From positions 1 to 60,276 of the forward strand of contig JAIXRO010000169.1 in the NCBI GenBank assembly GCA_027485145.1: a stretch of DNA of 60,276 nt. The letters run 5' to 3'. Made by a program: the position numbers and the translations under genes. Below are positions 1 through 60,276 of the stretch, in pieces. The notes beneath the pieces are model-generated. The model searched no databases and was not told the DNA's origin. It worked only from the letters and a program-made list of their open reading frames with translations. Every line of letters begins with the position of its first letter. Position 1 is the stretch's first letter. This DNA is from Hyphomonadaceae bacterium. Lineage in GTDB: Bacteria > Pseudomonadota > Alphaproteobacteria > Caulobacterales > Hyphomonadaceae.

Positions 1-6
1 ATTGCG

Positions 7-51
7 CTAACCATTCTTCAACCTATTCCGCGCCATTAACGAGTGGGTTAA
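7..51 (+). promoter_or_regulatory. Candidate CtrA-type boxes upstream of the fliM operon
   Basis: Two TTAA-type elements precede the first flagellar gene. One reads CTAA-N7-TCAA (7-21). The other, TTAA-N8-TTAA (36-51), is nearly palindromic (TTAAC..GTTAA). The CtrA consensus of Caulobacterales is TTAA-N7-TTAA, and CtrA switches on early flagellar operons there. The match is imperfect, so this is a candidate; the same pattern recurs before other flagellar genes in this window. Confidence 0.4.
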
Positions 52-75
52 CAGCACCCGGCCGAAAGGTAACAC

Positions 76-975
76 ATGTCCTCTGTACTGCGTAAAAAGA
101 TTGAGGCCGGAGCCGGAATTCCGCCGACAATCCTGCAGTTCCATGAGTTCTGGGAGCCTCTTCAAGCCATGGTGAACGCGTGGCTGTTTGACACCTACGG
201 CCCGGATGCCAAAGCGGTCTGCGATGTCCGACGTGTCGTCCCCGGCAACATCGCGTTGAGCCAGTTGGATGCCCACCTCGCATTTTACTTTGGCGCGAGA
301 CTGTCCCCTGGCCTGTGTGCCGTTGCGGTTGATGAGGCCGCAGCCTGCGCGAATGCGGCTTTGCGCCTTCAGCAGAGTACGGACGATCTCTCCGGCGTGT
401 CTCCCCTTTTCCAGAAATTGCTTTTCGAGACCTCAGCAGTCGCCTTGTGGAAACTGGCAGCCGCCGGATTGAACGAGCATTCCGTGTCCGGTGCGCAGCC
501 ACCCTTGTGCGATTCCAGCCAGTCTGCGGGCGGCTTCGACGCGGTTCAGCGCTACCTCATGGCCGGCTTCAGCTGCACCCTGGGCAATCAGCGCGCGCGG
601 GTCTGGATCGTATTCCTTCTGGAATATGTCCAACGTCAATCGGTTGAAGCCCAACAGTCCGTATCGCGCCAACCGAGGACCGGTTCAGACAAGGCGAGGG
701 ACACGCTCCGGGAAAGCGTCAAATCAACAATGATTACGCTTGAGGGCGTCCTGGACCGCGTTCCGATGACGATCGGCCAGTGTTCGCGCCTTGAAATCGG
801 CCAGCTGATCGCACTTCCCGATGTCGATACCGCCCGCGTCTCGCTTCAGGCTGAGACCGTGAACGGGCGTGTCGATATTGGCCAATGCGAAATGGGTGTC
901 TGGAAACGTCAACGCGCCCTTAAACTAAAGACCCCCATACTTGAGCCATTCACCCGGGAACTCGCAAAACTTTAA
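76..975 (+). CDS. fliM: Flagellar motor switch protein FliM (divergent)
   Basis: 299 residues. The C-terminal ~70 residues (about 228-295) form a SpoA/FliN-type surface domain: a run beginning LEGVLDRVPMTIG, then LEIGQLIALP, a GRVDIGQCE stretch and KTPI at the end. This is the fold that FliM and FliN share in the C-ring of the flagellar switch. The N-terminal two thirds is far from textbook FliM: I see no EIDALL-type CheY-binding tail and the middle domain is hard to align. Rhizobial FliM proteins are similarly divergent. It is first in an operon and is followed 43 bases later by motA, which supports FliM over FliN. The ATG at 76 follows a GGTAACAC leader with weak Shine-Dalgarno character. 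Confidence 0.72.
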   Translation: MSSVLRKKIEAGAGIPPTILQFHEFWEPLQAMVNAWLFDTYGPDAKAVCDVRRVVPGNIALSQLDAHLAFYFGARLSPGLCAVAVDEAAACANAALRLQQSTDDLSGVSPLFQKLLFETSAVALWKLAAAGLNEHSVSGAQPPLCDSSQSAGGFDAVQRYLMAGFSCTLGNQRARVWIVFLLEYVQRQSVEAQQSVSRQPRTGSDKARDTLRESVKSTMITLEGVLDRVPMTIGQCSRLEIGQLIALPDVDTARVSLQAETVNGRVDIGQCEMGVWKRQRALKLKTPILEPFTRELAKL

Positions 976-1018
976 TCAGGCCATCCGGACATTCGAGGCC
1001 GGGGTACGGAGACTATCA

Positions 1019-1885
1019 GTGAACGCTGCAATCGGACTGACTATCACGCTCGTAATGGTTTTCGGCGGCTATCTCATGGCTGGCGGCAAGATGGATATCA
1101 TCCTGCACTCGCTTCCCTACGAGATGATGATGATTGGCGGCGCCGCAGTCGGCGCTTTTGTGGCGTCCAATGATTTCAACACGATCAAGCACACGGCGGG
1201 CGACCTGGGTGCGGCCTTCAAGGGCGCCAAGTGGAAGAAATCCGACTATCAGGACCTGCTTTGCCTGATGCACGAACTGCTCGTGGTGATGAAGCAGAAC
1301 CCGGTCGATATCGAGGCGCATATCGAGGCGCCGCAGGAGTCATCGATCTTCACCAAGTATCCGCGCATCCTGAAGGATCACGATGCGATCGAGATGATCT
1401 GCGACACCATCCGTTCGATGATCATGAACTACGACAACGTCCACCAGGTGGAGATCCTGCTCGAGAAACACCTCGAAAGCCTGCAGGAAGACAAGCTGCA
1501 CGGCTCCCACGCTCTGCAAAACATGGCTGATGCGCTGCCCGCCCTCGGCATCGTGGCCGCTGTGCTTGGCGTTATCAAGACGATGGCCTCGATCGACAAA
1601 CCGCCCGAGGTGCTGGGCGGCATGATAGGCGGCGCGCTGGTGGGTACGTTCCTCGGCGTGTTCCTGGCTTACGGCGTTGTCGGTCCGTTTGCATCGCGCG
1701 TGAAGCATACGCGGATGGAAGAGCACATGTTCTATTCGATGATTGGCGAAGTGCTGGTCTCGAGCCTTCACAAGAACCCGGTCAACATGTGTGTCGAGGT
1801 TGCACGCCGCCATGCACCGTCGCGCGTTCGGCCGTCGTTTGACGAGGTCGAGCAGCGCCTGAAGGAGCTCAAGCAAGCGGCATGA
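1019..1885 (+). CDS. motA: Flagellar motor stator protein MotA
   Basis: Proton-channel stator subunit in the inner membrane, partner of MotB, which is not in this window. With a GTG start at 1019 the protein has 288 residues and begins with the usual hydrophobic helix (VNAAIGLTITL.., then VFGGYLMAGGK). Helix 2 (YEMMMIGGAAVGAFV) follows. The large cytoplasmic loop carries the charged residues that contact FliG. The helix 3-4 pair is at ALPALGIVAAVLGVIKTM and GALVGTFLGVFLAYGVVGP. An ATG at 941 is also in frame, but it lies inside fliM. The GTG has GGAG seven bases before it and gives the family's normal N-terminus. The stop overlaps the next gene (ATGA). Confidence 0.95.
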   Translation: MNAAIGLTITLVMVFGGYLMAGGKMDIILHSLPYEMMMIGGAAVGAFVASNDFNTIKHTAGDLGAAFKGAKWKKSDYQDLLCLMHELLVVMKQNPVDIEAHIEAPQESSIFTKYPRILKDHDAIEMICDTIRSMIMNYDNVHQVEILLEKHLESLQEDKLHGSHALQNMADALPALGIVAAVLGVIKTMASIDKPPEVLGGMIGGALVGTFLGVFLAYGVVGPFASRVKHTRMEEHMFYSMIGEVLVSSLHKNPVNMCVEVARRHAPSRVRPSFDEVEQRLKELKQAA

Positions 1886-3657
1886 GATCGATCGTCTCCA
1901 TCCTGCTTGGCGGTTTGCTCGTGGCAGCCGCAGGACTGGCGTCGAACCCGGCGGCCGCGGCTCCCGAGCCTGCGTCCCGCAGTTCCACTCTGCGGAACGA
2001 ACTCGGCGCCTTCGTGGAGCAGGCTGTCAACGAAGGCTTGCTGGACCCGGCAGGCAAAACCAAGCCAAAACCGGCAGATGACAGCGTTCCCGCTCAGCCC
2101 GTCCCGGCTGCACCGGGTCCTGCGCAATCGGCCCTGATCGATTGCTCGGCGCCCTATCCGCTCGATTTCAGCGAGTTTGAAGCGCTGACCCATTACAGCG
2201 ACATCTACAGCTACCGGGAAGCAGCCCCCGCGGACGGCGAAGTCCAGGTCACGGAGGAGGGGCGTTCTGCAACGCGCCTCGCAAAGGTCTATGTCGCGCT
2301 CGATCTGGCGTCTGAAGCCGTGATGACCGTCAAGTCTGCGCGCGATCAGGATTCAGTCGCCGTCTACAACCTTGCCCTGCTCCTGGAAGGGCAAGCGGGG
2401 GAAGTCGCGGGTTACTTTACCGAACTGGCTGCCTGCTATCCACGAGCGCGGATTTGGCAGTCGCTCGCCCTCCTTGCGCAACAGGACGAACGCGGCGCAG
2501 ATTTGCTGGGGGCGGAGATGTCGGCATTCCGGCAATTGCCGCTTCATTTGCGGGACCGCGCGGCCTTGATCGCAATTCCTGAACTTGATGGTCTTGGCCA
2601 GCGAACACTCGCCAAGACGCTCATTGCAGCCTTCTCAGAAGAAGAAATCGCCAATTCGTCCCAACTGCGCTTCAGCCAGGCTGTGCTGGATCTCGGTTCG
2701 GGCAAGCCGGAAGCGGAGGAGCAGATTGCACAGTTTCTGATCCAATCCCGGTTCCAGGAACCGGCGCTCTCTGCCCTCATCCGGCACAAGCGCCCGGTGA
2801 ATGACGCTGTGCGCCACATCCTGTACGACGACATGGTCAACCGGATCGAATTGGCCCAGCAGAACGCCGATGTGCGCGATGATCTGGAGTTCGTGCTGGA
2901 TGAGATGAGCGCAAGCTCGATGTATGTACCGATGCTCAAGCTGGCAGACCTGCCCAGCATGCAGACACCCTCTGCGCGCGAAGAGCTCATCACCCATCTG
3001 GCAGCCAGTCTTCAGCGCGACCTTGCCAGCGAAGACGTGCTGCGAAATCTTGCGGCCATCGAAGCGTTGATCAAGGACCCCGGGCTACTTGAGACCGCAC
3101 CCGACCGTGCGGCGCTTTACGAGACTGCGACGGCTGTCGCCGTCCGCCTCGGGTTCGGTGAGCTTGGCGACAAGCTGTCGGACAAGGCGCAGGAAAGCGA
3201 AGGCATCGCCGAACAGCGCGCGGTGCTCGCATTCCGGCAAAAGAACACAGACGAAGTCTATGCACTCGCGTCGAGGTTTCCTCGCAACCAGAAGATCAAC
3301 CTGATTGCCGCAATGGCTGCGATCGATGCGCGCGACCGGACGAAGCTCGCCGCCATTGAAGGTCGCCTTGAGCTTGTGCCGGATACCATCCTTGCCCTGA
3401 TCGAACAGGATGCGGCGACGGGTCATTGGCTCGTCTCGCCCGCCGTGTTCGAGGCGGCCGGGAAACTCACGGATGCCGGCCATCAGGACCGCGTGAAGCG
3501 GGTCAATCGTCTCAAGACCGCAGGGGCGGAGCCCGTTCCCGCTGGCCGCGTCGCCATGACCAGCATTTCCGGCAAGCTGAGTCAGAGCCGCGCGTCTCTG
3601 AAGCAGCTGTCGGCACAGGCGGCTGCCGCCGAGACCTCCGCAGGGGAGACGCCCTGA
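1882..3657 (+). CDS. Secreted periplasmic protein of the flagellar operon, function unknown (possibly MotC-like)
   Basis: 591 residues. A signal peptide covers about residues 1-27 (hydrophobic core LLGGLLVAAAGLA, Ala-rich cleavage site). A Pro/Ala/Lys linker follows, then a long, mostly alpha-helical body with repeated amphipathic helices that recall TPR or SEL1 arrays (for example AKVYVALDLASEAV and AVYNLALLLEGQ). I see no catalytic motif. It overlaps motA by four bases and shares one base with flgF (TGATG), so it is translationally coupled on both sides. Rhizobia carry a periplasmic motility protein, MotC, of similar topology near motA/motB. Homology to MotC is a guess from topology and context only. 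Confidence 0.6.
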   Translation: MRSIVSILLGGLLVAAAGLASNPAAAAPEPASRSSTLRNELGAFVEQAVNEGLLDPAGKTKPKPADDSVPAQPVPAAPGPAQSALIDCSAPYPLDFSEFEALTHYSDIYSYREAAPADGEVQVTEEGRSATRLAKVYVALDLASEAVMTVKSARDQDSVAVYNLALLLEGQAGEVAGYFTELAACYPRARIWQSLALLAQQDERGADLLGAEMSAFRQLPLHLRDRAALIAIPELDGLGQRTLAKTLIAAFSEEEIANSSQLRFSQAVLDLGSGKPEAEEQIAQFLIQSRFQEPALSALIRHKRPVNDAVRHILYDDMVNRIELAQQNADVRDDLEFVLDEMSASSMYVPMLKLADLPSMQTPSAREELITHLAASLQRDLASEDVLRNLAAIEALIKDPGLLETAPDRAALYETATAVAVRLGFGELGDKLSDKAQESEGIAEQRAVLAFRQKNTDEVYALASRFPRNQKINLIAAMAAIDARDRTKLAAIEGRLELVPDTILALIEQDAATGHWLVSPAVFEAAGKLTDAGHQDRVKRVNRLKTAGAEPVPAGRVAMTSISGKLSQSRASLKQLSAQAAAAETSAGETP

Positions 3658-4370
3658 TGCCCAATGGCATTTACCCCTCCCTGACGCGCCAGCACGGTCT
3701 GATGCAGGAAATGCAGGTCGTCGCGAACAATCTCGCGAACTCCAGCACAACGGGCTACAAGTCCGACCGCGCGATCTTCGCGGAGTTTCTGGTGCGGGCC
3801 GGCACCTCCCAGGAATCGGTTTCCATGGGCGGGCTCGCAGGACACGCGTTCCAGTTTGAACAAGGCGAGCTGAACTTCACGGGCGGTCAGTTTGACCTCG
3901 CGGTGCAGGGCGATGGCTTCTTCGTGCTGCAGACGCCCCAAGGCCCGCGGCTCACCCGGGCCGGACACTTCCAGCTGTCGGCCGCCGGCACGCTGGTGGA
4001 CGGCATGGGCAACAGCGTCCTCGGGGCAGGGGGCAATCCGATCACGATCCCCGTCGACGCCGCTGCGATCTCGATTGGCAGCGATGGCTCGATCTCCGCG
4101 GGCGGCCAGCTTGTGGACAGGATCGGTGTTGCGATCGCCGATGGCCAGCTCTTGCGGGACTCCAATACGATGTTCTCCGCCCCGGATGGCTATGCGCAGT
4201 TTGAAGAAGCCACGGTCGTGCAAGGCGCGCTCGAGCAATCGAATGTGTCGCCCGTCCTGGAAGTGGCTCGCATGATCGAAGTGCAGCGCGCGTATGAAGC
4301 GGGCCAGTCCATGCTGGAACGCGAAGACGATCGGATCAACCAGCTGATCAATGCCGTACGCGAGCGCTGA
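3657..4370 (+). CDS. flgF: Flagellar basal-body rod protein FlgF
   Basis: Proximal rod component assembled in the periplasm. 237 residues, close to the family's usual length. The N-terminal rod signature is clear (QMQVVANNLANSSTTGYK, residues ~17-34), as is the D1 motif around LAVQGDGFFVLQTPQGPRLTRAGHF. The C-terminal helix ends EVARMIEVQRAYEAGQSML, typical of the FlgE/F/G family. The chosen ATG lies in the TGATG junction with the preceding gene; an upstream in-frame ATG at 3426 would fall wholly inside that gene. FlgG follows after 27 bases. Confidence 0.93.
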   Translation: MPNGIYPSLTRQHGLMQEMQVVANNLANSSTTGYKSDRAIFAEFLVRAGTSQESVSMGGLAGHAFQFEQGELNFTGGQFDLAVQGDGFFVLQTPQGPRLTRAGHFQLSAAGTLVDGMGNSVLGAGGNPITIPVDAAAISIGSDGSISAGGQLVDRIGVAIADGQLLRDSNTMFSAPDGYAQFEEATVVQGALEQSNVSPVLEVARMIEVQRAYEAGQSMLEREDDRINQLINAVRER

Positions 4371-4397
4371 GATGTGTATTGAAATGAGGAAGAACCC

Positions 4398-5183
4398 ATG
4401 AAGTCCTTGCAGATTGCCGCTTCCGGGATGGCCGCGCAGCAGACGCGGGTCGATGTCATCTCGAACAACATCGCCAACATGAGCACGGCGGCTTACCGCC
4501 CGCGAACGGCTGAGTTTTCAGACCTCATGTATCAGCAATACCTTACGCCCGGCACAATCACCTCGCAGACCGGTACCGTAGTCCCGGCCGGGATCCAGAT
4601 CGGCACAGGGGTGCGCCCGTCGACCGTCTCGATGGAGATCACGCAAGGCGCGCTTCGCCAGACCGATGCCGAACTTGATCTCGCGATCGATGGTGCAGGG
4701 TTTCTCGAGCTCACGCTTCCGTCCGGCGAGCCCGCCTACACGCGCGACGGCAAGCTCAACCGCAGCCCGACCGGTGAAGTGGTGACGATGGACGGTTTTC
4801 CGCTTGCGGACGGTATCGTCATCCCGGAAGACGCCCGCCGGATCTCGATCAGCCGAGACGGCGAAGTGGTTGCCTACTTCGCGGATGGGACGGAAGGGCA
4901 GTCGATCGGTACGATCTCGCTCGTTCGCTTCGTCAACGAGAAAGGGCTCGAAGCGTTGGGAGACAACATGTTCCGCGAAACCGAAGCGTCCGGTCCTGCC
5001 AACCGGCTCGTTCCGGGTACGGAAGGCGTTGGCTTCATTCGCCAGGGTTTCCTGGAAGACTCCGGAGTGGATGTGGTCAAGGAAATCGCCGATCTCATCG
5101 AAGCGCAGCGCGGATACGAACTCAACTCCAAGGTCATTACCGCATCGGACGAGATGATGGCCGCAACAACGAGAATGAGGTAG
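4398..5183 (+). CDS. flgG: Flagellar distal rod protein FlgG
   Basis: 261 residues, the standard FlgG length. The N-terminus reads MKSLQIAASGMAAQQTRVDV, then SNNIANMSTAAYR. The centre has LAIDGAGFLELTLPSGEPAYT, and the C-terminus has DVVKEIADLIEAQRGYELNSK followed by ITASDEMM. These N- and C-terminal helices pack into the coiled inner tube of the rod. The start is preceded by GAGGAAG. FlgA follows four bases after the stop. The order flgF-flgG-flgA-flgH is usual in alphaproteobacteria, although flgI is missing here. Confidence 0.96.
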   Translation: MKSLQIAASGMAAQQTRVDVISNNIANMSTAAYRPRTAEFSDLMYQQYLTPGTITSQTGTVVPAGIQIGTGVRPSTVSMEITQGALRQTDAELDLAIDGAGFLELTLPSGEPAYTRDGKLNRSPTGEVVTMDGFPLADGIVIPEDARRISISRDGEVVAYFADGTEGQSIGTISLVRFVNEKGLEALGDNMFRETEASGPANRLVPGTEGVGFIRQGFLEDSGVDVVKEIADLIEAQRGYELNSKVITASDEMMAATTRMR

Positions 5184-5187
5184 CGCC

Positions 5188-5595
5188 ATGTCACTTCTTG
5201 CAGTGCTCGGGCTTGGGGCCATCGCGGCAATCAGCGGCGGCGCATCACTTGTCGCGGCGGATGTCATTCGCGCCGGCGATAGTGTCACGGTCGCCAATGC
5301 AGAACTCCCGGAGGGGGAGGATCCGAGCGTGTACGGACTCTTTGAAGGCCGGGAGGTCAAGCGCACCGTTTATGCTGGCCAGCCGATCACAATTGAGAAT
5401 ACACGTCCCGCACGCCTCGTGACGCGCAATCAGGTCGTCACGCTCAAGTATATCGATGGACCACTGGAGATTTCGACCAGTGGCCGCGCGATGGGTGAGG
5501 CGTCCGTGAATGAAACCGTTTCCGTCCTGAACCTTCAATCCCGTCAGATGGTTCAAGGCGTCGTGCAGGCCGACGGATGGGTGCTCGCTCAATGA
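5188..5595 (+). CDS. flgA: Flagellar P-ring assembly chaperone FlgA
   Basis: 135 residues. A short N-terminal hydrophobic export segment (LAVLGLGAIAAISGGAS) is followed by an SAF domain: VKRTVYAGQPITIENTRPARLV, then VTLKYIDGPLEISTSGRAMGEAS, and SVLNLQSRQMVQGVV. In the family this periplasmic chaperone assists FlgI polymerisation into the P ring, so a flgI gene is expected elsewhere in the genome. It is short compared with enteric FlgA (~219) but normal for alphaproteobacteria. The last bases overlap the flgH start (ATGA). Confidence 0.88.
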   Translation: MSLLAVLGLGAIAAISGGASLVAADVIRAGDSVTVANAELPEGEDPSVYGLFEGREVKRTVYAGQPITIENTRPARLVTRNQVVTLKYIDGPLEISTSGRAMGEASVNETVSVLNLQSRQMVQGVVQADGWVLAQ

Positions 5596-6299
5596 AACGC
5601 CTTACATCTCTTTCCCTCGCCGCTCTCGCCGTGACCGCTTGCGCAAGTTCGCCGGGCGAGAATATCGAACTGGCGCCCGCGAAATTTGAAACATATCAGG
5701 GCCCGTGGGCTTCGGAGACATCTGCCGACACCAAGCCCGAGAACGCCTCCCTCTGGGCGACCTCATCGGATTCACTTCTGAGCATGCGCCGCGCGAAGGA
5801 TGTCGGTGATCTGCTGACCGTGCTCGTTGAAATGAATGATCAGGCCAGCCTGCAGAGCTCGCTGTCTCGCCAACGCGATTCCAGCGAAGAGATGCAGGTT
5901 GAATCCTTCCTTGGTCTTCCGGAGTGGGCGAACGGCGTGCTGCCGGGTGGCGCGTCGCTCTCGCCGGCGTACGACTTCAACCGGAACTCTGATCTCAACG
6001 GGAGCGGCGCGGTCAACCGCGCTGAGAAGGTGACGTTCACCCTGGCAGCCCGTGTCGTCGGCGTGGAGCCGAACGGCAACCTGATCATTCGCGGTTATCA
6101 GCAAACACAGGTCAGCAATGAAGTTCGTTACCTGACTGTCGCGGGCGTCATCCGTGCCCAGGACATTACACGGACGAATACCGTTTCCTACGAGAAGATC
6201 GCCGATGCCCAGCTCGCTTACGTCAGCAGCGGAGAGGCTACGGCGAATACCGAGATGAAGGCCATCCCGAAGCTTCTCGATCGTTACAATCCGTTCTAG
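5592..6299 (+). CDS. flgH: Flagellar L-ring lipoprotein FlgH
   Basis: Outer-membrane lipoprotein forming the L ring. With the ATG at 5592 the protein is 235 residues. A type II signal runs MKRLTSLSLAALAVTAC with the lipidated Cys at residue 17. Family landmarks are SLWATSSDSLLSMRRAKDVGDLLTVLV near 55-80 and LAARVVGVEPNGNLIIRGYQ near 155-175. VNNE-type and VAGVIRAQDI stretches follow, ending in a GEATANTEMKAIPKLLDRYNPF-like tail. A start 15 bases upstream is in frame but sits in flgA; the coupled ATGA start gives the clean lipoprotein signal. Confidence 0.95.
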   Translation: MKRLTSLSLAALAVTACASSPGENIELAPAKFETYQGPWASETSADTKPENASLWATSSDSLLSMRRAKDVGDLLTVLVEMNDQASLQSSLSRQRDSSEEMQVESFLGLPEWANGVLPGGASLSPAYDFNRNSDLNGSGAVNRAEKVTFTLAARVVGVEPNGNLIIRGYQQTQVSNEVRYLTVAGVIRAQDITRTNTVSYEKIADAQLAYVSSGEATANTEMKAIPKLLDRYNPF

Positions 6300-6311
6300 G
6301 AAACCATCCTT

Positions 6312-6911
6312 ATGAAGAACATCATTGCTGCGGTCATCGCGATTGTCTGCATTCTCGCAGGCGGGGCAGGGGGATATTTTCTCCGCTCGATGTCGGGCGG
6401 CGAAGCCTCGGCCGAATCCCACGGCGAAAAGCCCGCCAAGAAAGACCACGCCGAGAAGGACGAGAAGAAAGACGATCACGCCAAGAAACCGGACAAGAAG
6501 GACTCTCACGGCAAGGAGAGCAAAGACAGTCACGGCAAGGAAAGCAAGGGCGGGCATGGCAGTGACGAAGCGGCCGGTTCCGGCGAAGGCGTTGTCTACT
6601 TCAAGTTCAGCCGGGAGTTTATCGTCCCCATCATCCGTCAGGGCCGCGTTGACAGTCTGGTGATCCTCAACCTCAGCCTTGAAGCGGATTCCTCAATTGG
6701 CCAGAAGCTGTTCGAGATGGAGCCGAAGCTGAGGGACAACATCATGACGACGCTGATCACCCTAAGCAATGACGGAACCACGTTCGAGTCCATGACGGAT
6801 GTCGAGAATTACGAAACGATCCGCAGCATGGTGCTGATGAACCTTCAGTCCGTGGTGTCGACGGGCATCGAGAACGTGCTGATCATGGATCTTGCCAAGC
6901 AGGAGATCTGA
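6312..6911 (+). CDS. fliL: Flagellar basal body-associated protein FliL
   Basis: Single-pass inner-membrane protein that rings the stator and boosts motor torque. 199 residues. The transmembrane helix is at ~4-24 (IIAAVIAIVCILAGGAGGYF). A periplasmic stomatin-like FliL domain starts near residue 95 (VVYFKFSREFIVPII) and ends in LMNLQSVVSTGIENVLIMDL. The linker between them (about 33-86) is unusually rich in Lys, Asp, Glu and His, with repeated SHGKES units. It is last in the operon; fliP, which often follows fliL, is not here. Confidence 0.9.
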   Translation: MKNIIAAVIAIVCILAGGAGGYFLRSMSGGEASAESHGEKPAKKDHAEKDEKKDDHAKKPDKKDSHGKESKDSHGKESKGGHGSDEAAGSGEGVVYFKFSREFIVPIIRQGRVDSLVILNLSLEADSSIGQKLFEMEPKLRDNIMTTLITLSNDGTTFESMTDVENYETIRSMVLMNLQSVVSTGIENVLIMDLAKQEI

Positions 6912-6959
6912 GGCAGATCAAGGTTGACTGGCCCTGCGGACCGTCAGCCCGTCGCCACA

Positions 6960-7622
6960 TCAGGACAGCTTTGTCACGCGGCTCAGCTGGCTCGAAATCT
7001 GCGCGGCCGTATTGGCGACCAGTACGCCGTCCTCGCTGCTGATCGCGGTCACGGTCGTGATAAGTTGAGGCGGTGAGGAGCCGATCCTGGCGTTGCTGGC
7101 GTCATAGTTGTGAATGGTGAACGTGTAGGTTTCTCCAGGCGTTGCCGACGCTCCTGAAGACAAGCGACCGTCCCAGGCATGGACGGCCATTTCCGGGTCC
7201 AAGGTCTCAGTCCAGACCTGTTGTCCACTCGAGTCCTTGACGGTCAGCACGCTGCTCGTAGTCGCCGAAGGGGCATCAACGGCGAAGATCACATCATCAC
7301 CCGTGAACGGAATATTCGGCGCTTCGAACGACACGGTCTGCCCGATCCACTGACCCGCAAGCAGGCCGGTCATGTCGTTCATCATCGAGGCGATCGTCTC
7401 GAGGCTGGAGTTCGACTGGACCTGCTGTTCGAGCGAGGAGAAGGTGGCCAGCTGTTCCACGAACTGGGTGGAGTCGATCGGCGCCAGCGGGTCCTGGTTG
7501 CGCATCTGGGCCGTCAACAACTTGAGAAAGGTGTTGAACTCTTCACCGATGGCCGGCTGCGCAGCTGATGTGGACGTGGCGGTGGTTGCGGCTTGCGTGG
7601 CGAGGGCGCTGATCGTGCTCAT
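6960..7622 (-). CDS. flgD: Flagellar hook assembly scaffold FlgD
   Basis: Cap protein needed for hook polymerisation. 220 residues. The conserved N-terminal motif reads FNTFLKLLTAQMRNQDPLAP, then DSTQFVEQLATFSSLEQQVQ (residues ~29-70). This is followed by an Ig/tudor-like body with AGQWIGQTVSFEAPN, the FlgD TWDGR equivalent HAWDGRLSSGASATPGETY, and a beta-rich C-terminus. It lies on the minus strand just after fliK (10-base gap), so the two form a small operon facing away from flgJ. The hook gene flgE is not in the window. Confidence 0.94.
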   Translation of the reverse strand: MSTISALATQAATTATSTSAAQPAIGEEFNTFLKLLTAQMRNQDPLAPIDSTQFVEQLATFSSLEQQVQSNSSLETIASMMNDMTGLLAGQWIGQTVSFEAPNIPFTGDDVIFAVDAPSATTSSVLTVKDSSGQQVWTETLDPEMAVHAWDGRLSSGASATPGETYTFTIHNYDASNARIGSSPPQLITTVTAISSEDGVLVANTAAQISSQLSRVTKLS

Positions 7623-7632
7623 GGGTCTGTTC

Positions 7633-9171
7633 CTATAGCCGGATGTCGAGACGGCCGCCTGCAGAGAGCTGCGACGACGCGGATTGAGGCTGGATTGCGG
7701 TGAGCAGGGCAGCGCCAGCTGCGGCAGGATTTGTGCCTGGCGCAGCCATGCGCAGCAGCGGATTGGTCTGGGGTGATTGCTGCTGGCTTTGCTGCTCGTG
7801 CTGGAAGGTCATGTTCTGGCCGCCGATGCCCTGACGTTCGAGGGCCTGGACGAGTTCGCCGTGCATCTGGCGCAGCTGGCGCATGGCTTCCGGTGTCTCG
7901 CTCGTGATGATCACGTGCTGAACGCCTTGCGCATCAAATTTGAAATCGATCGATACGCGGCCGAGTTCCGGCGGGTCCAGCTGGACGACAACGCGGTCAG
8001 ATTGTCCGTCCTCGGCAGTCTTCGAGACGATGTTTACGATCTCGGCCGGAACGGCAACGAGCACGGGGCTCGGCGAGGCGAACGGTGCGGCCGTCACAGT
8101 CGTCAGTATAGTTGCCGGTTGAGTTGCGCCGGGCGCGGCAGACGCGAAGGTCAAGGCCGACGTTCCTTGAGCGGACGAGCTGCCAGCATCAAACCCGGCT
8201 GCCTCGGAAAGGCTCGCGACCGGCACGGAAGCAAGATCGGGCAGTACCCCCGTGACGGGGGAGGGGGGCGCGGCGCTGTCGGCGTCCGCTCTGGCAATCG
8301 CTGCAAGCTTCGAACTGGCCGTGAGTGCCGGGACCGGGGAGTTCGAAGCCGGCTTTTCTCCGTTGGCCGAGGTTTGCGCGGCGGGCACGGTCAGCACGCC
8401 AACGGCGGCGATTGCAGACACAGCGCCAGCAGTGTTCGGCGCTGTGCCTTCAGATACCGGCGCGGCGGCAGAATCTGGTCGCTGCCCAGCGCCGGCAACT
8501 TGCGCATCCGGCGCAGAAGACGCAGCAGGAGAAGGGTCTGAAGGTGCAGCCTGTCCGGCCGGATTGGCCGGCTGTCCCGTGCTCGGTATCGCCGTTCCGG
8601 CATCGGCGGCTTTGGCATCTGCCTGTGCCAGTTCACGGTCGGTCCTGAGTTCGCTGACTTCAGACACACCTCTGGTGACGGACTGAGCGGGAATCTGGTC
8701 AGCCGCTTCGGAGGCAGGCGCTGCCTGTGATGCCAGAGCTGGCGCGGCGAGTTCTGGCGCCTCGGCCGGTGTCGCCGCCAACAGGGAAAATTGGCTGGGC
8801 TCAGAGGCAGCTGTCGCTGAAGTTACTGTCAGCGCTGTCTCGGCTGTTGCCGTTGGCTCGGCCCAGGCCGTATCCGCCAAAGCGGATTGACCCATCTCGC
8901 CCGGGGCTCCGCCTATCTGCGGCGCAAGTGCCGCATCGGTGGGTGCTGCCACACCGGACCAGTCAGAGGTCAACAAAGAAGATTGAGGCGGCGCGGAGTT
9001 GATTGCATCGGACGACTGCGACGCCGCATCGTCTGCAGCGTCCTCCCGGGCCCGTTTGAGACGAGCCGCAAAGTCGTCTCCGGAGTCTGAACTCGCCGGA
9101 CGGACGGATGCCTTGCCACTTGTTGGCGGCGACATGGCGCTCCGGAATTCAGAGTCGATCACAATTGCCAT
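7633..9171 (-). CDS. fliK: Flagellar hook-length control protein FliK
   Basis: 512 residues with the ATG at 9171, which has GGAAG six bases upstream. Frames extending further upstream would run into the opposite-strand flgJ and flgN genes. Residues ~50-370 are low-complexity Ala/Pro/Ser/Thr, the stretchy molecular ruler. The C-terminal type III substrate-switch domain (~400-490) has the FliK signature: RVVVQLDPPELGRVSIDFKF, then HVIITSETPEAMRQLRQ, and LVQALERQGIGGQNMTF. A Gln-rich tail follows. FliK measures hook length and switches FlhB to filament export. Confidence 0.9.
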   Translation of the reverse strand: MAIVIDSEFRSAMSPPTSGKASVRPASSDSGDDFAARLKRAREDAADDAASQSSDAINSAPPQSSLLTSDWSGVAAPTDAALAPQIGGAPGEMGQSALADTAWAEPTATAETALTVTSATAASEPSQFSLLAATPAEAPELAAPALASQAAPASEAADQIPAQSVTRGVSEVSELRTDRELAQADAKAADAGTAIPSTGQPANPAGQAAPSDPSPAASSAPDAQVAGAGQRPDSAAAPVSEGTAPNTAGAVSAIAAVGVLTVPAAQTSANGEKPASNSPVPALTASSKLAAIARADADSAAPPSPVTGVLPDLASVPVASLSEAAGFDAGSSSAQGTSALTFASAAPGATQPATILTTVTAAPFASPSPVLVAVPAEIVNIVSKTAEDGQSDRVVVQLDPPELGRVSIDFKFDAQGVQHVIITSETPEAMRQLRQMHGELVQALERQGIGGQNMTFQHEQQSQQQSPQTNPLLRMAAPGTNPAAAGAALLTAIQPQSASSQLSAGGRLDIRL

Positions 9172-9193
9172 AAGGCTTCCATTCGTCGTCCTG

Positions 9194-9208
9194 TTAACCA
9201 GACTACAA
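9194..9208 (+). promoter_or_regulatory. Candidate CtrA-type box between fliK and flgJ
   Basis: TTAA-N7-ACAA (TTAACCAGACTACAA) in the 118-base divergent region between fliK and the rod-binding gene. A further TTAA lies at 9230. Its second half-site is degenerate. It shares the TTAACC start and N7 spacing with the flgB and comM boxes. Confidence 0.3.
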
Positions 9209-9289
9209 CCCCGCGCCGTAAAATATGCGTTAATCGAAGTCGCTATTCTGGTAACTTCGTAGACGGATGATTTCCGGGGAGAGACTTGC

Positions 9290-9607
9290 ATGTCTGTTTC
9301 AGCCTTGTCCGGAATGGATGCTGCCGTTCCCCGCGCTCCGGTTCCGGAGACAGCCAAGCCCGCAGACGAAAAGAAAGCGGGTGAAATCAAGCAGAGGTTC
9401 GAGCAGATGCTTTGGGCTGAAATGCTGAGCCATGCCGGGCTGGAGAAAGCCTTCACGCTGGGCGGCGGAGAAGCAGCTTCGGCCTTTTCAAGGTACGTTG
9501 TCGAAGAGATCGCCAAGGATCTCGCTGAAAAGCACCCGATGGGCCTGGCCGACAAGGTTCCGTCGGCCCGTCCGGGCGGCGATCTCATGCCGAAGGAAAA
9601 CAATTGA
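9290..9607 (+). CDS. FlgJ-like rod-binding protein
   Basis: 105 residues corresponding to the N-terminal rod-capping domain of FlgJ alone. The motif EIKQRFEQMLWAEMLSHAGLEKAF lies in residues ~30-55, followed by GGGEAASAFSRYVVEEIAKDLAEKHP. There is no peptidoglycan-hydrolase domain, as is usual in alphaproteobacteria, where a separate lytic transglycosylase supplies that activity. It should act in the periplasm to cap or guide rod assembly. Its TGA overlaps the following ATG by one base (TTGATG), so the two genes are coupled. Confidence 0.8.
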   Translation: MSVSALSGMDAAVPRAPVPETAKPADEKKAGEIKQRFEQMLWAEMLSHAGLEKAFTLGGGEAASAFSRYVVEEIAKDLAEKHPMGLADKVPSARPGGDLMPKENN

Positions 9608-9987
9608 TGAACTCTTACTTCAAAGACCCGGTCTTTGCCCGGCTCGCGGATGTGCTTGAGCAGGAGAAAGCGCTTCTCCAATCGGGCAGGGCAGCCGAGG
9701 CGGCATCCCTTATCGGTGATAAAATGCGCGCGCTTCAGGATTTTGAGGCCAATATCGAGATCGACGGTGAACTCGGCGCGCCATTGCAGAAACGCCAGGC
9801 GATCAAAAAGATTGTTCAGATGGCGGAAGAGAACGCGGCGCACATGGATGCGATCCGCAATGGTCTCCGCCATGCCATCCGGCGGTTGGAAAGCTTGAAT
9901 GATTCGGCGTTTGTGGGATCCTACGGCCGCGGCGGCGCCCAGCTTTCATTTACGAATGCAACCGGCAGTTACAATCGAAAGGGCTGA
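9607..9987 (+). CDS. FlgN-like flagellar chaperone
   Basis: 126 residues, almost entirely helical and charged: an EQEKALLQSGR helix, a QKRQAIKKIVQMAEENAAHM helix, and a C-terminal GSYGRGGAQLSF tail followed by NATGSYNRKG. The size, long coiled helices and position after flgJ and before flagellin fit a FlgN-type export chaperone for FlgK/FlgL. The family is very divergent, so the name rests on shape and context. A TTG three bases upstream could also start it; the ATG abutting the flgJ stop is preferred. Confidence 0.55.
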   Translation: MNSYFKDPVFARLADVLEQEKALLQSGRAAEAASLIGDKMRALQDFEANIEIDGELGAPLQKRQAIKKIVQMAEENAAHMDAIRNGLRHAIRRLESLNDSAFVGSYGRGGAQLSFTNATGSYNRKG

Positions 9988-9993
9988 ATTCGA

Positions 9994-10009
9994 TTAACCG
10001 GACATTTAA
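9994..10009 (+). promoter_or_regulatory. Candidate CtrA-type box upstream of flagellin
   Basis: TTAA-N8-TTAA (TTAACCGGACATTTAA), 129 bases upstream of the flagellin start. The spacing is one base longer than the CtrA consensus; N7 gives TTAA..TTTA. No clear sigma-54 (TGGC..TTGC) pair was found in the same leader. Confidence 0.35.
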
Positions 10010-10042
10010 GCTTAGGCCTTATGCACGTTATTTGAGACCCAG

Positions 10043-10115
10043 AGTGGTTCGGGGAAATCCCCACTGTCAGGACGACATGTAAGGCCAAAAACAGACCGCG
10101 CGTCACGCGCAGGTC
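10043..10115 (+). promoter_or_regulatory. Flagellin 5' leader with two hairpins (possible FlbT target)
   Basis: Two inverted repeats lie in the leader. The first (10043-10065) has a GGGG/CCCC core with AGT/ACT flanks. The second (10094-10115) pairs GACC + GCGCG around a TCA loop with CGCGC + GGTC, nine pairs and one bulged A. It ends 22 bases before the start codon, next to the AAGGA ribosome site. In Caulobacter, FlbT is known to bind the flagellin fljK mRNA leader and limit its translation. A flbT gene lies just downstream here, so a similar role is inferred. Confidence 0.45.
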
Positions 10116-10137
10116 CAACCGTATAAGGAATTAAACG

Positions 10138-11355
10138 ATGTCGAGTATCCTGACCAACAACAGCGCAATGGTCGCCCTTGAAACCCTGCGCAACATCAAC
10201 CGCAACCTCGAAGGCGTCCAGAGCGAGATTTCGACCGGCAAGAAAGTTGCCAGCGCGAAAGACAACGCCGGTATCTGGGCTGTCGCCACCGTGATGTCCT
10301 CGGACGTCGAAGGCTTCAAGGCGATTTCGGACTCGCTGAACCTCGGTTCGTCGACCGTCGGCGTGGCACGTTCTGCCGCCGAGAAAATCACCGATACGCT
10401 CAAGGAAGTGAAGAGCCTCATCGTTTCGGCGCAAGGCGACAACGTCGACCGTACCAAGATCCAGGCGGACATTGACGAGAAAGTATCTCTCATCGAGGGC
10501 TTCGTCGCTGCTGCCCAATTCAACGGCCTGAACCTGCTCGATGGCGCTACCGCAAGCATCGACGTTCTTGCGTCGCTGGATCGCACCTCGACGGGCGTCA
10601 CCGCTTCGTCCATCACGGTTGACGGTCAGAACCTCTCGACCGGCGCTTATGCTGCTAACGACGTCTTCGGTGCCTCCACCGGTGGTACGATCTCCACCGA
10701 CGCCGACACGTTCGTGCTTTCGCTCGATCAGGGCGGCGGTTCGGACGACATCACGATCCAGGACGGCGCTAACGCTTGGGCAGCTGGCGACTCGATTTCC
10801 CTGCGCATCGGCAACCAGACTGCGAGCTACACGCTGACCGACGCTGATGTCGACAGCGGCAACAACACCGTGCCCGACATCATCGCACTTGGCCTCAAGA
10901 GCGCCATCGACGCGCTCGGCATCGACGGTCTGGTCGTTGACTATGACAGCGGCACGCCTGGCGAACTCGTGTTCACGAACGATGGAACGACTGACCTTGC
11001 GGTCACCGGACAGTTCAAGAACGCTGGTTCGGGTGGCCTGAGCGCCCTGAGCACTTTGGACGTGACGACCACGGTCAATGCAACGGCCGCTCTCGCTTCG
11101 ATCGAAGACCTGATCCAGACCTCGATCGACGCCGCCTCGGCCTTCGGTTCTTCGCAGAGCCGCATCTCCAGCCAGTCGGCATTCGTCAAGTCGCTGACAG
11201 ACGCTCTGACGTCCGGTATCGGTGGTCTCACCGACTCCGACATCGAAGCGGCTTCGGCGAAACTGCAGGCCCTGCAGGTTCAGCAGCAGCTCGGCGTCCA
11301 GGCGCTGTCGATTGCAAACCAGCAGCCGCAGTCGCTGCTGTCGCTGTTCCGCTAA
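10138..11355 (+). CDS. Flagellin (filament subunit)
   Basis: 405 residues. The N-terminal D0/D1 core is SSILTNNSAMVALETLRNIN, then SEISTGKKVASAKDNAGIWAVA. The C-terminal core has ALASIEDLIQTSIDAASAFG and SQSRISSQSAFVKSLTDAL, ending QQPQSLLSLFR. Between residues ~140 and 320 is a variable Thr/Asp/Gly-rich outer domain, larger than in minimal alphaproteobacterial flagellins (~275). Only one flagellin is present in the window. It stands alone with a long leader and a strong hairpin after it, then flaF and flbT, the usual regulatory neighbours. Type III export needs no cleaved signal. Confidence 0.95.
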   Translation: MSSILTNNSAMVALETLRNINRNLEGVQSEISTGKKVASAKDNAGIWAVATVMSSDVEGFKAISDSLNLGSSTVGVARSAAEKITDTLKEVKSLIVSAQGDNVDRTKIQADIDEKVSLIEGFVAAAQFNGLNLLDGATASIDVLASLDRTSTGVTASSITVDGQNLSTGAYAANDVFGASTGGTISTDADTFVLSLDQGGGSDDITIQDGANAWAAGDSISLRIGNQTASYTLTDADVDSGNNTVPDIIALGLKSAIDALGIDGLVVDYDSGTPGELVFTNDGTTDLAVTGQFKNAGSGGLSALSTLDVTTTVNATAALASIEDLIQTSIDAASAFGSSQSRISSQSAFVKSLTDALTSGIGGLTDSDIEAASAKLQALQVQQQLGVQALSIANQQPQSLLSLFR

Positions 11356-11366
11356 ACTGAATGAGT

Positions 11367-11393
11367 GGCCCGGGGGCGTGCTGTCCCCGGGCC
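11367..11393 (+). terminator. GC hairpin after flagellin
   Basis: Perfect nine-pair stem GGCCCGGGG / CCCCGGGCC, 12 bases after the flagellin stop. There is no T-run, so it may be a Rho-assisted stop, or an mRNA 3'-end stabiliser that separates abundant flagellin transcript from flaF-flbT. Confidence 0.6.
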
Positions 11394-11436
11394 AACTCTC
11401 TACCGAACTACAGAGTAAAAAGTCCAGGAGGACGCG

Positions 11437-11823
11437 TTGCAGGCATTGGCGTATAAAGCGTATGGCGATGTGGCGCGGCGCACTGCAAGTGAACGGGAGA
11501 TCGAGTTCGCTCTCTTCCAGCAGATCACTGAAGCGCTTGAAAGCGTCATTGATCCCAATACACGCAATCCCGCAGCCTGGGCCGATGCCATCAACCGGAA
11601 CCAGCAATTGTGGACCATAATTGCGACCGATCTCCTGATTCCAAGCAATCCTCTGCCTGAAGAGCTGAAGCGCAGCTTGATGTTTCTCGCCGAATTTGTC
11701 CGCCAGTCGAGCCTTAAGATCCTGGCCGGCGACGAGAGCATCCCTGATCTGATTGAAGTCAACAGGACGGTGATGGCGGGCCTTGTCCGTCAGATCCAAC
11801 ACAGCGTGGAAGAGGAAGTCTGA
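11437..11823 (+). CDS. flaF: Flagellar biosynthesis regulator FlaF
   Basis: 128 residues. FlaF is needed for flagellin synthesis and secretion in Caulobacter and acts opposite to FlbT. Recognisable features are YKAYGDVARRTASEREIEFALF at the N-terminus, the NRQLW-type core (INRNQQLWTIIATDLLIPSN) and LPEELKRSLMFLAEFVRQSS. The start is TTG at 11437, preceded at four bases by a perfect AGGAGGA; no ATG fits. The stop codon overlaps the flbT start by one base (TGATG). Confidence 0.9.
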   Translation: MQALAYKAYGDVARRTASEREIEFALFQQITEALESVIDPNTRNPAAWADAINRNQQLWTIIATDLLIPSNPLPEELKRSLMFLAEFVRQSSLKILAGDESIPDLIEVNRTVMAGLVRQIQHSVEEEV

Positions 11824-12257
11824 TGTCTGGCCTCGTACTCAAAATTGCTCCCGGAGAGCGCTTCATCGTCAACGGAGCCCTTCTGGAGAACGGCGACAAG
11901 CCGGCCCGCATCCGCATTGGCGACAGTAATGTCCGTGTACTGAGATGCCGGGATGCTCTGCGTCCTGAAGAAGTCGACACACCGGTCAAGCGCATCTACT
12001 ATGCAATCCAGCTTCTGATCACAGGCGACCTCGACGTGGCCGAAGCGGTGCCATCGATAGATGCGGAGTGCGCCGCGCTCATCGACATTTTCCGGCCAAT
12101 TGATGCGGACCTGATCCCGACACTTCGCTCGATGCTCAATCGCGGCAATCACTATTCGGCGCTTTGCCATCTGCGGCAAGTGCTCGCCATTGAAGCCCAG
12201 CTGCTTGCCCGGCGCACGGCATCAGACAATCTGCCCAAAGAAGCCCGGGTGGCCTAG
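11823..12257 (+). CDS. flbT: Flagellin mRNA translational repressor FlbT
   Basis: 144 residues. FlbT binds the flagellin mRNA leader and couples filament synthesis to hook completion in Caulobacter. The N-terminus shows the typical beta pattern LKIAPGERFIVNGALLEN, then RIRIGDSNVRVLRCRDAL. A mid section VKRIYYAIQLLITGD and helical C-terminus (RSMLNRGNHYSALCHLRQVL) follow. It is translationally coupled to flaF. A GTG-start gene of the DUF1217 family follows three bases later. Confidence 0.93.
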   Translation: MSGLVLKIAPGERFIVNGALLENGDKPARIRIGDSNVRVLRCRDALRPEEVDTPVKRIYYAIQLLITGDLDVAEAVPSIDAECAALIDIFRPIDADLIPTLRSMLNRGNHYSALCHLRQVLAIEAQLLARRTASDNLPKEARVA

Positions 12258-12260
12258 GCC

Positions 12261-13094
12261 GTGTTCCAGCCGCTCATTCCGTTCTCAGGGAATACGGGAT
12301 GGAAGTTCCTGCAATCGACCTATGACCGTCAGTTGCAGACCCTGTCTGATACCGCGCAGATGAAGGCCGACCGGCAATATCTTGCCGACAAGCTCGAGAA
12401 GCCGATCACCACCGAAGCATTTCTTGGTGACAAGCGGTTGATGCGCGTTGCCTTGACTGCGTTTGACCTTGGCGGCGAAGAATGGAAGCGCGGCTTCATC
12501 GGAAAGGTGCTCAAGGAAGTCGCCGACCCCGAGAGTACATTCCTCGCGCGCCTCAACAATCCGAAATACACAGCCTTCGCAGCGGCCTTCAAGCCGGTGA
12601 ACGGTCAGATCAGCTTGAAGCCAGCCGCTCTCGAAGCGATATCGAAGGCGTTCGACGCTGCGTCATTCGAAACAGCCGTCGGTGAAGTCGACGAGTCCAT
12701 GCGCCTCGCGCTTAACTTCAAGGACGAAATCAAGGGCCTGGTTGGGAATGGCTCAAGCGAGACGACGATCCTTTACCGTCTTCTGGGTAGCGTGCCCGTA
12801 CGCACTGTCCTCGAAACGGCGCTTAATCTGCCTACGGATATACGGAAGCTGCCCATCGAGAAGCAGGCGGATTTCCTGAAATCGGCCCTTCAGAAGCAAT
12901 TCGGGATAACCGATGTGACGCAGCTCGCTACGCCTGATAAGGTCGAGCAGGTCATCAAGCGCTTTCATGCGTTGCAGTCCGTCAATGCTTCTGCTTCCAC
13001 CTACTCATCGGCCGCCAATGCGCTCACCTTGCTGAATGGCGGCGCAGGGCTCGGTGGCCAGGGCGGCATCAACCTGCTTCTCAGCGGCCTCTGA
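12261..13094 (+). CDS. DUF1217 family flagellar-associated protein
   Basis: 277 residues from a GTG start three bases after flbT. The middle matches what I recall of DUF1217, found in alphaproteobacterial flagellar clusters: ADKLEKPITTEAFLGDKRLM, ALTAFDLGGEEWKRGFIGKVL, and DPESTFLARLNNPKYTAFA. A helical second half ends in a Gly/Ala/Ser-rich tail. No signal peptide or membrane helix is seen; it could be a secreted or cytoplasmic assembly factor. No biochemical role is established to my knowledge. It is convergent with fliI, whose stop directly abuts. Confidence 0.7.
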   Translation: MFQPLIPFSGNTGWKFLQSTYDRQLQTLSDTAQMKADRQYLADKLEKPITTEAFLGDKRLMRVALTAFDLGGEEWKRGFIGKVLKEVADPESTFLARLNNPKYTAFAAAFKPVNGQISLKPAALEAISKAFDAASFETAVGEVDESMRLALNFKDEIKGLVGNGSSETTILYRLLGSVPVRTVLETALNLPTDIRKLPIEKQADFLKSALQKQFGITDVTQLATPDKVEQVIKRFHALQSVNASASTYSSAANALTLLNGGAGLGGQGGINLLLSGL

Positions 13095-14444
13095 TCAGCG
13101 CTTGACGGGCACGGGCTTGGTGCTTGCGGCCGCCGGCGCAGGGCCGCCTGCCAACATCTCCCGCAGCAGGTCAAACGACATTTCGATGCCGCCGGGGCTA
13201 CGCGTCGCTACAAAGGCATCCAGCGCCGGAAAAAGGCCGATGGCGCGATCCGAGTTCAGGTCCTTGCCGAACTCGTAGAGGTTTGCGCGCAGCATCGGCG
13301 CAACCTCCTCATACAGCGCGATCATCCGGCGGTACTCCTTGAGCAGATCATTTTCTTCTGGCGTGGCGGCCTTGGGCAGGCAGCGCGACACGCTTCGGAG
13401 GACATCGATGGCGGGATAGCGGCCACGCTCTGAAATCGGGCGCGACAGGATGATGTGGCCGTCCAGCATGCCGCGGATCATGTCCGCCACGGGCTCGTCG
13501 AGATCAGAGCCGGCGACGAGTACGGAGAAAATAGCCGTGATGTCGCCTTTTCCGTCCGTACCCGGCCCGGTCCGCTCGGCAAGCTCCGAGATCACGCGCA
13601 CCGTGGAGGGCGGAAAAGCGTTCAGGGCCGGAACTTCTCCTGCCAGAAGGGCCGTCTCCCTGTGCGCCTCGGCAAGGCGCGTGATGGAGTCAAACAGGAA
13701 CAGCACGTTATGCCCCTGATCCCGGAAATGCTCGGCGGTCGCGATCGCGCAGTTCGCGGCGCGCTTCTTGGCGCCCGGCGATTCGCTGGAGATGGCCGTC
13801 ACGACAACGGTCCGCGTTCGCATTTCCGGCGTCATGGTGTGCTGGACGAATTCGTTCACTTCGCCGCCGCGCTCCCCGATCAGCGCAATCACGACACGGT
13901 CGGCCTGCAGGCCGGTCGCGAGCGAGCCCAGGAAGGTTGATTTGCCGATCCCGGACCCGGCGAACAGGCCAAGGCGCTGCCCCCGGCAGATCGGCAGCAA
14001 TGTGTCGGTGACCATCCAGCCCGTCGCAAGGCGCGGCCCGAGGCGCCTGCGCGCATGCGGGGGCAAGGCCGGCGCGTTGAGCCGGCGGCTCGACGAGCGG
14101 ATCGGGGTGACAAACGGCTCCCCACCGGCAATTTCGCCACGGTAATCAATAACTTGTCCGAGCCAGTGATCGCCCGGTTCGATCCGGGCTTCCGGTTCGA
14201 TTTCCACAGTGTCACCGATGCGGATGGTGTCGCACGGCGAAAAAAGCAGTGCAGTAACACTTTCGCCCGAGACGCTGAGGATCTCCCCGCGAAGGATTTC
14301 GCCGGGCTTCCGGATCAGGATTTCGTTGCCGACCCCCGCCAGTTCGCTGACTCCAGCGACCTTGATCATGCCGGGTGCCACGTCCGTGACGGTGCCCCAG
14401 AGGGTGAAGAGCCGCGAGGGCAAGGAAGCCACGTTGGTGCGCAA
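13095..14444 (-). CDS. fliI: Flagellar type III export ATPase FliI
   Basis: 449 residues. The Walker A P-loop is at 163-170 (GSGIGKST), followed by ALIGERGGEVNEFV, the Walker B region VLFLFDSITRLAEAHRE, and FPPSTVRVISELAERTGPG. These are hallmarks of FliI/YscN hexameric ATPases, which energise delivery of flagellar subunits to the FlhA/FlhB gate. It is transcribed alone on the minus strand, sharing an 83-base divergent region with flgB. Elsewhere fliI often sits inside the flgB operon, so the inversion is a local feature. Confidence 0.96.
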   Translation of the reverse strand: MRTNVASLPSRLFTLWGTVTDVAPGMIKVAGVSELAGVGNEILIRKPGEILRGEILSVSGESVTALLFSPCDTIRIGDTVEIEPEARIEPGDHWLGQVIDYRGEIAGGEPFVTPIRSSSRRLNAPALPPHARRRLGPRLATGWMVTDTLLPICRGQRLGLFAGSGIGKSTFLGSLATGLQADRVVIALIGERGGEVNEFVQHTMTPEMRTRTVVVTAISSESPGAKKRAANCAIATAEHFRDQGHNVLFLFDSITRLAEAHRETALLAGEVPALNAFPPSTVRVISELAERTGPGTDGKGDITAIFSVLVAGSDLDEPVADMIRGMLDGHIILSRPISERGRYPAIDVLRSVSRCLPKAATPEENDLLKEYRRMIALYEEVAPMLRANLYEFGKDLNSDRAIGLFPALDAFVATRSPGGIEMSFDLLREMLAGGPAPAAASTKPVPVKR

Positions 14445-14466
14445 GTAAACAAAACCCGTTCGGTTG

Positions 14467-14511
14467 TTAACCTATTCTTCAATTAATCCGAACATTTTCT
14501 CAAAAGGTTAA
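14467..14511 (+). promoter_or_regulatory. Candidate CtrA boxes between fliI and flgB
   Basis: TTAACC-N5-TTCAA (TTAA-N7-TTCA, 14467-14481) plus a second TTAACC half-site at 14508-14513, only 15 bases before the flgB ATG. This is the best CtrA-like pair in the window. Its position could serve both the divergent fliI gene and the rod/export operon. Confidence 0.42.
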
Positions 14512-14527
14512 CCGTGGTGACTTCGTC

Positions 14528-14887
14528 ATGATTTCCGACCTCAGTCTGTTCAAAGTTTACGGCGCGATGGCCCAACACGCGGCGGAAGCGCAGAGCGTCA
14601 GTGCAACCAACATCGCCCGCGCCAATGAACCAGGGTTCAAGGCCAAGGAGATCGAACCGTTCGAAGCCTACCTCGCGCGCATCCAGAGCAGCGCGTCTTC
14701 TGACCCCCTGGCGCAAGGTTTCCGCATCACGGAGGCGAACAGCCCGACAGCTCCCAACGGTAACAGCGTCAGCCTCGAGCAGGAAATCTTCAAGTCGGCT
14801 GAGGCGATGGGCCAGCACAGTCTCGCGATCTCTGTTTACACCAAATCGATGGACCTGCTCCGCACGGCCATCGGCCGGCGGCCCTGA
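14528..14887 (+). CDS. flgB: Flagellar proximal rod protein FlgB
   Basis: 119 residues. The first rod gene of the operon flgB-flgC-fliE-fliQ-flhA-fliR-flhB-fliJ. The N-terminal helix has AAEAQSVSATNIARANEPGFKA, a variant of the rod motif NIANxNTPGYK. The C-terminal helix reads AMGQHSLAISVYTKSMDLLRTAIGR. Exported by the type III apparatus and polymerised on FliE and FliF. FlgC follows after 11 bases. Confidence 0.92.
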   Translation: MISDLSLFKVYGAMAQHAAEAQSVSATNIARANEPGFKAKEIEPFEAYLARIQSSASSDPLAQGFRITEANSPTAPNGNSVSLEQEIFKSAEAMGQHSLAISVYTKSMDLLRTAIGRRP

Positions 14888-14898
14888 GGAGTAGAATC

Positions 14899-15282
14899 AT
14901 GAACCCTCTCAAAGCGACGATGATGCAGGCCGTGATGGGGATGGAGCTCCAGTCCAAGCGGATGGGGATCACCTCGGAGAACATTTCGAACGCTGATACG
15001 CCGGGCTATCAGCGCAAGTTGCTGATGCTGGAGCCGCAGCAGACCACTGGCGGCCAGTTCCTGTCGGCCCGTGTGCAGCTCGACCAGACCGAGGGGCTGC
15101 GCGAGTTCGACCCCTCGCATCCGATGGCGGATCCCGAGGGCTATGTGACGCAATCGAACGTCTCGGTCGTGACCGAACTCGCCGACATGCGCGAGGCGAA
15201 CCGGTCCTACGAAGCCAACCTCAACTCATTCCAGCAGGCCCGGTCGATGTACCGGTCGCTGCTGGATGTGCTGCGCCGCTAG
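14899..15282 (+). CDS. flgC: Flagellar proximal rod protein FlgC
   Basis: 127 residues. Rod signature GMELQSKRMGITSENISNADTPGY-type near residues 17-36. The centre has FDPSHPMADPEGYVTQSNVSVVTELADM, very typical of FlgC, and the C-terminal helix is REANRSYEANLNSFQQARSMYRSLLDVL. AGGAG precedes the ATG. It stacks on FlgB to build the proximal rod. Confidence 0.95.
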   Translation: MNPLKATMMQAVMGMELQSKRMGITSENISNADTPGYQRKLLMLEPQQTTGGQFLSARVQLDQTEGLREFDPSHPMADPEGYVTQSNVSVVTELADMREANRSYEANLNSFQQARSMYRSLLDVLRR

Positions 15283-15293
15283 GGAGATTCTGA

Positions 15294-15590
15294 ATGTCAG
15301 GTATTGGATTCAATCCGTATGCAGCCCTCAATAATGCGCGTGCCATGGAGGGCGCGACCGCTGCTGCCAAGCCGGAAGCCGCCGGTAGCGCCATCGCCGA
15401 AGGTATCGGTGATTTCCGCGCCGCGCTGCAACAGGCTGAGCAGACGGCGATGCAGACCGCCGTCACAGGGGCTGACCCGCACGCCATGGTCCAGGCGCTC
15501 AGCAATGCCGAACTGATGCTCGATGCGGTTGTCACGATCCGCGACAAGGTGGTCGAGGCCTACCAGGAATTGCTCCGGATGCCGGTCTGA
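15294..15590 (+). CDS. fliE: Flagellar hook-basal body complex protein FliE
   Basis: 98 residues. FliE joins the MS ring to the rod and is the first export substrate. A disordered Ala-rich N-terminus is followed by the conserved helical C-terminus: FRAALQQAEQTAMQTAVTGADPH, then ALSNAELMLDAVVTIRDKVVEAYQELLRMPV. The ending VEAYQELLRMPV is a near-textbook FliE tail. Confidence 0.94.
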   Translation: MSGIGFNPYAALNNARAMEGATAAAKPEAAGSAIAEGIGDFRAALQQAEQTAMQTAVTGADPHAMVQALSNAELMLDAVVTIRDKVVEAYQELLRMPV

Positions 15591-15623
15591 GACCCGTCCA
15601 TAACTACTCTAAAGGCCGTCCAT

Positions 15624-15887
15624 ATGTCTGAAGGTGAAATTTTCGAGGTTCTGCGCGCCCATATGTGGGGCGCGGCGATGATGGGGCTGCCCATCCTCGC
15701 CACGACTCTCGTCGTCGGCTTCGTCATCGGCCTACTGCAGGCGCTGACATCGATCCAGGAAATGACGCTGACCTTCATTCCGAAGATCCTGGCCGTCCTC
15801 GTCGTGTTCTTTCTCTCACTCGGTTACATGACCAAGGTCTGTCTGGATCTGTTCAATAACTGGGTCCTGCCGTTGATTGCTGGATAG
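15624..15887 (+). CDS. fliQ: Flagellar export gate protein FliQ
   Basis: 87 residues with two membrane helices, at ~18-40 (MGLPILATTLVVGFVIGLLQA) and ~50-75 (FIPKILAVLVVFFLSLGYM). The loop QALTSIQEMTLTFIPK between them is highly typical of FliQ. FliQ, FliP and FliR form the helical export gate in the MS-ring pore; FliP is not in this window. FlhA starts eight bases downstream. Confidence 0.95.
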   Translation: MSEGEIFEVLRAHMWGAAMMGLPILATTLVVGFVIGLLQALTSIQEMTLTFIPKILAVLVVFFLSLGYMTKVCLDLFNNWVLPLIAG

Positions 15888-15895
15888 GTTTCATC

Positions 15896-17974
15896 ATGCT
15901 GGATTCGAAGCCTTATGGCGGCCTGACCAACCCGACCTCGCTGCTGGCGATCGGCCTGATGGTGGTCATCCTGTTCATGATCCTGCCGATGCCGGCCTGG
16001 GTCATCGATATTGGTCTGACCGTGTCGTTTGCGCTGTCGATCCTGATTTTCACGACGGTGATCTTCGTCGAGAAACCGCTCGATTTCTCCTCCTTCCCCA
16101 GCATCCTGCTCGCGACGCTGATCCTGCGCTTGGCGCTGAACGTCGCCTCGACCAAGCTGATCATCGGGCAGGGGCACACAGGTACCGACGCCGCCGGGCA
16201 CGTGATCGAGGGCTTTGCCATGTTCGTCATGGGCGGCGAGTTGTTCGTGGGCCTCGTTGTGTTCGCCGTGCTGATGATCGTGAACTTCATGGTGATCACC
16301 AAGGGCGCCGGCCGCATGGCAGAAGTGGGCGCGCGCTTCGCCCTCGATGCCATGCCCGGCAAGCAGCTGGCGATCGACTCCGACCTTGCCGTCGGCGCCA
16401 TCACTCATGAGGAAGCCAAGGCCCGCCGCGCGCGGGAACAGGAAGAGGCCGCCTTCCTCGGCTCGCTCGACGGTGCTTCGAAGTTCGTGAAGGGCGATGC
16501 GATTGCGGGCCTGCTCATCACGGCGCTGAACCTTGTCGCCGGCATGGGCTTTGGCCTGATGGTGCACGGCCTCAGCTTCAACGAAGCGCTTCAGAACTAT
16601 TCGATCCTCACAGTGGGTGACGGCCTCGTCACGCAAATCCCGGCCGTGATCGTCTCGATTTCAGCCGCGCTCCTCCTGTCCAAGGGGCGCGAAGAAGGCG
16701 CCATCGACCGTGCGATTGGCCTTCAACTCGGCGCAAGCTCGACACCGCTGCTGATTGTCGGCGGTGTGATGGCGGTCTTCGCCTTCCTGGGTCTTCCCTT
16801 CATCCCGTTCATGACAGCGGCCGTTGGCTTCATCTTCGCGTCCTTCCTCATCCGCAAGGAGGAAAAGCGCAAAGCCGAGGAGAAGGCCAACCCTGCACCC
16901 TCCACCGCGCCCAAGGTCGTCAAGATCGGGGACTCGATCTATTCGGACGAAATCCACCTCGAAGTGGCGCCGGACCTCGTTGGCCTCGTTCTGGTCGGCG
17001 AAAACGGCTTCGAAAGCCGGATCGACAAGATCCGCCGCTACATCGCGGAAGAATACGGCTTCGTGCTGCCGCCGATCCGCATGACCGACAATCCGACACT
17101 GAAGAAGAACGAGTATCGCATCCGGATTCAGGGCGTGCGGCTCGATTCCGGCTTCCTGCGCCCCGGGAATGTGCTGGCCCTGATCGAAGAAAACCAGCTA
17201 CCCCACCTTCAAGGCGAAAACGTCCGCGAGCCGGTTTACAAGGCTGCGGCGCGCTGGCTGCCGAATGGCAAGAAACAGGAACTTGCGGCCGGCGGCATTC
17301 CGGTCGTCGAGCCGATGGAAGTGCTCGCCACGCACATGCTGGAAGTCATCCAGGCCAACTTCTCGCTCGTCTTTACCCGGATGGTGATGGTCGAGACCCT
17401 CGAATCCCTGAGCCGGATCACCGACACCGACCGCGCCGCCGCCAACCAGCGTTTCCTCGACGAATACATTCCCGGCAAGGTCACTCCGGAAGTCCTTCTG
17501 TCCGTGCTGCGCCTTCTTCTGGCCGAACGGATTTCGATCCGTAACCTGTTCCTGATTGTCGAAACCATTGCCGAAGTGAAGGCCCAGAACCTTGGCCTGC
17601 CGCGGATTGTCGAACTCGTGCGCCAGCGACTCGCGTTCCAGATCGTCGACAGGCTGCAGGACGACCAGGGCCGCCTGCCGCTCGTGCAGCTTTCCGCGAC
17701 CTGGGAGCAGAAGTTCTCGGAGTATGAAATCAACGGGGAAGGCGGCAGCGCCGACATCGCACTACCGCCTGAACTGTTCGGTGAGCTGATCAATGCCATT
17801 CAGGGGAAACTGAATGAAGTGGCCCAGAAGGGGATCGTCGCGGCTGTCGCGACCACATCGCGGCGCCGCCGCTTCCTTCAAACCGTCCTCGCCAGCAAGG
17901 GCATCCGCAATGCGGTTGTCGCCTATGAGGAAATCAGCGCCCGCAGCAAGCCGTACATTATCGGCGTTGCGTAA
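15896..17974 (+). CDS. flhA: Flagellar export gate protein FlhA
   Basis: 692 residues, normal for the family. About eight membrane helices occupy residues ~15-320. The FHIPEP region includes PSILLATLILRLALNVASTK and a gating loop with GDAIAGLLITALNLVAG. The soluble C-terminal domain (~350-690) forms the nonameric substrate-docking ring: YIAEEYGFVLPPIRMTDN, LFLIVETIAEVKAQNLGLPR, and LVQLSATWEQKFSEYEI. Its last base is the first base of fliR (TAATG). Confidence 0.97.
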   Translation: MLDSKPYGGLTNPTSLLAIGLMVVILFMILPMPAWVIDIGLTVSFALSILIFTTVIFVEKPLDFSSFPSILLATLILRLALNVASTKLIIGQGHTGTDAAGHVIEGFAMFVMGGELFVGLVVFAVLMIVNFMVITKGAGRMAEVGARFALDAMPGKQLAIDSDLAVGAITHEEAKARRAREQEEAAFLGSLDGASKFVKGDAIAGLLITALNLVAGMGFGLMVHGLSFNEALQNYSILTVGDGLVTQIPAVIVSISAALLLSKGREEGAIDRAIGLQLGASSTPLLIVGGVMAVFAFLGLPFIPFMTAAVGFIFASFLIRKEEKRKAEEKANPAPSTAPKVVKIGDSIYSDEIHLEVAPDLVGLVLVGENGFESRIDKIRRYIAEEYGFVLPPIRMTDNPTLKKNEYRIRIQGVRLDSGFLRPGNVLALIEENQLPHLQGENVREPVYKAAARWLPNGKKQELAAGGIPVVEPMEVLATHMLEVIQANFSLVFTRMVMVETLESLSRITDTDRAAANQRFLDEYIPGKVTPEVLLSVLRLLLAERISIRNLFLIVETIAEVKAQNLGLPRIVELVRQRLAFQIVDRLQDDQGRLPLVQLSATWEQKFSEYEINGEGGSADIALPPELFGELINAIQGKLNEVAQKGIVAAVATTSRRRRFLQTVLASKGIRNAVVAYEEISARSKPYIIGVA

Positions 17975-18729
17975 TGGCCGGTGGTCTTCCGTTGCCGGAA
18001 GAGCTGACGGCCTGGATCGCGCTGTTCATGACGCTCATCGCGCGCCTGTCCTTCATCATCTTCCTGATGCCCGGCATCGGCGAACAGGTCGTGCCCACCC
18101 GTGTGCGCGCCTTCGTGCTGATCGGGCTTGCCATGGCGATGGCCACGTCCGGGCAGTTCACGGCACCGGTCACGACGGATTTCAGGGAGCTTTTCGGGCT
18201 GATTCTGACCGAGATCTTCATCGGCTTCACGCTGGGCGTGATGCTGCGCATGACCATCTGGATGCTGACCATCGCCGGGTCAGTGATCGCGCAGTCCATC
18301 GGGCTATCCCAGTTCCTGGCGCCCGCGCTGGAACACGAAGCGCAGACGCTGACGGCAAACCTGCTGTCGATGGCGGGCGCAGCCGTTCTGTTGTCGGCCA
18401 ACTTTCATGTGGAAGTCATCGTCGCGCTGATGCGGCTCTACGACGACATTCCGCTTGGCGCGCTTGGACTCATCAGCGGACCGATGCTGATGCAGAGCTG
18501 CTTTTCGGCGTTCAGCTTTGCGCTGTTGCTCGCTTGGCCATTCGTTGCGGTGAACTTGCTCTACAATATCTGTCTTGGCTTCATCAACAAGGCGCTGCCC
18601 TCCCTGATGGTCGCCTTCGTCGGTGCGCCATTCATGGTTGCCGCCGGCACAATGCTTCTGGCCGTCACCATCGGCGGCCTTCTGCTGGCGTGGAAAGACC
18701 GCGCCCTGCAGGTCATCGGATGGATGTGA
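17974..18729 (+). CDS. fliR: Flagellar export gate protein FliR
   Basis: 251 residues with six predicted membrane helices. Landmarks are RLSFIIFLMPGIGEQVVPTR, GFTLGVMLRMTIWMLTIAG, and LSQFLAPALEHEAQTLTANLL, the usual FliR pattern with charged residues between helices 3 and 4. The C-terminus is GTMLLAVTIGGLLLAW. The ATG overlaps the flhA stop. FlhB follows eight bases after its own stop. Confidence 0.95.
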   Translation: MAGGLPLPEELTAWIALFMTLIARLSFIIFLMPGIGEQVVPTRVRAFVLIGLAMAMATSGQFTAPVTTDFRELFGLILTEIFIGFTLGVMLRMTIWMLTIAGSVIAQSIGLSQFLAPALEHEAQTLTANLLSMAGAAVLLSANFHVEVIVALMRLYDDIPLGALGLISGPMLMQSCFSAFSFALLLAWPFVAVNLLYNICLGFINKALPSLMVAFVGAPFMVAAGTMLLAVTIGGLLLAWKDRALQVIGWM

Positions 18730-18737
18730 GCTGACAC

Positions 18738-19811
18738 ATGGCCGAAGAGAACAATGACAGTGGACAGAAGGAATTCGATGCCACGGAGCAGAAGCTCCAG
18801 CAGGCCCGGGATGATGGTAACATCGCCCAGTCGAAGGAAGCCAATGCGCTGGCGCTGATCATCGGGATCGTCATCTCCGCATACGTCCTGAATTCGATCG
18901 TCGGGCAGAACCTGTTCAACGACTTTTCATCGCTTCTCTTTCACGGCGATGTCTTTGCGGCGGATGCGTTCGATTCAGGCGGCACGAAGCTCTGGGGCTG
19001 GCTCGGCAGCGTTCTGCTCCATCTATTGCCGATTTTTCTGATCCTCGCGGCCATCGTGCTGGTGGCCCTGATTGTTCAGCGGTCCATCACCTTCTCGTTC
19101 AAGAAGGTGGAGCTCGACATGAACAAGATTTCTCCGATGGAGAACCTGAAGAAACGCTATGATGCACGCGGCCTGCTCGACTTCCTGAAGGACACGATCA
19201 AGATGCTGTTCGCCGGCGTGATCGGCGCGGCGTTCCTGATGCAGTTCGTCCAGGATTATTATTCGAGCTCAGCGATCGAAGCTGGCAATTTCTATGAGTT
19301 CACGTTCAGCCAGACACTGAAGCTCATCCTGTTCTTTCTCGCCTTCCAGGTCGCCCTTGCGGTGATCGACCTGCCGCTGCAGCGCCAGCTTCATCTCAAC
19401 AAGCTGAAGATGACCCGCGAAGAGATGAAGAAGGAAATGAAGCAGAGCGAGGGCGATCCCGAACTCAAGCAGATGCGCCGCCAGAAGGCGATGAAGATCG
19501 CCAACGGCCAGATGATGAAGAACGTGCCGACCGCGACGGTCATCATGGTCAACCCGACGCACTATGCGGTTGCGCTGAAATGGGATCCGGCCAGCCAGAA
19601 GGCACCGGTTTGCGTGGCGAAGGGGGTTGATCACCTGGCGGCCAAGATCCGCGAGATCGCGGCCGAGAACAATATCCCCATCTATCACGACCCGCCGGCA
19701 ACGCGCTCGCTCTACAAGCTTGTCGAAGTCGATCAGGAAATCCGCCCCGAGCATTTCGCAGCCGTCGCCGCGGCGATCCAGTTCGTCGACCGCATCCGCA
19801 ATCCGCTGTGA
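18738..19811 (+). CDS. flhB: Flagellar export switch protein FlhB
   Basis: 357 residues. The cytoplasmic N-terminus has the typical TEQKLQQARDDGNIAQSKE motif. Four membrane helices follow, then a C-terminal cytoplasmic domain with the self-cleavage site NPTH at residues 272-275 (VNPTHYAVALKWD). Cleavage between N and P, prompted by FliK, switches export from rod/hook to filament proteins. The conserved IPIYHDPPATRSLYKLVE stretch after it is intact. The last four bases overlap the next gene (GTGA). Confidence 0.97.
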   Translation: MAEENNDSGQKEFDATEQKLQQARDDGNIAQSKEANALALIIGIVISAYVLNSIVGQNLFNDFSSLLFHGDVFAADAFDSGGTKLWGWLGSVLLHLLPIFLILAAIVLVALIVQRSITFSFKKVELDMNKISPMENLKKRYDARGLLDFLKDTIKMLFAGVIGAAFLMQFVQDYYSSSAIEAGNFYEFTFSQTLKLILFFLAFQVALAVIDLPLQRQLHLNKLKMTREEMKKEMKQSEGDPELKQMRRQKAMKIANGQMMKNVPTATVIMVNPTHYAVALKWDPASQKAPVCVAKGVDHLAAKIREIAAENNIPIYHDPPATRSLYKLVEVDQEIRPEHFAAVAAAIQFVDRIRNPL

Positions 19812-20155
19812 GGCGCAACTTGGCCCGTCAGAAAGATGTGCTGAAGAAGATTGTCGCGCTCAAACGCCAGAGCGCCGAGCAGCGGCTGCTCGTGCTGCAG
19901 ACAGATGCGGAGCGCATCGAGGCTGCCATCCGGCAGCTGCGTGCCGGCCTCGCAGCGATGGATACCGCGGGCGCCGGCTTCGACGCCTTGTGCCTCGCCG
20001 AACAGAACGGTCATGTGCGCAAGATCATCAGCGACATCAGGACCGCCCAGGACGCACTCGCGCTCAAGCAGACAGAGGTGTTCGACGCGCGTGAAGCGCT
20101 GAAGCGCGCCTTCCATTCCGAAAACCGGCTCGGCGAGATCACGGCAAAGGGTTAG
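19808..20155 (+). CDS. FliJ-like flagellar export protein
   Basis: 115 residues, all helix and coiled coil: VLKKIVALKRQSAEQRLLVLQ, ERIEAAIRQLRAGLAAMD, and a last helix SDIRTAQDALALKQTEVFDA. The size, coiled-coil character and end-of-operon position fit FliJ, the stalk-like partner of FliI that links the ATPase to FlhA. FliJ proteins are too divergent to confirm by motif. The GTG start overlaps the flhB stop. Confidence 0.6.
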   Translation: MRRNLARQKDVLKKIVALKRQSAEQRLLVLQTDAERIEAAIRQLRAGLAAMDTAGAGFDALCLAEQNGHVRKIISDIRTAQDALALKQTEVFDAREALKRAFHSENRLGEITAKG

Positions 20156-20178
20156 GGCAGGGGCGCTCTGGTCATCGG

Positions 20179-20215
20179 CCGCGCGGCGGGTTAAGCGCGC
20201 GGACGCTACTTTTTT
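20179..20215 (+). terminator. Intrinsic terminator of the flagellar export operon
   Basis: Stem CCGCGCG / CGCGCGG (seven pairs, 10-base loop) is followed seven bases later by six T residues, in the 78-base gap between fliJ and dusA. It marks the end of the flagellar block. Confidence 0.6.
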
Positions 20216-20233
20216 CCGAGGACTGCCGACACC

Positions 20234-21217
20234 GTGCACCCTGACCGTTACCGCTTCTCCGTCGCCCCGATGATGGACTGGACGGACCGGCATTGCCGGG
20301 CGTTTCACCGCGTGCTGACGAAACGTGCGCTGCTGTGGTCGGAGATGGTGACGGCGGATGCGGTGCTGAACGGCGACCGCGCGCGCCTGCTCGGATACAG
20401 CCCGCAGGAGCATCCGCTTGTGGTGCAGCTCGGCGGATCGGATCCGCGGAAGCTCGCAGAGGCGGCCCGTATCGCGGAAGGGTTCGGCTATGACGAGGTG
20501 AACTTCAATTGCGGGTGCCCGTCGGACCGTGTGCAGTCGGGTGCGTTCGGGGCCTGCCTGATGGCTGAGCCTGATCTCGTGGCGGATTGCGTCGCCGCAA
20601 TGCGGGCAGCCGTGTCGATCCCCGTCACGGTCAAGAACCGGATCGCGATTGATGACCTGCCGGCGCGCGAGACGCTGTTCACCTTTGTCGGAAAGGTATC
20701 GGCAGCCGGATGCTCCGTGTTCACCGTGCATGCGCGCGCGGCCTGGCTGAAGGGGCTCAGCCCGAAGGAGAACCGCGAGGTACCGCCGCTGGACTACGGC
20801 CTCGTGGCAGAGCTGAAGCGCGCGCAGCCGCAGCTGACGATTGTGCTCAATGGCGGAATAGCGACACTCGATCAGTGTACAGAGCATCTGGCGTGGTTCG
20901 ACGGCGTCATGCTCGGGCGCGCCGCGTACCAGACGCCCGGATTGCTCGGCGGGGTCGATGCCCGCCTGTTCGGAGCGGCGAAGACCGTGTCTGAAAGTGA
21001 AGCTGTACGCACCTACGAGCCCTACATCGCCGCGCGACTTGCCGAAGGCATCAGCCTGCATGCGATGACGCGGCATATGCTCGGGCTGTTCGCCGGTCAG
21101 CCGGGCGCGCGCCAGTGGCGGCGCATCCTGTCCGAGCAGGCGCCGCGCAAGGGCGCTGGGCTCGAGGTGCTGAACGCGGCGCTCGCGGCCGTCGAAGAAA
21201 ATCTCGCCACGGGCTAA
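20234..21217 (+). CDS. dusA: tRNA-dihydrouridine(20/20a) synthase DusA
   Basis: 327 residues from GTG. A flavin-dependent reductase that converts uridine 20/20a of tRNA to dihydrouridine using NADPH. Motifs in order: FSVAPMMDWTDRHCR near residue 8 (FMN site), EMVTADAV, QLGGSDPRKLAEAA, and the catalytic-cysteine loop NFNCGCPSDRVQSGAFGACLM (~93-113). Then come VTVKNRIAIDD, FTVHARAAWLKGLSPKENRE (DusA-specific) and LNGGIATLDQ. It is monocistronic, downstream of the flagellar terminator. Confidence 0.95.
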   Translation: MHPDRYRFSVAPMMDWTDRHCRAFHRVLTKRALLWSEMVTADAVLNGDRARLLGYSPQEHPLVVQLGGSDPRKLAEAARIAEGFGYDEVNFNCGCPSDRVQSGAFGACLMAEPDLVADCVAAMRAAVSIPVTVKNRIAIDDLPARETLFTFVGKVSAAGCSVFTVHARAAWLKGLSPKENREVPPLDYGLVAELKRAQPQLTIVLNGGIATLDQCTEHLAWFDGVMLGRAAYQTPGLLGGVDARLFGAAKTVSESEAVRTYEPYIAARLAEGISLHAMTRHMLGLFAGQPGARQWRRILSEQAPRKGAGLEVLNAALAAVEENLATG

Positions 21218-21247
21218 ATCGGTTCTGGATTTGTTCTTGATCCTCTG

Positions 21248-21262
21248 TTAACCCTTCTCAAC
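21248..21262 (+). promoter_or_regulatory. Candidate CtrA-type box upstream of comM
   Basis: TTAA-N7-CAAC (TTAACCCTTCTCAAC), 41 bases before the comM start. It shares the TTAACC half and pyrimidine-rich spacer with the flagellar boxes. Only one half-site is well conserved. Confidence 0.3.
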
Positions 21263-21291
21263 CTCCGGGGGCTTGGGGGACGAGGCGGGCA

Positions 21292-22836
21292 ATGGTTGCA
21301 CGGATCACCACATTCGCGTTTGACGGGGTCGAGGCGCAGCCCGTCGATGTGCAGGTTCAGCTGTCGGGCGGGCAGGTGGCGTTCATGATTGTCGGCCTGC
21401 CGGACAAGGCCGTCGGCGAGAGCCGTGAGCGGGTACGGGCAGCCTTTGCCGCGCTCGGTCTGGCGCTGCCGCCGAAGCGCGTGATCGTAAACCTCGCGCC
21501 GGCGGACCTTCCGAAGGAAGGCAGCCATTATGATCTCGCCATCGCACTTGCGATGCTCGCCAAGCTGGGCGTCCTGCCGGAAGACCAGCTGTCCAGGTAT
21601 GCCGCGGTCGGTGAACTGTCGCTGGATGGACGGCTGGTTGAAACTTCCGGCGTACTTCCCGCTGCCATGGCCTCCGAAGCGCTGGGGCTGAGCCTCATCT
21701 GTCCGGAAGCGTGCGGCCCCGAAGCCGCCTGGGCGGGGGGCGGCGTACTGCCGGCGCCCAGCCTGATTGCGTTGATCAATCATTTTGCCGGACGCAGCGT
21801 TCTTCCCCCGCCGAAGAAGGGTGACTTGCTGGAGGCGCCCTCGGGCCCGGACCTGCGCGACGTCAAAGGGCAGGAGGGCGCAAAACGCGTTCTCGAGATT
21901 GCCGCCGCCGGCGGCCACAACCTTCTGTTCTGCGGTCCGCCCGGGTCTGGGAAGTCGATGCTCGCCCAGCGCCTTCCGGGACTCCTGCCGCCGCTCTCCG
22001 CGCGGGAGCTGCTCGAAGCCTCGCAGATCCAGTCCGTCGCCGGCCTGTTGCAGCGCGGCCAGCTTTCGCGCAACCGGCCGTTTCGCGCGCCGCACCACTC
22101 GGCCTCGATGGCGGCGCTGGTTGGCGGCGGCATCCGCGCCAAGCCCGGCGAAGTGTCCCTTGCTCATCACGGGGTCCTGTTTCTGGATGAGCTGCCGGAA
22201 TTCTCGTCGCAGGTGCTCGACAGCCTGCGTCAGCCGCTTGAGGCCGGCGAAGCCGTCATCGCCCGCGCCAACCGGCACGTGCGCTATCCCGCGCGCTTCC
22301 AGCTGATTGCGGCGATGAACCCGTGCCGATGCGGGGGAGGGCCGGGGGCATCCGCCTGTCAGCGCGGTCCGCGCTGCGCGCAGGACTACCAGTCGCGTAT
22401 TTCCGGCCCGTTCCTCGACCGGATCGACCTCTTTTACGAAACACCGCCCGTGACCGCCGTCGATCTCAGCCTGCCCGCGCCAGGCGAGGGGTCTGAAGAA
22501 GTTCGCGCGAGGGTGGCCCGTGCGCGGGAACGCCAGTCCGGCCGGTTCGAGTCAGGCCCTGAAGGCCGCCGGCAGGTGAATGCCGACATGCCACCCGCGG
22601 CCATAGACCTGTTTGCGTTGCCGGACACGGCGGGCGCTGCGTTGCTGTCGGAGGCGGCGGTCAAACTTGCCCTCACGGCCCGGGGCTATACCCGCGTGCT
22701 GAAAGTCGCGCGCACGATTGCCGACCTCGACAATTCGGACGCTGTCCGGCGGGTCCATGTCGCGGAAGCGCTGAGCTATCGGTTCCGTCCGGCCAGCAGT
22801 ACGTCCTCACCCCATGGTGCGGCCATCGCCCGGTAG
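21292..22836 (+). CDS. comM: YifB/ComM-family magnesium-chelatase-like AAA+ ATPase
   Basis: 514 residues. The N-terminal ChlI-like fold includes VDVQVQLSGGQVAFMIVGLPD and PPKRVIVNLAPADLPKEGSHYDLAIA. A RuvB-like AAA+ core follows, with Walker A at ~215-223 (GPPGSGKSM), RAPHHSASMAALVGGG, and Walker B LFLDELPEFS. Then come the NPCRCG...CQ...RC cysteine cluster and SGPFLDRIDL, ending in a C-terminal helical lid. ComM is a hexameric helicase that extends strand invasion of incoming single-stranded DNA during transformation. Its presence suggests DNA uptake or gene-transfer-agent reception; no other com gene is in this window. Confidence 0.9.
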   Translation: MVARITTFAFDGVEAQPVDVQVQLSGGQVAFMIVGLPDKAVGESRERVRAAFAALGLALPPKRVIVNLAPADLPKEGSHYDLAIALAMLAKLGVLPEDQLSRYAAVGELSLDGRLVETSGVLPAAMASEALGLSLICPEACGPEAAWAGGGVLPAPSLIALINHFAGRSVLPPPKKGDLLEAPSGPDLRDVKGQEGAKRVLEIAAAGGHNLLFCGPPGSGKSMLAQRLPGLLPPLSARELLEASQIQSVAGLLQRGQLSRNRPFRAPHHSASMAALVGGGIRAKPGEVSLAHHGVLFLDELPEFSSQVLDSLRQPLEAGEAVIARANRHVRYPARFQLIAAMNPCRCGGGPGASACQRGPRCAQDYQSRISGPFLDRIDLFYETPPVTAVDLSLPAPGEGSEEVRARVARARERQSGRFESGPEGRRQVNADMPPAAIDLFALPDTAGAALLSEAAVKLALTARGYTRVLKVARTIADLDNSDAVRRVHVAEALSYRFRPASSTSSPHGAAIAR

Positions 22837-22841
22837 CGGGG

Positions 22842-22858
22842 CCGGGTCCGGAACCCGG
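22842..22858 (+). terminator. Short hairpin after comM
   Basis: Stem CCGGGT / ACCCGG with a five-base loop, six bases after the comM stop, without a T-run. It is weak evidence for a transcript end in the 70-base gap before the hybrid kinase. Confidence 0.35.
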
Positions 22859-22906
22859 TCTCACCCGGTTAAGGCTCTGATCAGGCCTTTGGATTAGGCT
22901 CCGGGG

Positions 22907-24394
22907 ATGACCTCTTCAAAGAACGACACGTCCGCGAACAACTCCCCCGAGCAGGCCTTCCTCGCCACGGCCAGCCACGAAATACGCACGCCCTTGAACG
23001 GCATCCTCGGCACGGTTTCCCTGTTGCTCGAAACCGACCTGACCCCGGCGCAGCGCGAATATGCCGAGACCATCCGGCTGTCGGGCGGAAGGCTGCTCGA
23101 TCTGCTCAACAATGTCCTCGATTATGCCCGGCTCGACGCCTCGGCGGTCGAACTGGAAGCGGAGGATTTCTGTCCGCTGCGTCTCGCGCGGGAAGTCGTG
23201 GAGCTCCTGTCGCCGCGCGCGCATGCCGCCGGGCTGGATCTTGCCGTGCGCTCCCTGCAATGGCCCGTGCCGGTTTACCGGGGCGATGCGGGCCGGTTGC
23301 GCCAGATATTGTTCAATCTTGTCGGCAATGCGCTGAAGTTCACCAGCCAGGGCGCCGTGCTCGTTGATATCGAGCCCGGGCCGGGCAGCCTGGTCTTCCG
23401 GGTCCGCGACACGGGTCCCGGTATCGCGCCGCAGGACCAGGTTCGCTTGTTCGAAGCGTTCCGCCAGTCCTCCTCCTCGGATGCCTACCGCGACGGAGGC
23501 GTGGGCCTCGGTCTCGCCATCGTGAAACGGCTCGCAGACCTGCTCGGCGGCACGGTCAGTGTCGCGTCGCAACCCGGCGATGGCGCGGTGTTCACGCTTG
23601 AGGTGCCGCTCCGCCCGGCCGATGCGCCGCCGCTGCACGATGCGGTGTTTCTCGGCGGCCGGATCGGGCTCGCAGGCCTGCCGCCAGCCACCGCGCTTGC
23701 GCTGGCCTCGGTCATTTCGGGTTTCCAGGCCGAGGCCTGCCAGATCGACCTGTCATCCGGCGCGTTGCCCCCGGGGCTGGACGTGGTGCTTCTCGGCGCC
23801 GACCTGCCCGAGGCATTGGTCGCCAGGCTGGCCCAGCAGGCGCCGGCGCTTGTGGTGCTCCGCCCCGAGGATCGCGGCGCCCTCGGCCGGTTCCGGGAAC
23901 TGGGTTGCCTTGGCTGGCTCGTGCGGCCCTTGCGCACCTCGTCGCTGGCCGAGCGGATCGTGCTGGCGCGCAGCGGCCGCCTTGTCCCGGAAGAGCCGGC
24001 TACCGAAGACGCAGCGGGCCGCGTCCTGATCGCCGACGACAATCCGGTCAACGCCCTGATTGCACGCCGCGCCTTGGAATCGGCCGGATTTACGGTCACT
24101 GTAGCTGCCACGGGAAGCGAAGCGCTCGACGCGGCGGAGCGGACCCGGCCTGACCTTGTGATGATGGATCTGAGGATGCCCGTGATGGATGGATTCGAAG
24201 CGATGCGGCGTCTCCGGGCCGGGGGCTTCAGGGCGCCGATCATCGCGGTTTCGGCCGAGATCAATCCGGATATCGAACGCCGCGCCCGCGAGTGCGGGGC
24301 AAGCGGCGTCGCCGCCAAGCCGCTGGACGCAGCCGCATTGCGCGCGCTGGCACGCCACTGGACGATGGCCGGACGCCTGACAGGCGCGGCATGA
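22907..24394 (+). CDS. Sensorless hybrid histidine kinase with two receiver domains (ShkA-like architecture)
   Basis: 495 residues, cytoplasmic, with no sensor region. The H-box SHEIRTPLNGILG has the phospho-accepting His at 24. The ATPase domain has NLVGNALKF at ~137-145, DTGPGI at 158-163 and GVGLGLAIVKRLADLLGG. Residues ~235-345 look like a degenerate receiver lacking the acidic pocket. A true receiver follows, with acidic pair D367/D368, phospho-acceptor D411 (VMMDLRMPVMDG) and K461 (AAKPLD). The order kinase, pseudo-receiver, receiver at ~500 residues matches Caulobacter ShkA, where c-di-GMP binds the pseudo-receiver. Orthology is inferred from architecture only. The stop overlaps the ampG start (ATGA). 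Confidence 0.8.
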   Translation: MTSSKNDTSANNSPEQAFLATASHEIRTPLNGILGTVSLLLETDLTPAQREYAETIRLSGGRLLDLLNNVLDYARLDASAVELEAEDFCPLRLAREVVELLSPRAHAAGLDLAVRSLQWPVPVYRGDAGRLRQILFNLVGNALKFTSQGAVLVDIEPGPGSLVFRVRDTGPGIAPQDQVRLFEAFRQSSSSDAYRDGGVGLGLAIVKRLADLLGGTVSVASQPGDGAVFTLEVPLRPADAPPLHDAVFLGGRIGLAGLPPATALALASVISGFQAEACQIDLSSGALPPGLDVVLLGADLPEALVARLAQQAPALVVLRPEDRGALGRFRELGCLGWLVRPLRTSSLAERIVLARSGRLVPEEPATEDAAGRVLIADDNPVNALIARRALESAGFTVTVAATGSEALDAAERTRPDLVMMDLRMPVMDGFEAMRRLRAGGFRAPIIAVSAEINPDIERRARECGASGVAAKPLDAAALRALARHWTMAGRLTGAA

Positions 24395-26124
24395 CGGACG
24401 CTGCGGCGAGCCCCGTTCCGCACAAGGCCCCGCCGCGGTTCATCCGTGCGCTGAAGGCCATGCGGGACCGGCGCATGGCGGCGATGTTCCTGCTCGCCCT
24501 GTCGGCGGGCCTTCCCTACGGCGCCGTGCTCGGCACGCTGAACGCCTGGCTCACCACCGAGGGTGTGACGCCCTCCACGATCGGCGTGCTGTCCATCGTC
24601 ACCATTGGCTACGCGTTCAAGTTCCTCTGGTCGCCGGCCTTCCAGACCGCCCGCCATCCCTTTCCGTTTCTCGGCCCCCGCCGCACCTGGCTGATGAGCC
24701 TTCAGTTGCCCATCGCGGGCCTGCTTTTCCTGCTCGCCTTCTCCCGCCCCGGCGAGAATATCGGTTTCGTCGCCGTCATCGCGCTGCTCGCGGCGCTGTT
24801 CTCCGCAACCCACGACATCGTGCTCGATGCCTGGCGGATTGAAGTGGCCCGCTCGGACGAAGACAAGGACCTGATGGCGGCGCTCTACCAGTTCGGTTAC
24901 CGGATTGCGGGCTTTATCACGGGGTTTCTCGCGCTGCTGCTGGCGGGATATTTCGGCTGGGTCGTCGTCTATCTGATGATCGCGGCGATGATGCTCTTGT
25001 CGATCGCAGGCACCTTCGTTGCGCCTGAACCGGAACTCCAGACGGGCGACGGCAATCGGCGGCTGACCTTTCAGGCGCGTATTCCGGAACGCGAACGCAA
25101 CATCGCCACCCTTCTCGTCTCGGCTGGCTGGGTTGCGGCGTTCCTGATGATTGCCAGCTTTGTGATTGCCTCGTTCACGCAGGTGCCGCCGCCGAAGGGC
25201 GGAGCCTTTGTGACGGAACAGGGCCCGTGGATTGTCGGCCTCACAGTGCTGCTGCCAGCGGCGGGCGCGCTGTTCCTGCTCCTGCGACACGGCCGCGAAC
25301 CGGCGGAAATCATCGACGGGCCGGGCAGCGAGCCCGCCCTCGCGCGCACGATGCGCGCCGTCTTCCGCTCGATCTTCGATCCGCTGATGGACCTGATCGG
25401 CCGTCTCGGCTGGGGCGCCCTGCTGGTTCTGTTGCTCGCGCTGACCTACCGTTTCACGGACTCGGTCTGGGGCTCGTTTGCCTATCCCTTCTATCTGGAC
25501 GACCGGTTTGGCGCCCTGCATCACACGATGGCAGACGTGGCCGTTGCGTCCAAATTCTTCGGTGTGCTGATGACCGTCGCGGGCGCGGCCCTCGGCGCCG
25601 TCGTCATCAGTTTTCTCGGCCGGATGCCGGTTCTGGTTTTGGGCGCCATCCTTGCTGCCGCAACGAACCTTCTGTTCGCGGACCTTTCCCGCGGCGGATT
25701 GGGGGTCGACGCCTTCCTGGAATGGACGCAGCTTGCCGAGCCGTTCCGCGCTTTTGCGGGTTGGGCGGCCGCGATCTCGCCGGAAGGGCAGGGCGCCGAA
25801 GCGGGTGACCGGATGGCGCGCCTGATGATCGCGATTGCGGGCGAGAACCTTGCCGGCGGCTTTGCCAGCGTGGCGGTTGTCGCTTACCTGACGTCCGTGG
25901 TGAACCCGCGATTTGCCGCCGTGCAGTATGCCCTGCTGGCATCGCTGACGATGCTGATCGGCACACTCGGCCGCCCCTGGCTTGGCGCACTGATCGAAAG
26001 CCAGGGCTATTATTCCGTCTTCATCATCACCTTCTGGCTCGGCGGTGTGGCGGTGGCCTTGTCCGTGCTCGAATGGATACGGCAGGCGCGCGCGGCGCCA
26101 CCCGTTTCAGAGGCCGCCGCCTAG
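24391..26124 (+). CDS. ampG: AmpG-family muropeptide/MFS permease
   Basis: 577 residues and 12-14 membrane helices. The N-terminus matches AmpG: RMAAMFLLALSAGLPYGAVLGTLNAWLTTEGVTPSTIG, then YAFKFLWSPAFQ and an RRTWL motif. FSATHDIVLDAWRIEV and LMAALYQFGYRIAGF follow. AmpG imports anhydro-muropeptides for cell-wall recycling and is tied to beta-lactamase induction in some bacteria. At 577 residues it is longer than enteric AmpG (491); the extra length is in mid-protein loops around residues 205-240 and 435-490. The start is the ATG overlapping the kinase stop. It is convergent with maeB. Confidence 0.85.
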   Translation: MTDAAASPVPHKAPPRFIRALKAMRDRRMAAMFLLALSAGLPYGAVLGTLNAWLTTEGVTPSTIGVLSIVTIGYAFKFLWSPAFQTARHPFPFLGPRRTWLMSLQLPIAGLLFLLAFSRPGENIGFVAVIALLAALFSATHDIVLDAWRIEVARSDEDKDLMAALYQFGYRIAGFITGFLALLLAGYFGWVVVYLMIAAMMLLSIAGTFVAPEPELQTGDGNRRLTFQARIPERERNIATLLVSAGWVAAFLMIASFVIASFTQVPPPKGGAFVTEQGPWIVGLTVLLPAAGALFLLLRHGREPAEIIDGPGSEPALARTMRAVFRSIFDPLMDLIGRLGWGALLVLLLALTYRFTDSVWGSFAYPFYLDDRFGALHHTMADVAVASKFFGVLMTVAGAALGAVVISFLGRMPVLVLGAILAAATNLLFADLSRGGLGVDAFLEWTQLAEPFRAFAGWAAAISPEGQGAEAGDRMARLMIAIAGENLAGGFASVAVVAYLTSVVNPRFAAVQYALLASLTMLIGTLGRPWLGALIESQGYYSVFIITFWLGGVAVALSVLEWIRQARAAPPVSEAAA

Positions 26125-26137
26125 TCCAGCCTAGGCG
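26118..26137. terminator. Palindrome containing both stop codons of ampG and maeB
   Basis: CGCCTAG / CTAGGCG with a six-base loop. The left arm holds the ampG TAG and the right arm, read on the minus strand, holds the maeB TAG. Both genes end within the hairpin, which could terminate transcription in both directions although it has no T-run. Confidence 0.45.
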
Positions 26138-28407
26138 CTGTGCACCTGGTCGATATCAAAGGCGGCCAGCGTGGCGAGGTCCACGATATCTCCCACGGTC
26201 GCGCCAAGCGAGGCGATCTGAACCGGTTTTTCAAGACCAAGCAGCATCGGGCCGATGACGATGGAGCGGCTCATCTGTTCAAGCAGGTTCGTCGCAATCG
26301 ACGCCGAATGGATCGCCGGCATGACCAGCACGTTGGCCGGGCCTGTGAGGCGCGAGAACGGGTATTGCAGGCGCAGGTTCGGATCGAGCGCCACGTCGGC
26401 GTTCATGTCGCCTTCGTACTCGAAATCGATTCCCGTCGTGCGGTCGAGGATCGCCACGGCCTCACGCACCTTGTCGGCCCGCTCGCCCATCGGGTTGCCG
26501 AAGGTTGAGTAGGACAGGAACGCGACACGCGGAATGAAACCCATGCTGCGCACCGCGCGCACGGCTTCCAGCGCGATGTTGGCGAGCGTCTGGCCATCCG
26601 GCAATTCGTTGACGCTGGTATCGGCGATGAAGATCGTCTTGCCGAGATTGATCACCATCGACATGCCAATCACGGCCTGTCCGGGGATCGGGTCGAGCAC
26701 GAGACGCGCATCGGTCAGCGCGGCGTCATAGCTGCGCGTGACGCCCGTCACCATGCCATCGGCGTCACCATTCTTCAGCATGCAGCAGCCGAACACGTTG
26801 CGGTCCTGGTTCACGAGGCGCTGCACGTCGCGCTTGAGGTAACCCTTGCGCTGCAGGCGCTTGTAGAGAAAATCCACATAGACCGGATTGTTGTCGGACA
26901 GGCGCGCGTTGATGATGTCGAGCGAGCCGGCCGGCACGCCCATCTGCTCCATCATGGTCACCACCTGCGCCTCGCGCCCGATCAGGATCGGATGGCCAAG
27001 GCCCTGGTTCTTGAAGCTCCAGGCGGCGCGCACGACGGCGGCTTCTTCGCCCTCGGCGAAGACGATCCGGCGTTTCACATCGCGGCAGCGCGCCTGCACG
27101 CCCTGCAGGAATCCCGCGGCAGGATCGGCCCGGCGCACGAGACTGCGGCGGTAGGCGTCCATGTCGGCGATCTGCTTGCGCGCCACGCCGGTATCCATGG
27201 CGGCCTGCGCCACCAGCGGCGGCACGAAACTGATCAGGCGGGGATCAAACGGCGAGGGGATGATGTACTCGCGCCCGAAGGTCGGCCGGGCGCCGTGATA
27301 GGCAGCGGCGACTTCGTCCGGCACATCTTCGCGCGCCAGTTCAGCCAGCGCGCGCGCGGCGGCGACCTTCATCTCCTCGTTGATGCTCCGTGCCCGGACA
27401 TCCAGCGCGCCGCGGAAGATATAGGGAAAGCCGAGCACGTTGTTGACCTGGTTGGGATAATCCGACCGGCCGGTGGCGATGATCGCATCATCACGCACGG
27501 ACTTGATATCTTCGGGCGTGATTTCCGGATCGGGGTTTGCCATCGCAAAGATGATCGGGTTCTTGGCCATCGACTTGACCATGTCCTTCGTCACCGCGCC
27601 CTTGACCGAAAGACCGAGGAAGACGTCCGCGCCCTCCATCGCTTCCGACAGGGTGCGTTTCGCGGTCTTCACCGCGAAGGCAGACTTGAACTGGTCCATT
27701 TTCTGCGTGCGGCCTTCATAGACAACGCCGGCGGTATCACAGAGCAGGATGTTCTCGCCCTTCACGCCGAGGTGACGGATGAGGCCGGCGACCGACAGGC
27801 CCGCCGCGCCGGCGCCCGAGATGGCGACCTTCACGTCCGACAGTTTTCGCCCGGTAATATGGCAGGCATTGATCAGGCCCGCTGCGGCAATGATCGCCGT
27901 GCCGTGCTGGTCGTCATGGAAGACTGGAATGTCGAGTTCTTCGCGCAGCCGGCTCTCGATTATGAAACAGTCAGGCGCCGAGATGTCTTCAAGGTTGATG
28001 CCGCCCCAGGTGGCGCCGATATTGCGCACGGTACGGATGAAATCTTCCGCATCCGTCGTATTCACCTCGATATCGAAACTGTCGATGTCGGCGAAGCGCT
28101 TGAACAGCACCGCCTTGCCTTCCATCACCGGCTTGGACGCCATCGGGCCCAGGTTTCCAAGACCGAGGATGGCCGTGCCGTTGGAGATCACCGCGACGAG
28201 GTTGCCCTTGGACGTATAGTCATAGGCGCGGTCTGCGTTCTCCGCGATCGCCAGAACCGGAACCGCCACGCCCGGGCTATAGGCCAGCGACAAGTCACGC
28301 TGCGTGCTCATCGGCTTCGTCGGGTTCATCGAGATCTTGCCCGCCGTCGGGTGCGAGTGGAAATCGAGGGCTTCCTGATCGGTGAAGCTCGGGCGTTGCG
28401 TGGTCAT
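26131..28407 (-). CDS. maeB: NADP-dependent malic enzyme with phosphotransacetylase-like C-domain (MaeB)
   Basis: 758 residues. The malic enzyme part covers ~1-430: [72 protein letters not shown], and [15 protein letters not shown] (nucleotide binding). The C-terminal third resembles phosphate acetyltransferase ([27 protein letters not shown], and [17 protein letters not shown]). In the family the C-domain is regulatory, binding acetyl-CoA, and is not catalytic. The enzyme decarboxylates malate to pyruvate with NADPH. It is divergent from mutS. Confidence 0.96.
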
Positions 28408-28539
28408 GGGGGCTCTGTATCAGTTGGAATGACGATGCACCCCGTCTAGGCCGCGCCGATGCAGCTGCCAACAGCCAAATCCGCACAGATGGCCCCTCCG
28501 GCTTTGCGAATCTCCCGGCCCGGGCTAGCGTGCCGCCCC

Positions 28540-31239
28540 ATGCCGGACACCGCCCCGAAACCCCCGCCCTCTGCGGCCGCTGCGTCCGAGCCGACGCCGT
28601 TCATGGCGCAATACCTGTCCATCAAGGCGGCCCAGCCGGATGCACTCCTGTTCTTCCGGATGGGCGATTTCTACGAGCTGTTCTTCGAGGATGCGGTCAC
28701 GGCGGCCCGGATTCTGGACATCACGCTGACCGCCCGCGGCGAGCATGACGGCGCCCCGATCCCGATGGCGGGCGTGCCCTATCACGCGGCTGACGGCTAT
28801 CTCGCCCGCCTGATCAAGGCCGGCTGCCGCGTCGCCGTCTGCGAGCAGACCGAAAGCCCGGCGGACGCCCGCAAGCGCGGCTCGAAATCCATCGTCCGCC
28901 GCGAAATCGTGCGCGTTGTCACGCCCGGCACGCTGACGGAAGACACCCTGCTGCCCGCCCGCCAGGGCCAGGCGCTGGCCGCGCTTGCCTTCACGGGGCA
29001 GGGCGAAGCGGCGCTGGCTGTGTGCGACGTGTCCACGGGCCTGTTCGAATTGACAGCGCTGGAGCCCGCCCGCGTCGGCGACGCGTTGCTCTCCTGGCCG
29101 CTCAGCGAATTGCTCATTTCGGACGCGGACCGGGAGCGTCCTGCGCTCTCGGGCCTGCGCGAGGTGGTCACGGCGCCCATCACCGATCGCCCCGCCCGGA
29201 CAGGCACGCCCAAGGCCGGCGAAGCCCTCCTCAAGGAAGCCTTCGGCGTCGCCGCGCTCGATGGACTCGGAAGTTTCTCGAAGGCCGAACTGGCCGCCGC
29301 AGGCCTGCTGCTTGACTATGTGAAGCTCACGCAGGCCGGCCGCCCGGCGCGTCTCGCCGTGCCGCGCCGGGCAGAACCGGGAGACATCCTGCTGATCGAT
29401 CCCGCCACGCGCGCCAGCCTCGAGATTGACCGATCCTATGCGCGGGGCCGTGAGGGCACGCTGCTCGCGGCCATCGACCGGACCGTCACGGCCCCCGGCG
29501 CGCGCCTGCTGGCCGCCCACCTCTCGCGCCCGTCCCGCAGTCGTCTTGAGATCGAAGCCCGGCTCGATGCGGTCAGCTTCTTTGCCGCCGAGCGCCTGGC
29601 GCTGGCCGATGTCCGCGCGGCGCTGAAGGCGGCGCCTGACCTTGAGCGCGCCTGCATGCGCCTCGCGCTGGGCCGCGGCGGTCCCCGCGACCTGCAGGCG
29701 CTGGCGCGCGCCCTGAACTCCGGAATGCAATCGGCTGCGATCCTGAGCGCTTCGGGCGCTGCCCTGCCGCAACGCCTGGACGCCGCCGCCGGTGTGCTGA
29801 GCCTGAAGGCAATGCCCGGGCTCCAGGCGCTCGCTGCGGACTTGCCCGCCGCCCTGGTGGAGACGCCGCCGCTACTCGCCCGGGAAGGCGGTTTCGTCGC
29901 GCCGGGTTGGGATCCGGCGCTCGATGAAATCCGACAGCTGCGCGATGGCAGCCGGAGGGTGATCGCCGAGATGCAGGGCCGGTACGCCGAAGCCACCGGT
30001 ATCAATGCGCTCAAGATCAAGTTCAACAACGTCCTTGGCTACTTCATCGAAGTGCCCGCGCGGCTCGCCGATCCGATGTTGAAGCCGCCGCTCGCCAGCG
30101 ACTTCATCCACCGGCAGACGATGGCCGGCGCCGTCCGGTTCTCGACGACGCAGCTCGCCGAGCTGGCGGGCCGCATCAGCCGCGCCGAGGAAGAGGCCAG
30201 GGCGCTTGAACTCGCGGTCTTCGAAGGATTTTGCGCGCGGGTCTCTGCCGAAAGCGCTTCGCTCGCCGCGGTGGCAGCAGCGCTTGCAGAAATCGATGTG
30301 GCGGCGGGCCATGCGGTTTGGGCGTCGGAGGCCGGTGCAACTCGTCCGGTCATCGCCGCAGAGCCGGTGTTCGAGGCCAGGGGCCTGCGCCATCCGGTCG
30401 TCGAAGCCGCGCTGCGCCGGGACGGGAAGGGCTTCACCGCCAACGATCTGAACCTCGATGCCGCCGGCCAGTCTGCGCCGCGCTTCCTGCTCGTCACCGG
30501 CCCCAACATGGCGGGCAAGTCCACCTACCTGCGCCAGGCCGCGCTCGCGGTCATCCTCGCGCAAGCCGGGTGCTTCGTCCCGGCGGCATCGATGCGGCTG
30601 GGTCTTGCGGACCGCGTCTTCTCGCGCGTCGGCGCCTCGGACGATCTCTCGCGCGGCCGGTCCACCTTCATGGTCGAGATGGTCGAGACGGCGGCCATCC
30701 TGAACCAGGCGACGGCGAACAGTTTCGTGATCCTCGATGAAGTCGGCCGGGGCACGGCCACCTGGGATGGTCTTGCGATCGCCTGGGCGGCTGTCGAGCA
30801 CCTGCACGAACACACCCGATGCCGCGCCGTTTTCGCCACGCATTACCACGAGCTCACGGCGCTGGTGGCCGAGCTGCCAGGCGCCGCCAATGCGAGCCTC
30901 AGGGCGCGCGAATGGAAGCAGGACCTGATCTTCCTGCATGAAGTCCAGCCCGGGCCGACCGACCGGTCTTACGGCGTCCAGGTCGCCCGGCTTGCCGGTC
31001 TGCCGCGCAGCGCCGTCCAGCGCGCCGCCCAGATCCTCAAGCAATTGGAGGCAGGGCCAAAGGCGGCGGAAAGCCTGCCGCTGTTTGCAGCCGCACCAGC
31101 TGAAACCATGCCCGAACTTTCACCGGAGGCGGACGCGGTCCTCGCCGCGCTGGACGCCCTGGACCCCGACGCGATTACGCCGCGCGACGCGCTGGCAGCG
31201 CTTTACGATCTCAAGGCCATGGGAAAAGGAAAAACCTGA
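28540..31239 (+). CDS. mutS: DNA mismatch repair protein MutS
   Basis: 899 residues from the ATG at 28540. Another in-frame ATG at 28459 would add 27 residues unlike the family. The mismatch-binding motif is in the N-terminal domain (LLFFRMGDFYELFFEDA, with the Phe-x-Glu-like FYEL). The clamp and lever regions follow. The ATPase has Walker A TGPNMAGKSTYLRQ (~653), a SxxDDLSRGRSTFMVEM signature, Walker B FVILDEVGRGT (~731) and ATHYHEL. The C-terminal tail carries a short dimer-helix segment. It recognises base mismatches and starts strand-directed repair; mutL is not in the window. Confidence 0.97.
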   Translation: MPDTAPKPPPSAAAASEPTPFMAQYLSIKAAQPDALLFFRMGDFYELFFEDAVTAARILDITLTARGEHDGAPIPMAGVPYHAADGYLARLIKAGCRVAVCEQTESPADARKRGSKSIVRREIVRVVTPGTLTEDTLLPARQGQALAALAFTGQGEAALAVCDVSTGLFELTALEPARVGDALLSWPLSELLISDADRERPALSGLREVVTAPITDRPARTGTPKAGEALLKEAFGVAALDGLGSFSKAELAAAGLLLDYVKLTQAGRPARLAVPRRAEPGDILLIDPATRASLEIDRSYARGREGTLLAAIDRTVTAPGARLLAAHLSRPSRSRLEIEARLDAVSFFAAERLALADVRAALKAAPDLERACMRLALGRGGPRDLQALARALNSGMQSAAILSASGAALPQRLDAAAGVLSLKAMPGLQALAADLPAALVETPPLLAREGGFVAPGWDPALDEIRQLRDGSRRVIAEMQGRYAEATGINALKIKFNNVLGYFIEVPARLADPMLKPPLASDFIHRQTMAGAVRFSTTQLAELAGRISRAEEEARALELAVFEGFCARVSAESASLAAVAAALAEIDVAAGHAVWASEAGATRPVIAAEPVFEARGLRHPVVEAALRRDGKGFTANDLNLDAAGQSAPRFLLVTGPNMAGKSTYLRQAALAVILAQAGCFVPAASMRLGLADRVFSRVGASDDLSRGRSTFMVEMVETAAILNQATANSFVILDEVGRGTATWDGLAIAWAAVEHLHEHTRCRAVFATHYHELTALVAELPGAANASLRAREWKQDLIFLHEVQPGPTDRSYGVQVARLAGLPRSAVQRAAQILKQLEAGPKAAESLPLFAAAPAETMPELSPEADAVLAALDALDPDAITPRDALAALYDLKAMGKGKT

Positions 31240-31246
31240 CGCGGCT

Positions 31247-31654
31247 TCAGCGCGGCTTCAGGGCAAAGGCTTCCAGCACGCGGACCGCCGCTTGCAGGCT
31301 TTCGAGATCGCCGATCTCTTCGACGAGCCGGCGTGCATCCCGTTTCAGGTCATGCGCCTGCAAGTCACGGCCGCGGCCGCCGTCAGCGCTTTCGGCAATC
31401 TCGAAGGGCTCGTAGAACCAGCCGATCGGACGTCCAAGAGCCTGCGCGATTTCAAGCAGGCGCCCGGCCGACATGCGGCTATGGCCGGCTTCGTATTTCT
31501 GGATCTGCTGGAACGTGACGCCGAGCAGCGCAGCCAGCGCTTCCTGGGTCAGGCCCAGCTCGCGGCGGCCCTGACGCAGGCGCTGGCCCACGAACCGGTC
31601 CGCATCGGTCGGCTTGCGCGCCTCGTGGGCGGGAGAGGTGTCGGTTTTCGACAT
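31247..31654 (-). CDS. XRE-family helix-turn-helix transcriptional regulator
   Basis: 135 residues from the ATG at 31654. A 12-codon upstream extension is possible, but this start gives the normal form. The HTH spans ~20-75: FVGQRLRQGRRELGLTQEALAALLG, then FQQIQKYEAGHSRMSAGRLLEIAQAL. A C-terminal helical region (RRLVEEIGDLESLQAAVRVLEAF) may mediate dimerisation. Alphaproteobacteria have many such proteins; the target is unknown. It is convergent with mutS, with a 7-base gap. Confidence 0.85.
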   Translation of the reverse strand: MSKTDTSPAHEARKPTDADRFVGQRLRQGRRELGLTQEALAALLGVTFQQIQKYEAGHSRMSAGRLLEIAQALGRPIGWFYEPFEIAESADGGRGRDLQAHDLKRDARRLVEEIGDLESLQAAVRVLEAFALKPR

Positions 31655-31777
31655 GGTTGAGGGGCCTCCGGCGACCACAAGACAGGACAACGGCGCTGTT
31701 CATGCAATCCGCAGGCCAACCACTACCTGCGCGCGATTTCTGCCGGCAGGATACCCGGCAGCGTATCCCCGGTTGTA

Positions 31778-32464
31778 TCAGTTCAGAACCTTCACCGGTG
31801 GCTCGAATTTCGTGGTCTTGAGGATCACGTCATCGGGCGCCGCGATCATCGCCTTGTACATCGGCTCGGGATACGCCTGATGCGGTTTCGCCGGATCGTA
31901 GGGCGGCTGTTTCACGGTGCCGCCCTCGCCTGCATAGGGATCAGGGCTCGTGAACGTCTTGAGCTCGGCAGGTGTGATGCCGACCTTGGCAACGACGGCC
32001 GGATCAATCCAGGCGCGCGGATCGATCGGCACGGTCGAACAGGCGACTTCCAGCGTCATCTGGTCCGGCCCCGCAAAATAGATCGAATGGCACATCGCAT
32101 GGTCGAGCGGGCCGATCACATTCACGCCCTTGGTGCGGATCCGGTCCCGGATCGCCAGCAGGTCGTCCAGCGTATCCACACGGAAGGCGAGGTGCTGCAT
32201 TGTGCCGGGGGCCGAAGGGCCCGCGCCGGTGCCAGCATGCGTCACGCCCAGCTGGATCGGGATATCCTTCACCGCCGGCAGCTGCACCACCGAGAAATAG
32301 GAATGGTCGTCCATGTGCAGGAAGGCGTGCACACCGCCCGGCACGCCGTGCATGTCGAACAGCGCCGACAGCTGGAAGCCCATCACGTCCGAGAAGAATG
32401 CGATATGCTCGCGGATGTCCGCCGCCATGATCGCAATATGATGAATGCCGTTTGCCTTGATCAT
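31778..32464 (-). CDS. VOC (glyoxalase/bleomycin resistance/dioxygenase) family protein
   Basis: 228 residues from the ATG at 32464, which has GGGAGGAAC before it. A single beta-alpha-beta-beta-beta pair is visible: IHHIAIMAADIREHIAFFSDVMGF, VHAFLHMDDHSYFSVVQLP, then MQHLAFRVDTLDDLLAIRDRI and DQMTLEVAC. The candidate metal ligands are two His and one Glu. The C-terminal ~70 residues have no recognised fold (PELKTFTSPDPYAGEGGTV..). It is divergent from the alpha/beta hydrolase with a 96-base shared promoter region, which suggests a common catabolic step, perhaps on an aromatic or carbonyl substrate. The substrate cannot be named. Confidence 0.75.
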   Translation of the reverse strand: MIKANGIHHIAIMAADIREHIAFFSDVMGFQLSALFDMHGVPGGVHAFLHMDDHSYFSVVQLPAVKDIPIQLGVTHAGTGAGPSAPGTMQHLAFRVDTLDDLLAIRDRIRTKGVNVIGPLDHAMCHSIYFAGPDQMTLEVACSTVPIDPRAWIDPAVVAKVGITPAELKTFTSPDPYAGEGGTVKQPPYDPAKPHQAYPEPMYKAMIAAPDDVILKTTKFEPPVKVLN

Positions 32465-32560
32465 GGCTCGTTCCTCCCTTGACCCTGCGGCCACATGGAC
32501 AGGGCCGTTCTCGCCCATAATGTGCACCCCAGAACCAAAAGGGGCAAGGAGGCACGCATC

Positions 32561-33730
32561 ATGGCTGGCGCAACGGAAATCATCCGGGAACCCTATCTCG
32601 TCATCCACAAGGACCCGTCGAGCTTCAAGGATGTGTATGGCGGGGCAGGGGACAATGTCGCCGCCGAGTGCATGCGCATCTACCCGGCAGGCACCAAGGC
32701 GGACAGCGTCATCGTGTTCACCCACCCGATCGGCGGCGGTGCCTTCCTGCCGCTGGTGTCGGCGCTCGCCCGCGCCGGCCACCATGTCATCTATGCCAAC
32801 ACGCGCTACCGGGGAAACGACACGGCCCTGATCATGGAGAAGTGCATCGCCGATCTCGGCGCCTGCCTTGAACACGCCCGCAGCCGTCTCGGCTACAAGC
32901 GCGTGATCCTTGGCGGCTGGTCCGGCGGCGGATCCATGTCGCTCTTCTACCAGGACCAGGCGGAGCGGCCGACGATCACCCACACACCCGCCGGAGACCC
33001 GTATGACTTGACGCAGAAGGCCCTGCCGCCTGCGGACGGGATCATGCTGCTCGCCGCGCATGTCAGCCGCGCCATCACACTGACCGAATGGATGGACCCC
33101 TCGATCACCGACGAGACGCGCCCGTTCGACCGCGACCCGGCCCTCAACATCTACGATCCCGCCTGTCCGGCGCAGCCTCCCTATACGGATGAATTCGTCG
33201 CGAGGTTCCGCGCCGCGCAGCTGGCCCGCAATCGCCGCATCACGGTCTGGGTCAAGGACACGCTGGACGATTTGCGCCGCAAGGGCGATGTGAATGCCGA
33301 ACGGGCCTTTACCGTTCACGGCACCATGTCGAATGTCTGCTGGACAGACCCCGCGCAGGAGCCATCAGACCGCCGGCCTCATACCTGCTATCTGGGCGAG
33401 CCCCGTATCGCGAATGACGGACCCGTGGGTCTCGCGCGCTTCACCACGCTCAGGTCCTGGCTTTCCCAATGGGGCCATGACACCACCCACGCGGACGGCC
33501 TCGGCAATGCAGCGCGCATTTCCTGCCCCGTTCTCGTCATCAACAATACGGCCGACCTCGCCTGCACGCCGAGCCATGCGCGCCGCCTGTTTGATGCCGT
33601 CGGCCACAGTCGAAAGGTCTACCGCGATATTCAGGGGGCGGATCATTACTATATCGAGCGCCCGGACTTGCTCCCGGCGGCGGTCAAGGTCTGCGCAGAC
33701 TGGCTGGACGCCGAGGCGCTGTCGGGCTGA
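32561..33730 (+). CDS. Alpha/beta hydrolase fold protein
   Basis: 389 residues from the ATG at 32561, preceded by AAGGAGG. The serine hydrolase triad is visible: nucleophile elbow GWSGGGS (~124-130), acid in NNTADLACTPSHA, and His in GADHYY near the C-terminus. The oxyanion region is in FTHPIGGGAFLPLV. It is longer than minimal esterases; an inserted cap occupies ~150-290. It has no signal peptide and is probably cytosolic. It is paired head-to-head with a VOC protein. Confidence 0.78.
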   Translation: MAGATEIIREPYLVIHKDPSSFKDVYGGAGDNVAAECMRIYPAGTKADSVIVFTHPIGGGAFLPLVSALARAGHHVIYANTRYRGNDTALIMEKCIADLGACLEHARSRLGYKRVILGGWSGGGSMSLFYQDQAERPTITHTPAGDPYDLTQKALPPADGIMLLAAHVSRAITLTEWMDPSITDETRPFDRDPALNIYDPACPAQPPYTDEFVARFRAAQLARNRRITVWVKDTLDDLRRKGDVNAERAFTVHGTMSNVCWTDPAQEPSDRRPHTCYLGEPRIANDGPVGLARFTTLRSWLSQWGHDTTHADGLGNAARISCPVLVINNTADLACTPSHARRLFDAVGHSRKVYRDIQGADHYYIERPDLLPAAVKVCADWLDAEALSG

Positions 33731-33740
33731 CAGAGCCGTC

Positions 33741-34112
33741 TTACTGCGGCAGGCGGACGATTTCGTCCTCGTCGGACTTTACGGCCGGCGTGTCGAGGAC
33801 GGTCTCGGGCGCCGTTTCGATGTCCACACCGAGGTCTGCGACGCCTTCGAAGTTTCCGCCCGTCCCGCCGGGCGCGACGATCAGGCCGCCGTTCGATCCG
33901 ACAGACTCCGTACTGATGATCGGCCGTGCAGGCTCGCTTCCGCCGCGCCCGATGTTCAGGTTCAACGTGCCCTCGACTTCGGAGCCCGCCTCGGCGGTCT
34001 GGGTGATTTCTTCGGCGGGGGCGGCTTCAGCCTCGGCGCTGGAGACAGTGGCGGAACACGCAGAGCCCAGACCGGCAAGCGCGGCGAGAAGCAGGAAAGA
34101 GATCGGTTTCAT
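33741..34112 (-). CDS. Small lipoprotein, function unknown
   Basis: 123 residues. A lipoprotein signal MKPISFLLLAALAGLGSAC has the lipidated Cys at 19, followed by an acidic, disordered Glu/Ala/Thr-rich chain with a Gly-rich middle (GSNGGLIVAPGGTGGNFEG). The start at 34112 is chosen because AAGGA is six bases before it; the ATG six bases upstream touches the same AAGGA. It lies 9 bases after gshB on the same strand and could be cotranscribed. Confidence 0.6.
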   Translation of the reverse strand: MKPISFLLLAALAGLGSACSATVSSAEAEAAPAEEITQTAEAGSEVEGTLNLNIGRGGSEPARPIISTESVGSNGGLIVAPGGTGGNFEGVADLGVDIETAPETVLDTPAVKSDEDEIVRLPQ

Positions 34113-34121
34113 CGGCATTCC

Positions 34122-35090
34122 TTAAGCATGATGCTCCAGCGACCGGGCTGCAAGCTTGGATTCCACAACGTCCCAGAATTTGGCAGTCGCATCAATGCCC
34201 GACAACCGCTTGAGGGCCTGCAGACCGGTTGGTGATGTGACATTGACCTCGGTCAGGCGTCCGCCAATCACGTCGATGCCGGTCAGCACCAGCCCGCGCC
34301 GTTTCAGTTCCGGACCGATGCGCGCGCAGATAAGTCTGTCGGCGGCTGACAGTTCCGTCGCCTCGGCCGTGCCGCCGACGACGAGATTGGAGCGCACCTG
34401 TCCGGCCTTTGGCTTGCGGTTGATGGCGCCCACCGGCTCACCGTCGATCAGGATGACGCGCTTGTCCCCGTCCGCAACCGCCGGGAGGAAGGCCTGAACC
34501 ATCACGGGCTCGCCCGACCGGCCAAGGAACAGTTCCAGCAGGGAATCGAGGTTTGAGTCGTCGGCCGTCAGCCGGAACACGCCCGCGCCGCCATGCCCAT
34601 AGAGCGGCTTCACGATGATATCGCGGTGTTTCTCGCGGAAGGCATCAATGACGCCCCGGTCGCGCGTCACCAGCGTGGGCGGCATGATGTCCGGAAACAT
34701 CAGCGGAAAGATCTTCTCGGGGCTCGAGCGCACACCGGCCGGATCGTTCAGCACCAGCGTCTGGCCGGACACTTCCTCCAGCAGATGGCACGCCGTGATA
34801 TAGCCCATGTCGAAGGGCGGATCCTGACGCATCAGGATCACATCGGTATCCTTGGCCAGGTCCAGGGTCCGCGCCTCGCCGAACACGCCGGGCGTCCCGG
34901 GCACGCGTTGCACGCGGGCAGGGCGTGCGCGGGCCGTCACGCGGCCTTCCGTCCAGGCGAGATCGCCCGGGCCATAGACGAAGATTTCATGACCGCGCGC
35001 CTGGGCGGTCTCGGCAAGGGCGAAGGTCGTATCGCCGTCGATGTTCACCCGCTCGAGCGGGTCCATCTGAATGGCTATGCGCAGTGTCAC
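34122..35090 (-). CDS. gshB: Glutathione synthetase GshB
   Basis: 322 residues from GTG at 35090, giving the family's N-terminus VTLRIAIQMDPLERVNIDGD. ATP-grasp landmarks are ILMRQDPPFDMGYITACHLLE, LVLNDPAGVRSSPEKIFPL, KPLYGHGGAGVFRL, QAFLPAVADGDKRVILIDGEPVGA, GQVRSNLVVGG, and TGIDVIGGRLTEVNVTSPTG. It joins gamma-glutamylcysteine to glycine with ATP in the cytosol. The two glutathione transferases of this window would use its product. Longer frames upstream would overlap the BON gene. Confidence 0.95.
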   Translation of the reverse strand: MTLRIAIQMDPLERVNIDGDTTFALAETAQARGHEIFVYGPGDLAWTEGRVTARARPARVQRVPGTPGVFGEARTLDLAKDTDVILMRQDPPFDMGYITACHLLEEVSGQTLVLNDPAGVRSSPEKIFPLMFPDIMPPTLVTRDRGVIDAFREKHRDIIVKPLYGHGGAGVFRLTADDSNLDSLLELFLGRSGEPVMVQAFLPAVADGDKRVILIDGEPVGAINRKPKAGQVRSNLVVGGTAEATELSAADRLICARIGPELKRRGLVLTGIDVIGGRLTEVNVTSPTGLQALKRLSGIDATAKFWDVVESKLAARSLEHHA

Positions 35091-35130
35091 GCGGTGAATG
35101 GCCCCCGTCCTTGCGGAAGGCTCGCGGGAA

Positions 35131-35835
35131 TCAGCGGCTTCCTGTGTCGTAACTCGCGCCCGAAAGTTCGGGCATCGGCTCGGTTGTATATGCCGCGTCC
35201 GGAGCCGGTTGATAAGTGGGGGGCGGCGCTTCCGTCGTGATCGGTGCAGCCTGGCGCCCTGCCAGGTCGCGAATGCGGACATAGGAGACAACCTGTTTGA
35301 CGCCGCCGACCACGCTGGCCTCTTCGGCCGCCGCCCGCACTTCATTGGCGTCGCGTGCAAAGCCCATCAGGTAGACCACGCCGCCATACGTCTCGACATT
35401 GATATTGACGCTCCTGACGGTGGACGAGCCAATCAGGCGGGCCCGGACGCGTCCGGTGATGATTTCGTCGGAGACGTTGGACATGAAGCCACCCGGCGGC
35501 TCGATCCGGATTTCGTTGGCGACATCCATGGTCCGCGAGGAACTCCACGCAATGCCTTCGGCGTAGGTGCGGTCGGCCGGCTCGTTCACCCGGCCGGACA
35601 GGAGGACGAGGCCATTGGCGACTTCCACGTCCACTTCGGCGAACTTGGCGCCGCTTTCGTTCAGCAGCTTGGCCTTGATCTCGTTCGAGGCGGTCGCATC
35701 GTCGACGGCCTCGCCCATCGTTTTTTCCTGCACGGAGGTCAGCCCGACGGCGCCCGCGGTTCCGAGCACGGCGGCAGCGCAACCGGACAGGGACAGGGCG
35801 GCGAGCAGGCAGGCAGGCGCAAGAACAGCACGCAT
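35131..35835 (-). CDS. BON-domain outer-membrane lipoprotein (OsmY/DolP type)
   Basis: 234 residues. The lipoprotein signal ends ALSLSGC with Cys at 19. Two BON domains follow: ~55-115 (NEIKAKLLNESGAKFAEVDV, NGLVLLSGRVNEPADR) and ~130-195 (ITGRVRARLIGSSTVRSVN, YGGVVYLMGFARDANEV). A Pro/Thr-rich tail comes last. The closest architecture is DolP (YraP), which supports envelope integrity. The start at 35835 has AGGAA eight bases upstream; the ATG at 35856 lacks a good site. Upstream, at 35937, begins an array of 11-bp repeats. Confidence 0.85.
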   Translation of the reverse strand: MRAVLAPACLLAALSLSGCAAAVLGTAGAVGLTSVQEKTMGEAVDDATASNEIKAKLLNESGAKFAEVDVEVANGLVLLSGRVNEPADRTYAEGIAWSSSRTMDVANEIRIEPPGGFMSNVSDEIITGRVRARLIGSSTVRSVNINVETYGGVVYLMGFARDANEVRAAAEEASVVGGVKQVVSYVRIRDLAGRQAAPITTEAPPPTYQPAPDAAYTTEPMPELSGASYDTGSR

Positions 35836-35936
35836 GGGAGTTTTCCTGACGTTCATGGGAGACCCGCTTTCATTACACACCAGATAGGGCGAAACTCGGG
35901 CATCATCCAAATGAAACCCTGTACAGGAACTGAACG

Positions 35937-35991
35937 TGGCCCGGAGCTGGCCCGGAGCTGGCCCGTAACTGGCCCGTATCTGGCCCGCTAT
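35937..35991 (+). repeat. Five tandem 11-bp repeats (TGGCCCGNANC)
   Basis: Units start at 35937, 35948, 35959, 35970 and 35981: TGGCCCGGAGC twice, then TGGCCCGTAAC, TGGCCCGTATC and TGGCCCGCTAT. A decayed sixth begins TGGCAAGCC. The TGGCCCG part is invariant and the last four bases drift. The 11-base period is close to one helical turn. The array sits between the divergent BON lipoprotein and rsfS genes. Confidence 0.9.
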
Positions 35992-36113
35992 TGGCAAGCC
36001 GCTGCGCCTTTTTGCTGGTTGCTGAGGCGCCGTCATGGTAACAATCGGGCAACGCAGCAGAAGGAGCCGTTGCCCTGTCATCCGCCAAAAGCCGGGTTGA
36101 GCCCCCCAAGACC

Positions 36114-36473
36114 GTGTCGCTCGCAGATATCAAGCTGCTTGCCGAATCGCTCTCAAAGGTCCTCGAAGACGACAAGGCCGAAGATCTGGCCTTCATCGAA
36201 CTTCAAGGCAAATCCTCCCTCGCCGACTTCATGATCATTGCGTCGGGCCGCTCCGGACGGCACGTGGCCGCGCTTGCGGACCATGTGGCGCAGGAGGCCA
36301 AACGCCTGACTGGCCGCCCGGCCAGTGTCGAGGGCATGGCCAATGCGGACTGGGTGCTGATCGATACCGGTGACGTGATTGTGCACCTGTTCCGCCCGGA
36401 AGTGCGCGAATTCTACAATCTCGAAAAGATCTGGATGACCGACCAGGCCCCGCACCGGGTCCGCGCGTCCTGA
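36114..36473 (+). CDS. rsfS: Ribosome silencing factor RsfS
   Basis: 119 residues from GTG. The RsfS/Iojap core is clear: AEDLAFIELQGKSSLADFMIIASGRSGRHVAALADHV, then EGMANADWVLIDTGDVIVHLFRPEVREFYNLEKIW. It binds uL14 on the 50S subunit and blocks subunit joining when nutrients are scarce. No Shine-Dalgarno precedes the GTG. A CTG at 36075 is in frame and has AGGAG eight bases upstream, adding 13 residues, so a rare CTG start is possible. RlmH follows after three bases, the usual pairing. Confidence 0.92.
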   Translation: MSLADIKLLAESLSKVLEDDKAEDLAFIELQGKSSLADFMIIASGRSGRHVAALADHVAQEAKRLTGRPASVEGMANADWVLIDTGDVIVHLFRPEVREFYNLEKIWMTDQAPHRVRAS

Positions 36474-36476
36474 TCC

Positions 36477-36941
36477 ATGCGGCTGCAGATTGTCGGGGTG
36501 GGGCGCCTGAAAGACGGCCCCGAGCGCAGTCTGGCCGATGACTACCTTGCCCGGGCCTTGCCGCTCGCCCGGCAACTCGGTTTTCGCGGCCCTGACGAGC
36601 ATGAAGTCGCCAGCGGCAATGGACTTGAGGCCGAAGGCGCCCGTCTGATCACGAAAGTGCCGGACGGCGCACTCTGCCTCCGCCTCGACGAAGGCGGCGA
36701 AAATCTAACCTCGCAGCACCTCGCCACAAGGCTCGCGCGCTGGCGCGATGACGGCCAGCGCGATGCGGTTTTCCTCATCGGCGGGGCCGAAGGCTACAGC
36801 GATTATGTCCGCCGCAAGTTCCCCGCAACATTGGCCTTCGGCGTACAGACCTGGCCGCACAGGCTGGTGCGCGCCATGCTGGCTGAGCAAATCTACCGCG
36901 CCATGACCATCCTGGCGGGAACGCCGTACCACAAAGCCTGA
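36477..36941 (+). CDS. rlmH: 23S rRNA (pseudouridine1915-N3) methyltransferase RlmH
   Basis: 154 residues, SPOUT-fold methyltransferase. Landmarks are MRLQIVGVGRLKDGPERSL, LCLRLDEGGENLTSQHLA, FLIGGAEGYSDYVRRKF (SAM-binding knot), and a C-terminal WPHRLVRAMLAEQIYRAMTILAGTPYHK that is almost invariant. It methylates helix 69 of 70S ribosomes. It is cotranscribed with rsfS. Confidence 0.95.
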   Translation: MRLQIVGVGRLKDGPERSLADDYLARALPLARQLGFRGPDEHEVASGNGLEAEGARLITKVPDGALCLRLDEGGENLTSQHLATRLARWRDDGQRDAVFLIGGAEGYSDYVRRKFPATLAFGVQTWPHRLVRAMLAEQIYRAMTILAGTPYHKA

Positions 36942-36947
36942 TGACGG

Positions 36948-36975
36948 GCGCCAAGGGGTAGGCAGGCCCCGGCGC
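36948..36975 (+). terminator. Hairpin after rlmH
   Basis: GCGCC + AA + GGGG pairs with CCCC + GGCGC (nine pairs, one internal bulge), seven bases after the rlmH stop and without a T-run. Beyond it, up to 37169, I see no gene. Confidence 0.4.
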
Positions 36976-37169
36976 TCAGGGGGGAGAAAACGCCAGGGCC
37001 TGGTGAACATCCGGGCTTGGAGAGGGCGAGCCGTTTCGGCGCCGCCCGGATATTCGTTCCCTTTACGCTGCGCCCCGCAACTGGATCACCTCTCGGGCGA
37101 ATTTCTTGTCCGTTGCCGCCGCGACCTCAACCGCATTAAGGAATGTCGGCGACGCAGGAGACAGAACCA

Positions 37170-38465
37170 ATGCCAAGCGGAGGAATGTGGCGCATCTACG
37201 GGCCGGTGATCCTGATCGCTCTGGCGGGGTTTATCCTGACCCTCTTCCTGATGGATCCGGCGCCGCCGAAGAAGATCCGGTTCGGGGCAGGGGCGCAGGG
37301 CGGCGCGTACCATGCCTACGCCGAGCGCTATCAGCGCCTGCTTGCCGAACAGGGCGTCGAAGTCGAACTCGTCGATACCGCCGGCTCGATCGACAATCTG
37401 CGGCTGCTGGAAGATGACTTTCTCGATGTCGCGCTGGTGCAGGGCGGCCTGTCCGGCATCACCGAGCGCAAGCAGCTTCGCTCGCTCGGCGGCCTGTTCG
37501 AGGAGCCTTTCTGGGTCTTTGTCCGGTCAGATCTCGCCGTTGAGAATTTCGGCGACCTGAAAGACCTGCGCGTCTCCATTGGCCCCGAAGGATCGGGCAC
37601 ACGTGCGCTGGCGACCATCCTTCAGTCCGAATATGGCGGCGACTGGTCCGAAAGCGCGCGCGCAGCGCTGGCCAGCGCGGACGCCGAAGCGGCCCTGCGC
37701 AAGGGTGAACTGGATGCCGCGGCATTCGCGGCCTCGCCGCAGGCCCCGTATGTCCAGTCACTTTTGCGGGCCGAGGGCATCCGGCTGCTGCCCTTCGACC
37801 GGGCCGAAGCCATCGCGCGGCGAACCGATGGTCTGTCCTCGGTCACGCTCCTGCGCGGTATTGCCGATGTCGGCGCCGACATTCCGGCAAGCGATGTGCC
37901 GCTGTCGGCCGCCGTCGCCCAACTCGCCGTGCGCAGCGACACCCACCCGGCGATCGAAGCCGTGCTGCTCGATGCCGCGACCGCGATCCACGCCGAACGC
38001 AGCCTCTTTGCGCCCGCCGGCCGGTTCCCGAATGTCCAGAATGCCGACTTGCCGGTCAGCGCCCAGACGACGCGGTTCTACCGCGATGGCCCGTCCTTCC
38101 TGAGACGGTACTTTCCGTTCAGCGTTGCGAACTTCCTTGACCGGGCCTGGGTGCTCGCGATTCCGCTCCTGACACTGGCCTTCCCGCTCGTGCGCGCCGC
38201 CCCGCCGATCTATCGCTGGCGCGTCCGGCGCCGGATCTACGTCTGGTACAAGGACCTGCGCGCGCTGGAAGACGAGGGCCGCGCGACCCCGCCGGGGGAT
38301 CCCCGCGTGTCGGTGATCAGCCGGCTCGAACAGCTGCAGGCCGATATCGGCCAGCTGGACGTCCCGCTCTCCTATACGGACGACTTGTATCGCCTGCGCG
38401 GCCATGTCGAGTTCGTGAAACAATTGCTGCGCACGGCGCCGGTCGAGACAGCGGCGATCGCCTAG
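37170..38465 (+). CDS. Membrane-anchored TAXI-family solute-binding protein
   Basis: 431 residues from the ATG at 37170 (AGGAG nine bases upstream); an ATG at 37143 is in frame but has AAGGA touching it. Order: a membrane helix (~9-30), a TAXI/TRAP periplasmic binding domain (FGAGAQGGAYHAYAERYQRLL; DTAGSIDNLRLLEDDFLDVALVQGG; VSIGPEGSGTRALA), a second helix near 330 (WVLAIPLLTLAFPLVRAAPPIY), and a basic, probably cytosolic ~95-residue tail. No TRAP permease gene is nearby, so it may be a sensor or orphan binding protein and not part of a transporter. Confidence 0.75.
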   Translation: MPSGGMWRIYGPVILIALAGFILTLFLMDPAPPKKIRFGAGAQGGAYHAYAERYQRLLAEQGVEVELVDTAGSIDNLRLLEDDFLDVALVQGGLSGITERKQLRSLGGLFEEPFWVFVRSDLAVENFGDLKDLRVSIGPEGSGTRALATILQSEYGGDWSESARAALASADAEAALRKGELDAAAFAASPQAPYVQSLLRAEGIRLLPFDRAEAIARRTDGLSSVTLLRGIADVGADIPASDVPLSAAVAQLAVRSDTHPAIEAVLLDAATAIHAERSLFAPAGRFPNVQNADLPVSAQTTRFYRDGPSFLRRYFPFSVANFLDRAWVLAIPLLTLAFPLVRAAPPIYRWRVRRRIYVWYKDLRALEDEGRATPPGDPRVSVISRLEQLQADIGQLDVPLSYTDDLYRLRGHVEFVKQLLRTAPVETAAIA

Positions 38466-39205
38466 AGCAGGCCTGCCGCCTTCGCGTCCGCCTGAAAGGT
38501 CCGTGAGACGGGCGCCATCTTGCCGGATGGCAGCTTCAGCGCGATGCGGCCGCCTTCGCGTTTGACGTCCTGGACGGCCGCCTTGGACACCCACCAGGAC
38601 CGGTGCACCTGCAAACCGCCGGCTCCCTCCAACTCGCGGATCGCATCGGCAAGCCGCATCAGGACAAGTTCCTCGCCGAGATTGGTGTGCACGCGCAGGT
38701 AATGGTCTTCCGATGAGATCGCATGCAGTTCGGCTTGCCGGAACTTGAGAGGAAGGCGCGCCAGGAACGCACGTGCCGCGTCCGGCGTTATCAGATCCGA
38801 TGAACCCGCCGGCTTCTGAAACGCGATGGCCAGGACGTACCCGCCCAGCACCATGACCACGCAGACCGCGAACACGTAAAGGTACTGGACCGGCAGCGCC
38901 GCGAACGACATCGCGCCCGCCAGCACGGCGGAATAGGCATAAAGCGCGGCGGTGACGGGTATGGCGATCAAGGCGGCACCCGCCGCAATCCGCAAGGGCA
39001 GCGGCCAGGGCTCGAACCGCGTGCCGAAGATGAACGGGATGATGAAGGCGGACGAGGCCGTCCCGGTGCCGATCGTGATCAGCCACATGGAATATCGCAG
39101 CCAGAGCGGGCCGGTCACGCCATAGATGCCGAACCAGGTGAACACGCCGGCCAGCACGATGACGAGGGCCACGTTCTGCAGCAGGCTTCGCAACTGGGAA
39201 GTCAC
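38462..39205 (-). CDS. Membrane-anchored LytTR-family transcriptional regulator
   Basis: 247 residues with GTG at 39205 as the chosen start (AGGGG eight bases upstream; GTG 39214 is an alternative). Four membrane helices cover ~10-135 (ALVIVLAGVFTWFGIYG; MWLITIGTGTASSAFIIP; AGAALIAIPVTAALYAY; YLYVFAVCVVMVLGGYVLA). A C-terminal LytTR DNA-binding domain spans ~150-247 (ISSEDHYLRVHTNLGEELVLMR; LQVHRSWWVSKAAVQDVKREGG; SRTFQADAKAAGLL). No receiver or kinase is present. It is divergent from a DUF2306 membrane protein, its likely target and partner. Its stop overlaps that of the TAXI gene by four bases. Confidence 0.82.
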   Translation of the reverse strand: MTSQLRSLLQNVALVIVLAGVFTWFGIYGVTGPLWLRYSMWLITIGTGTASSAFIIPFIFGTRFEPWPLPLRIAAGAALIAIPVTAALYAYSAVLAGAMSFAALPVQYLYVFAVCVVMVLGGYVLAIAFQKPAGSSDLITPDAARAFLARLPLKFRQAELHAISSEDHYLRVHTNLGEELVLMRLADAIRELEGAGGLQVHRSWWVSKAAVQDVKREGGRIALKLPSGKMAPVSRTFQADAKAAGLL

Positions 39206-39336
39206 CTGTTTCACCCCTGCATTTGACGCTTCGCGAACGGTAATGGCGTCATTTCGCGAAGGATTCCAGCCGGAACACGTAGTTGCCGTGGCGAGCCGCC
39301 CGGCGGCCTGCGAGGACGAACTGGCCGGGCGGCAAA

Positions 39337-39358
39337 CCGTCCATAACCCGTCCATAAC
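39337..39358 (+). promoter_or_regulatory. Perfect tandem 11-bp direct repeat, candidate LytTR operator
   Basis: CCGTCCATAAC occurs twice back to back (39337-39347 and 39348-39358), ending 19 bases before the DUF2306 ATG. LytTR domains bind pairs of short direct repeats on one DNA face. The known spacing is about two helical turns, so a one-turn period would be unusual. Binding by the adjacent LytTR protein is inferred. Confidence 0.5.
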
Positions 39359-39377
39359 CTCTGGAGAGTCCAAACCG

Positions 39378-39932
39378 ATGACCACCGTTGAAGCCCACCT
39401 GTCCACCCGCCCGCAGTTTTCCCTCTGGGCCTGGCGCAAGGCCAACATCAACAAGATCAACGTCGCGATCGGCGTCGTCGTCTTTGGCGTCATCAGCTGG
39501 CTGATCCTGCAGCAGATGCCGCCGGTGCGTTTCCGGCTGGACGTGACACCCCTTCTGGCGGCGCCCGCGATGGTGCAGGTGCACGTGGCCGCGGCCATCA
39601 CCGCCTTTACCGTCGGCTGCATCCTGATGATGGGGGTCAAGGGAAACACGATGCACCGGTTGCTCGGCTATGGCTGGGTGGCGGCGATGGCGACAACCGC
39701 CATCAGCTCCTTCCTGCTGTTCGGCCCGGTCGGCAGCCATCTCAGCCTCATTCATGCGCTGTCGGCCTGGACGCTGATCGTCCTGCCGATGGGCATTGCG
39801 GCCGCGCGCGGTGGCAACATCAAGGCTCATCGCCAGGCGATGACCGGCGTGTTCACGGGCGGCATGCTGATTGCCGGCCTGTTCACCTTCCTGCCTGGCC
39901 GCCTGATGTGGGACATCTTCTTCACGACCTGA
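39378..39932 (+). CDS. DUF2306 family membrane protein
   Basis: 184 residues from the ATG at 39378 (TGGAGAG upstream). Five hydrophobic helices at about 28-50, 62-85, 95-115, 120-145 and 152-175. Conserved-looking His residues lie at helix ends (MVQVHVAAAITAF; TMHRLLGYGWVAAM; LSLIHALSAW; KAHRQAMTG), a pattern that could bind heme or metal, although no function is established. Its only obvious partner is the divergent LytTR regulator. Confidence 0.75.
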   Translation: MTTVEAHLSTRPQFSLWAWRKANINKINVAIGVVVFGVISWLILQQMPPVRFRLDVTPLLAAPAMVQVHVAAAITAFTVGCILMMGVKGNTMHRLLGYGWVAAMATTAISSFLLFGPVGSHLSLIHALSAWTLIVLPMGIAAARGGNIKAHRQAMTGVFTGGMLIAGLFTFLPGRLMWDIFFTT

Positions 39933-40011
39933 TTTTTGACCAAGCCTTACGGCTGTTGCAGAAGCCCGCTACAAGCCTCCTCAACACATCGGGTCGTTGA
40001 GGAGGCAAATC

Positions 40012-41181
40012 ATGAAAAACATCACGGCAATCGCGGCGCTGTCATTGCTCGCAGCCTGCCAGTCGCCAGCGGAGATACCGCTGATCGGCGATGCCTTCGC
40101 GCCGAAAACCGCGGAAGATGCCCTCGAGCCTTACTACCGCACGCTGCCGGACGATTTCTTCCCTTATGCGCCGAAGGGTCCTGTGCTTCCGGCGGCCGAC
40201 GCCGTGCTGACGCGCATTCTGGTGGGCTCGTGCCTCGACGAGGAAAAGGGCGACAGCGCCACGCTGCGCACGATTGCCGCCCAGCAGGCCGACCTGTTCC
40301 TGATGATCGGCGACAACGTCTATGGCGACAAGGACGGACCCGCCAACATCAACAACCAGCCGGAACTCGACGAGCTGCGCGCAAGCTTCCGCGACCTCGC
40401 CGCGCGGGAGGATTTCAAGGCCGTGCGGGCGAAGTTCCCGATGATGGTGGCCTGGGACGACCATGATTACGGCGCCAATGATGCGGGCAGGGGGTTCGTC
40501 TTCAAGCGGCTTGCCGAGCGCATCCATGAACGGTTCTGGGGTCTCGATGACAAGGATGTCGGCGCTTATCCGGGCACCTATTACGCGCGCACGTTTGGCC
40601 CCGAAGGCCAGCGCACGCAGGTGATCGTGCTCGACACGCGCTTCTTCCGGTCCAACCTGACGCCGACCGACGAATGGAACAAGAAAGGCAAGGAGCGCTA
40701 TATCCCCTCCGCTGATCCCGAGCAGGACATGCTGGGCAATGACCAGTGGACCTGGCTGGAAAACCGGCTGCAGGACCCCGCCGACGTGCGCCTGATCGTC
40801 TCGTCCATCCAGGTCCTGCCGACCGATGGTCACGGCTTCGAGGCCTGGGCCACGCTGCCGAAGGAACAGGCACGCCTCTACAACCTCGTGCGCGAAACCG
40901 AGGCCAAGGGCGTCGTGTTCGTGTCGGGCGATCGCCACACGGCGTTCCTCTACAAGGACGAGGCAGCGCTGCCTTACCCGGCTTACGAGTTGACCGCGTC
41001 TTCGATGAACCTCTCCTTTGCGGAGACTTCGGCCGAGATGGACAAGGCGCAGCTCGGAGAGGGGTACCCGCCCGAGAATTTCGGCGCGATCGGAATCGAT
41101 TGGGCGGCGGGCACCGTCAGCCTCGAGGTGAAGTCGAACACCGGCGAGACCGTGCGCCAGGCGACCACGACCTTCCGTTGA
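40012..41181 (+). CDS. PhoD-like phosphatase/metallophosphoesterase lipoprotein
   Basis: 389 residues from the ATG at 40012 (GAGGAGG upstream). The lipoprotein signal ends SLLAAC with Cys at 16. PhoD-like metal-site motifs are LVGSCLDEEKG, LFLMIGDNVYGD, AWDDHDYGANDAG, VIVLDTRFFRS, and FVSGDRHTAFL. The family hydrolyses phosphomonoesters or diesters with calcium and iron. Anchoring in the outer membrane or periplasm is expected. An MFS carrier follows 13 bases after the stop. Confidence 0.85.
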   Translation: MKNITAIAALSLLAACQSPAEIPLIGDAFAPKTAEDALEPYYRTLPDDFFPYAPKGPVLPAADAVLTRILVGSCLDEEKGDSATLRTIAAQQADLFLMIGDNVYGDKDGPANINNQPELDELRASFRDLAAREDFKAVRAKFPMMVAWDDHDYGANDAGRGFVFKRLAERIHERFWGLDDKDVGAYPGTYYARTFGPEGQRTQVIVLDTRFFRSNLTPTDEWNKKGKERYIPSADPEQDMLGNDQWTWLENRLQDPADVRLIVSSIQVLPTDGHGFEAWATLPKEQARLYNLVRETEAKGVVFVSGDRHTAFLYKDEAALPYPAYELTASSMNLSFAETSAEMDKAQLGEGYPPENFGAIGIDWAAGTVSLEVKSNTGETVRQATTTFR

Positions 41182-41194
41182 TCCCGTAACGCCG

Positions 41195-42436
41195 ATGTCG
41201 GGCTACCGGAATGTGATCACGCTGATCTTCGCGATCTGCCTGATGCAGGCGGCTGCGAGCTTTCTTGGCGTCATCACACCGGTCGGGCTGACCGAACTGA
41301 AGGCCGGTGAAGCGCTCACCGGACTGATCGGCGCCGTTTACTCGGCCGGTTTCATGGCGGGCGCCTGGGCCGGGCCGGCCTTGCTCGGCCGCTATGGCAC
41401 CATCCGGCTCTATGCGGCCGCGGCGGCCGTCACTGCGGTGTGCGCGCTGGTCATGGGCATGGTGCCTGGCATTGCAGCCTGGGGCGCAGCGCGTGTGATG
41501 CAGGGCATCGGCTTCGGCCTGTTGTTCGCCAGCGCCGAAAGCTGGCTCGGTCATGCCACACCGAGCGACCGGCGCGGCGACGTCATGGGGTTCTATTACT
41601 TCCTCTCGCGGATCGCCGGCATGCTCGCCCCGTTCCTCGCTTTCGGGCTGTCGGCGCTCGATCCGCGCGGCCTCAGCTGGGTGTCGATCCTGCTTTGCCT
41701 GTCGCTCGTCACGCTCTGCCTGACGCGTCAGGAGGAGCCAGCCCCGCCCGCGCGCGAGGTGATGAATCCGGTCGATCTGTTCCGGCTCGCGCCCTCGGCG
41801 GTGACCGGGTGTTTCCTGGCCGGACTTCTCAACACCGGCACGCTGGCCCTTTTGCCCACCTGGACCAGCACGTTTTCAATCGGCGGCGGTGGCACGGCGG
41901 CGGCGGCCTGGGCGGCGGCCGCGGCCGCAGGCGGCGCGCTTCTGGTCCAGTGGCCGGCCGGGCGGATTTCCGACCGGGTGGAGCGGCGGATCGTGGTCGC
42001 GGTGCTGTCCCTGTTCTCGGGCGCTGCGGCGCTCGCCCTCGCGGCCGGTGGCACGCGGTTCAGCGAGCCGGCGGTGCTCGCCTTGCTGTGCCTTTGGGGG
42101 GCAGGGGCGTTTGCGTTTTACGGTGTGTGCGCTGCCCATGCGATCGACCGCGGCGGCCCGGGGCGGATTCCGCAAGTGATGAGCGGCATCCTGTTCGTCT
42201 GGGCAGCAGGCTCGGTGATCGGCCCGGTACTCTCGGGCGTCGCGATGAGCCTCGGCGGGCCGCAGGCCCTTTTCGGGGTGGCCGCGTTCGGTCTTTTCCT
42301 GCTGGCCGGGATCATGCTTGTGCGCAGCCGCGTGCGTCCGGCGCCGGTGCCGATGGCCTCGGACGGCTTCATGCCCGCGGAGGCCACATCCTCCACCTTG
42401 GCCAATCCCGACGCGCGGCAGGCCGGGCAAACATGA
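41195..42436 (+). CDS. MFS transporter (YcaD/UMF-like)
   Basis: 413 residues, 12 membrane helices. Landmarks are LIFAICLMQAAASFLGVITPVGL, IGAVYSAGFMAGAWAGPALLGRYG, ARVMQGIGFGLLFASAESWLG, and GFYYFLSRIAGMLAPFL. These recall the YcaD family of MFS carriers of unknown substrate. A Gly/Ala-rich insertion lies between helices 6 and 7-8. It is likely cotranscribed with the upstream phosphatase, which hints at import of a dephosphorylated product, but this is only contextual. Confidence 0.8.
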   Translation: MSGYRNVITLIFAICLMQAAASFLGVITPVGLTELKAGEALTGLIGAVYSAGFMAGAWAGPALLGRYGTIRLYAAAAAVTAVCALVMGMVPGIAAWGAARVMQGIGFGLLFASAESWLGHATPSDRRGDVMGFYYFLSRIAGMLAPFLAFGLSALDPRGLSWVSILLCLSLVTLCLTRQEEPAPPAREVMNPVDLFRLAPSAVTGCFLAGLLNTGTLALLPTWTSTFSIGGGGTAAAAWAAAAAAGGALLVQWPAGRISDRVERRIVVAVLSLFSGAAALALAAGGTRFSEPAVLALLCLWGAGAFAFYGVCAAHAIDRGGPGRIPQVMSGILFVWAAGSVIGPVLSGVAMSLGGPQALFGVAAFGLFLLAGIMLVRSRVRPAPVPMASDGFMPAEATSSTLANPDARQAGQT

Positions 42437-42555
42437 CAGCGCTCAGCAACAGCTGCTGTATTCGTGTAGGGCGAGACTAAGGCGCCGATCGCTCGCGCGG
42501 AGCGTGTCTCTACGGCAAGCCCGCCAACTGGGTTCGCAAATTGATACTCAGACTG

Positions 42556-42583
42556 TTGCGGCGCCTGCGACGACTGGTATACA
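42556..42583 (+). promoter_or_regulatory. Candidate housekeeping promoter for sucC operon
   Basis: TTGCGG, a 16-base spacer, then TATACA, about 70 bases upstream of sucC in a 217-base gap that holds no gene. The hexamers resemble alphaproteobacterial sigma-70 sites. Confidence 0.35.
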
Positions 42584-42653
42584 GCGGCGCGAACCATAGG
42601 GATGACGGGCTGGCGAAGGGCGACCAGACCTCGCATCCAACAGGGAAAACTCC

Positions 42654-43847
42654 ATGAACATTCACGAATACCAGGCCAAGGCGCTGCTGAAGACATTCGG
42701 CGCGCCGGTTGCAGAAGGCGTGCCTGTCCTCTCGCTGGCGGACGTCCAGAAAGCCGTTGATTCGCTTCCCGGCCCGCTCTGGGTCGTAAAGAGCCAGATC
42801 CACGCCGGCGGACGCGGCAAGGGCAAGTTCATCGAGCCTGAAGCGGGCGAGAAGGGCGGCGTGCGCCTCGCTTTCTCGAAGGAAGACGTGAAAAAACATG
42901 CCGAAGCGATGCTCGGCAAACACCTCGTGACCGCGCAGACCTCTGCCGCCGGCAAGCAGGTGAACCGTCTGTACGTCGAAGACGGCGCGGACATCGAGAA
43001 GGAACTCTACCTCTCGATCCTCGTCGACCGGTCGACGTCGAACGTGGCCTTCGTCGTGTCGACCGAAGGCGGCATGGATATCGAGGCGGTCGCGCATGAC
43101 ACGCCGGAGAAGATCCTCACCGTGCAGATCGATCCGCTGGTCGGCGTGACGCCTGCCGATGCGCAGAAACTCAACGCCGCGCTGCACCTCACCGGCATGG
43201 CGGCCGAAGACGGCCTCAAGCTCTTCCCGATCCTCTACAAGGCCTTCACCGAGAAGGACATGGCGATGCTGGAGGTGAACCCCCTCATCGTCATGAAGGA
43301 CGGCCACCTGCGCGTGCTCGACGCAAAAGTCTCGTTCGACGGCAACGCGATCTTCCGCCATCCGGATGTCGCGGCCCTAAAGGACGAGACCGAACAGGAT
43401 GCCAAGGAACTCGAAGCGGCTGAATGGGACCTCGCCTATATCGCGCTCGATGGCACGATCGGCTGCATGGTCAACGGCGCCGGCCTCGCGATGGCGACGA
43501 TGGACATCATCAAGCTCTACGGCGAAGAGCCGGCCAACTTCTGCGATGTCGGTGGCGGCGCCGGCAAGGAGAAGGTGGCAGCCGCCTTCAAGATCATCAT
43601 GAAGGACCCGAACGTGAAGGGCATCCTCGTGAACATCTTCGGCGGCATCATGAAATGCGATGTCATCGCCGAAGGCGTGATCGCAGCCGTCAAGGAAACC
43701 AACCTGTCGGTTCCACTGGTCGTGCGCCTCGAAGGCACCAACGTCGAACTCGGCAAGAAGATCATCCGCGAAAGCGGCCTCAACGTCATTTCCGCAGACG
43801 ATCTCGATGATGCGGCCCAGAAAATTGTCAAAGCGGTGCGGGGTTAA
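42654..43847 (+). CDS. sucC: Succinyl-CoA synthetase beta subunit (ADP/GDP-forming)
   Basis: 397 residues. ATP-grasp N-terminus [33 protein letters not shown] and EIEKELYL-type stretch [21 protein letters not shown]-like [13 protein letters not shown] and [14 protein letters not shown] follow. The CoA-ligase domain has [51 protein letters not shown] and [12 protein letters not shown]. It makes succinate and ATP from succinyl-CoA in the TCA cycle. SucD follows five bases later. Confidence 0.97.
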
Positions 43848-43852
43848 GCGTC

Positions 43853-44755
43853 ATGTCCATTCTGATCGACAAGAACACGAAAGTCCTGACGCAAGGCATG
43901 ACCGGCAATACCGGTTCGTTCCATACCAGCCAGGCGCTTGACTATTACGGCACGCAGATGGTTGGCGGCATCCACCCCAAGAAGGGCGGTGAGATGTGGA
44001 CGGCGGCGAACGGCAAGGAATTGCCGATCTTCGCCTCCGTGGCCGAAGGCAAGGCCAAGACCGGCGCCACCGCCTCCGTCGTCTATGTGCCGCCGGCAGG
44101 CGCTGCGGCGGCCATTGAAGAAGCGATCGACGCGGAAATCCCGCTGATCGTCTGCATCACCGAAGGCGTGCCGGTCATGGACATGGTCCGCGTCAAGGCA
44201 AAGCTGAAGTCGTCCAAGTCGCGCCTGATCGGGCCGAACTGCCCGGGCATCATCACCGCCAACGAATGCAAGATCGGCATCATGCCGGGCTCGATCTTCA
44301 AGAAGGGCTCGGTCGGCATCGTCTCGCGCTCCGGCACGCTGACCTATGAAGCCGTGTTCCAGACCACGAACGCACGCCTCGGCCAGACGACCGCCGTCGG
44401 TATCGGCGGCGACCCGGTCAAGGGCACCGAGTTCATCGACATGCTCGAGATGTTCCTGGCCGATGACGAGACCAAATCGATCATCATGATCGGCGAGATC
44501 GGCGGCTCGGCCGAAGAAGAAGCCGCGCAGTTCCTGATCGACGAGGCCAAACGCGGCCGCAAGAAGCCGATGGCGGGCTTCATCGCAGGCCGCACGGCGC
44601 CGAAGGGTCGCACAATGGGCCACGCTGGCGCGATTGTGTCTGGCGGGAAGGGCGATGCGGAGTCAAAGATTGCAGCGATGGAAGCTGCGGGAATCCGTGT
44701 AAGCCCAAGCCCGGCGCGGCTGGGTACGACCCTGGTAGACGTCTTGAAGGGCTAG
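43853..44755 (+). CDS. sucD: Succinyl-CoA synthetase alpha subunit
   Basis: 300 residues. CoA-binding Rossmann domain with [28 protein letters not shown] and [21 protein letters not shown]. The catalytic phospho-His region is [37 protein letters not shown] and [12 protein letters not shown] are family-typical. Translated from the same mRNA as sucC. Confidence 0.97.
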
Positions 44756-44772
44756 AACAGCCCGGCTGATAG

Positions 44773-44844
44773 ACCCGCAGCGCGCGGATTTGCGCTGCGG
44801 GGTGCAAACGGAAACGGAAGGCCCCCGACAATCTCACCCGGGGG
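44773..44844 (+). terminator. Two hairpins between sucD and sucA
   Basis: First stem 44773-44803 pairs ACCCGCAGCGC with GCGCTGCGG(G)GT, eleven pairs and one bulge. The second, 44822-44844, pairs CCCCCG with CGGGGG. Neither has a T-run. They could be a partial terminator or an mRNA-processing site that sets different levels of the sucCD and sucAB messages. Confidence 0.45.
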
Positions 44845-44872
44845 CGGCAGGCTCTGGAAGGATTGAAGTTCG

Positions 44873-47800
44873 ATGGCAGATGATGGCAGCCCGGTGACCG
44901 GCCCGCGCAGCTCCGGCAATTCGGCGATGCTCGAAACCGCGTTCCTCTACGGGGCGTCTGCCCTCTGGATCGAGCAGATGCAGGCGGCCTATGCCAAGGA
45001 CCCGGCCTCGGTGCCGGAAAGCTGGCGCGCCTTCTTCGCCGAGCTTGGAGATGATGGCGCGACCGCTGTCCAGAACGCCGAAGGCGCAAGCTGGAAGCGC
45101 GAGGGCTGGCCGAAAGCCATGAGCGATGACCAGGTCGCCGCCTTCGACGGCAACTGGGCGCTGCTCGAGCCAAAGATCGAGAAGAAGATCAAGGCCATCG
45201 CTCCGGCCGCGCCGCCGGCCGACATTTCGCAGGCGGTGACCGATTCGATCCGGGCGCTGATGATGATCCGCGCCTACCGGATCCGGGGCCACCTTGCGGC
45301 CCAGCTCGACCCCCTGCGCCTGTCGAGCTTCGGCGAGCAGCCGGAACTCGACCCCGCGACGTACGGTTTCAAGCCGGAAGACCGCGACCGCCTGATCTTC
45401 ATCGACAACGTGCTTGGCCTCGAGCGCGCCTCGATCAACACCATGCTTGAAATCCTCAAGCGCACCTATTGCTCGACCATCGGCATCGAGTTCATGCACA
45501 TCTCGGATCCCACCGAGAAAGCCTGGCTGCAGGAACGCATCGAAGGGCCGGACAAGGGCGTGGCGTTCACGCGCGAAGGCAAGTTCGCGATCCTCCGCAA
45601 GCTGATCGAAGCCGAGACGTTCGAGCGCTTCCTGCACAAGCGTTTCCCGGGCACCAAGCGGTTCGGCCTCGATGGCGGCGAAGCCGCCGTGCCCGCGCTG
45701 GAGCAGATCATCAAGCGCGGCGGCGCGCTGGGCGTCAACGAGATCGTCGTCGGCATGCCCCACCGCGGCCGCCTCAACATGCTCGCGGCCGTGATGGGCA
45801 AGGGCTATGACAAGATTTTCCACGAGTTCCAGGGCGGCTCGACGCAAGGCGTCGGCGAGTTTGGCTCGGGTGATGTGAAATACCACCTCGGCGCCTCATC
45901 CGACCGCGAGTTCGACGGCAACACCGTCCACCTCACGATGAGCGCCAACCCCTCGCACCTCGAGGCGGTCAACCCCGTCGTGCTCGGCCGCACCCGCGCC
46001 AAGCAGTTCACGGAGTCGCGCCAGGCCGGAAAGCTGGACCGGTCCAAGAAGCTGCCGCTGCTTCTGCACGGCGATGCCGCGTTTGCAGGCCAGGGCGTGG
46101 TAGCCGAGTGTTTCGCGCTGTCGGGCCTGCAGGGTTACCGCACCGGCGGCACGATCCATTTCATCGTCAACAACCAGATCGGCTTCACCACGAGCCCGAT
46201 GTACTCGCGCTCCTCGCCATATCCGTCGGATGTGGCCCTCGCGGTCCAGGCCCCGATCTTCCACGTCAACGGCGATGACCCGGAAGCGGTTGTCTATGCA
46301 GCGAAGGTCGCCACCGAGTACCGGCAGAAGTTTGCCAAGGACGTGGTCATCGACATGTTCTGCTATCGCCGCTTCGGCCACAACGAGGGCGATGATCCGA
46401 CGATGACCCAGCCGGTGATGTACCGCGTCATCCGCGATCTTCCGTCCACCCGCGAAATCTATGGCAAGCGTCTCGTTGCCGAAGGCCTGTTGACGGCCGA
46501 GCAGGTCGACGCGCAGGTCAAGGAGTTCGAGGCCTTCCTCGAACAGGCCTTCACCGCGGCCAAGGACCTCAAGACCAACAAGGCCGACTGGCTCGAAGGC
46601 CATTGGTCGGGTTTCAGCCTGCCGATCGATGATGACCGGCGCGGCAAGACCGGCGTCGCCAAGGCCAAGCTCAAGGAACTCGGCGAGGCGATCACGCGCG
46701 TGCCGCCCGGCGTGGACGTGCACAAGACGGTCGAGCGCGTGCTGGCCCGTCGCCGCGAAAGCTACGAGACCGGCAAGGATATCGACTGGGGCGGCGCCGA
46801 GCATCTCGCCTTCGCAAGCCTCCTCGACGAAGGCTTCCCCGTGCGCCTCTCGGGCCAGGATTGCGGCCGCGGCACGTTCGTGCAGCGCCACAGCCATATC
46901 GTCGACCAGACCACCGGTGAGCGTCACACGCTGTTGAACCGGATCAGCGACAAGCAGGCGCCCTACGAAGTCATCGACTCGCTGCTCTCGGAAGAGGCGG
47001 TGCTCGGTTACGAGTATGGCTACTCGCTCGCTGACCCGAACACGCTGACCCTCTGGGAGGCCCAGTTCGGAGACTTCTGCAACGGCGCGCAGGTCTATTT
47101 CGACCAGTTCATCTCGAGCGCGGAGCGCAAGTGGCTGCGCATGTCCGGCCTCGTGATGCTGCTGCCGCATGGCTATGAAGGTCAGGGTCCGGAGCATTCC
47201 TCGGCCCGCCTCGAGCGCTTCCTGCAGATGTGCGCGGAAGACAACATGCAGGTCTGCAACCTGACGACGCCGTCGAACTATTTCCACGCCCTGCGCCGCC
47301 AGATCCACCGCGAGTTCCGCAAACCGCTGGTCATCATGACGCCCAAGTCGCTGCTGCGCCACAAGCTGGCCACCTCGACCTTCGACGACATGAATGCCAA
47401 GTCGACCTTTCACCGCGTCCTCTGGGATGATGCCGAAACACCGGGCCGCGAAGGCAAGGTCAAGCTGGTGCCGGACAAGAAAATCCGGCGCGTCGTGCTC
47501 TGCTCGGGCAAGGTCTATTACGACCTGTTCGAGGCCCGTGAAGCATCGGGTGCGGACGATATCTATCTCCTGCGCGTCGAGCAGTTCTACCCCGTGCCGC
47601 GCAAGTCGCTGGTTACGGAACTGAAGCGCTTCACGCAGGCCGAGATCGTCTGGTGCCAGGAAGAGCCGCGCAACATGGGTGGCTGGACTTTCATCCGTGA
47701 CGAGATCGAATGGTGCGCCGGCCAGGCCGGCGTCAAGCAGCCGCGTCCGCGCTATTCGGGCCGCCCGCCGAGCGCCGCCACCGCCACCGGCCTCCTGTCG

Positions 47801-47881
47801 AAACACCAGGCCGAACAAGCCAACCTGATCCGCATCGCGCTGTCGTCAGACCCGGTTGATGACCGGAACGTCACGCCCTGA
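44873..47881 (+). CDS. sucA: 2-Oxoglutarate dehydrogenase E1 component
   Basis: 1002 residues. N-terminal E2-binding segment ([20 protein letters not shown]), helical linker, then the thiamine-diphosphate core: [113 protein letters not shown], and [12 protein letters not shown]. The C-terminal part has [23 protein letters not shown]. It decarboxylates 2-oxoglutarate and passes the succinyl group to E2 lipoate. Full length, no oddity. Confidence 0.98.
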
Positions 47882-47913
47882 TCCCTCCTGCAATCTCTCC
47901 GGACCCTGAACCC

Positions 47914-49440
47914 ATGTCAGACATTGTTGTTCCCACACTCGGCGAAAGCGTTACCGAAGCGACGGTCGGCCGGTGGCTGAAGGCGAAGGGCGACACCGTC
48001 AAGAAAGACGACGTGCTGGTCGAACTGGAAACCGACAAGGTCTCCGTCGAAGTCTCGGCGAGCGAGGACGGCGTATTGTCCGATATCTCGGTGCCGGAAG
48101 GCGAGACGGTTGGCATCGGGGCCCTCCTTGGACGGATCAATGGGGCAGGGGCCGCTGCTGCGAAACCCGTTGCGCCGGCCGCGGTGGCAGCGCCCGCAGC
48201 CCCCGCACCGGCTGCCGCACCCGCTGCGGCGCCATCGCCCGCGGGCGGTGTGACGGACGTGAAGGTTCCGGTGATGGGCGAGAGCGTCGCCGAGGGCACC
48301 ATCGCCTCCTTCAGCAAGAAGGTCGGCGACAAGGTGTCGAAAGACGAGACGATTGCCGAGATCGAAACCGACAAGGTCGCCCTCGAAGTCCCGTCGCCGG
48401 CCGATGGCGTGATCCTTGAGCTGCTGGTCCAGCCGGGCGCCAGCGTGGCGCCGGGTTCGGTGATTGCGCGGATCGGCGCCGCGGGTGCGGCGCCCGTAGC
48501 AACGGCTCCCGTCGCAGCGCCGCCCAAGCCGGTCGCTGTGCCCGCCGCCGCCACCGGCGCGGATCGCCCCGTGGCGCCCTCCGTCCGCCGCATTGCCTCC
48601 GAGGCAAATGTCTCGCCCGCCGCCATTCCCGGGTCCGGCCGTGATGGCCGCGCGACCAAAGCCGACGCCCTTGCTTACGTGAACCAGCCGAAAGTCCCTG
48701 CCATGCAAGATACCCAGCTGCGCCCGCCGCGCGAGACCGGCCCGCTTGAAGAACGTGTACGGATGACGCGCCTGCGTCAGACGATCGCCCGCCGCCTCAA
48801 GGAGGCGCAGGATTCGGCCGCGATGCTGACGACGTTCAACGACGTCGACATGTCCGCCGTCATGGACCTGCGCAAGAAACACCAGGACGCCTTCGTCGCC
48901 CGCCACGGTATCAAGCTCGGCTTCATGAGCTTCTTCGTGAAGGCCGTCACGGGCGCACTCAAGGAAGTGCCGGCCGTCAATGCCGAGATCGACGGTCAGG
49001 ATATCATCTACAAGAACTACTATGACATCGGCGTCGCCGTCGGCACCGACAAGGGTCTCGTCGTGCCGGTTGTGCGCGGCGCCGATTCGATGTCGCTCGC
49101 CGATGTCGAGAAGGAAATCGCCGGTCTCGGCAAGAAGGCCCGCGACGGCGCGCTCACCATCGGCGACCTGCAGGGCGGCACCTTCACCATCTCCAATGGC
49201 GGCATCTATGGCTCGCTGATGTCCACGCCGATTCTCAACCCGCCCCAGTCCGGCGTGCTCGGCATGCACCGGATCGAGGACCGCCCGATTGTCCGCGCCG
49301 GCCAGATCGTCATCCGCCCGATGATGTATCTCGCGCTCAGCTACGATCACCGGATCGTCGACGGCAAGGAAGCCGTGACCTTCCTCGTGCGCGTCAAGGA
49401 AGCGCTGGAAGATCCGGACCGGATGCTGCTGGAAGTCTAG
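47914..49440 (+). CDS. sucB: 2-Oxoglutarate dehydrogenase E2 component, dihydrolipoamide succinyltransferase, with two lipoyl domains
   Basis: 508 residues; most OdhB/SucB are ~400. Two lipoyl domains are present, with lipoyl lysines at 42 (LETDKVS) and 154 (IETDKVA), joined by Ala/Pro linkers. A peripheral-subunit-binding domain lies near 220-260 ([27 protein letters not shown]). The catalytic domain has [26 protein letters not shown] and the [13 protein letters not shown] active site (His, Asp). It moves succinyl from E1 to CoA. The E3 gene (lpd) does not follow. Confidence 0.96.
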
Positions 49441-49559
49441 GTTCTACGAAAAATCACCAGGTGAGCCATGCTGAAAGATCACTTCAGCGTGGTTGCCTCT
49501 TGTATTTTCCGTCCAGCGTCAGACCTTAGCGCCAGAGCGATCAACGCCGGAGACGCAAG

Positions 49560-50432
49560 ATGACCGACACGACCTATGAGCCCCCGAAAGTCTGGACCTG
49601 GAACAAGGAAAGCGCCGGACGCTTTGCGGCCATCAACCGGCCCGTCGCCGGTCCGACCCATGAAAAGGACCTCCCGGTCGGCAAGCATCCGCTGCAACTC
49701 TATTCGCTGGGAACGCCGAACGGCGTGAAGGTCACCATCCTGCTCGAGGAATTGCTCGCCAAGGGTCACGCCGGCGCCGAGTATGATGCCTGGCTGATCA
49801 ACATCATGGAGGGCACGCAATTCTCCTCCGGCTTTGTCTCCGTCAACCCGAACTCCAAGATCCCCGCCCTGATGGACCATTCCGTCAGCCCGCCCCAGCG
49901 CGTGTTCGAATCCGCCTCGATCCTCCTCTACCTGGCCGAGAAGTTCGGGGAATTCCTGCCGAAGGATCCGCGCAAGCGCACCGAGGCCATCTCCTGGCTC
50001 TTCTGGCAGATGGGTTCTGCGCCGATCCTCGGCGGCGGTTTCGGCCATTTCTACGCCTACGCGCCGATCAAGGTCGAATACGCGATCGACCGCTATGCGA
50101 TGGAAGTGAAGCGCCAGCTCGATGTGCTCGACCGCCATCTCGCGGAGAACGAGTACATGGCCGGCGACGAATACTCGATTGCCGACATGGCGATCTGGCC
50201 CTGGTACGGCGCGGTCGTGCTCGGCGTCGTCTACAATGCGGGCGAGTTCCTCTCGGTGCATGAATACAAGAACGTGCTGCGCTGGACCAAGCAGATCGGC
50301 GAGCGCCCGGCGGTGAAGCGCGGCCGGATGGTCAACTCGGTCAATGGCAAACCCGAAAACCAGCTGCGCGAACGCCACGACGCGAGCGATTTCGAGACGA
50401 AGACGCAGGACAAGATCGAAGCCCAGGCCTGA
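49560..50432 (+). CDS. yghU: YghU-type glutathione S-transferase (disulfide-bond oxidoreductase)
   Basis: 290 residues. The long N-terminal extension (YEPPKVWTWNKESAGRFAAINRPVAGPTHEKDLPVGKHPL) is typical of YghU/YfcG enzymes. A thioredoxin-like domain follows (QLYSLGTPNGVKVTILLEELL, INIMEGTQFSSGFVSVNPNSKIPAL, FESASILLYLAEKFGEFLP), then the helical domain (EYMAGDEYSIADMAIWPWYG). Such enzymes reduce disulfides and peroxides with glutathione. It stands alone, 119 bases after sucB. Confidence 0.93.
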   Translation: MTDTTYEPPKVWTWNKESAGRFAAINRPVAGPTHEKDLPVGKHPLQLYSLGTPNGVKVTILLEELLAKGHAGAEYDAWLINIMEGTQFSSGFVSVNPNSKIPALMDHSVSPPQRVFESASILLYLAEKFGEFLPKDPRKRTEAISWLFWQMGSAPILGGGFGHFYAYAPIKVEYAIDRYAMEVKRQLDVLDRHLAENEYMAGDEYSIADMAIWPWYGAVVLGVVYNAGEFLSVHEYKNVLRWTKQIGERPAVKRGRMVNSVNGKPENQLRERHDASDFETKTQDKIEAQA

Positions 50433-50451
50433 GCCCGGCGCTGCGGCGAGG

Positions 50452-50475
50452 CGCCCCGTCCCTTGCGCGGGGCGC
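50452..50475 (+). terminator. GC hairpin after the YghU-like gene
   Basis: GCGCCCCG / CGGGGCGC, an eight-pair stem with an eight-base loop, 19 bases after the stop. A TATATAT run at 50482 follows and might belong to the promoter of the next gene. Confidence 0.5.
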
Positions 50476-50520
50476 GCCGCCTATATATCGGGGCAGATAT
50501 CCGATGAGAGGCGCGTGCCG

Positions 50521-50865
50521 ATGACGACTTATTCCAGCGATCCGCGCCGCCATACGGCCGAAACGGCCACTTCGATGGCTGATGTCCGCTATGAGATCGA
50601 CCGGATCGACCGGCTGCTGGTCGAGATCATCGCCGAGCGCCAGTCCTTCATGGATGCCGCCGCCCGCATCAAGGGTGACCGGGCCGTGGTCCACGACCGC
50701 GCGCGGATCGAGGACGTGGTCGCCAAGGTAAAGGCCGAATGCCCGAAGCATGGCCTGTCGGCGGCCATCGCCGAGCCGGTCTGGCGCACGATGATCGACC
50801 GCTGCATTGCCTATGAGTTCGAAAGCTACGACGCGCTGCGCCGTCCGGCCGACGTCAAGTCATAG
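50521..50865 (+). CDS. Chorismate mutase (AroQ type)
   Basis: 114 residues, all-helical AroQ fold. Helix 1 reads VRYEIDRIDRLLVEIIAERQSFMDAAARIK, with the Arg/Lys set typical of the chorismate pocket. ARIEDVVAKVKAECPKHGL follows, then VWRTMIDRCIAYEFESY. It could make prephenate for Phe/Tyr, or be PchB-like (isochorismate pyruvate lyase); context does not decide. Its last 40 bases overlap the convergent Hpt gene. Confidence 0.78.
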   Translation: MTTYSSDPRRHTAETATSMADVRYEIDRIDRLLVEIIAERQSFMDAAARIKGDRAVVHDRARIEDVVAKVKAECPKHGLSAAIAEPVWRTMIDRCIAYEFESYDALRRPADVKS

Positions 50866-51215
50866 GCGGCCCGCGCGGCTTCCTCGAGCGTTTCGCCGAG
50901 GGCGTCTTTTACATCGCCCAGCAGAACGGCCGCCAGGGCCGGACTTGGCGCTTCGGCGCCGCGGCCGGCCCGTTCGGCCCGCTCGCAGGCGGCCGCCAGC
51001 TTGAGCGCACCGATGCCAAGGCTCGCGCCCTTGATGCTGTGGGCCGCGTCCGACCATTCGCGCCGCTCGAGGCGAGGATCGAGCAGGCGCGACCAGAGCT
51101 GCGCCTGGTGCTGGAACAGGCCGATCACCTCGATGGCGAGGTCGGTATCCCCACTCGTCATCGCGGAGAGATGATCGAGGTCCATCACGGGGAGGGGCGG
51201 ACGGGGCTCAGACAT
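50826..51215 (-). CDS. Histidine phosphotransfer (Hpt) domain protein
   Basis: 129 residues, a single four-helix Hpt domain. The phospho-accepting His is at 59 (DAAHSIKGASLGIGA), the classical HxxKGxxxxxG motif. Helix ACERAERAGR follows, with a C-terminal ALGETLEEAARAAYDL. A free Hpt protein must shuttle phosphate between a hybrid kinase and a response regulator. In Caulobacter, ShpA does this for ShkA and TacA; the ShkA-like hybrid kinase ~27 kb away in this window is a candidate donor. The 3' end overlaps chorismate mutase on the other strand. Confidence 0.85.
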   Translation of the reverse strand: MSEPRPPLPVMDLDHLSAMTSGDTDLAIEVIGLFQHQAQLWSRLLDPRLERREWSDAAHSIKGASLGIGALKLAAACERAERAGRGAEAPSPALAAVLLGDVKDALGETLEEAARAAYDLTSAGRRSAS

Positions 51216-51399
51216 GAAAGGCGCATCCTGGAGGGTCAGCTTTACCCCTCAAACCCTGAACGGCGGCGATTAGCATCCTGTTAACGATGCGGATTGTGCA
51301 AAAAATTCACGATTTATCGATTGTCGAAAAGCTCCCGTTCCTGTATTACGCGTTTTGAGGATCGTGAAACCGCCTCATTGCCGTCCGGGGACCAAAGAC

Positions 51400-51540
51400 A
51401 TGACCGACCTGCTCATCGTAATCCGCAACGTGGTGCTGGCAGCGACCCTCGGCTGGATCGGTCTCGAGTTCGCTCCCGACGCGGCCGACAAGGACGAAAA
51501 GCCGAGCGAGCAATCCTACGCTCTGCTCATTCTCGGCTAA
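51400..51540 (+). CDS. Tiny single-pass membrane protein, unknown
   Basis: 46 residues from the ATG at 51400 (GGGGA nine bases upstream). A hydrophobic helix (LLIVIRNVVLAATLGWIGLEF) is followed by an acidic tail (PDAADKDEKPSEQ) and a short hydrophobic end. It is in an otherwise AT-richer gap before the TipN-like gene. Coding nature is plausible from the hydrophobic/charged pattern but not proven. Confidence 0.4.
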   Translation: MTDLLIVIRNVVLAATLGWIGLEFAPDAADKDEKPSEQSYALLILG

Positions 51541-51617
51541 CCTATCCTGCCAAGCCTTAATCCGGCGCCGTGCAATCTGCTCTCGCAGCAGGCCGCAAGC
51601 CGCGATATACATCCGTC

Positions 51618-53537
51618 ATGAACGAAGACTATTCCTTGCGCTCTTCGGGCCGGGACGACCTAGCACGCCATCAGGCGTCTCAGAACTATGAGATGGCCCG
51701 GCATGGCGGCGGTTGGATGGTTGCGGCGTCGGCCATACTCGCCGCGCTCTGGATTGGCGGTCTGGTATTGGGTTTCATCGCGCTCGGTGGTCCGGCTCTC
51801 GCGGCGCAGTTTTCCCCGCTGATCCTCGCTGCGGCCGGTATTGCCGCCATCATCCCCGCCGGCCTGATCCTCATGGCCGGCTTCATGGGTCGCTCCAGCC
51901 GCCGCGCCGCCGCCGCCAATGCGCTCGTGCTGGAGGCGGCCTCCCGTCTCATGGCGCCCGCCCGTGAGGCTGGCACCGAGGGCATCGCCTTTGCCGAACA
52001 GATGAAGCAGGCCGCCAGCGAAATCGACCGTGCGATGGAGCTGGCGATGATCGCCATGCGCGAGATGGCCGGCGAAATCAATGACGAACGCCTGCGCCTT
52101 GAATCGGTCTCCTACGCGACGTCCGACAATGCCCGCGACCTGTCGGTCCGGCTGGCCGCCGAGCGTCAGGCACTGGAGGCGCTCGCCCGCGAACTGCGCG
52201 GACAGATCAGTACGATGAGCGAAGCGATTCCGCGCCAGGCACAGCTGATGGTGTCCGCCGCGCGTCAGGCGAGCGAAGAAGTCGGACGCGCGGACACTGC
52301 GCTCGAAGCCCGGCTCGGCTCCATGGGGCGGGCAGGGGAAGATCTGACCCGCCGGCTCGAAGCGCTGGACGGCCTCGCCCGCGAAGCGGCCACGCGGACC
52401 GAAACGCTGACCTTCGCGATCACGCGCGTCGAGGACAAGCTCGAACACTCCCGCCGCACCGTGGACGCCGCCGTGCGCGCCAGCGAAGTCGCCGCCACCG
52501 CCGCCAACTCGACCGGCGAAGCGTTGAAGGGGGCGGTCGCCACCGCGATCGAAGGCGCCCGGCAAGCCAATGCCGAAATCCATGCGACCACGCGCGGCGC
52601 CGCCGAGGAAGCCGCGCGCGCCCTCTCCCGCCTGCGTGAAGCGGGCGAACAGGCGGCGTACGCGCTTCGCACGGCCAGCTATGCGGCCCGGATCGAAGGC
52701 GAGAATCTCGAGCGCCGCACGGGAATCGCGGCCCCCGAACCGGCGCCGGTCCTGCCGGCCGCGCCTGTGCGTCCCAGCATTTCTCCGCCGCCGTCCGAGT
52801 ATTCGAACGGTCACGCGGCGCCGGGCCATGCGCCGGTCTATGCGAACGGCAATGGTCACGCGGCCCGGCATGCCAACGGCCATGGCGGCGATCCTCCCGG
52901 CATCGCGCCCAGCCGTGCCTTCCTCGACGATGACCTGTTTGAGGCCAGCGCGGAGGCCGTGATTGCGGCCACCGTTACGCCGGACACGGAGGATGCGCCG
53001 CTGGTGCTCGGCCGCGAAACCTCCGCGCGCGACGGAGAGCCGCTGATGCTTCGCCGGCGGCACGAAGACCCGCCCGCTGCGCCGGGCACCGCGCCGCGCC
53101 GGCGCGCGAGCGATCATCTTTCCGGAGGCGCCGCCAACGGCTCCGCGCTGCGCGACATCATTTCCGACATCACGCGCGAAGAGACCGGCGATGTCGATGA
53201 AGACCGCGAGCATATCGCCGAAACCATCGTTGCCCGGCTCGAATCCGCCGGCATTCCGCTCGGCGAGGTCTTCCGTCCACGGTCAAAGCGAAAGATCGCA
53301 GCCGCCAACCAGAAAAGCAACGCCTCCCGCCGGGATGCGATCCGCGATCAGGCGCGCAAGGAAGTCGAGCGCGTCGCGCACCGCCTGCGCAGTGACGCGA
53401 AGCTGATGGGCACGGCGCGGCGGTTCGCCGAGCTCGAGAAAGCCGATGCGCTCGTCGCGCTCGCACAAACGCAAAGCACCAGCCGCAATGCCAGCGCGCG
53501 CCTTGCCGCTTTCCTGCTGGTGGACGCGGCGCTCTGA
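51618..53537 (+). CDS. Two-helix coiled-coil membrane protein, TipN-like polarity factor candidate
   Basis: 639 residues from the ATG at 51618. Two N-terminal membrane helices (~33-53 and ~66-90) are followed by about 300 residues of Ala/Glu/Arg-rich coiled coil (AERQALEALARELRGQISTM; GRADTALEARLGSMG). A Pro/His/Asn-rich disordered stretch (~400-440) comes next. A conserved-looking C-terminal domain (~540-639) has AETIVARLESAGIPLGEVF and a RMxRDE-like basic helix DAIRDQARKEVERVAHRL, ending ARLAAFLLVDAAL. Caulobacter TipN, which marks the new pole and positions the flagellum, has the same topology. The name is a hypothesis. Confidence 0.55.
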   Translation: MNEDYSLRSSGRDDLARHQASQNYEMARHGGGWMVAASAILAALWIGGLVLGFIALGGPALAAQFSPLILAAAGIAAIIPAGLILMAGFMGRSSRRAAAANALVLEAASRLMAPAREAGTEGIAFAEQMKQAASEIDRAMELAMIAMREMAGEINDERLRLESVSYATSDNARDLSVRLAAERQALEALARELRGQISTMSEAIPRQAQLMVSAARQASEEVGRADTALEARLGSMGRAGEDLTRRLEALDGLAREAATRTETLTFAITRVEDKLEHSRRTVDAAVRASEVAATAANSTGEALKGAVATAIEGARQANAEIHATTRGAAEEAARALSRLREAGEQAAYALRTASYAARIEGENLERRTGIAAPEPAPVLPAAPVRPSISPPPSEYSNGHAAPGHAPVYANGNGHAARHANGHGGDPPGIAPSRAFLDDDLFEASAEAVIAATVTPDTEDAPLVLGRETSARDGEPLMLRRRHEDPPAAPGTAPRRRASDHLSGGAANGSALRDIISDITREETGDVDEDREHIAETIVARLESAGIPLGEVFRPRSKRKIAAANQKSNASRRDAIRDQARKEVERVAHRLRSDAKLMGTARRFAELEKADALVALAQTQSTSRNASARLAAFLLVDAAL

Positions 53538-53541
53538 ATTT

Positions 53542-54474
53542 TCAGACGCCGATGACCTCGCTGTCCGAGGCTTCGTCCTTGATCCACTTGATGAAGGCGC
53601 GCACGTCCGGCGACAGGTGCCGGCCCTTCGGCCAGACCAGCCAGTAACCGAAATCGATGGGGATAGACCCGTTCGCAAATGGCGCGGCGAGGCGTCCCGC
53701 CGCGATGTCGTTCGCCGCGATGGCCTGCTTGGCCAAGGCCACGCCCCGGCCGGCCGCTGCCGACTCGATCACGAGGATGCCCTGGTTGAACCGCGGCCCC
53801 TTGGTGCCATCGACGCCCGAGACACCATGCGCGCGCAGCCAGCTTGCCCAGTCCGGGCAGGAGGGGTCATTCTCCGAGCTTTCGTCGTGCAGCAGCGTGT
53901 GATGCTTCAGGTCTTCGGGCTTGCGGATGGCGTCCGGCCCTTCCAGCAGGCGCGGAGAACAGACCGGCAGCACTGTCTCGTCCAGCAGCTTCTCCGATTT
54001 CAGGCCGTCATAATTCCCGCGGCCATAGCGGATCGCGAGGTCGGCATCGGCGGTGTTGAAATCCGTCAGCGACATGTCCGCCGAAATCCACGCCTCGGTG
54101 CCCTCGTTGAACCGGTGGAATTTTTCGAGGCGCGGCGCCAGCCACTTGGCGGCAAAGGACGGGGCACAGGACACCATCACGCGTCCCTTGCGGGCGGGTG
54201 CCTGCATGATGCGGCCGGCTTCGGAGATCCGCTCGAATGCCTCGCGCACGAGTGGCAGGCTGGCCTGCGCCGCATCGGTCAGCAGCACGGAACGGCCCGT
54301 ACGCTTGAACAGCGGCGTGCCGGCAAAGTCTTCCAGCTGCCGGATCTGCTGCGAGATCGCGCCCGGCGTCACATTCAATTCCTCGGCCGCCTGTGTGAAG
54401 GACAAGCGCCGTGCGGCGGCCTCGAAGGCGCGCAGGGCGTTCAGGGGCGGCAAGCGGTCTGTGGGCTCGGACAT
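53542..54474 (-). CDS. LysR-family transcriptional regulator (GcvA-like)
   Basis: 310 residues. The N-terminal HTH is PPLNALRAFEAAARRLSFTQAAEELNVTPGAISQQIRQLE, the GcvA/AmpR subgroup signature. The substrate-binding domain has GRVMVSCAPSFAAKWLAPRL, DFNTADADLAIRYGRGNYDGL, and LLDETVLPVCSPRLL. It is divergent from cysG with a 110-base gap that holds CTAA-N9-TTAG near 54490-54506, a possible operator. Control of the sulfate-reduction operon is likely by position, but the closest family members regulate glycine cleavage or beta-lactamase. Confidence 0.9.
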   Translation of the reverse strand: MSEPTDRLPPLNALRAFEAAARRLSFTQAAEELNVTPGAISQQIRQLEDFAGTPLFKRTGRSVLLTDAAQASLPLVREAFERISEAGRIMQAPARKGRVMVSCAPSFAAKWLAPRLEKFHRFNEGTEAWISADMSLTDFNTADADLAIRYGRGNYDGLKSEKLLDETVLPVCSPRLLEGPDAIRKPEDLKHHTLLHDESSENDPSCPDWASWLRAHGVSGVDGTKGPRFNQGILVIESAAAGRGVALAKQAIAANDIAAGRLAAPFANGSIPIDFGYWLVWPKGRHLSPDVRAFIKWIKDEASDSEVIGV

Positions 54475-54584
54475 GGATAGTTTCTCTAAAAGATAGACTT
54501 AGGGGTTGCCCGTTGCTGCCGAGGCGTCAAGGAGGTTTTGTGCGAACGTCCCTCCCGTACCGCTAAACCAGAGAGTTGCGCCCC

Positions 54585-56018
54585 ATGCGCCAGTTCCCCG
54601 CCTTCTTTAACCTCGAGGGCGCCCGCATCGTGGTGTTCGGAGACGGCGACGAAGCGGCGCGCAAACTGCGCCTGCTGGTGACCTCGCCGGCCGAGCTGGT
54701 CCTTGTGGGTGGATTTGCAGATCCCGCGCTCGCGGCAGAGTTTGCCGGCCGCCTTGTCACGATGGACCGGCCCCGGATGGACGAGGCGCTGGAGCGCGCG
54801 CGCCTCGCCATCATCGCCGAAACGGACGAGGTCCGCCGCGCCGAGGCGCTCGCCGCCGTCCGCGCACGCCGGATTCCCGTGAACGTCGTGGACCAGCCGG
54901 ACGCCTGCGATTTCACGGTCCCCTCGATCCTCGACCGGGACGAGATCGTCGCCGCCATAGGGTCCGGCGGCGCAGCGCCTGTGCTCGCCAAGGCCGTGCG
55001 CGCGAAACTCGAAGCGCTGCTGCCGGCCCGGATCGGCGAACTGGCGGCGCTGGCCCGGCGCCTGCGTCCGTTCGTGTCGGACGCCGTCCCGGACAAGTCC
55101 GCCCGCCGCCGCTTCTGGGAACGTGCGCTGACCGGCCCCGCCGCCGAGGCTGCCTACGCGGGCGATCTGGCGAAGGCCGAAGCGCTGCTGAAGTCCGAAG
55201 CCCAGGCCAGCGCCCGGGCGGACGGTGTCGTGCACATCGTCGGGGCAGGGCCCGGCGATCCCGAACTCCTGACGCTCAAGGCCCTGCGCGTGTTGCAGGA
55301 GGCGGACGTGGTCTATTTTGACCGGCTGGTCGGCCCCGGCATCCTCGACCTCATTCGCCGTGATGCGGCGCGCGTGCCGGTTGGCAAATCGAAGGGCGAC
55401 CATTCTGTTCCGCAGACGGAGATTCATCACCGTCTGATCGCGTCGGCGCGGGAGGGCCTGCGCGTCGTGCGCCTGAAAGGCGGGGACCCGTTCATTTTCG
55501 GGCGCGGCGGCGAGGAGCTGGAAGCGGTGCGCGCGGCGGGTATTGCCGTGCATATCGTGCCCGGCATTTCGTCCGCTCTCGGATGTGCCGCCTCGGCCGG
55601 CGTGCCGCTGACACACCGCGATCATGCCCAGACGCTGACCTTCGTCACCGGTCATGCGAAAACCGGCGGTGTGCCGGATCTTGACTGGGCTGCGCTGGCG
55701 CGCCCGGCGCAGACGGTGGTCGTGTTCATGGGCGTCGATACCGCTCCGGCAATTGCCGAACGCCTGATCGCAGCCGGGCGCAACCCGCGCACGCCGATTG
55801 CGGTCGTCGAAAATGGCACCCGGCCGGAGGAGGTGCGCGTCTATGGTGAATTGTCGGAACTGCCGTCCCTGATTCTGGAGGAAGGCATCACCGGTCCGGC
55901 GCTTCTGATCATCGGTGAAGTCGCCGGCATTCCGCTCACCAGTGTCCGGATCAGCCAGTTCCTGCCAGCCGAAAGCGCGGCTACGCCGCGTCTCCCAGCC
56001 TTGGCCATCGAGGACTAA
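54585..56018 (+). CDS. cysG: Siroheme synthase (CysG: dehydrogenase/ferrochelatase plus uroporphyrinogen-III methyltransferase)
   Basis: 477 residues from the ATG at 54585; a TTG nine bases upstream is in frame. The N-terminal precorrin-2 dehydrogenase/ferrochelatase half has FFNLEGARIVVFGDGDEAARK, in which the usual GGG NAD loop reads GDGDE, and PVNVVDQPDACDFTVPSI. The C-terminal SUMT half has VHIVGAGPGDPELLTLKALR, VVRLKGGDPFIFGRGGEE, PGISSALGCAASAGVPLTHRD and VFMGVDTA. It makes siroheme for the sulfite reductase of the same operon. Confidence 0.95.
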   Translation: MRQFPAFFNLEGARIVVFGDGDEAARKLRLLVTSPAELVLVGGFADPALAAEFAGRLVTMDRPRMDEALERARLAIIAETDEVRRAEALAAVRARRIPVNVVDQPDACDFTVPSILDRDEIVAAIGSGGAAPVLAKAVRAKLEALLPARIGELAALARRLRPFVSDAVPDKSARRRFWERALTGPAAEAAYAGDLAKAEALLKSEAQASARADGVVHIVGAGPGDPELLTLKALRVLQEADVVYFDRLVGPGILDLIRRDAARVPVGKSKGDHSVPQTEIHHRLIASAREGLRVVRLKGGDPFIFGRGGEELEAVRAAGIAVHIVPGISSALGCAASAGVPLTHRDHAQTLTFVTGHAKTGGVPDLDWAALARPAQTVVVFMGVDTAPAIAERLIAAGRNPRTPIAVVENGTRPEEVRVYGELSELPSLILEEGITGPALLIIGEVAGIPLTSVRISQFLPAESAATPRLPALAIED

Positions 56019-56025
56019 TCCCGCC

Positions 56026-56328
56026 ATGAGTTCTGTTCGACCAAAACTGAAGCCTGAAACACCGAAGGCCGTGACCGGCTGGGCGACGGCGACCGGCCGT
56101 TCTGTCTGGCTGCGTGCGGATGGTTCGTGGACGGAGGAGGCCGGTCTTCTCGGCGTCTTTACCGGCGATGACGCCGAGGCACGACTGGCAGCGGCGCTCA
56201 AGCAGGAAGCCGTGGTGACCGATCCGTACTTCATGGAAGTCACCGCCGACGGCAAGATTGCAGGCCGGGAGACCTTGCGCGAGTCGATGCGCGCGCAGCC
56301 CGCGCTGTCCTTCGGCGGTGCCGCATGA
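56026..56328 (+). CDS. DUF2849 family protein of the cys operon
   Basis: 100 residues: KAVTGWATATGRSVWLRADGSW, EEAGLLGVFTGDDAEARLAAAL, VVTDPYFMEVTADG. DUF2849 genes sit between cysG and cysI in many alphaproteobacteria; function is unknown. It starts seven bases after cysG and overlaps the next gene by four bases. Confidence 0.85.
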   Translation: MSSVRPKLKPETPKAVTGWATATGRSVWLRADGSWTEEAGLLGVFTGDDAEARLAAALKQEAVVTDPYFMEVTADGKIAGRETLRESMRAQPALSFGGAA

Positions 56329-56936
56329 TCCGCATCTTTGGCGACAGCATCTCGGGCAATTGCCTGAAAGTGAAATGGGTGGCCGAGCGCCTGGGCCATG
56401 CCCATGAATGGATCGAGATCGACATCCTGAAGGGCGAGACGCGCACCGATGCGTTCCTCGCGCTGAACCCGTTCGGGCAGGTGCCCGTCGTCCAGTTCGA
56501 TGATGGCCGGACGCTCTCCCAGTCCAACGCGATCATCCTGCACTTTGCCGAAGGCTCCGACCTCATCCCGGCGGACGCCTTCGAGCGCGCCAAGATGCTG
56601 GAGTGGATGTTCTGGGAACAGTATTCGCACGAGCCGACCATCGCCGTGCGCCGGTTCCAGAAGCATTACCTCAAACTGTCCGACGACGCGATTGATGCCG
56701 ACCTGATGGCCAAGGGCCGCCGCGCGCTGGGCCGGATGGAGATGGCGCTGATCTCCAGCGATTTCATCGCGGGCGGCGCGGCGATCACGCTCGCCGACAT
56801 CGCGCTGCTCGCCTACACGCGCATGGCTCACGAAGGCGGTTTCGACCTGACCGAGTTTCCGGCGGTGCATGCCTGGGTCGCGCGCTGCGAGCTTGAACTT
56901 GGCCTGCCGCACCTGCATGAGGTCACGCATGTATAG
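56325..56936 (+). CDS. Glutathione S-transferase family protein inside the cys operon
   Basis: 203 residues. Thioredoxin-like N-domain with IRIFGDSISGNCLKVKWVAERLG, LALNPFGQVPVVQFDDGRTLSQSNAI (the cis-Pro and glutathione-binding QSNA). The helical C-domain has FIAGGAAITLADIALLAYTRMAHEGGF. It overlaps DUF2849 by four bases and cysI by eight bases, so it is fully embedded in the operon. This is not a standard member of cys operons. It may use glutathione to handle sulfite or thiosulfate-type intermediates, which is speculation. Confidence 0.9.
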   Translation: MIRIFGDSISGNCLKVKWVAERLGHAHEWIEIDILKGETRTDAFLALNPFGQVPVVQFDDGRTLSQSNAIILHFAEGSDLIPADAFERAKMLEWMFWEQYSHEPTIAVRRFQKHYLKLSDDAIDADLMAKGRRALGRMEMALISSDFIAGGAAITLADIALLAYTRMAHEGGFDLTEFPAVHAWVARCELELGLPHLHEVTHV

Positions 56937-58587
56937 ATATGATCAGTTTGATGCCCGCCTCGTCGCCGAGCGCGTGGCGCAGTTTCGCGGCCAGGTCGAG
57001 CGGCGCCTGTCCGGCGCGCTGACGGAAGACGAGTTCAAGCCGCTGCGGCTTCAGAACGGCGTGTACCTGCAGCTGCACGCCTACATGCTGCGCATCGCGA
57101 TTCCCTATGGCCAGCTCTCGCCGCGCCAGTTGCGGCGCCTTGCCGAAATCGCCCGTGACCATGACCGGGGCTTCGGCCATTTCACGACGCGCCAGAACAT
57201 CCAGTTCAACTGGGTCGCGCTCAAGGATATCCCGGAAGTGCTGGCGAAGCTCGCGGACGTCGAGATGCATGCCATCCAGACCTCGGGCAACTGTATCCGC
57301 AATACGACCACGGATCATTTTGCAGGCGCCGCGCAGGACGAAGTCGTCGATCCGCGCGCCTGGTGCGAGATCATCCGGCAGTGGAGCACGTTCCATCCGG
57401 AATTCGCGTTCCTGCCGCGCAAGTTCAAGATCGCCGTGACGGCCGCCGAGCATGACCGCGCTGCGATCCGGGTGCACGATGTCGGCCTGCATATCCGCCA
57501 GAAGGACGGCGTCACCGGTTTCGAAGTGCACGTCGGCGGCGGGCAGGGGCGCACGCCGCACATTGCCGCGCTGGTCAACCCGTTCGTGCCGGAGACGCAG
57601 ATCCTCGATTATCTCGAGGCGATCATGCGGGTCTATAACCGCTACGGCCGGCGCGACAACAAGTACAAGGCGCGGATCAAGATCCTCGTCTCGGAGCTTG
57701 GCGAGGCCGAGTACATCCGGCAGGTCGAGGCGGAATTCGCAGCGCAGCGGGACGCCGAGAAAATTGATCTGCCCGCGGCAGAGGTGGCGCGCATCCATGC
57801 CTATTTCGCCCCTCCCGCGCTCGCGCCGAAGCCTGCACTTTCGAAGCCGCTCGAAGCGGCCAAGGCGGCCGACCCGGCCTTTGCCCGCTGGACGCGCGCC
57901 AACCTGCATCCGCACAAGGTGGCTGGTTATGCTTCCGTCACGGTCAGCCTGAAGCCCCTTGGCGTGGCGCCGGGCGATGCGACGGATGCCCAGATGGAAC
58001 TGGTCGCTGACCTTGCTGAAAAGTACGGGTACGGAGATATCCGCGTCAGCCATGCGCAGAATCTAATCCTGCCGCATGTTGCGCTGGACGACCTTCCGGA
58101 CGTGTACAAGGCGCTCGACGCCGCCGGCCTCGGCGCGGCCAACGAGAGCCGGATCACCGACATGATCGTCTGCCCGGGGCTCGACTATTGCAACCTTGCC
58201 AATGCGCGCTCGATCCCGGTGGCGCTGGCCGTGCAGAAGGTCTTCGCCGATCCGGCCTATGAGGAGGATATCGGCAAGCTGCACATCAACGTGTCCGGCT
58301 GCATCAATGCCTGCGGCCACCACCATGTCGGGCATATCGGCATCCTCGGCGTGGACAAAAAGGGAGAGGAATTCTACCAGATCCTCCTGGGCGGGCGCGC
58401 CGACGAGAAGGCGGCGCTCGGCGAAATCGTGGGGCCCGGCCTCAAGGCCGAGGACGTGCCCGCCGCGATTCACCGGGTCGTCGAATTCTACCGGACCCAG
58501 CGCAGCTCGCCGTCCGAAAAGTTCATCGACACGCTGGAACGCCTCGGCCATCAGACCTTCCAGGAGGCCCTGTATGCCGCTGGTTAA
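56929..58587 (+). CDS. cysI: Nitrite/sulfite reductase hemoprotein (CysI-like)
   Basis: 552 residues from the ATG at 56929, inside the end of the gst gene. Two siroheme-reductase repeats: FGHFTTRQNIQFNWVALKDIPEVL and QTSGNCIRNTTTDHFAGAA in the first; YGDIRVSHAQNLILPHVALDDL in the second. The [4Fe-4S]-siroheme ligands are C415, C421 (CPGLDYC), C458 and C462 (GCINAC). It reduces sulfite to sulfide, with ferredoxin or an NADPH flavoprotein as donor; no cysJ is nearby. Confidence 0.95.
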   Translation: MYRYDQFDARLVAERVAQFRGQVERRLSGALTEDEFKPLRLQNGVYLQLHAYMLRIAIPYGQLSPRQLRRLAEIARDHDRGFGHFTTRQNIQFNWVALKDIPEVLAKLADVEMHAIQTSGNCIRNTTTDHFAGAAQDEVVDPRAWCEIIRQWSTFHPEFAFLPRKFKIAVTAAEHDRAAIRVHDVGLHIRQKDGVTGFEVHVGGGQGRTPHIAALVNPFVPETQILDYLEAIMRVYNRYGRRDNKYKARIKILVSELGEAEYIRQVEAEFAAQRDAEKIDLPAAEVARIHAYFAPPALAPKPALSKPLEAAKAADPAFARWTRANLHPHKVAGYASVTVSLKPLGVAPGDATDAQMELVADLAEKYGYGDIRVSHAQNLILPHVALDDLPDVYKALDAAGLGAANESRITDMIVCPGLDYCNLANARSIPVALAVQKVFADPAYEEDIGKLHINVSGCINACGHHHVGHIGILGVDKKGEEFYQILLGGRADEKAALGEIVGPGLKAEDVPAAIHRVVEFYRTQRSSPSEKFIDTLERLGHQTFQEALYAAG

Positions 58588-59062
58588 GGATGGGGCGGAG
58601 GTTCCCAATGGCTGGACGTTCGTGCCGGACGGCGAGGCGCTGCCGGCCTCGGGCCCGTTCTCGGTGACGCCGGCGCGGTTCCTGGCGCTGAAGGAGGGCC
58701 GGGAGAACGGGCCGCTGCCGGACGGCGTCCGTCTCGGCCCGGCGGATGATCCGGCGCCGCTCGAGCCGTTTCTCGGGGACCTTTGTCTCATTGAAGTCGC
58801 GTTTCCTCGCTATACGGATGGCCGGGGGTTCAGCCAGGCGCAGCTTCTGCGGCGGCGCCTCGGCTACCAGGGGGAGTTGCGGGCCGTGGGCCATGTGCTG
58901 CGCGATCAGATATTCTACATGCACCGTTCAGGCTTTGACGCTTACGAGACACAGCGCGCGGGCCTATCTGAGGTGCTGGAAGCGCTTGCCGAGTTCTCTG
59001 AGGCCTACCAGCCCGCAGCGAATGGCCCGGCGGCGGCCTTCCGGAAGCGGCACGGAGCATGA
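58574..59062 (+). CDS. DUF934 family protein of the cys operon
   Basis: 162 residues from the ATG at 58574, overlapping the end of cysI, with GGAGG upstream. Typical DUF934 run: FLGDLCLIEVAFPRYTDGRGFSQAQLLRRRLGYQGELRAVGHVLRDQIFYMHRSGFDAY-type core, given here in pieces: ALIEVAFP, YTDGRGFS, LRAVGHVLRDQ, FDAYE. These genes travel with cysI and cysH and are thought to support sulfite reduction; the mechanism is unknown. Confidence 0.9.
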   Translation: MPLVKDGAEVPNGWTFVPDGEALPASGPFSVTPARFLALKEGRENGPLPDGVRLGPADDPAPLEPFLGDLCLIEVAFPRYTDGRGFSQAQLLRRRLGYQGELRAVGHVLRDQIFYMHRSGFDAYETQRAGLSEVLEALAEFSEAYQPAANGPAAAFRKRHGA

Positions 59063-59811
59063 CTGAGATGGCATTCGAAACCCTGATCGAAAGCCCGGCG
59101 GCCGACCCGGCCGAGCGTCTGGCCCGTCTGAACGGCGAGCTGCGGCAGGCCTCGGCCCAGACCATCCTGCGCGCGGCCATCGTGCGCGAATGGGTGGGTG
59201 ACCTCACTTACGTGTCGAGCTTCGGGGCCGAAAGCGCGGTCATGCTGGCGCTGATTGCCGATGTGGACCCGTCGCTGCCGATCCAGTTCATCGATACCGG
59301 CATGCATTTCCCGCAGACGCTGGATTACCGCGACGAGCTGATCGAGACGCTTGGCCTGACCGGTGTGCGGACACTGGTGCCGGACGAAGCCAGCCGGCGC
59401 GCCGAAGATCCCAAATCCATGCTCTGGAAAGCCAATCCCGACGCCTGCTGCGACCTGCGCAAGGTGCGCCCGCTCGAGCCGGCGCTGAACGGCTATTCCG
59501 CCTGGATCACCGGCCGCAAACGCTTCCATGGCGGCGCCCGCATGAGCCTGCCGGTGTTCGAGTTCGCCTCTGGCCGCTACAAGGTCAATCCGCTGGCCAG
59601 CTGGAACCAGGATGACGTGGACCTGTTCATGGAACAGCGCAACCTGCCGCGCCATCCGCTGGTCGCGCAGGGCTATCCGTCGATCGGCTGCTGGCCGTGC
59701 ACTCAGCCTGCGGACGATCCGGACAATCCGCGAGCCGGTCGCTGGGCCGGTCAGGAGAAGACCGAATGCGGCCTTCACGTCGAGCGCAACGAACGCCCCA
59801 GAGTATTCTGA
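59059..59811 (+). CDS. cysH: Assimilatory APS/PAPS reductase CysH (iron-sulfur type)
   Basis: 250 residues; the start overlaps DUF934 (ATGA). ATP-PPase-like fold with TYVSSFGAESAVMLALIADVD, FIDTGMHFPQTLDYRDEL, and ITGRKRFHGGARMSLPVFEF. The cysteine set C130-C131 and C211-C214 (CWPC) predicts a [4Fe-4S] cluster, which marks APS-preferring reductases. The C-terminal ECGLH holds catalytic C237. It reduces APS to sulfite with thioredoxin. It closes the operon; upstream activation genes (cysD/N) are elsewhere. Confidence 0.95.
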   Translation: MTEMAFETLIESPAADPAERLARLNGELRQASAQTILRAAIVREWVGDLTYVSSFGAESAVMLALIADVDPSLPIQFIDTGMHFPQTLDYRDELIETLGLTGVRTLVPDEASRRAEDPKSMLWKANPDACCDLRKVRPLEPALNGYSAWITGRKRFHGGARMSLPVFEFASGRYKVNPLASWNQDDVDLFMEQRNLPRHPLVAQGYPSIGCWPCTQPADDPDNPRAGRWAGQEKTECGLHVERNERPRVF

Positions 59812-60276
59812 GCGTTTTCTGAAGTCTTTCCCTTCTCTGATGAAGCTTGAGCCTCGCTTCCGCTCCCCTCTCCCGGAGGGAGAGGGGGGACGATGCGTTG
59901 CGTGCCGGACCGGCAGATGCCGTCCGGGTACGGAGTGGCCAGATGGCCACAGCCTATGGACCTTCGGTCCACAGGCCTTCTCGGGGAAATCGCGGTGCGA
60001 TTTCTGATCCCTCGAAGGGCCGTGCGCGGCGGACGCGCCAGGCGTCCGGAAAGAAATGTGTTTGGCATTGGACACCATTCGTCCGCCGCGCGCCGCCAAC
60101 CGGGTTTCGGGCAGTTCTCGGGTTGACTTCGGCGCTGCCAGGCCTTGACGGCTTAACCCGTTCGGGGACCTTGCCTCCTTGCGGGGGCCAGGTGGTCAGA
60201 CGGGATTCTCCACCGGCTTTTCGACCGGCTTGCCTGGATCAACGTCCCTAGAGGCCCCGCGTGCCGTTACCTCACA
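59812..60276. other. Gene-free, highly structured region downstream of cysH
   Basis: 465 bases without a credible gene. Inverted repeats: 59865-59887 (ten-pair CCCCTCTCCC stem), 59905-59927 (CCGGAC/GTCCGG with inner GGCA/TGCC), 59953-59975 (ten-pair CCTATGGACC stem, one mismatch), 59987-60003 (AAATCGC/GCGATTT), 60031-60047 (GGACGC/GCGTCC), and a long-range pair GCGCGGCGGACG (60024-60035) with CGTCCGCCGCGC (60080-60091). The last third has shorter GGCTT and CCGG repeats. It could be a repeat element, a 3' UTR or a structured RNA. Confidence 0.7.
59865..59887 (+). terminator. Strong hairpin downstream of cysH
   Basis: CCCCTCTCCC / GGGAGAGGGG, ten perfect pairs with a three-base loop, 53 bases after the cysH stop. 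It resembles the CCCTCTCCC..GGGAGAGGG hairpins common between genes of many proteobacteria. No T-run follows. Confidence 0.55.

Follow-up and report, generated by a model that had tools for sequence, protein, structure and literature searches.

The KOPS of Escherichia coli and Vibrio cholerae are polar sequences of the form GGGNAGGG that give direction to FtsK, the DNA translocase of the septum. They follow the leading strand and switch strands at dif, and the system includes an FtsK with a gamma domain and the XerC/D pair. In the part of a review drawn on here, the density of KOPS in E. coli is quoted as 1 per 13 kb, with a rise towards dif (PMC5357621). The same part describes the SpoIIIE/SftA SRS of Bacillus subtilis and the KOPS of Lactococcus, which differ in being A-rich heptamers, as polar words that direct pumps belonging to the FtsK/SpoIIIE family (PMC5357621). 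Reports on alphaproteobacteria describe GGGNAGGG as polarised towards dif (PMC2443382, PMC12153318, PMC13342612); the portions used here cover Azorhizobium, Agrobacterium, and the chromosomes and large replicons of several genera, and do not name Hyphomonas. For Hyphomonas neptunium, the portion of a further report used here raises the question of a role of FtsK in the second step of chromosome segregation (PMC6650430).

Here we address a stretch of 60,276 nucleotides, referred to as the window, from a draft genome of a Hyphomonadaceae bacterium, assembled in 223 contigs. It carries 16 copies of the octamer GGGCAGGG, which share one direction because they are almost certainly signposts for FtsK. 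The strand polarity, the flips at the predicted dif and at the putative origin in relatives, and the synteny of the window therefore point to KOPS, with a confidence that we consider very high. The locus is a clear new example of a known system: it shares with E. coli and Vibrio cholerae the octamer, the leading-strand polarity, the switch at dif, an FtsK with a gamma domain and a XerC/D-like pair. It differs in a strong preference for C at position 4, seen in the congener G015, as well as in density and in two residues of FtsK gamma. The Bacillus subtilis SRS is a different word from GGGCAGGG.

Sixteen copies of one octamer on one strand

An earlier sequence-only reading had reported 16 copies of GGGCAGGG on one strand and none on the other, about one per 3.5 kb, and exact matching returned the same: 16 on the plus strand, none on the minus strand, first bases spanning 4024 to 57541, and a mean gap between copies of 3.57 kb. 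Each copy fits GGGNAGGG, and no other octamer of the window ranks higher in strand asymmetry. The earlier estimate of about three copies expected per strand was too high, as dinucleotide-preserving shuffles give about 1.9 per strand; in 100 such shuffles of the window the both-strand expectation was 3.8, the largest count was 14, and none reached 16.

The copies, all on the plus strand, are spread over genes of many kinds. Copy 1 (4024..4031) lies in a plus-strand flagellar gene of the FlgE/F/G family, copy 2 (6364..6371) in a plus-strand gene with a weak FliL match under the Pfam cut-off, copy 4 (16166..16173) in an flhA-like (FHIPEP) gene, copy 6 (25786..25793) in an MFS transporter gene, and copy 7 (28996..29003) in mutS. 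Further along, copy 8 (32643..32650) is found in a plus-strand hydrolase-like gene, copy 10 (37285..37292) in a plus-strand NMT1-like gene, copy 11 (40485..40492) in a PhoD-like phosphatase gene, copy 12 (42099..42106) in another MFS transporter gene, copy 13 (48143..48150) in a 2-oxoacid dehydrogenase acyltransferase gene, copy 14 (52330..52337) in an ORF with no Pfam match (51570-53537), copy 15 (55243..55250) in a cysG-like gene, and copy 16 (57541..57548) in a nitrite/sulfite reductase gene. At copy 8 a minus-strand ORF overlaps, with a glyoxalase domain that itself lies left of the copy. One copy had been placed in the minus-strand gshB, correctly, since copy 9 (34916..34923) falls within this glutathione synthetase gene (34122-35360); copy 3 (9684..9691), within a minus-strand fliK-like gene (7633-9873), adds a second case. 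The copy said to cross a gene end is copy 5 (20155..20162), whose first base coincides with the final stop-codon base of the ORF at 19808-20155.

Across the draft genome, GGGCAGGG occurs 525 times (253 forward, 272 reverse), and its reversal GGGACGGG, of the same composition, 189 times (87 + 102), making the octamer 2.8 times commoner. By this control and by the codon shuffles described below, the octamer is more frequent than composition and coding would predict. Among 100 listed of the 525 places, 62 of 67 neighbouring copies located on the same contig agree in strand.

Polarity around dif and the place of the window

The chromosome-scale pattern was followed in relatives, first of all in G015, a congener in one contig; the dif sites are pattern matches and hence predicted. 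Around the predicted dif of G015, out to 200 kb, 66 copies point towards dif and 2 away; of 57,016 octamers there, none is more polar than GGGCAGGG, and the strand switch falls between -1173 and +5371 bases from dif. Stretches sampled further out keep the strong bias to the origin-to-dif strand, with 35:2 on one arm (220 kb) and 29:3 on the other (180 kb). The opposite flip falls between 3,694,726 (minus) and 3,704,536 (plus), which on a circular contig would be roughly across from dif. No independent origin marker was found at this second flip, where we infer the origin; dnaA was dropped as a marker because it lies about 0.56 Mb from the flip. The skew thus changes sign at the predicted dif and at the putative origin, as had been proposed as a check.

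The switch at a predicted dif recurs in the congeners G018, G004, G019 and G060 (40 kb each) and in two more distant genomes, G034 and G081. In G081 the count is 36:0 and the octamer ranks second of 49,836. Contig C1 of G034 is less pure, with 39 minus and 12 plus copies among the 51 listed. In G045, a relative of 43.5% GC, copies are too sparse to show a switch (5:1 near dif), and the octamer stands at rank 5471 of 62,599. The genus, one of budding, stalked bacteria, would so join those with a dif-centred FtsK guidance map, and such a map bears on the question raised, in the part of the report used here, for FtsK in Hyphomonas neptunium segregation (PMC6650430).

The exact dif core was not found in the 223-contig draft, so the flip at dif is seen in relatives only. 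A looser core has at least one match in 24 of 24 sampled congeners and none in the draft; a pattern that includes an E. coli-like XerD arm had matches in 2 of 41 genomes and none in the draft. A plus/minus change at 6.6 to 19 kb on C50, a contig of the draft, was rejected as a dif: it rests on one plus copy, no dif-like site was found there, and C50 56-80 kb aligns beside the putative G015 origin.

Synteny with G015 places the window on one chromosome arm, about 0.3 Mb from the putative origin, with left to right leading to dif. This agrees with the earlier claim, made on condition that the motif is KOPS, that the window lies on a single replichore running left to right towards the terminus. 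By this placement the G015 arm predicts the strand of 16 of 16 copies in the window, of 17 of 18 in C50 (first 80 of its 92 kb) and of 5 of 5 in contig C16. The strand of the octamer would offer a simple means to orient contigs of draft Hyphomonas genomes. In G019, a block containing mutS is turned relative to the block next to it, and the single copy it carries keeps to the strand of the arm, where 16 of 16 copies in 60 kb share one strand, and not to that of the gene. The sites themselves turn over: across 24 comparisons with five congeners, a counterpart no more than 60 bases away exists for only 3 of the window's copies. Two of 18 copies in window-aligned blocks of the five congeners point against the window, one in G019 and one in G011.

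A rise in density towards dif, which had also been proposed, did not appear: in G015 the 400 kb surrounding dif hold 68 copies, and 400 kb of stretches sampled further out hold 69. Such a rise is a reported property of E. coli KOPS, in the part of the review cited above, and does not define the word. The octamer is denser here, at 1 per 7.6 kb in the draft genome and 1 per 3.8 kb in the window, against the 1 per 13 kb quoted for E. coli. The window, mapped near the origin, is thus about twice as dense as its own genome, contrary to a dif-ward rise.

Gene direction, composition and other polar words

The skew could simply follow from the direction of the genes and their codon use, with most genes on the plus strand and an octamer that fits preferred codons. 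Called coding sequence does amount to 41.7 kb on the plus strand against 8.4 or 11.3 kb on the minus strand (two gene sets), and synonymous shuffles place somewhat more copies on plus than on minus (3.30 vs 1.42, 2000-shuffle set). Yet no shuffle of the window reached 16, neither in 2000 (maximum 8) nor in 1500 with Pfam-supported genes forced into the gene calls (maximum 7), and the copies in fliK-like and gshB run against their genes. Around dif in G015, where called gene strands are nearer balance, the arms still carry 39:1 and 27:1, exceeding all of 200 codon shuffles per arm (maxima 24 and 19). Of the copies that point to dif, 14 of the 39 and 11 of the 27 sit inside genes called in the opposite direction. 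As far as approximate gene calls allow, the shuffles and the G015 arms refute this explanation, which we consider exceedingly improbable, and uphold the earlier claim that gene direction alone is insufficient.

A general leading-strand excess of G, arising from replication mutation bias and not from selection for a protein-binding word, is very unlikely as the main cause, though it contributes. Many G-rich words of G015 are polar in the same sense (GGGCGG, 502:218), GGGCGGGG leans the same way (45:7), and codon shuffling of the G015 arms still leaves 16.2 copies out of 39 and 9.6 out of 27, so composition accounts for some of the excess. The plus strand of the window, however, has no net G excess (G 19179, C 19437), GGGCAGGG stands at rank 1 in G015 with its 66:2, its one-base variants are rarer and less polar, and a general excess does not fit the scarcity of the reversed word in the draft. 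Chi-like words favour the leading strand too, with flips likewise expected at origin and terminus, and reading by FtsK is putative here; the polar word of a different system, for instance a Chi-like recombination signal, would show the same strand geometry. This has a negligible chance in our view, given a near-total skew, a G015 switch within a few kb of dif, and an FtsK gamma domain encoded in the draft. Moreover, the same word is read by Vibrio FtsK and used as KOPS in E. coli, as stated in the part of the source drawn on (PMC2533119). The proposal that the motif fits FtsK-orienting KOPS is therefore upheld by a skew that survives codon shuffles and flips at the predicted dif of a congener.

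The putative FtsK reader and its helix

The draft encodes an FtsK gamma domain (PF09397 at C50:68049-68231, E 4.1e-27, over the cut-off) in an FtsK closest to Hyphomonas-type sequences. Two XerC/D-like recombinases are present in each of 7 genomes, the draft included, with matches over model positions 2-290; all fall below the TIGR02225 cut-off, so they are named by similarity only. By analogy with the E. coli model, the octamer is probably bound by this organism's FtsK. The gamma domains would read GGGCAGGG on the strand running from origin to dif, the motor would assemble on one side of the site and would then pump only towards dif, where XerCD would resolve chromosome dimers.

Alanine mutants of R1300 and E1303 in E. 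coli FtsK are poor at reading KOPS (PMC2680272). In the reading helix of the draft's FtsK, N1296 is kept, while R1300 is replaced by G and E1303 by D, so that two of the three residues with which E. coli reads KOPS are changed; these residues characterise the E. coli protein and not the DNA word. The R1300 position is S or T in 61 of the 80 FtsK loci most like that of the draft, and the asparagine is present in every helix read. We give an even chance to the view that Hyphomonas FtsK reads canonical KOPS with a rewired gamma helix (R and E to G and D), the octamer staying most polar near dif. If so, the reading code would rest on the kept asparagine together with further contacts, and conservation would be stronger in the DNA word than in the protein that reads it: the word is old, and part of the reader has changed. 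The pairing of a constant word with a changed helix offers a natural way to test which contacts of FtsK are important.

Count ratios were also tabulated by helix type, with one added to each count and 12 of 52 genomes left out (10 with the helix unread, 2 carrying K or L); the 25 genomes of the window's genus form one class, in which the helix was read in only 3. The candidate view that species with another helix use another motif was set aside, as G015 (G,D) and G081 (R,E) show, by eye, broadly similar one-base preferences.

The octamer in the window and its genome

The window is a new and very clean case of a known system, that of KOPS and FtsK, and the sequence-only reading is right in its finding and, almost certainly, in its reading of the octamer as KOPS. 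It had reported 16 copies of GGGCAGGG on one strand and none on the other, and an exact count of both strands gives the same, 16 on the plus and 0 on the minus strand. Dinucleotide-keeping shuffles of the window are expected to hold 3.8 copies on both strands together and reached 16 in 0 of 100, and the octamer is top of the window's strand-asymmetry ranking, on a plus strand with no net G excess. KOPS polarised to dif have been published for the alphaproteobacterium Azorhizobium (PMC2443382), for Agrobacterium (PMC12153318) and for replicons of several alphaproteobacterial genera (PMC13342612).

Among the best 80 loci, the FtsK fragment of the window's genome shows 98% identity with an assembly named Hyphomonadaceae bacterium, 93% with one named Acidobacteria and 80 to 84% with several that bear the label Hyphomonas sp. 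Judging by these names, the genus would be Hyphomonas, and f1, the family in the genome searches, would be Hyphomonadaceae. Hyphomonas neptunium is a budding, stalked alphaproteobacterium, and FtsK has been raised as a candidate motor for its second segregation step (PMC6650430); the word dif has no match in that paper.

Across the draft genome (3.98 Mb, 223 contigs) the octamer occurs 253 times forward and 272 times reverse, and the reversed word, used as a control, 87 and 102 times. Adjacent copies on one contig share a strand in 62 of 67 pairs, among 100 of the 525 places. Contigs of a two-armed chromosome are randomly turned in a draft, so near-equal totals are expected, and equal counts genome-wide, which the sequence-only reading had named as a refutation, are none for a draft assembly.

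Polarity at dif and along the arms

Since the draft holds 0 exact matches to the dif core, dif was followed in relatives, where the sites are predicted by pattern match. The congener G015, a single contig of 3,705,021 bases, has a predicted core at 1,856,936. In the 200 kb to its left 39 of 40 copies are on the plus strand, in the 200 kb to its right 27 of 28 are on the minus strand, and the switch falls between -1173 and +5371 bases from dif. The skew changes sign at the predicted dif, as the KOPS reading predicts, and with both arms oriented to dif the octamer stands at 66:2, rank 1 of 57,016 octamers, which supports its identity as KOPS. Sampled stretches elsewhere in G015 gave 35:2 (plus to minus) in 220 kb and 3:29 in 180 kb, the three exceptions of the latter including a copy at 3,704,536. 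The opposite flip lies between 3,694,726 and 3,704,536, which on a circular contig would be roughly opposite dif.

Four further congeners agree with G015 in the 40 kb centred on dif: 3 plus then 3 minus (G018), 4 plus then 1 minus (G004), 2 plus then 3 minus and 1 plus (G019), and 2 plus then 1 minus (G060). In the more distant G034, contig C2 carries 29 plus and 2 minus copies up to 189,154 and at least 15 minus and no plus copies from 197,005, and a dif-like site lies in between at 190,930-190,957. Contig C1 of G034 is less pure, with 39 minus and 12 plus among the matches listed. In G081, of another family, the switch falls between -1497 and +3549 of dif, at 36:0 and rank 2 of 49,836 octamers. 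In G045, at 43.5% GC, the octamer is sparse near dif (5:1; rank 5471 of 62,599). The XerD side of dif reads TTATGGGCAAT or TTATGGGAAAT in five Hyphomonas sites (L042, L253, L255, L257 and L259), so that dif contains the five letters with which the KOPS word or its A variant begins.

The window had also been placed on one arm, running left to right toward the terminus, and synteny supports this. Its mutS matches G015 at 290,546-293,110 on the plus strand; this would place the window roughly 0.3 Mb away from the inferred origin, at a distance of 1.57 Mb from dif, and its plus strand would run to dif. Around this match, 60 kb of G015 hold 12 plus and 0 minus copies. The matching regions, taken over 60 kb, hold 1 and 11 in G018, 12 and 1 in G004 and 0 and 16 in G019; over 40 kb in G011 the counts are 1 and 9. 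Within congener blocks aligned to the window, 16 copies are oriented like the window's and 2 opposed. The mutS block of G019 is inverted relative to the adjoining block, and all 16 copies in 60 kb run in the same direction, including the one within the mutS block; the word thus tracks the arm, not the gene. A counterpart at most 60 bases away was found for only 3 window copies in 24 comparisons with five congeners, in which the same window copies were entered more than once. Single sites turn over, and polarity persists. Two other contigs of the draft, aligned to sampled G015 stretches, carry the arm-predicted strand in 17 of 18 copies (first 80 kb of C50) and 5 of 5 (C16); the G015 stretch matching C16 has only 1 plus and 1 minus.

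Gene direction and codon use

Gene direction does not account for the window's skew, as the sequence-only reading had argued. Synonymous codons were permuted inside called genes, preserving the protein and codon counts of each gene. Gene calls came from a simple codon-usage script and are approximate, covering 83% of the window, or 88% after Pfam correction. Against the 16 observed, plus-strand copies averaged 3.30 with a maximum of 8 (n=2000), and 2.31 with a maximum of 7 (n=1500) under the Pfam-corrected calls, and two minus-strand genes, fliK-like and gshB, contain a copy. The left third of the window (3426-17974) carries flagellar genes (FlgE/F/G family, FliL-like, FliK-like, FlhA-like).

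Around dif in G015, called coding sequence amounts to 93.6 kb on the leading strand vs 69.7 kb on the other in the first arm, and 81.9 vs 92.7 kb in the second, with the octamer at 39:1 and 27:1. Copies inside genes called on the opposite strand number 14 of 39 and 11 of 27. Codon shuffles (200 per arm) gave a mean of 16.2 and a maximum of 24 in the first arm, and 9.6 and 19 in the second; these means are not small, so part of the count, not all, comes from composition and codon use.

FtsK and its reading helix

The reader protein poses one modest puzzle. The window's genome encodes FtsK with a gamma domain, and in seven genomes of the genus there are two matches apiece spanning the XerC/D model, all below the curated cut-off. 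The gamma domain lies at C50:68049-68231, in a part that aligns near 3.68 Mb of G015, no more than some 30 kb from the inferred origin; the pump gene would thus be close to the origin.

Placed by alignment and spacing, the residues of this FtsK corresponding to N1296, R1300 and E1303 of E. coli are N, G and D. In E. coli, alanine substitution of R1300 or E1303 weakens the recognition of KOPS (PMC2680272). The asparagine is retained in 125 of 125 helices (45 and 80 loci, two sets that may share organisms). At the second position, the 45-locus set has G in the window's genus (3 loci), S or T in the 12 further loci of that family, and R in 27 of the 30 that come from other families of the class. 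Because this set was drawn from the top-scoring Pfam hits, 15 from 31 family genomes and 30 from 58 class genomes (with matches in 50 of the 58), its R count may be biased to the family consensus. The 80 loci closest in sequence to this FtsK have T 31, S 30, R 11, G 6, K 1 and L 1.

In all 41 genomes of one set (the window's own plus 40 relatives) the octamer outnumbers its reversal, as it does in 50 of a further 52 taken from a pool of 83; the exceptions are G075 and G090. The median ratio is 3.5 in the window's genus (25 genomes), 4.4 with helix S (9), 2.8 with T (4) and 2.4 with R (27, one below 1). Loss of the arginine is thus not accompanied by loss of the word. In G086, a class relative, the octamer outnumbers its reversal 8.6-fold (345 vs 40); the FtsK gamma domain was not found in this 91% complete draft, perhaps through an assembly gap.

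The window's draft also has two dnaA genes that differ in kind, at C42:4-1272 and C179:415-1749, vs one such match in each of five congeners. Contig C42 is possibly a contaminant, in an assembly rated 4.62% contaminated; the two matches cover most of the model, at positions 1-411 and 1-434.
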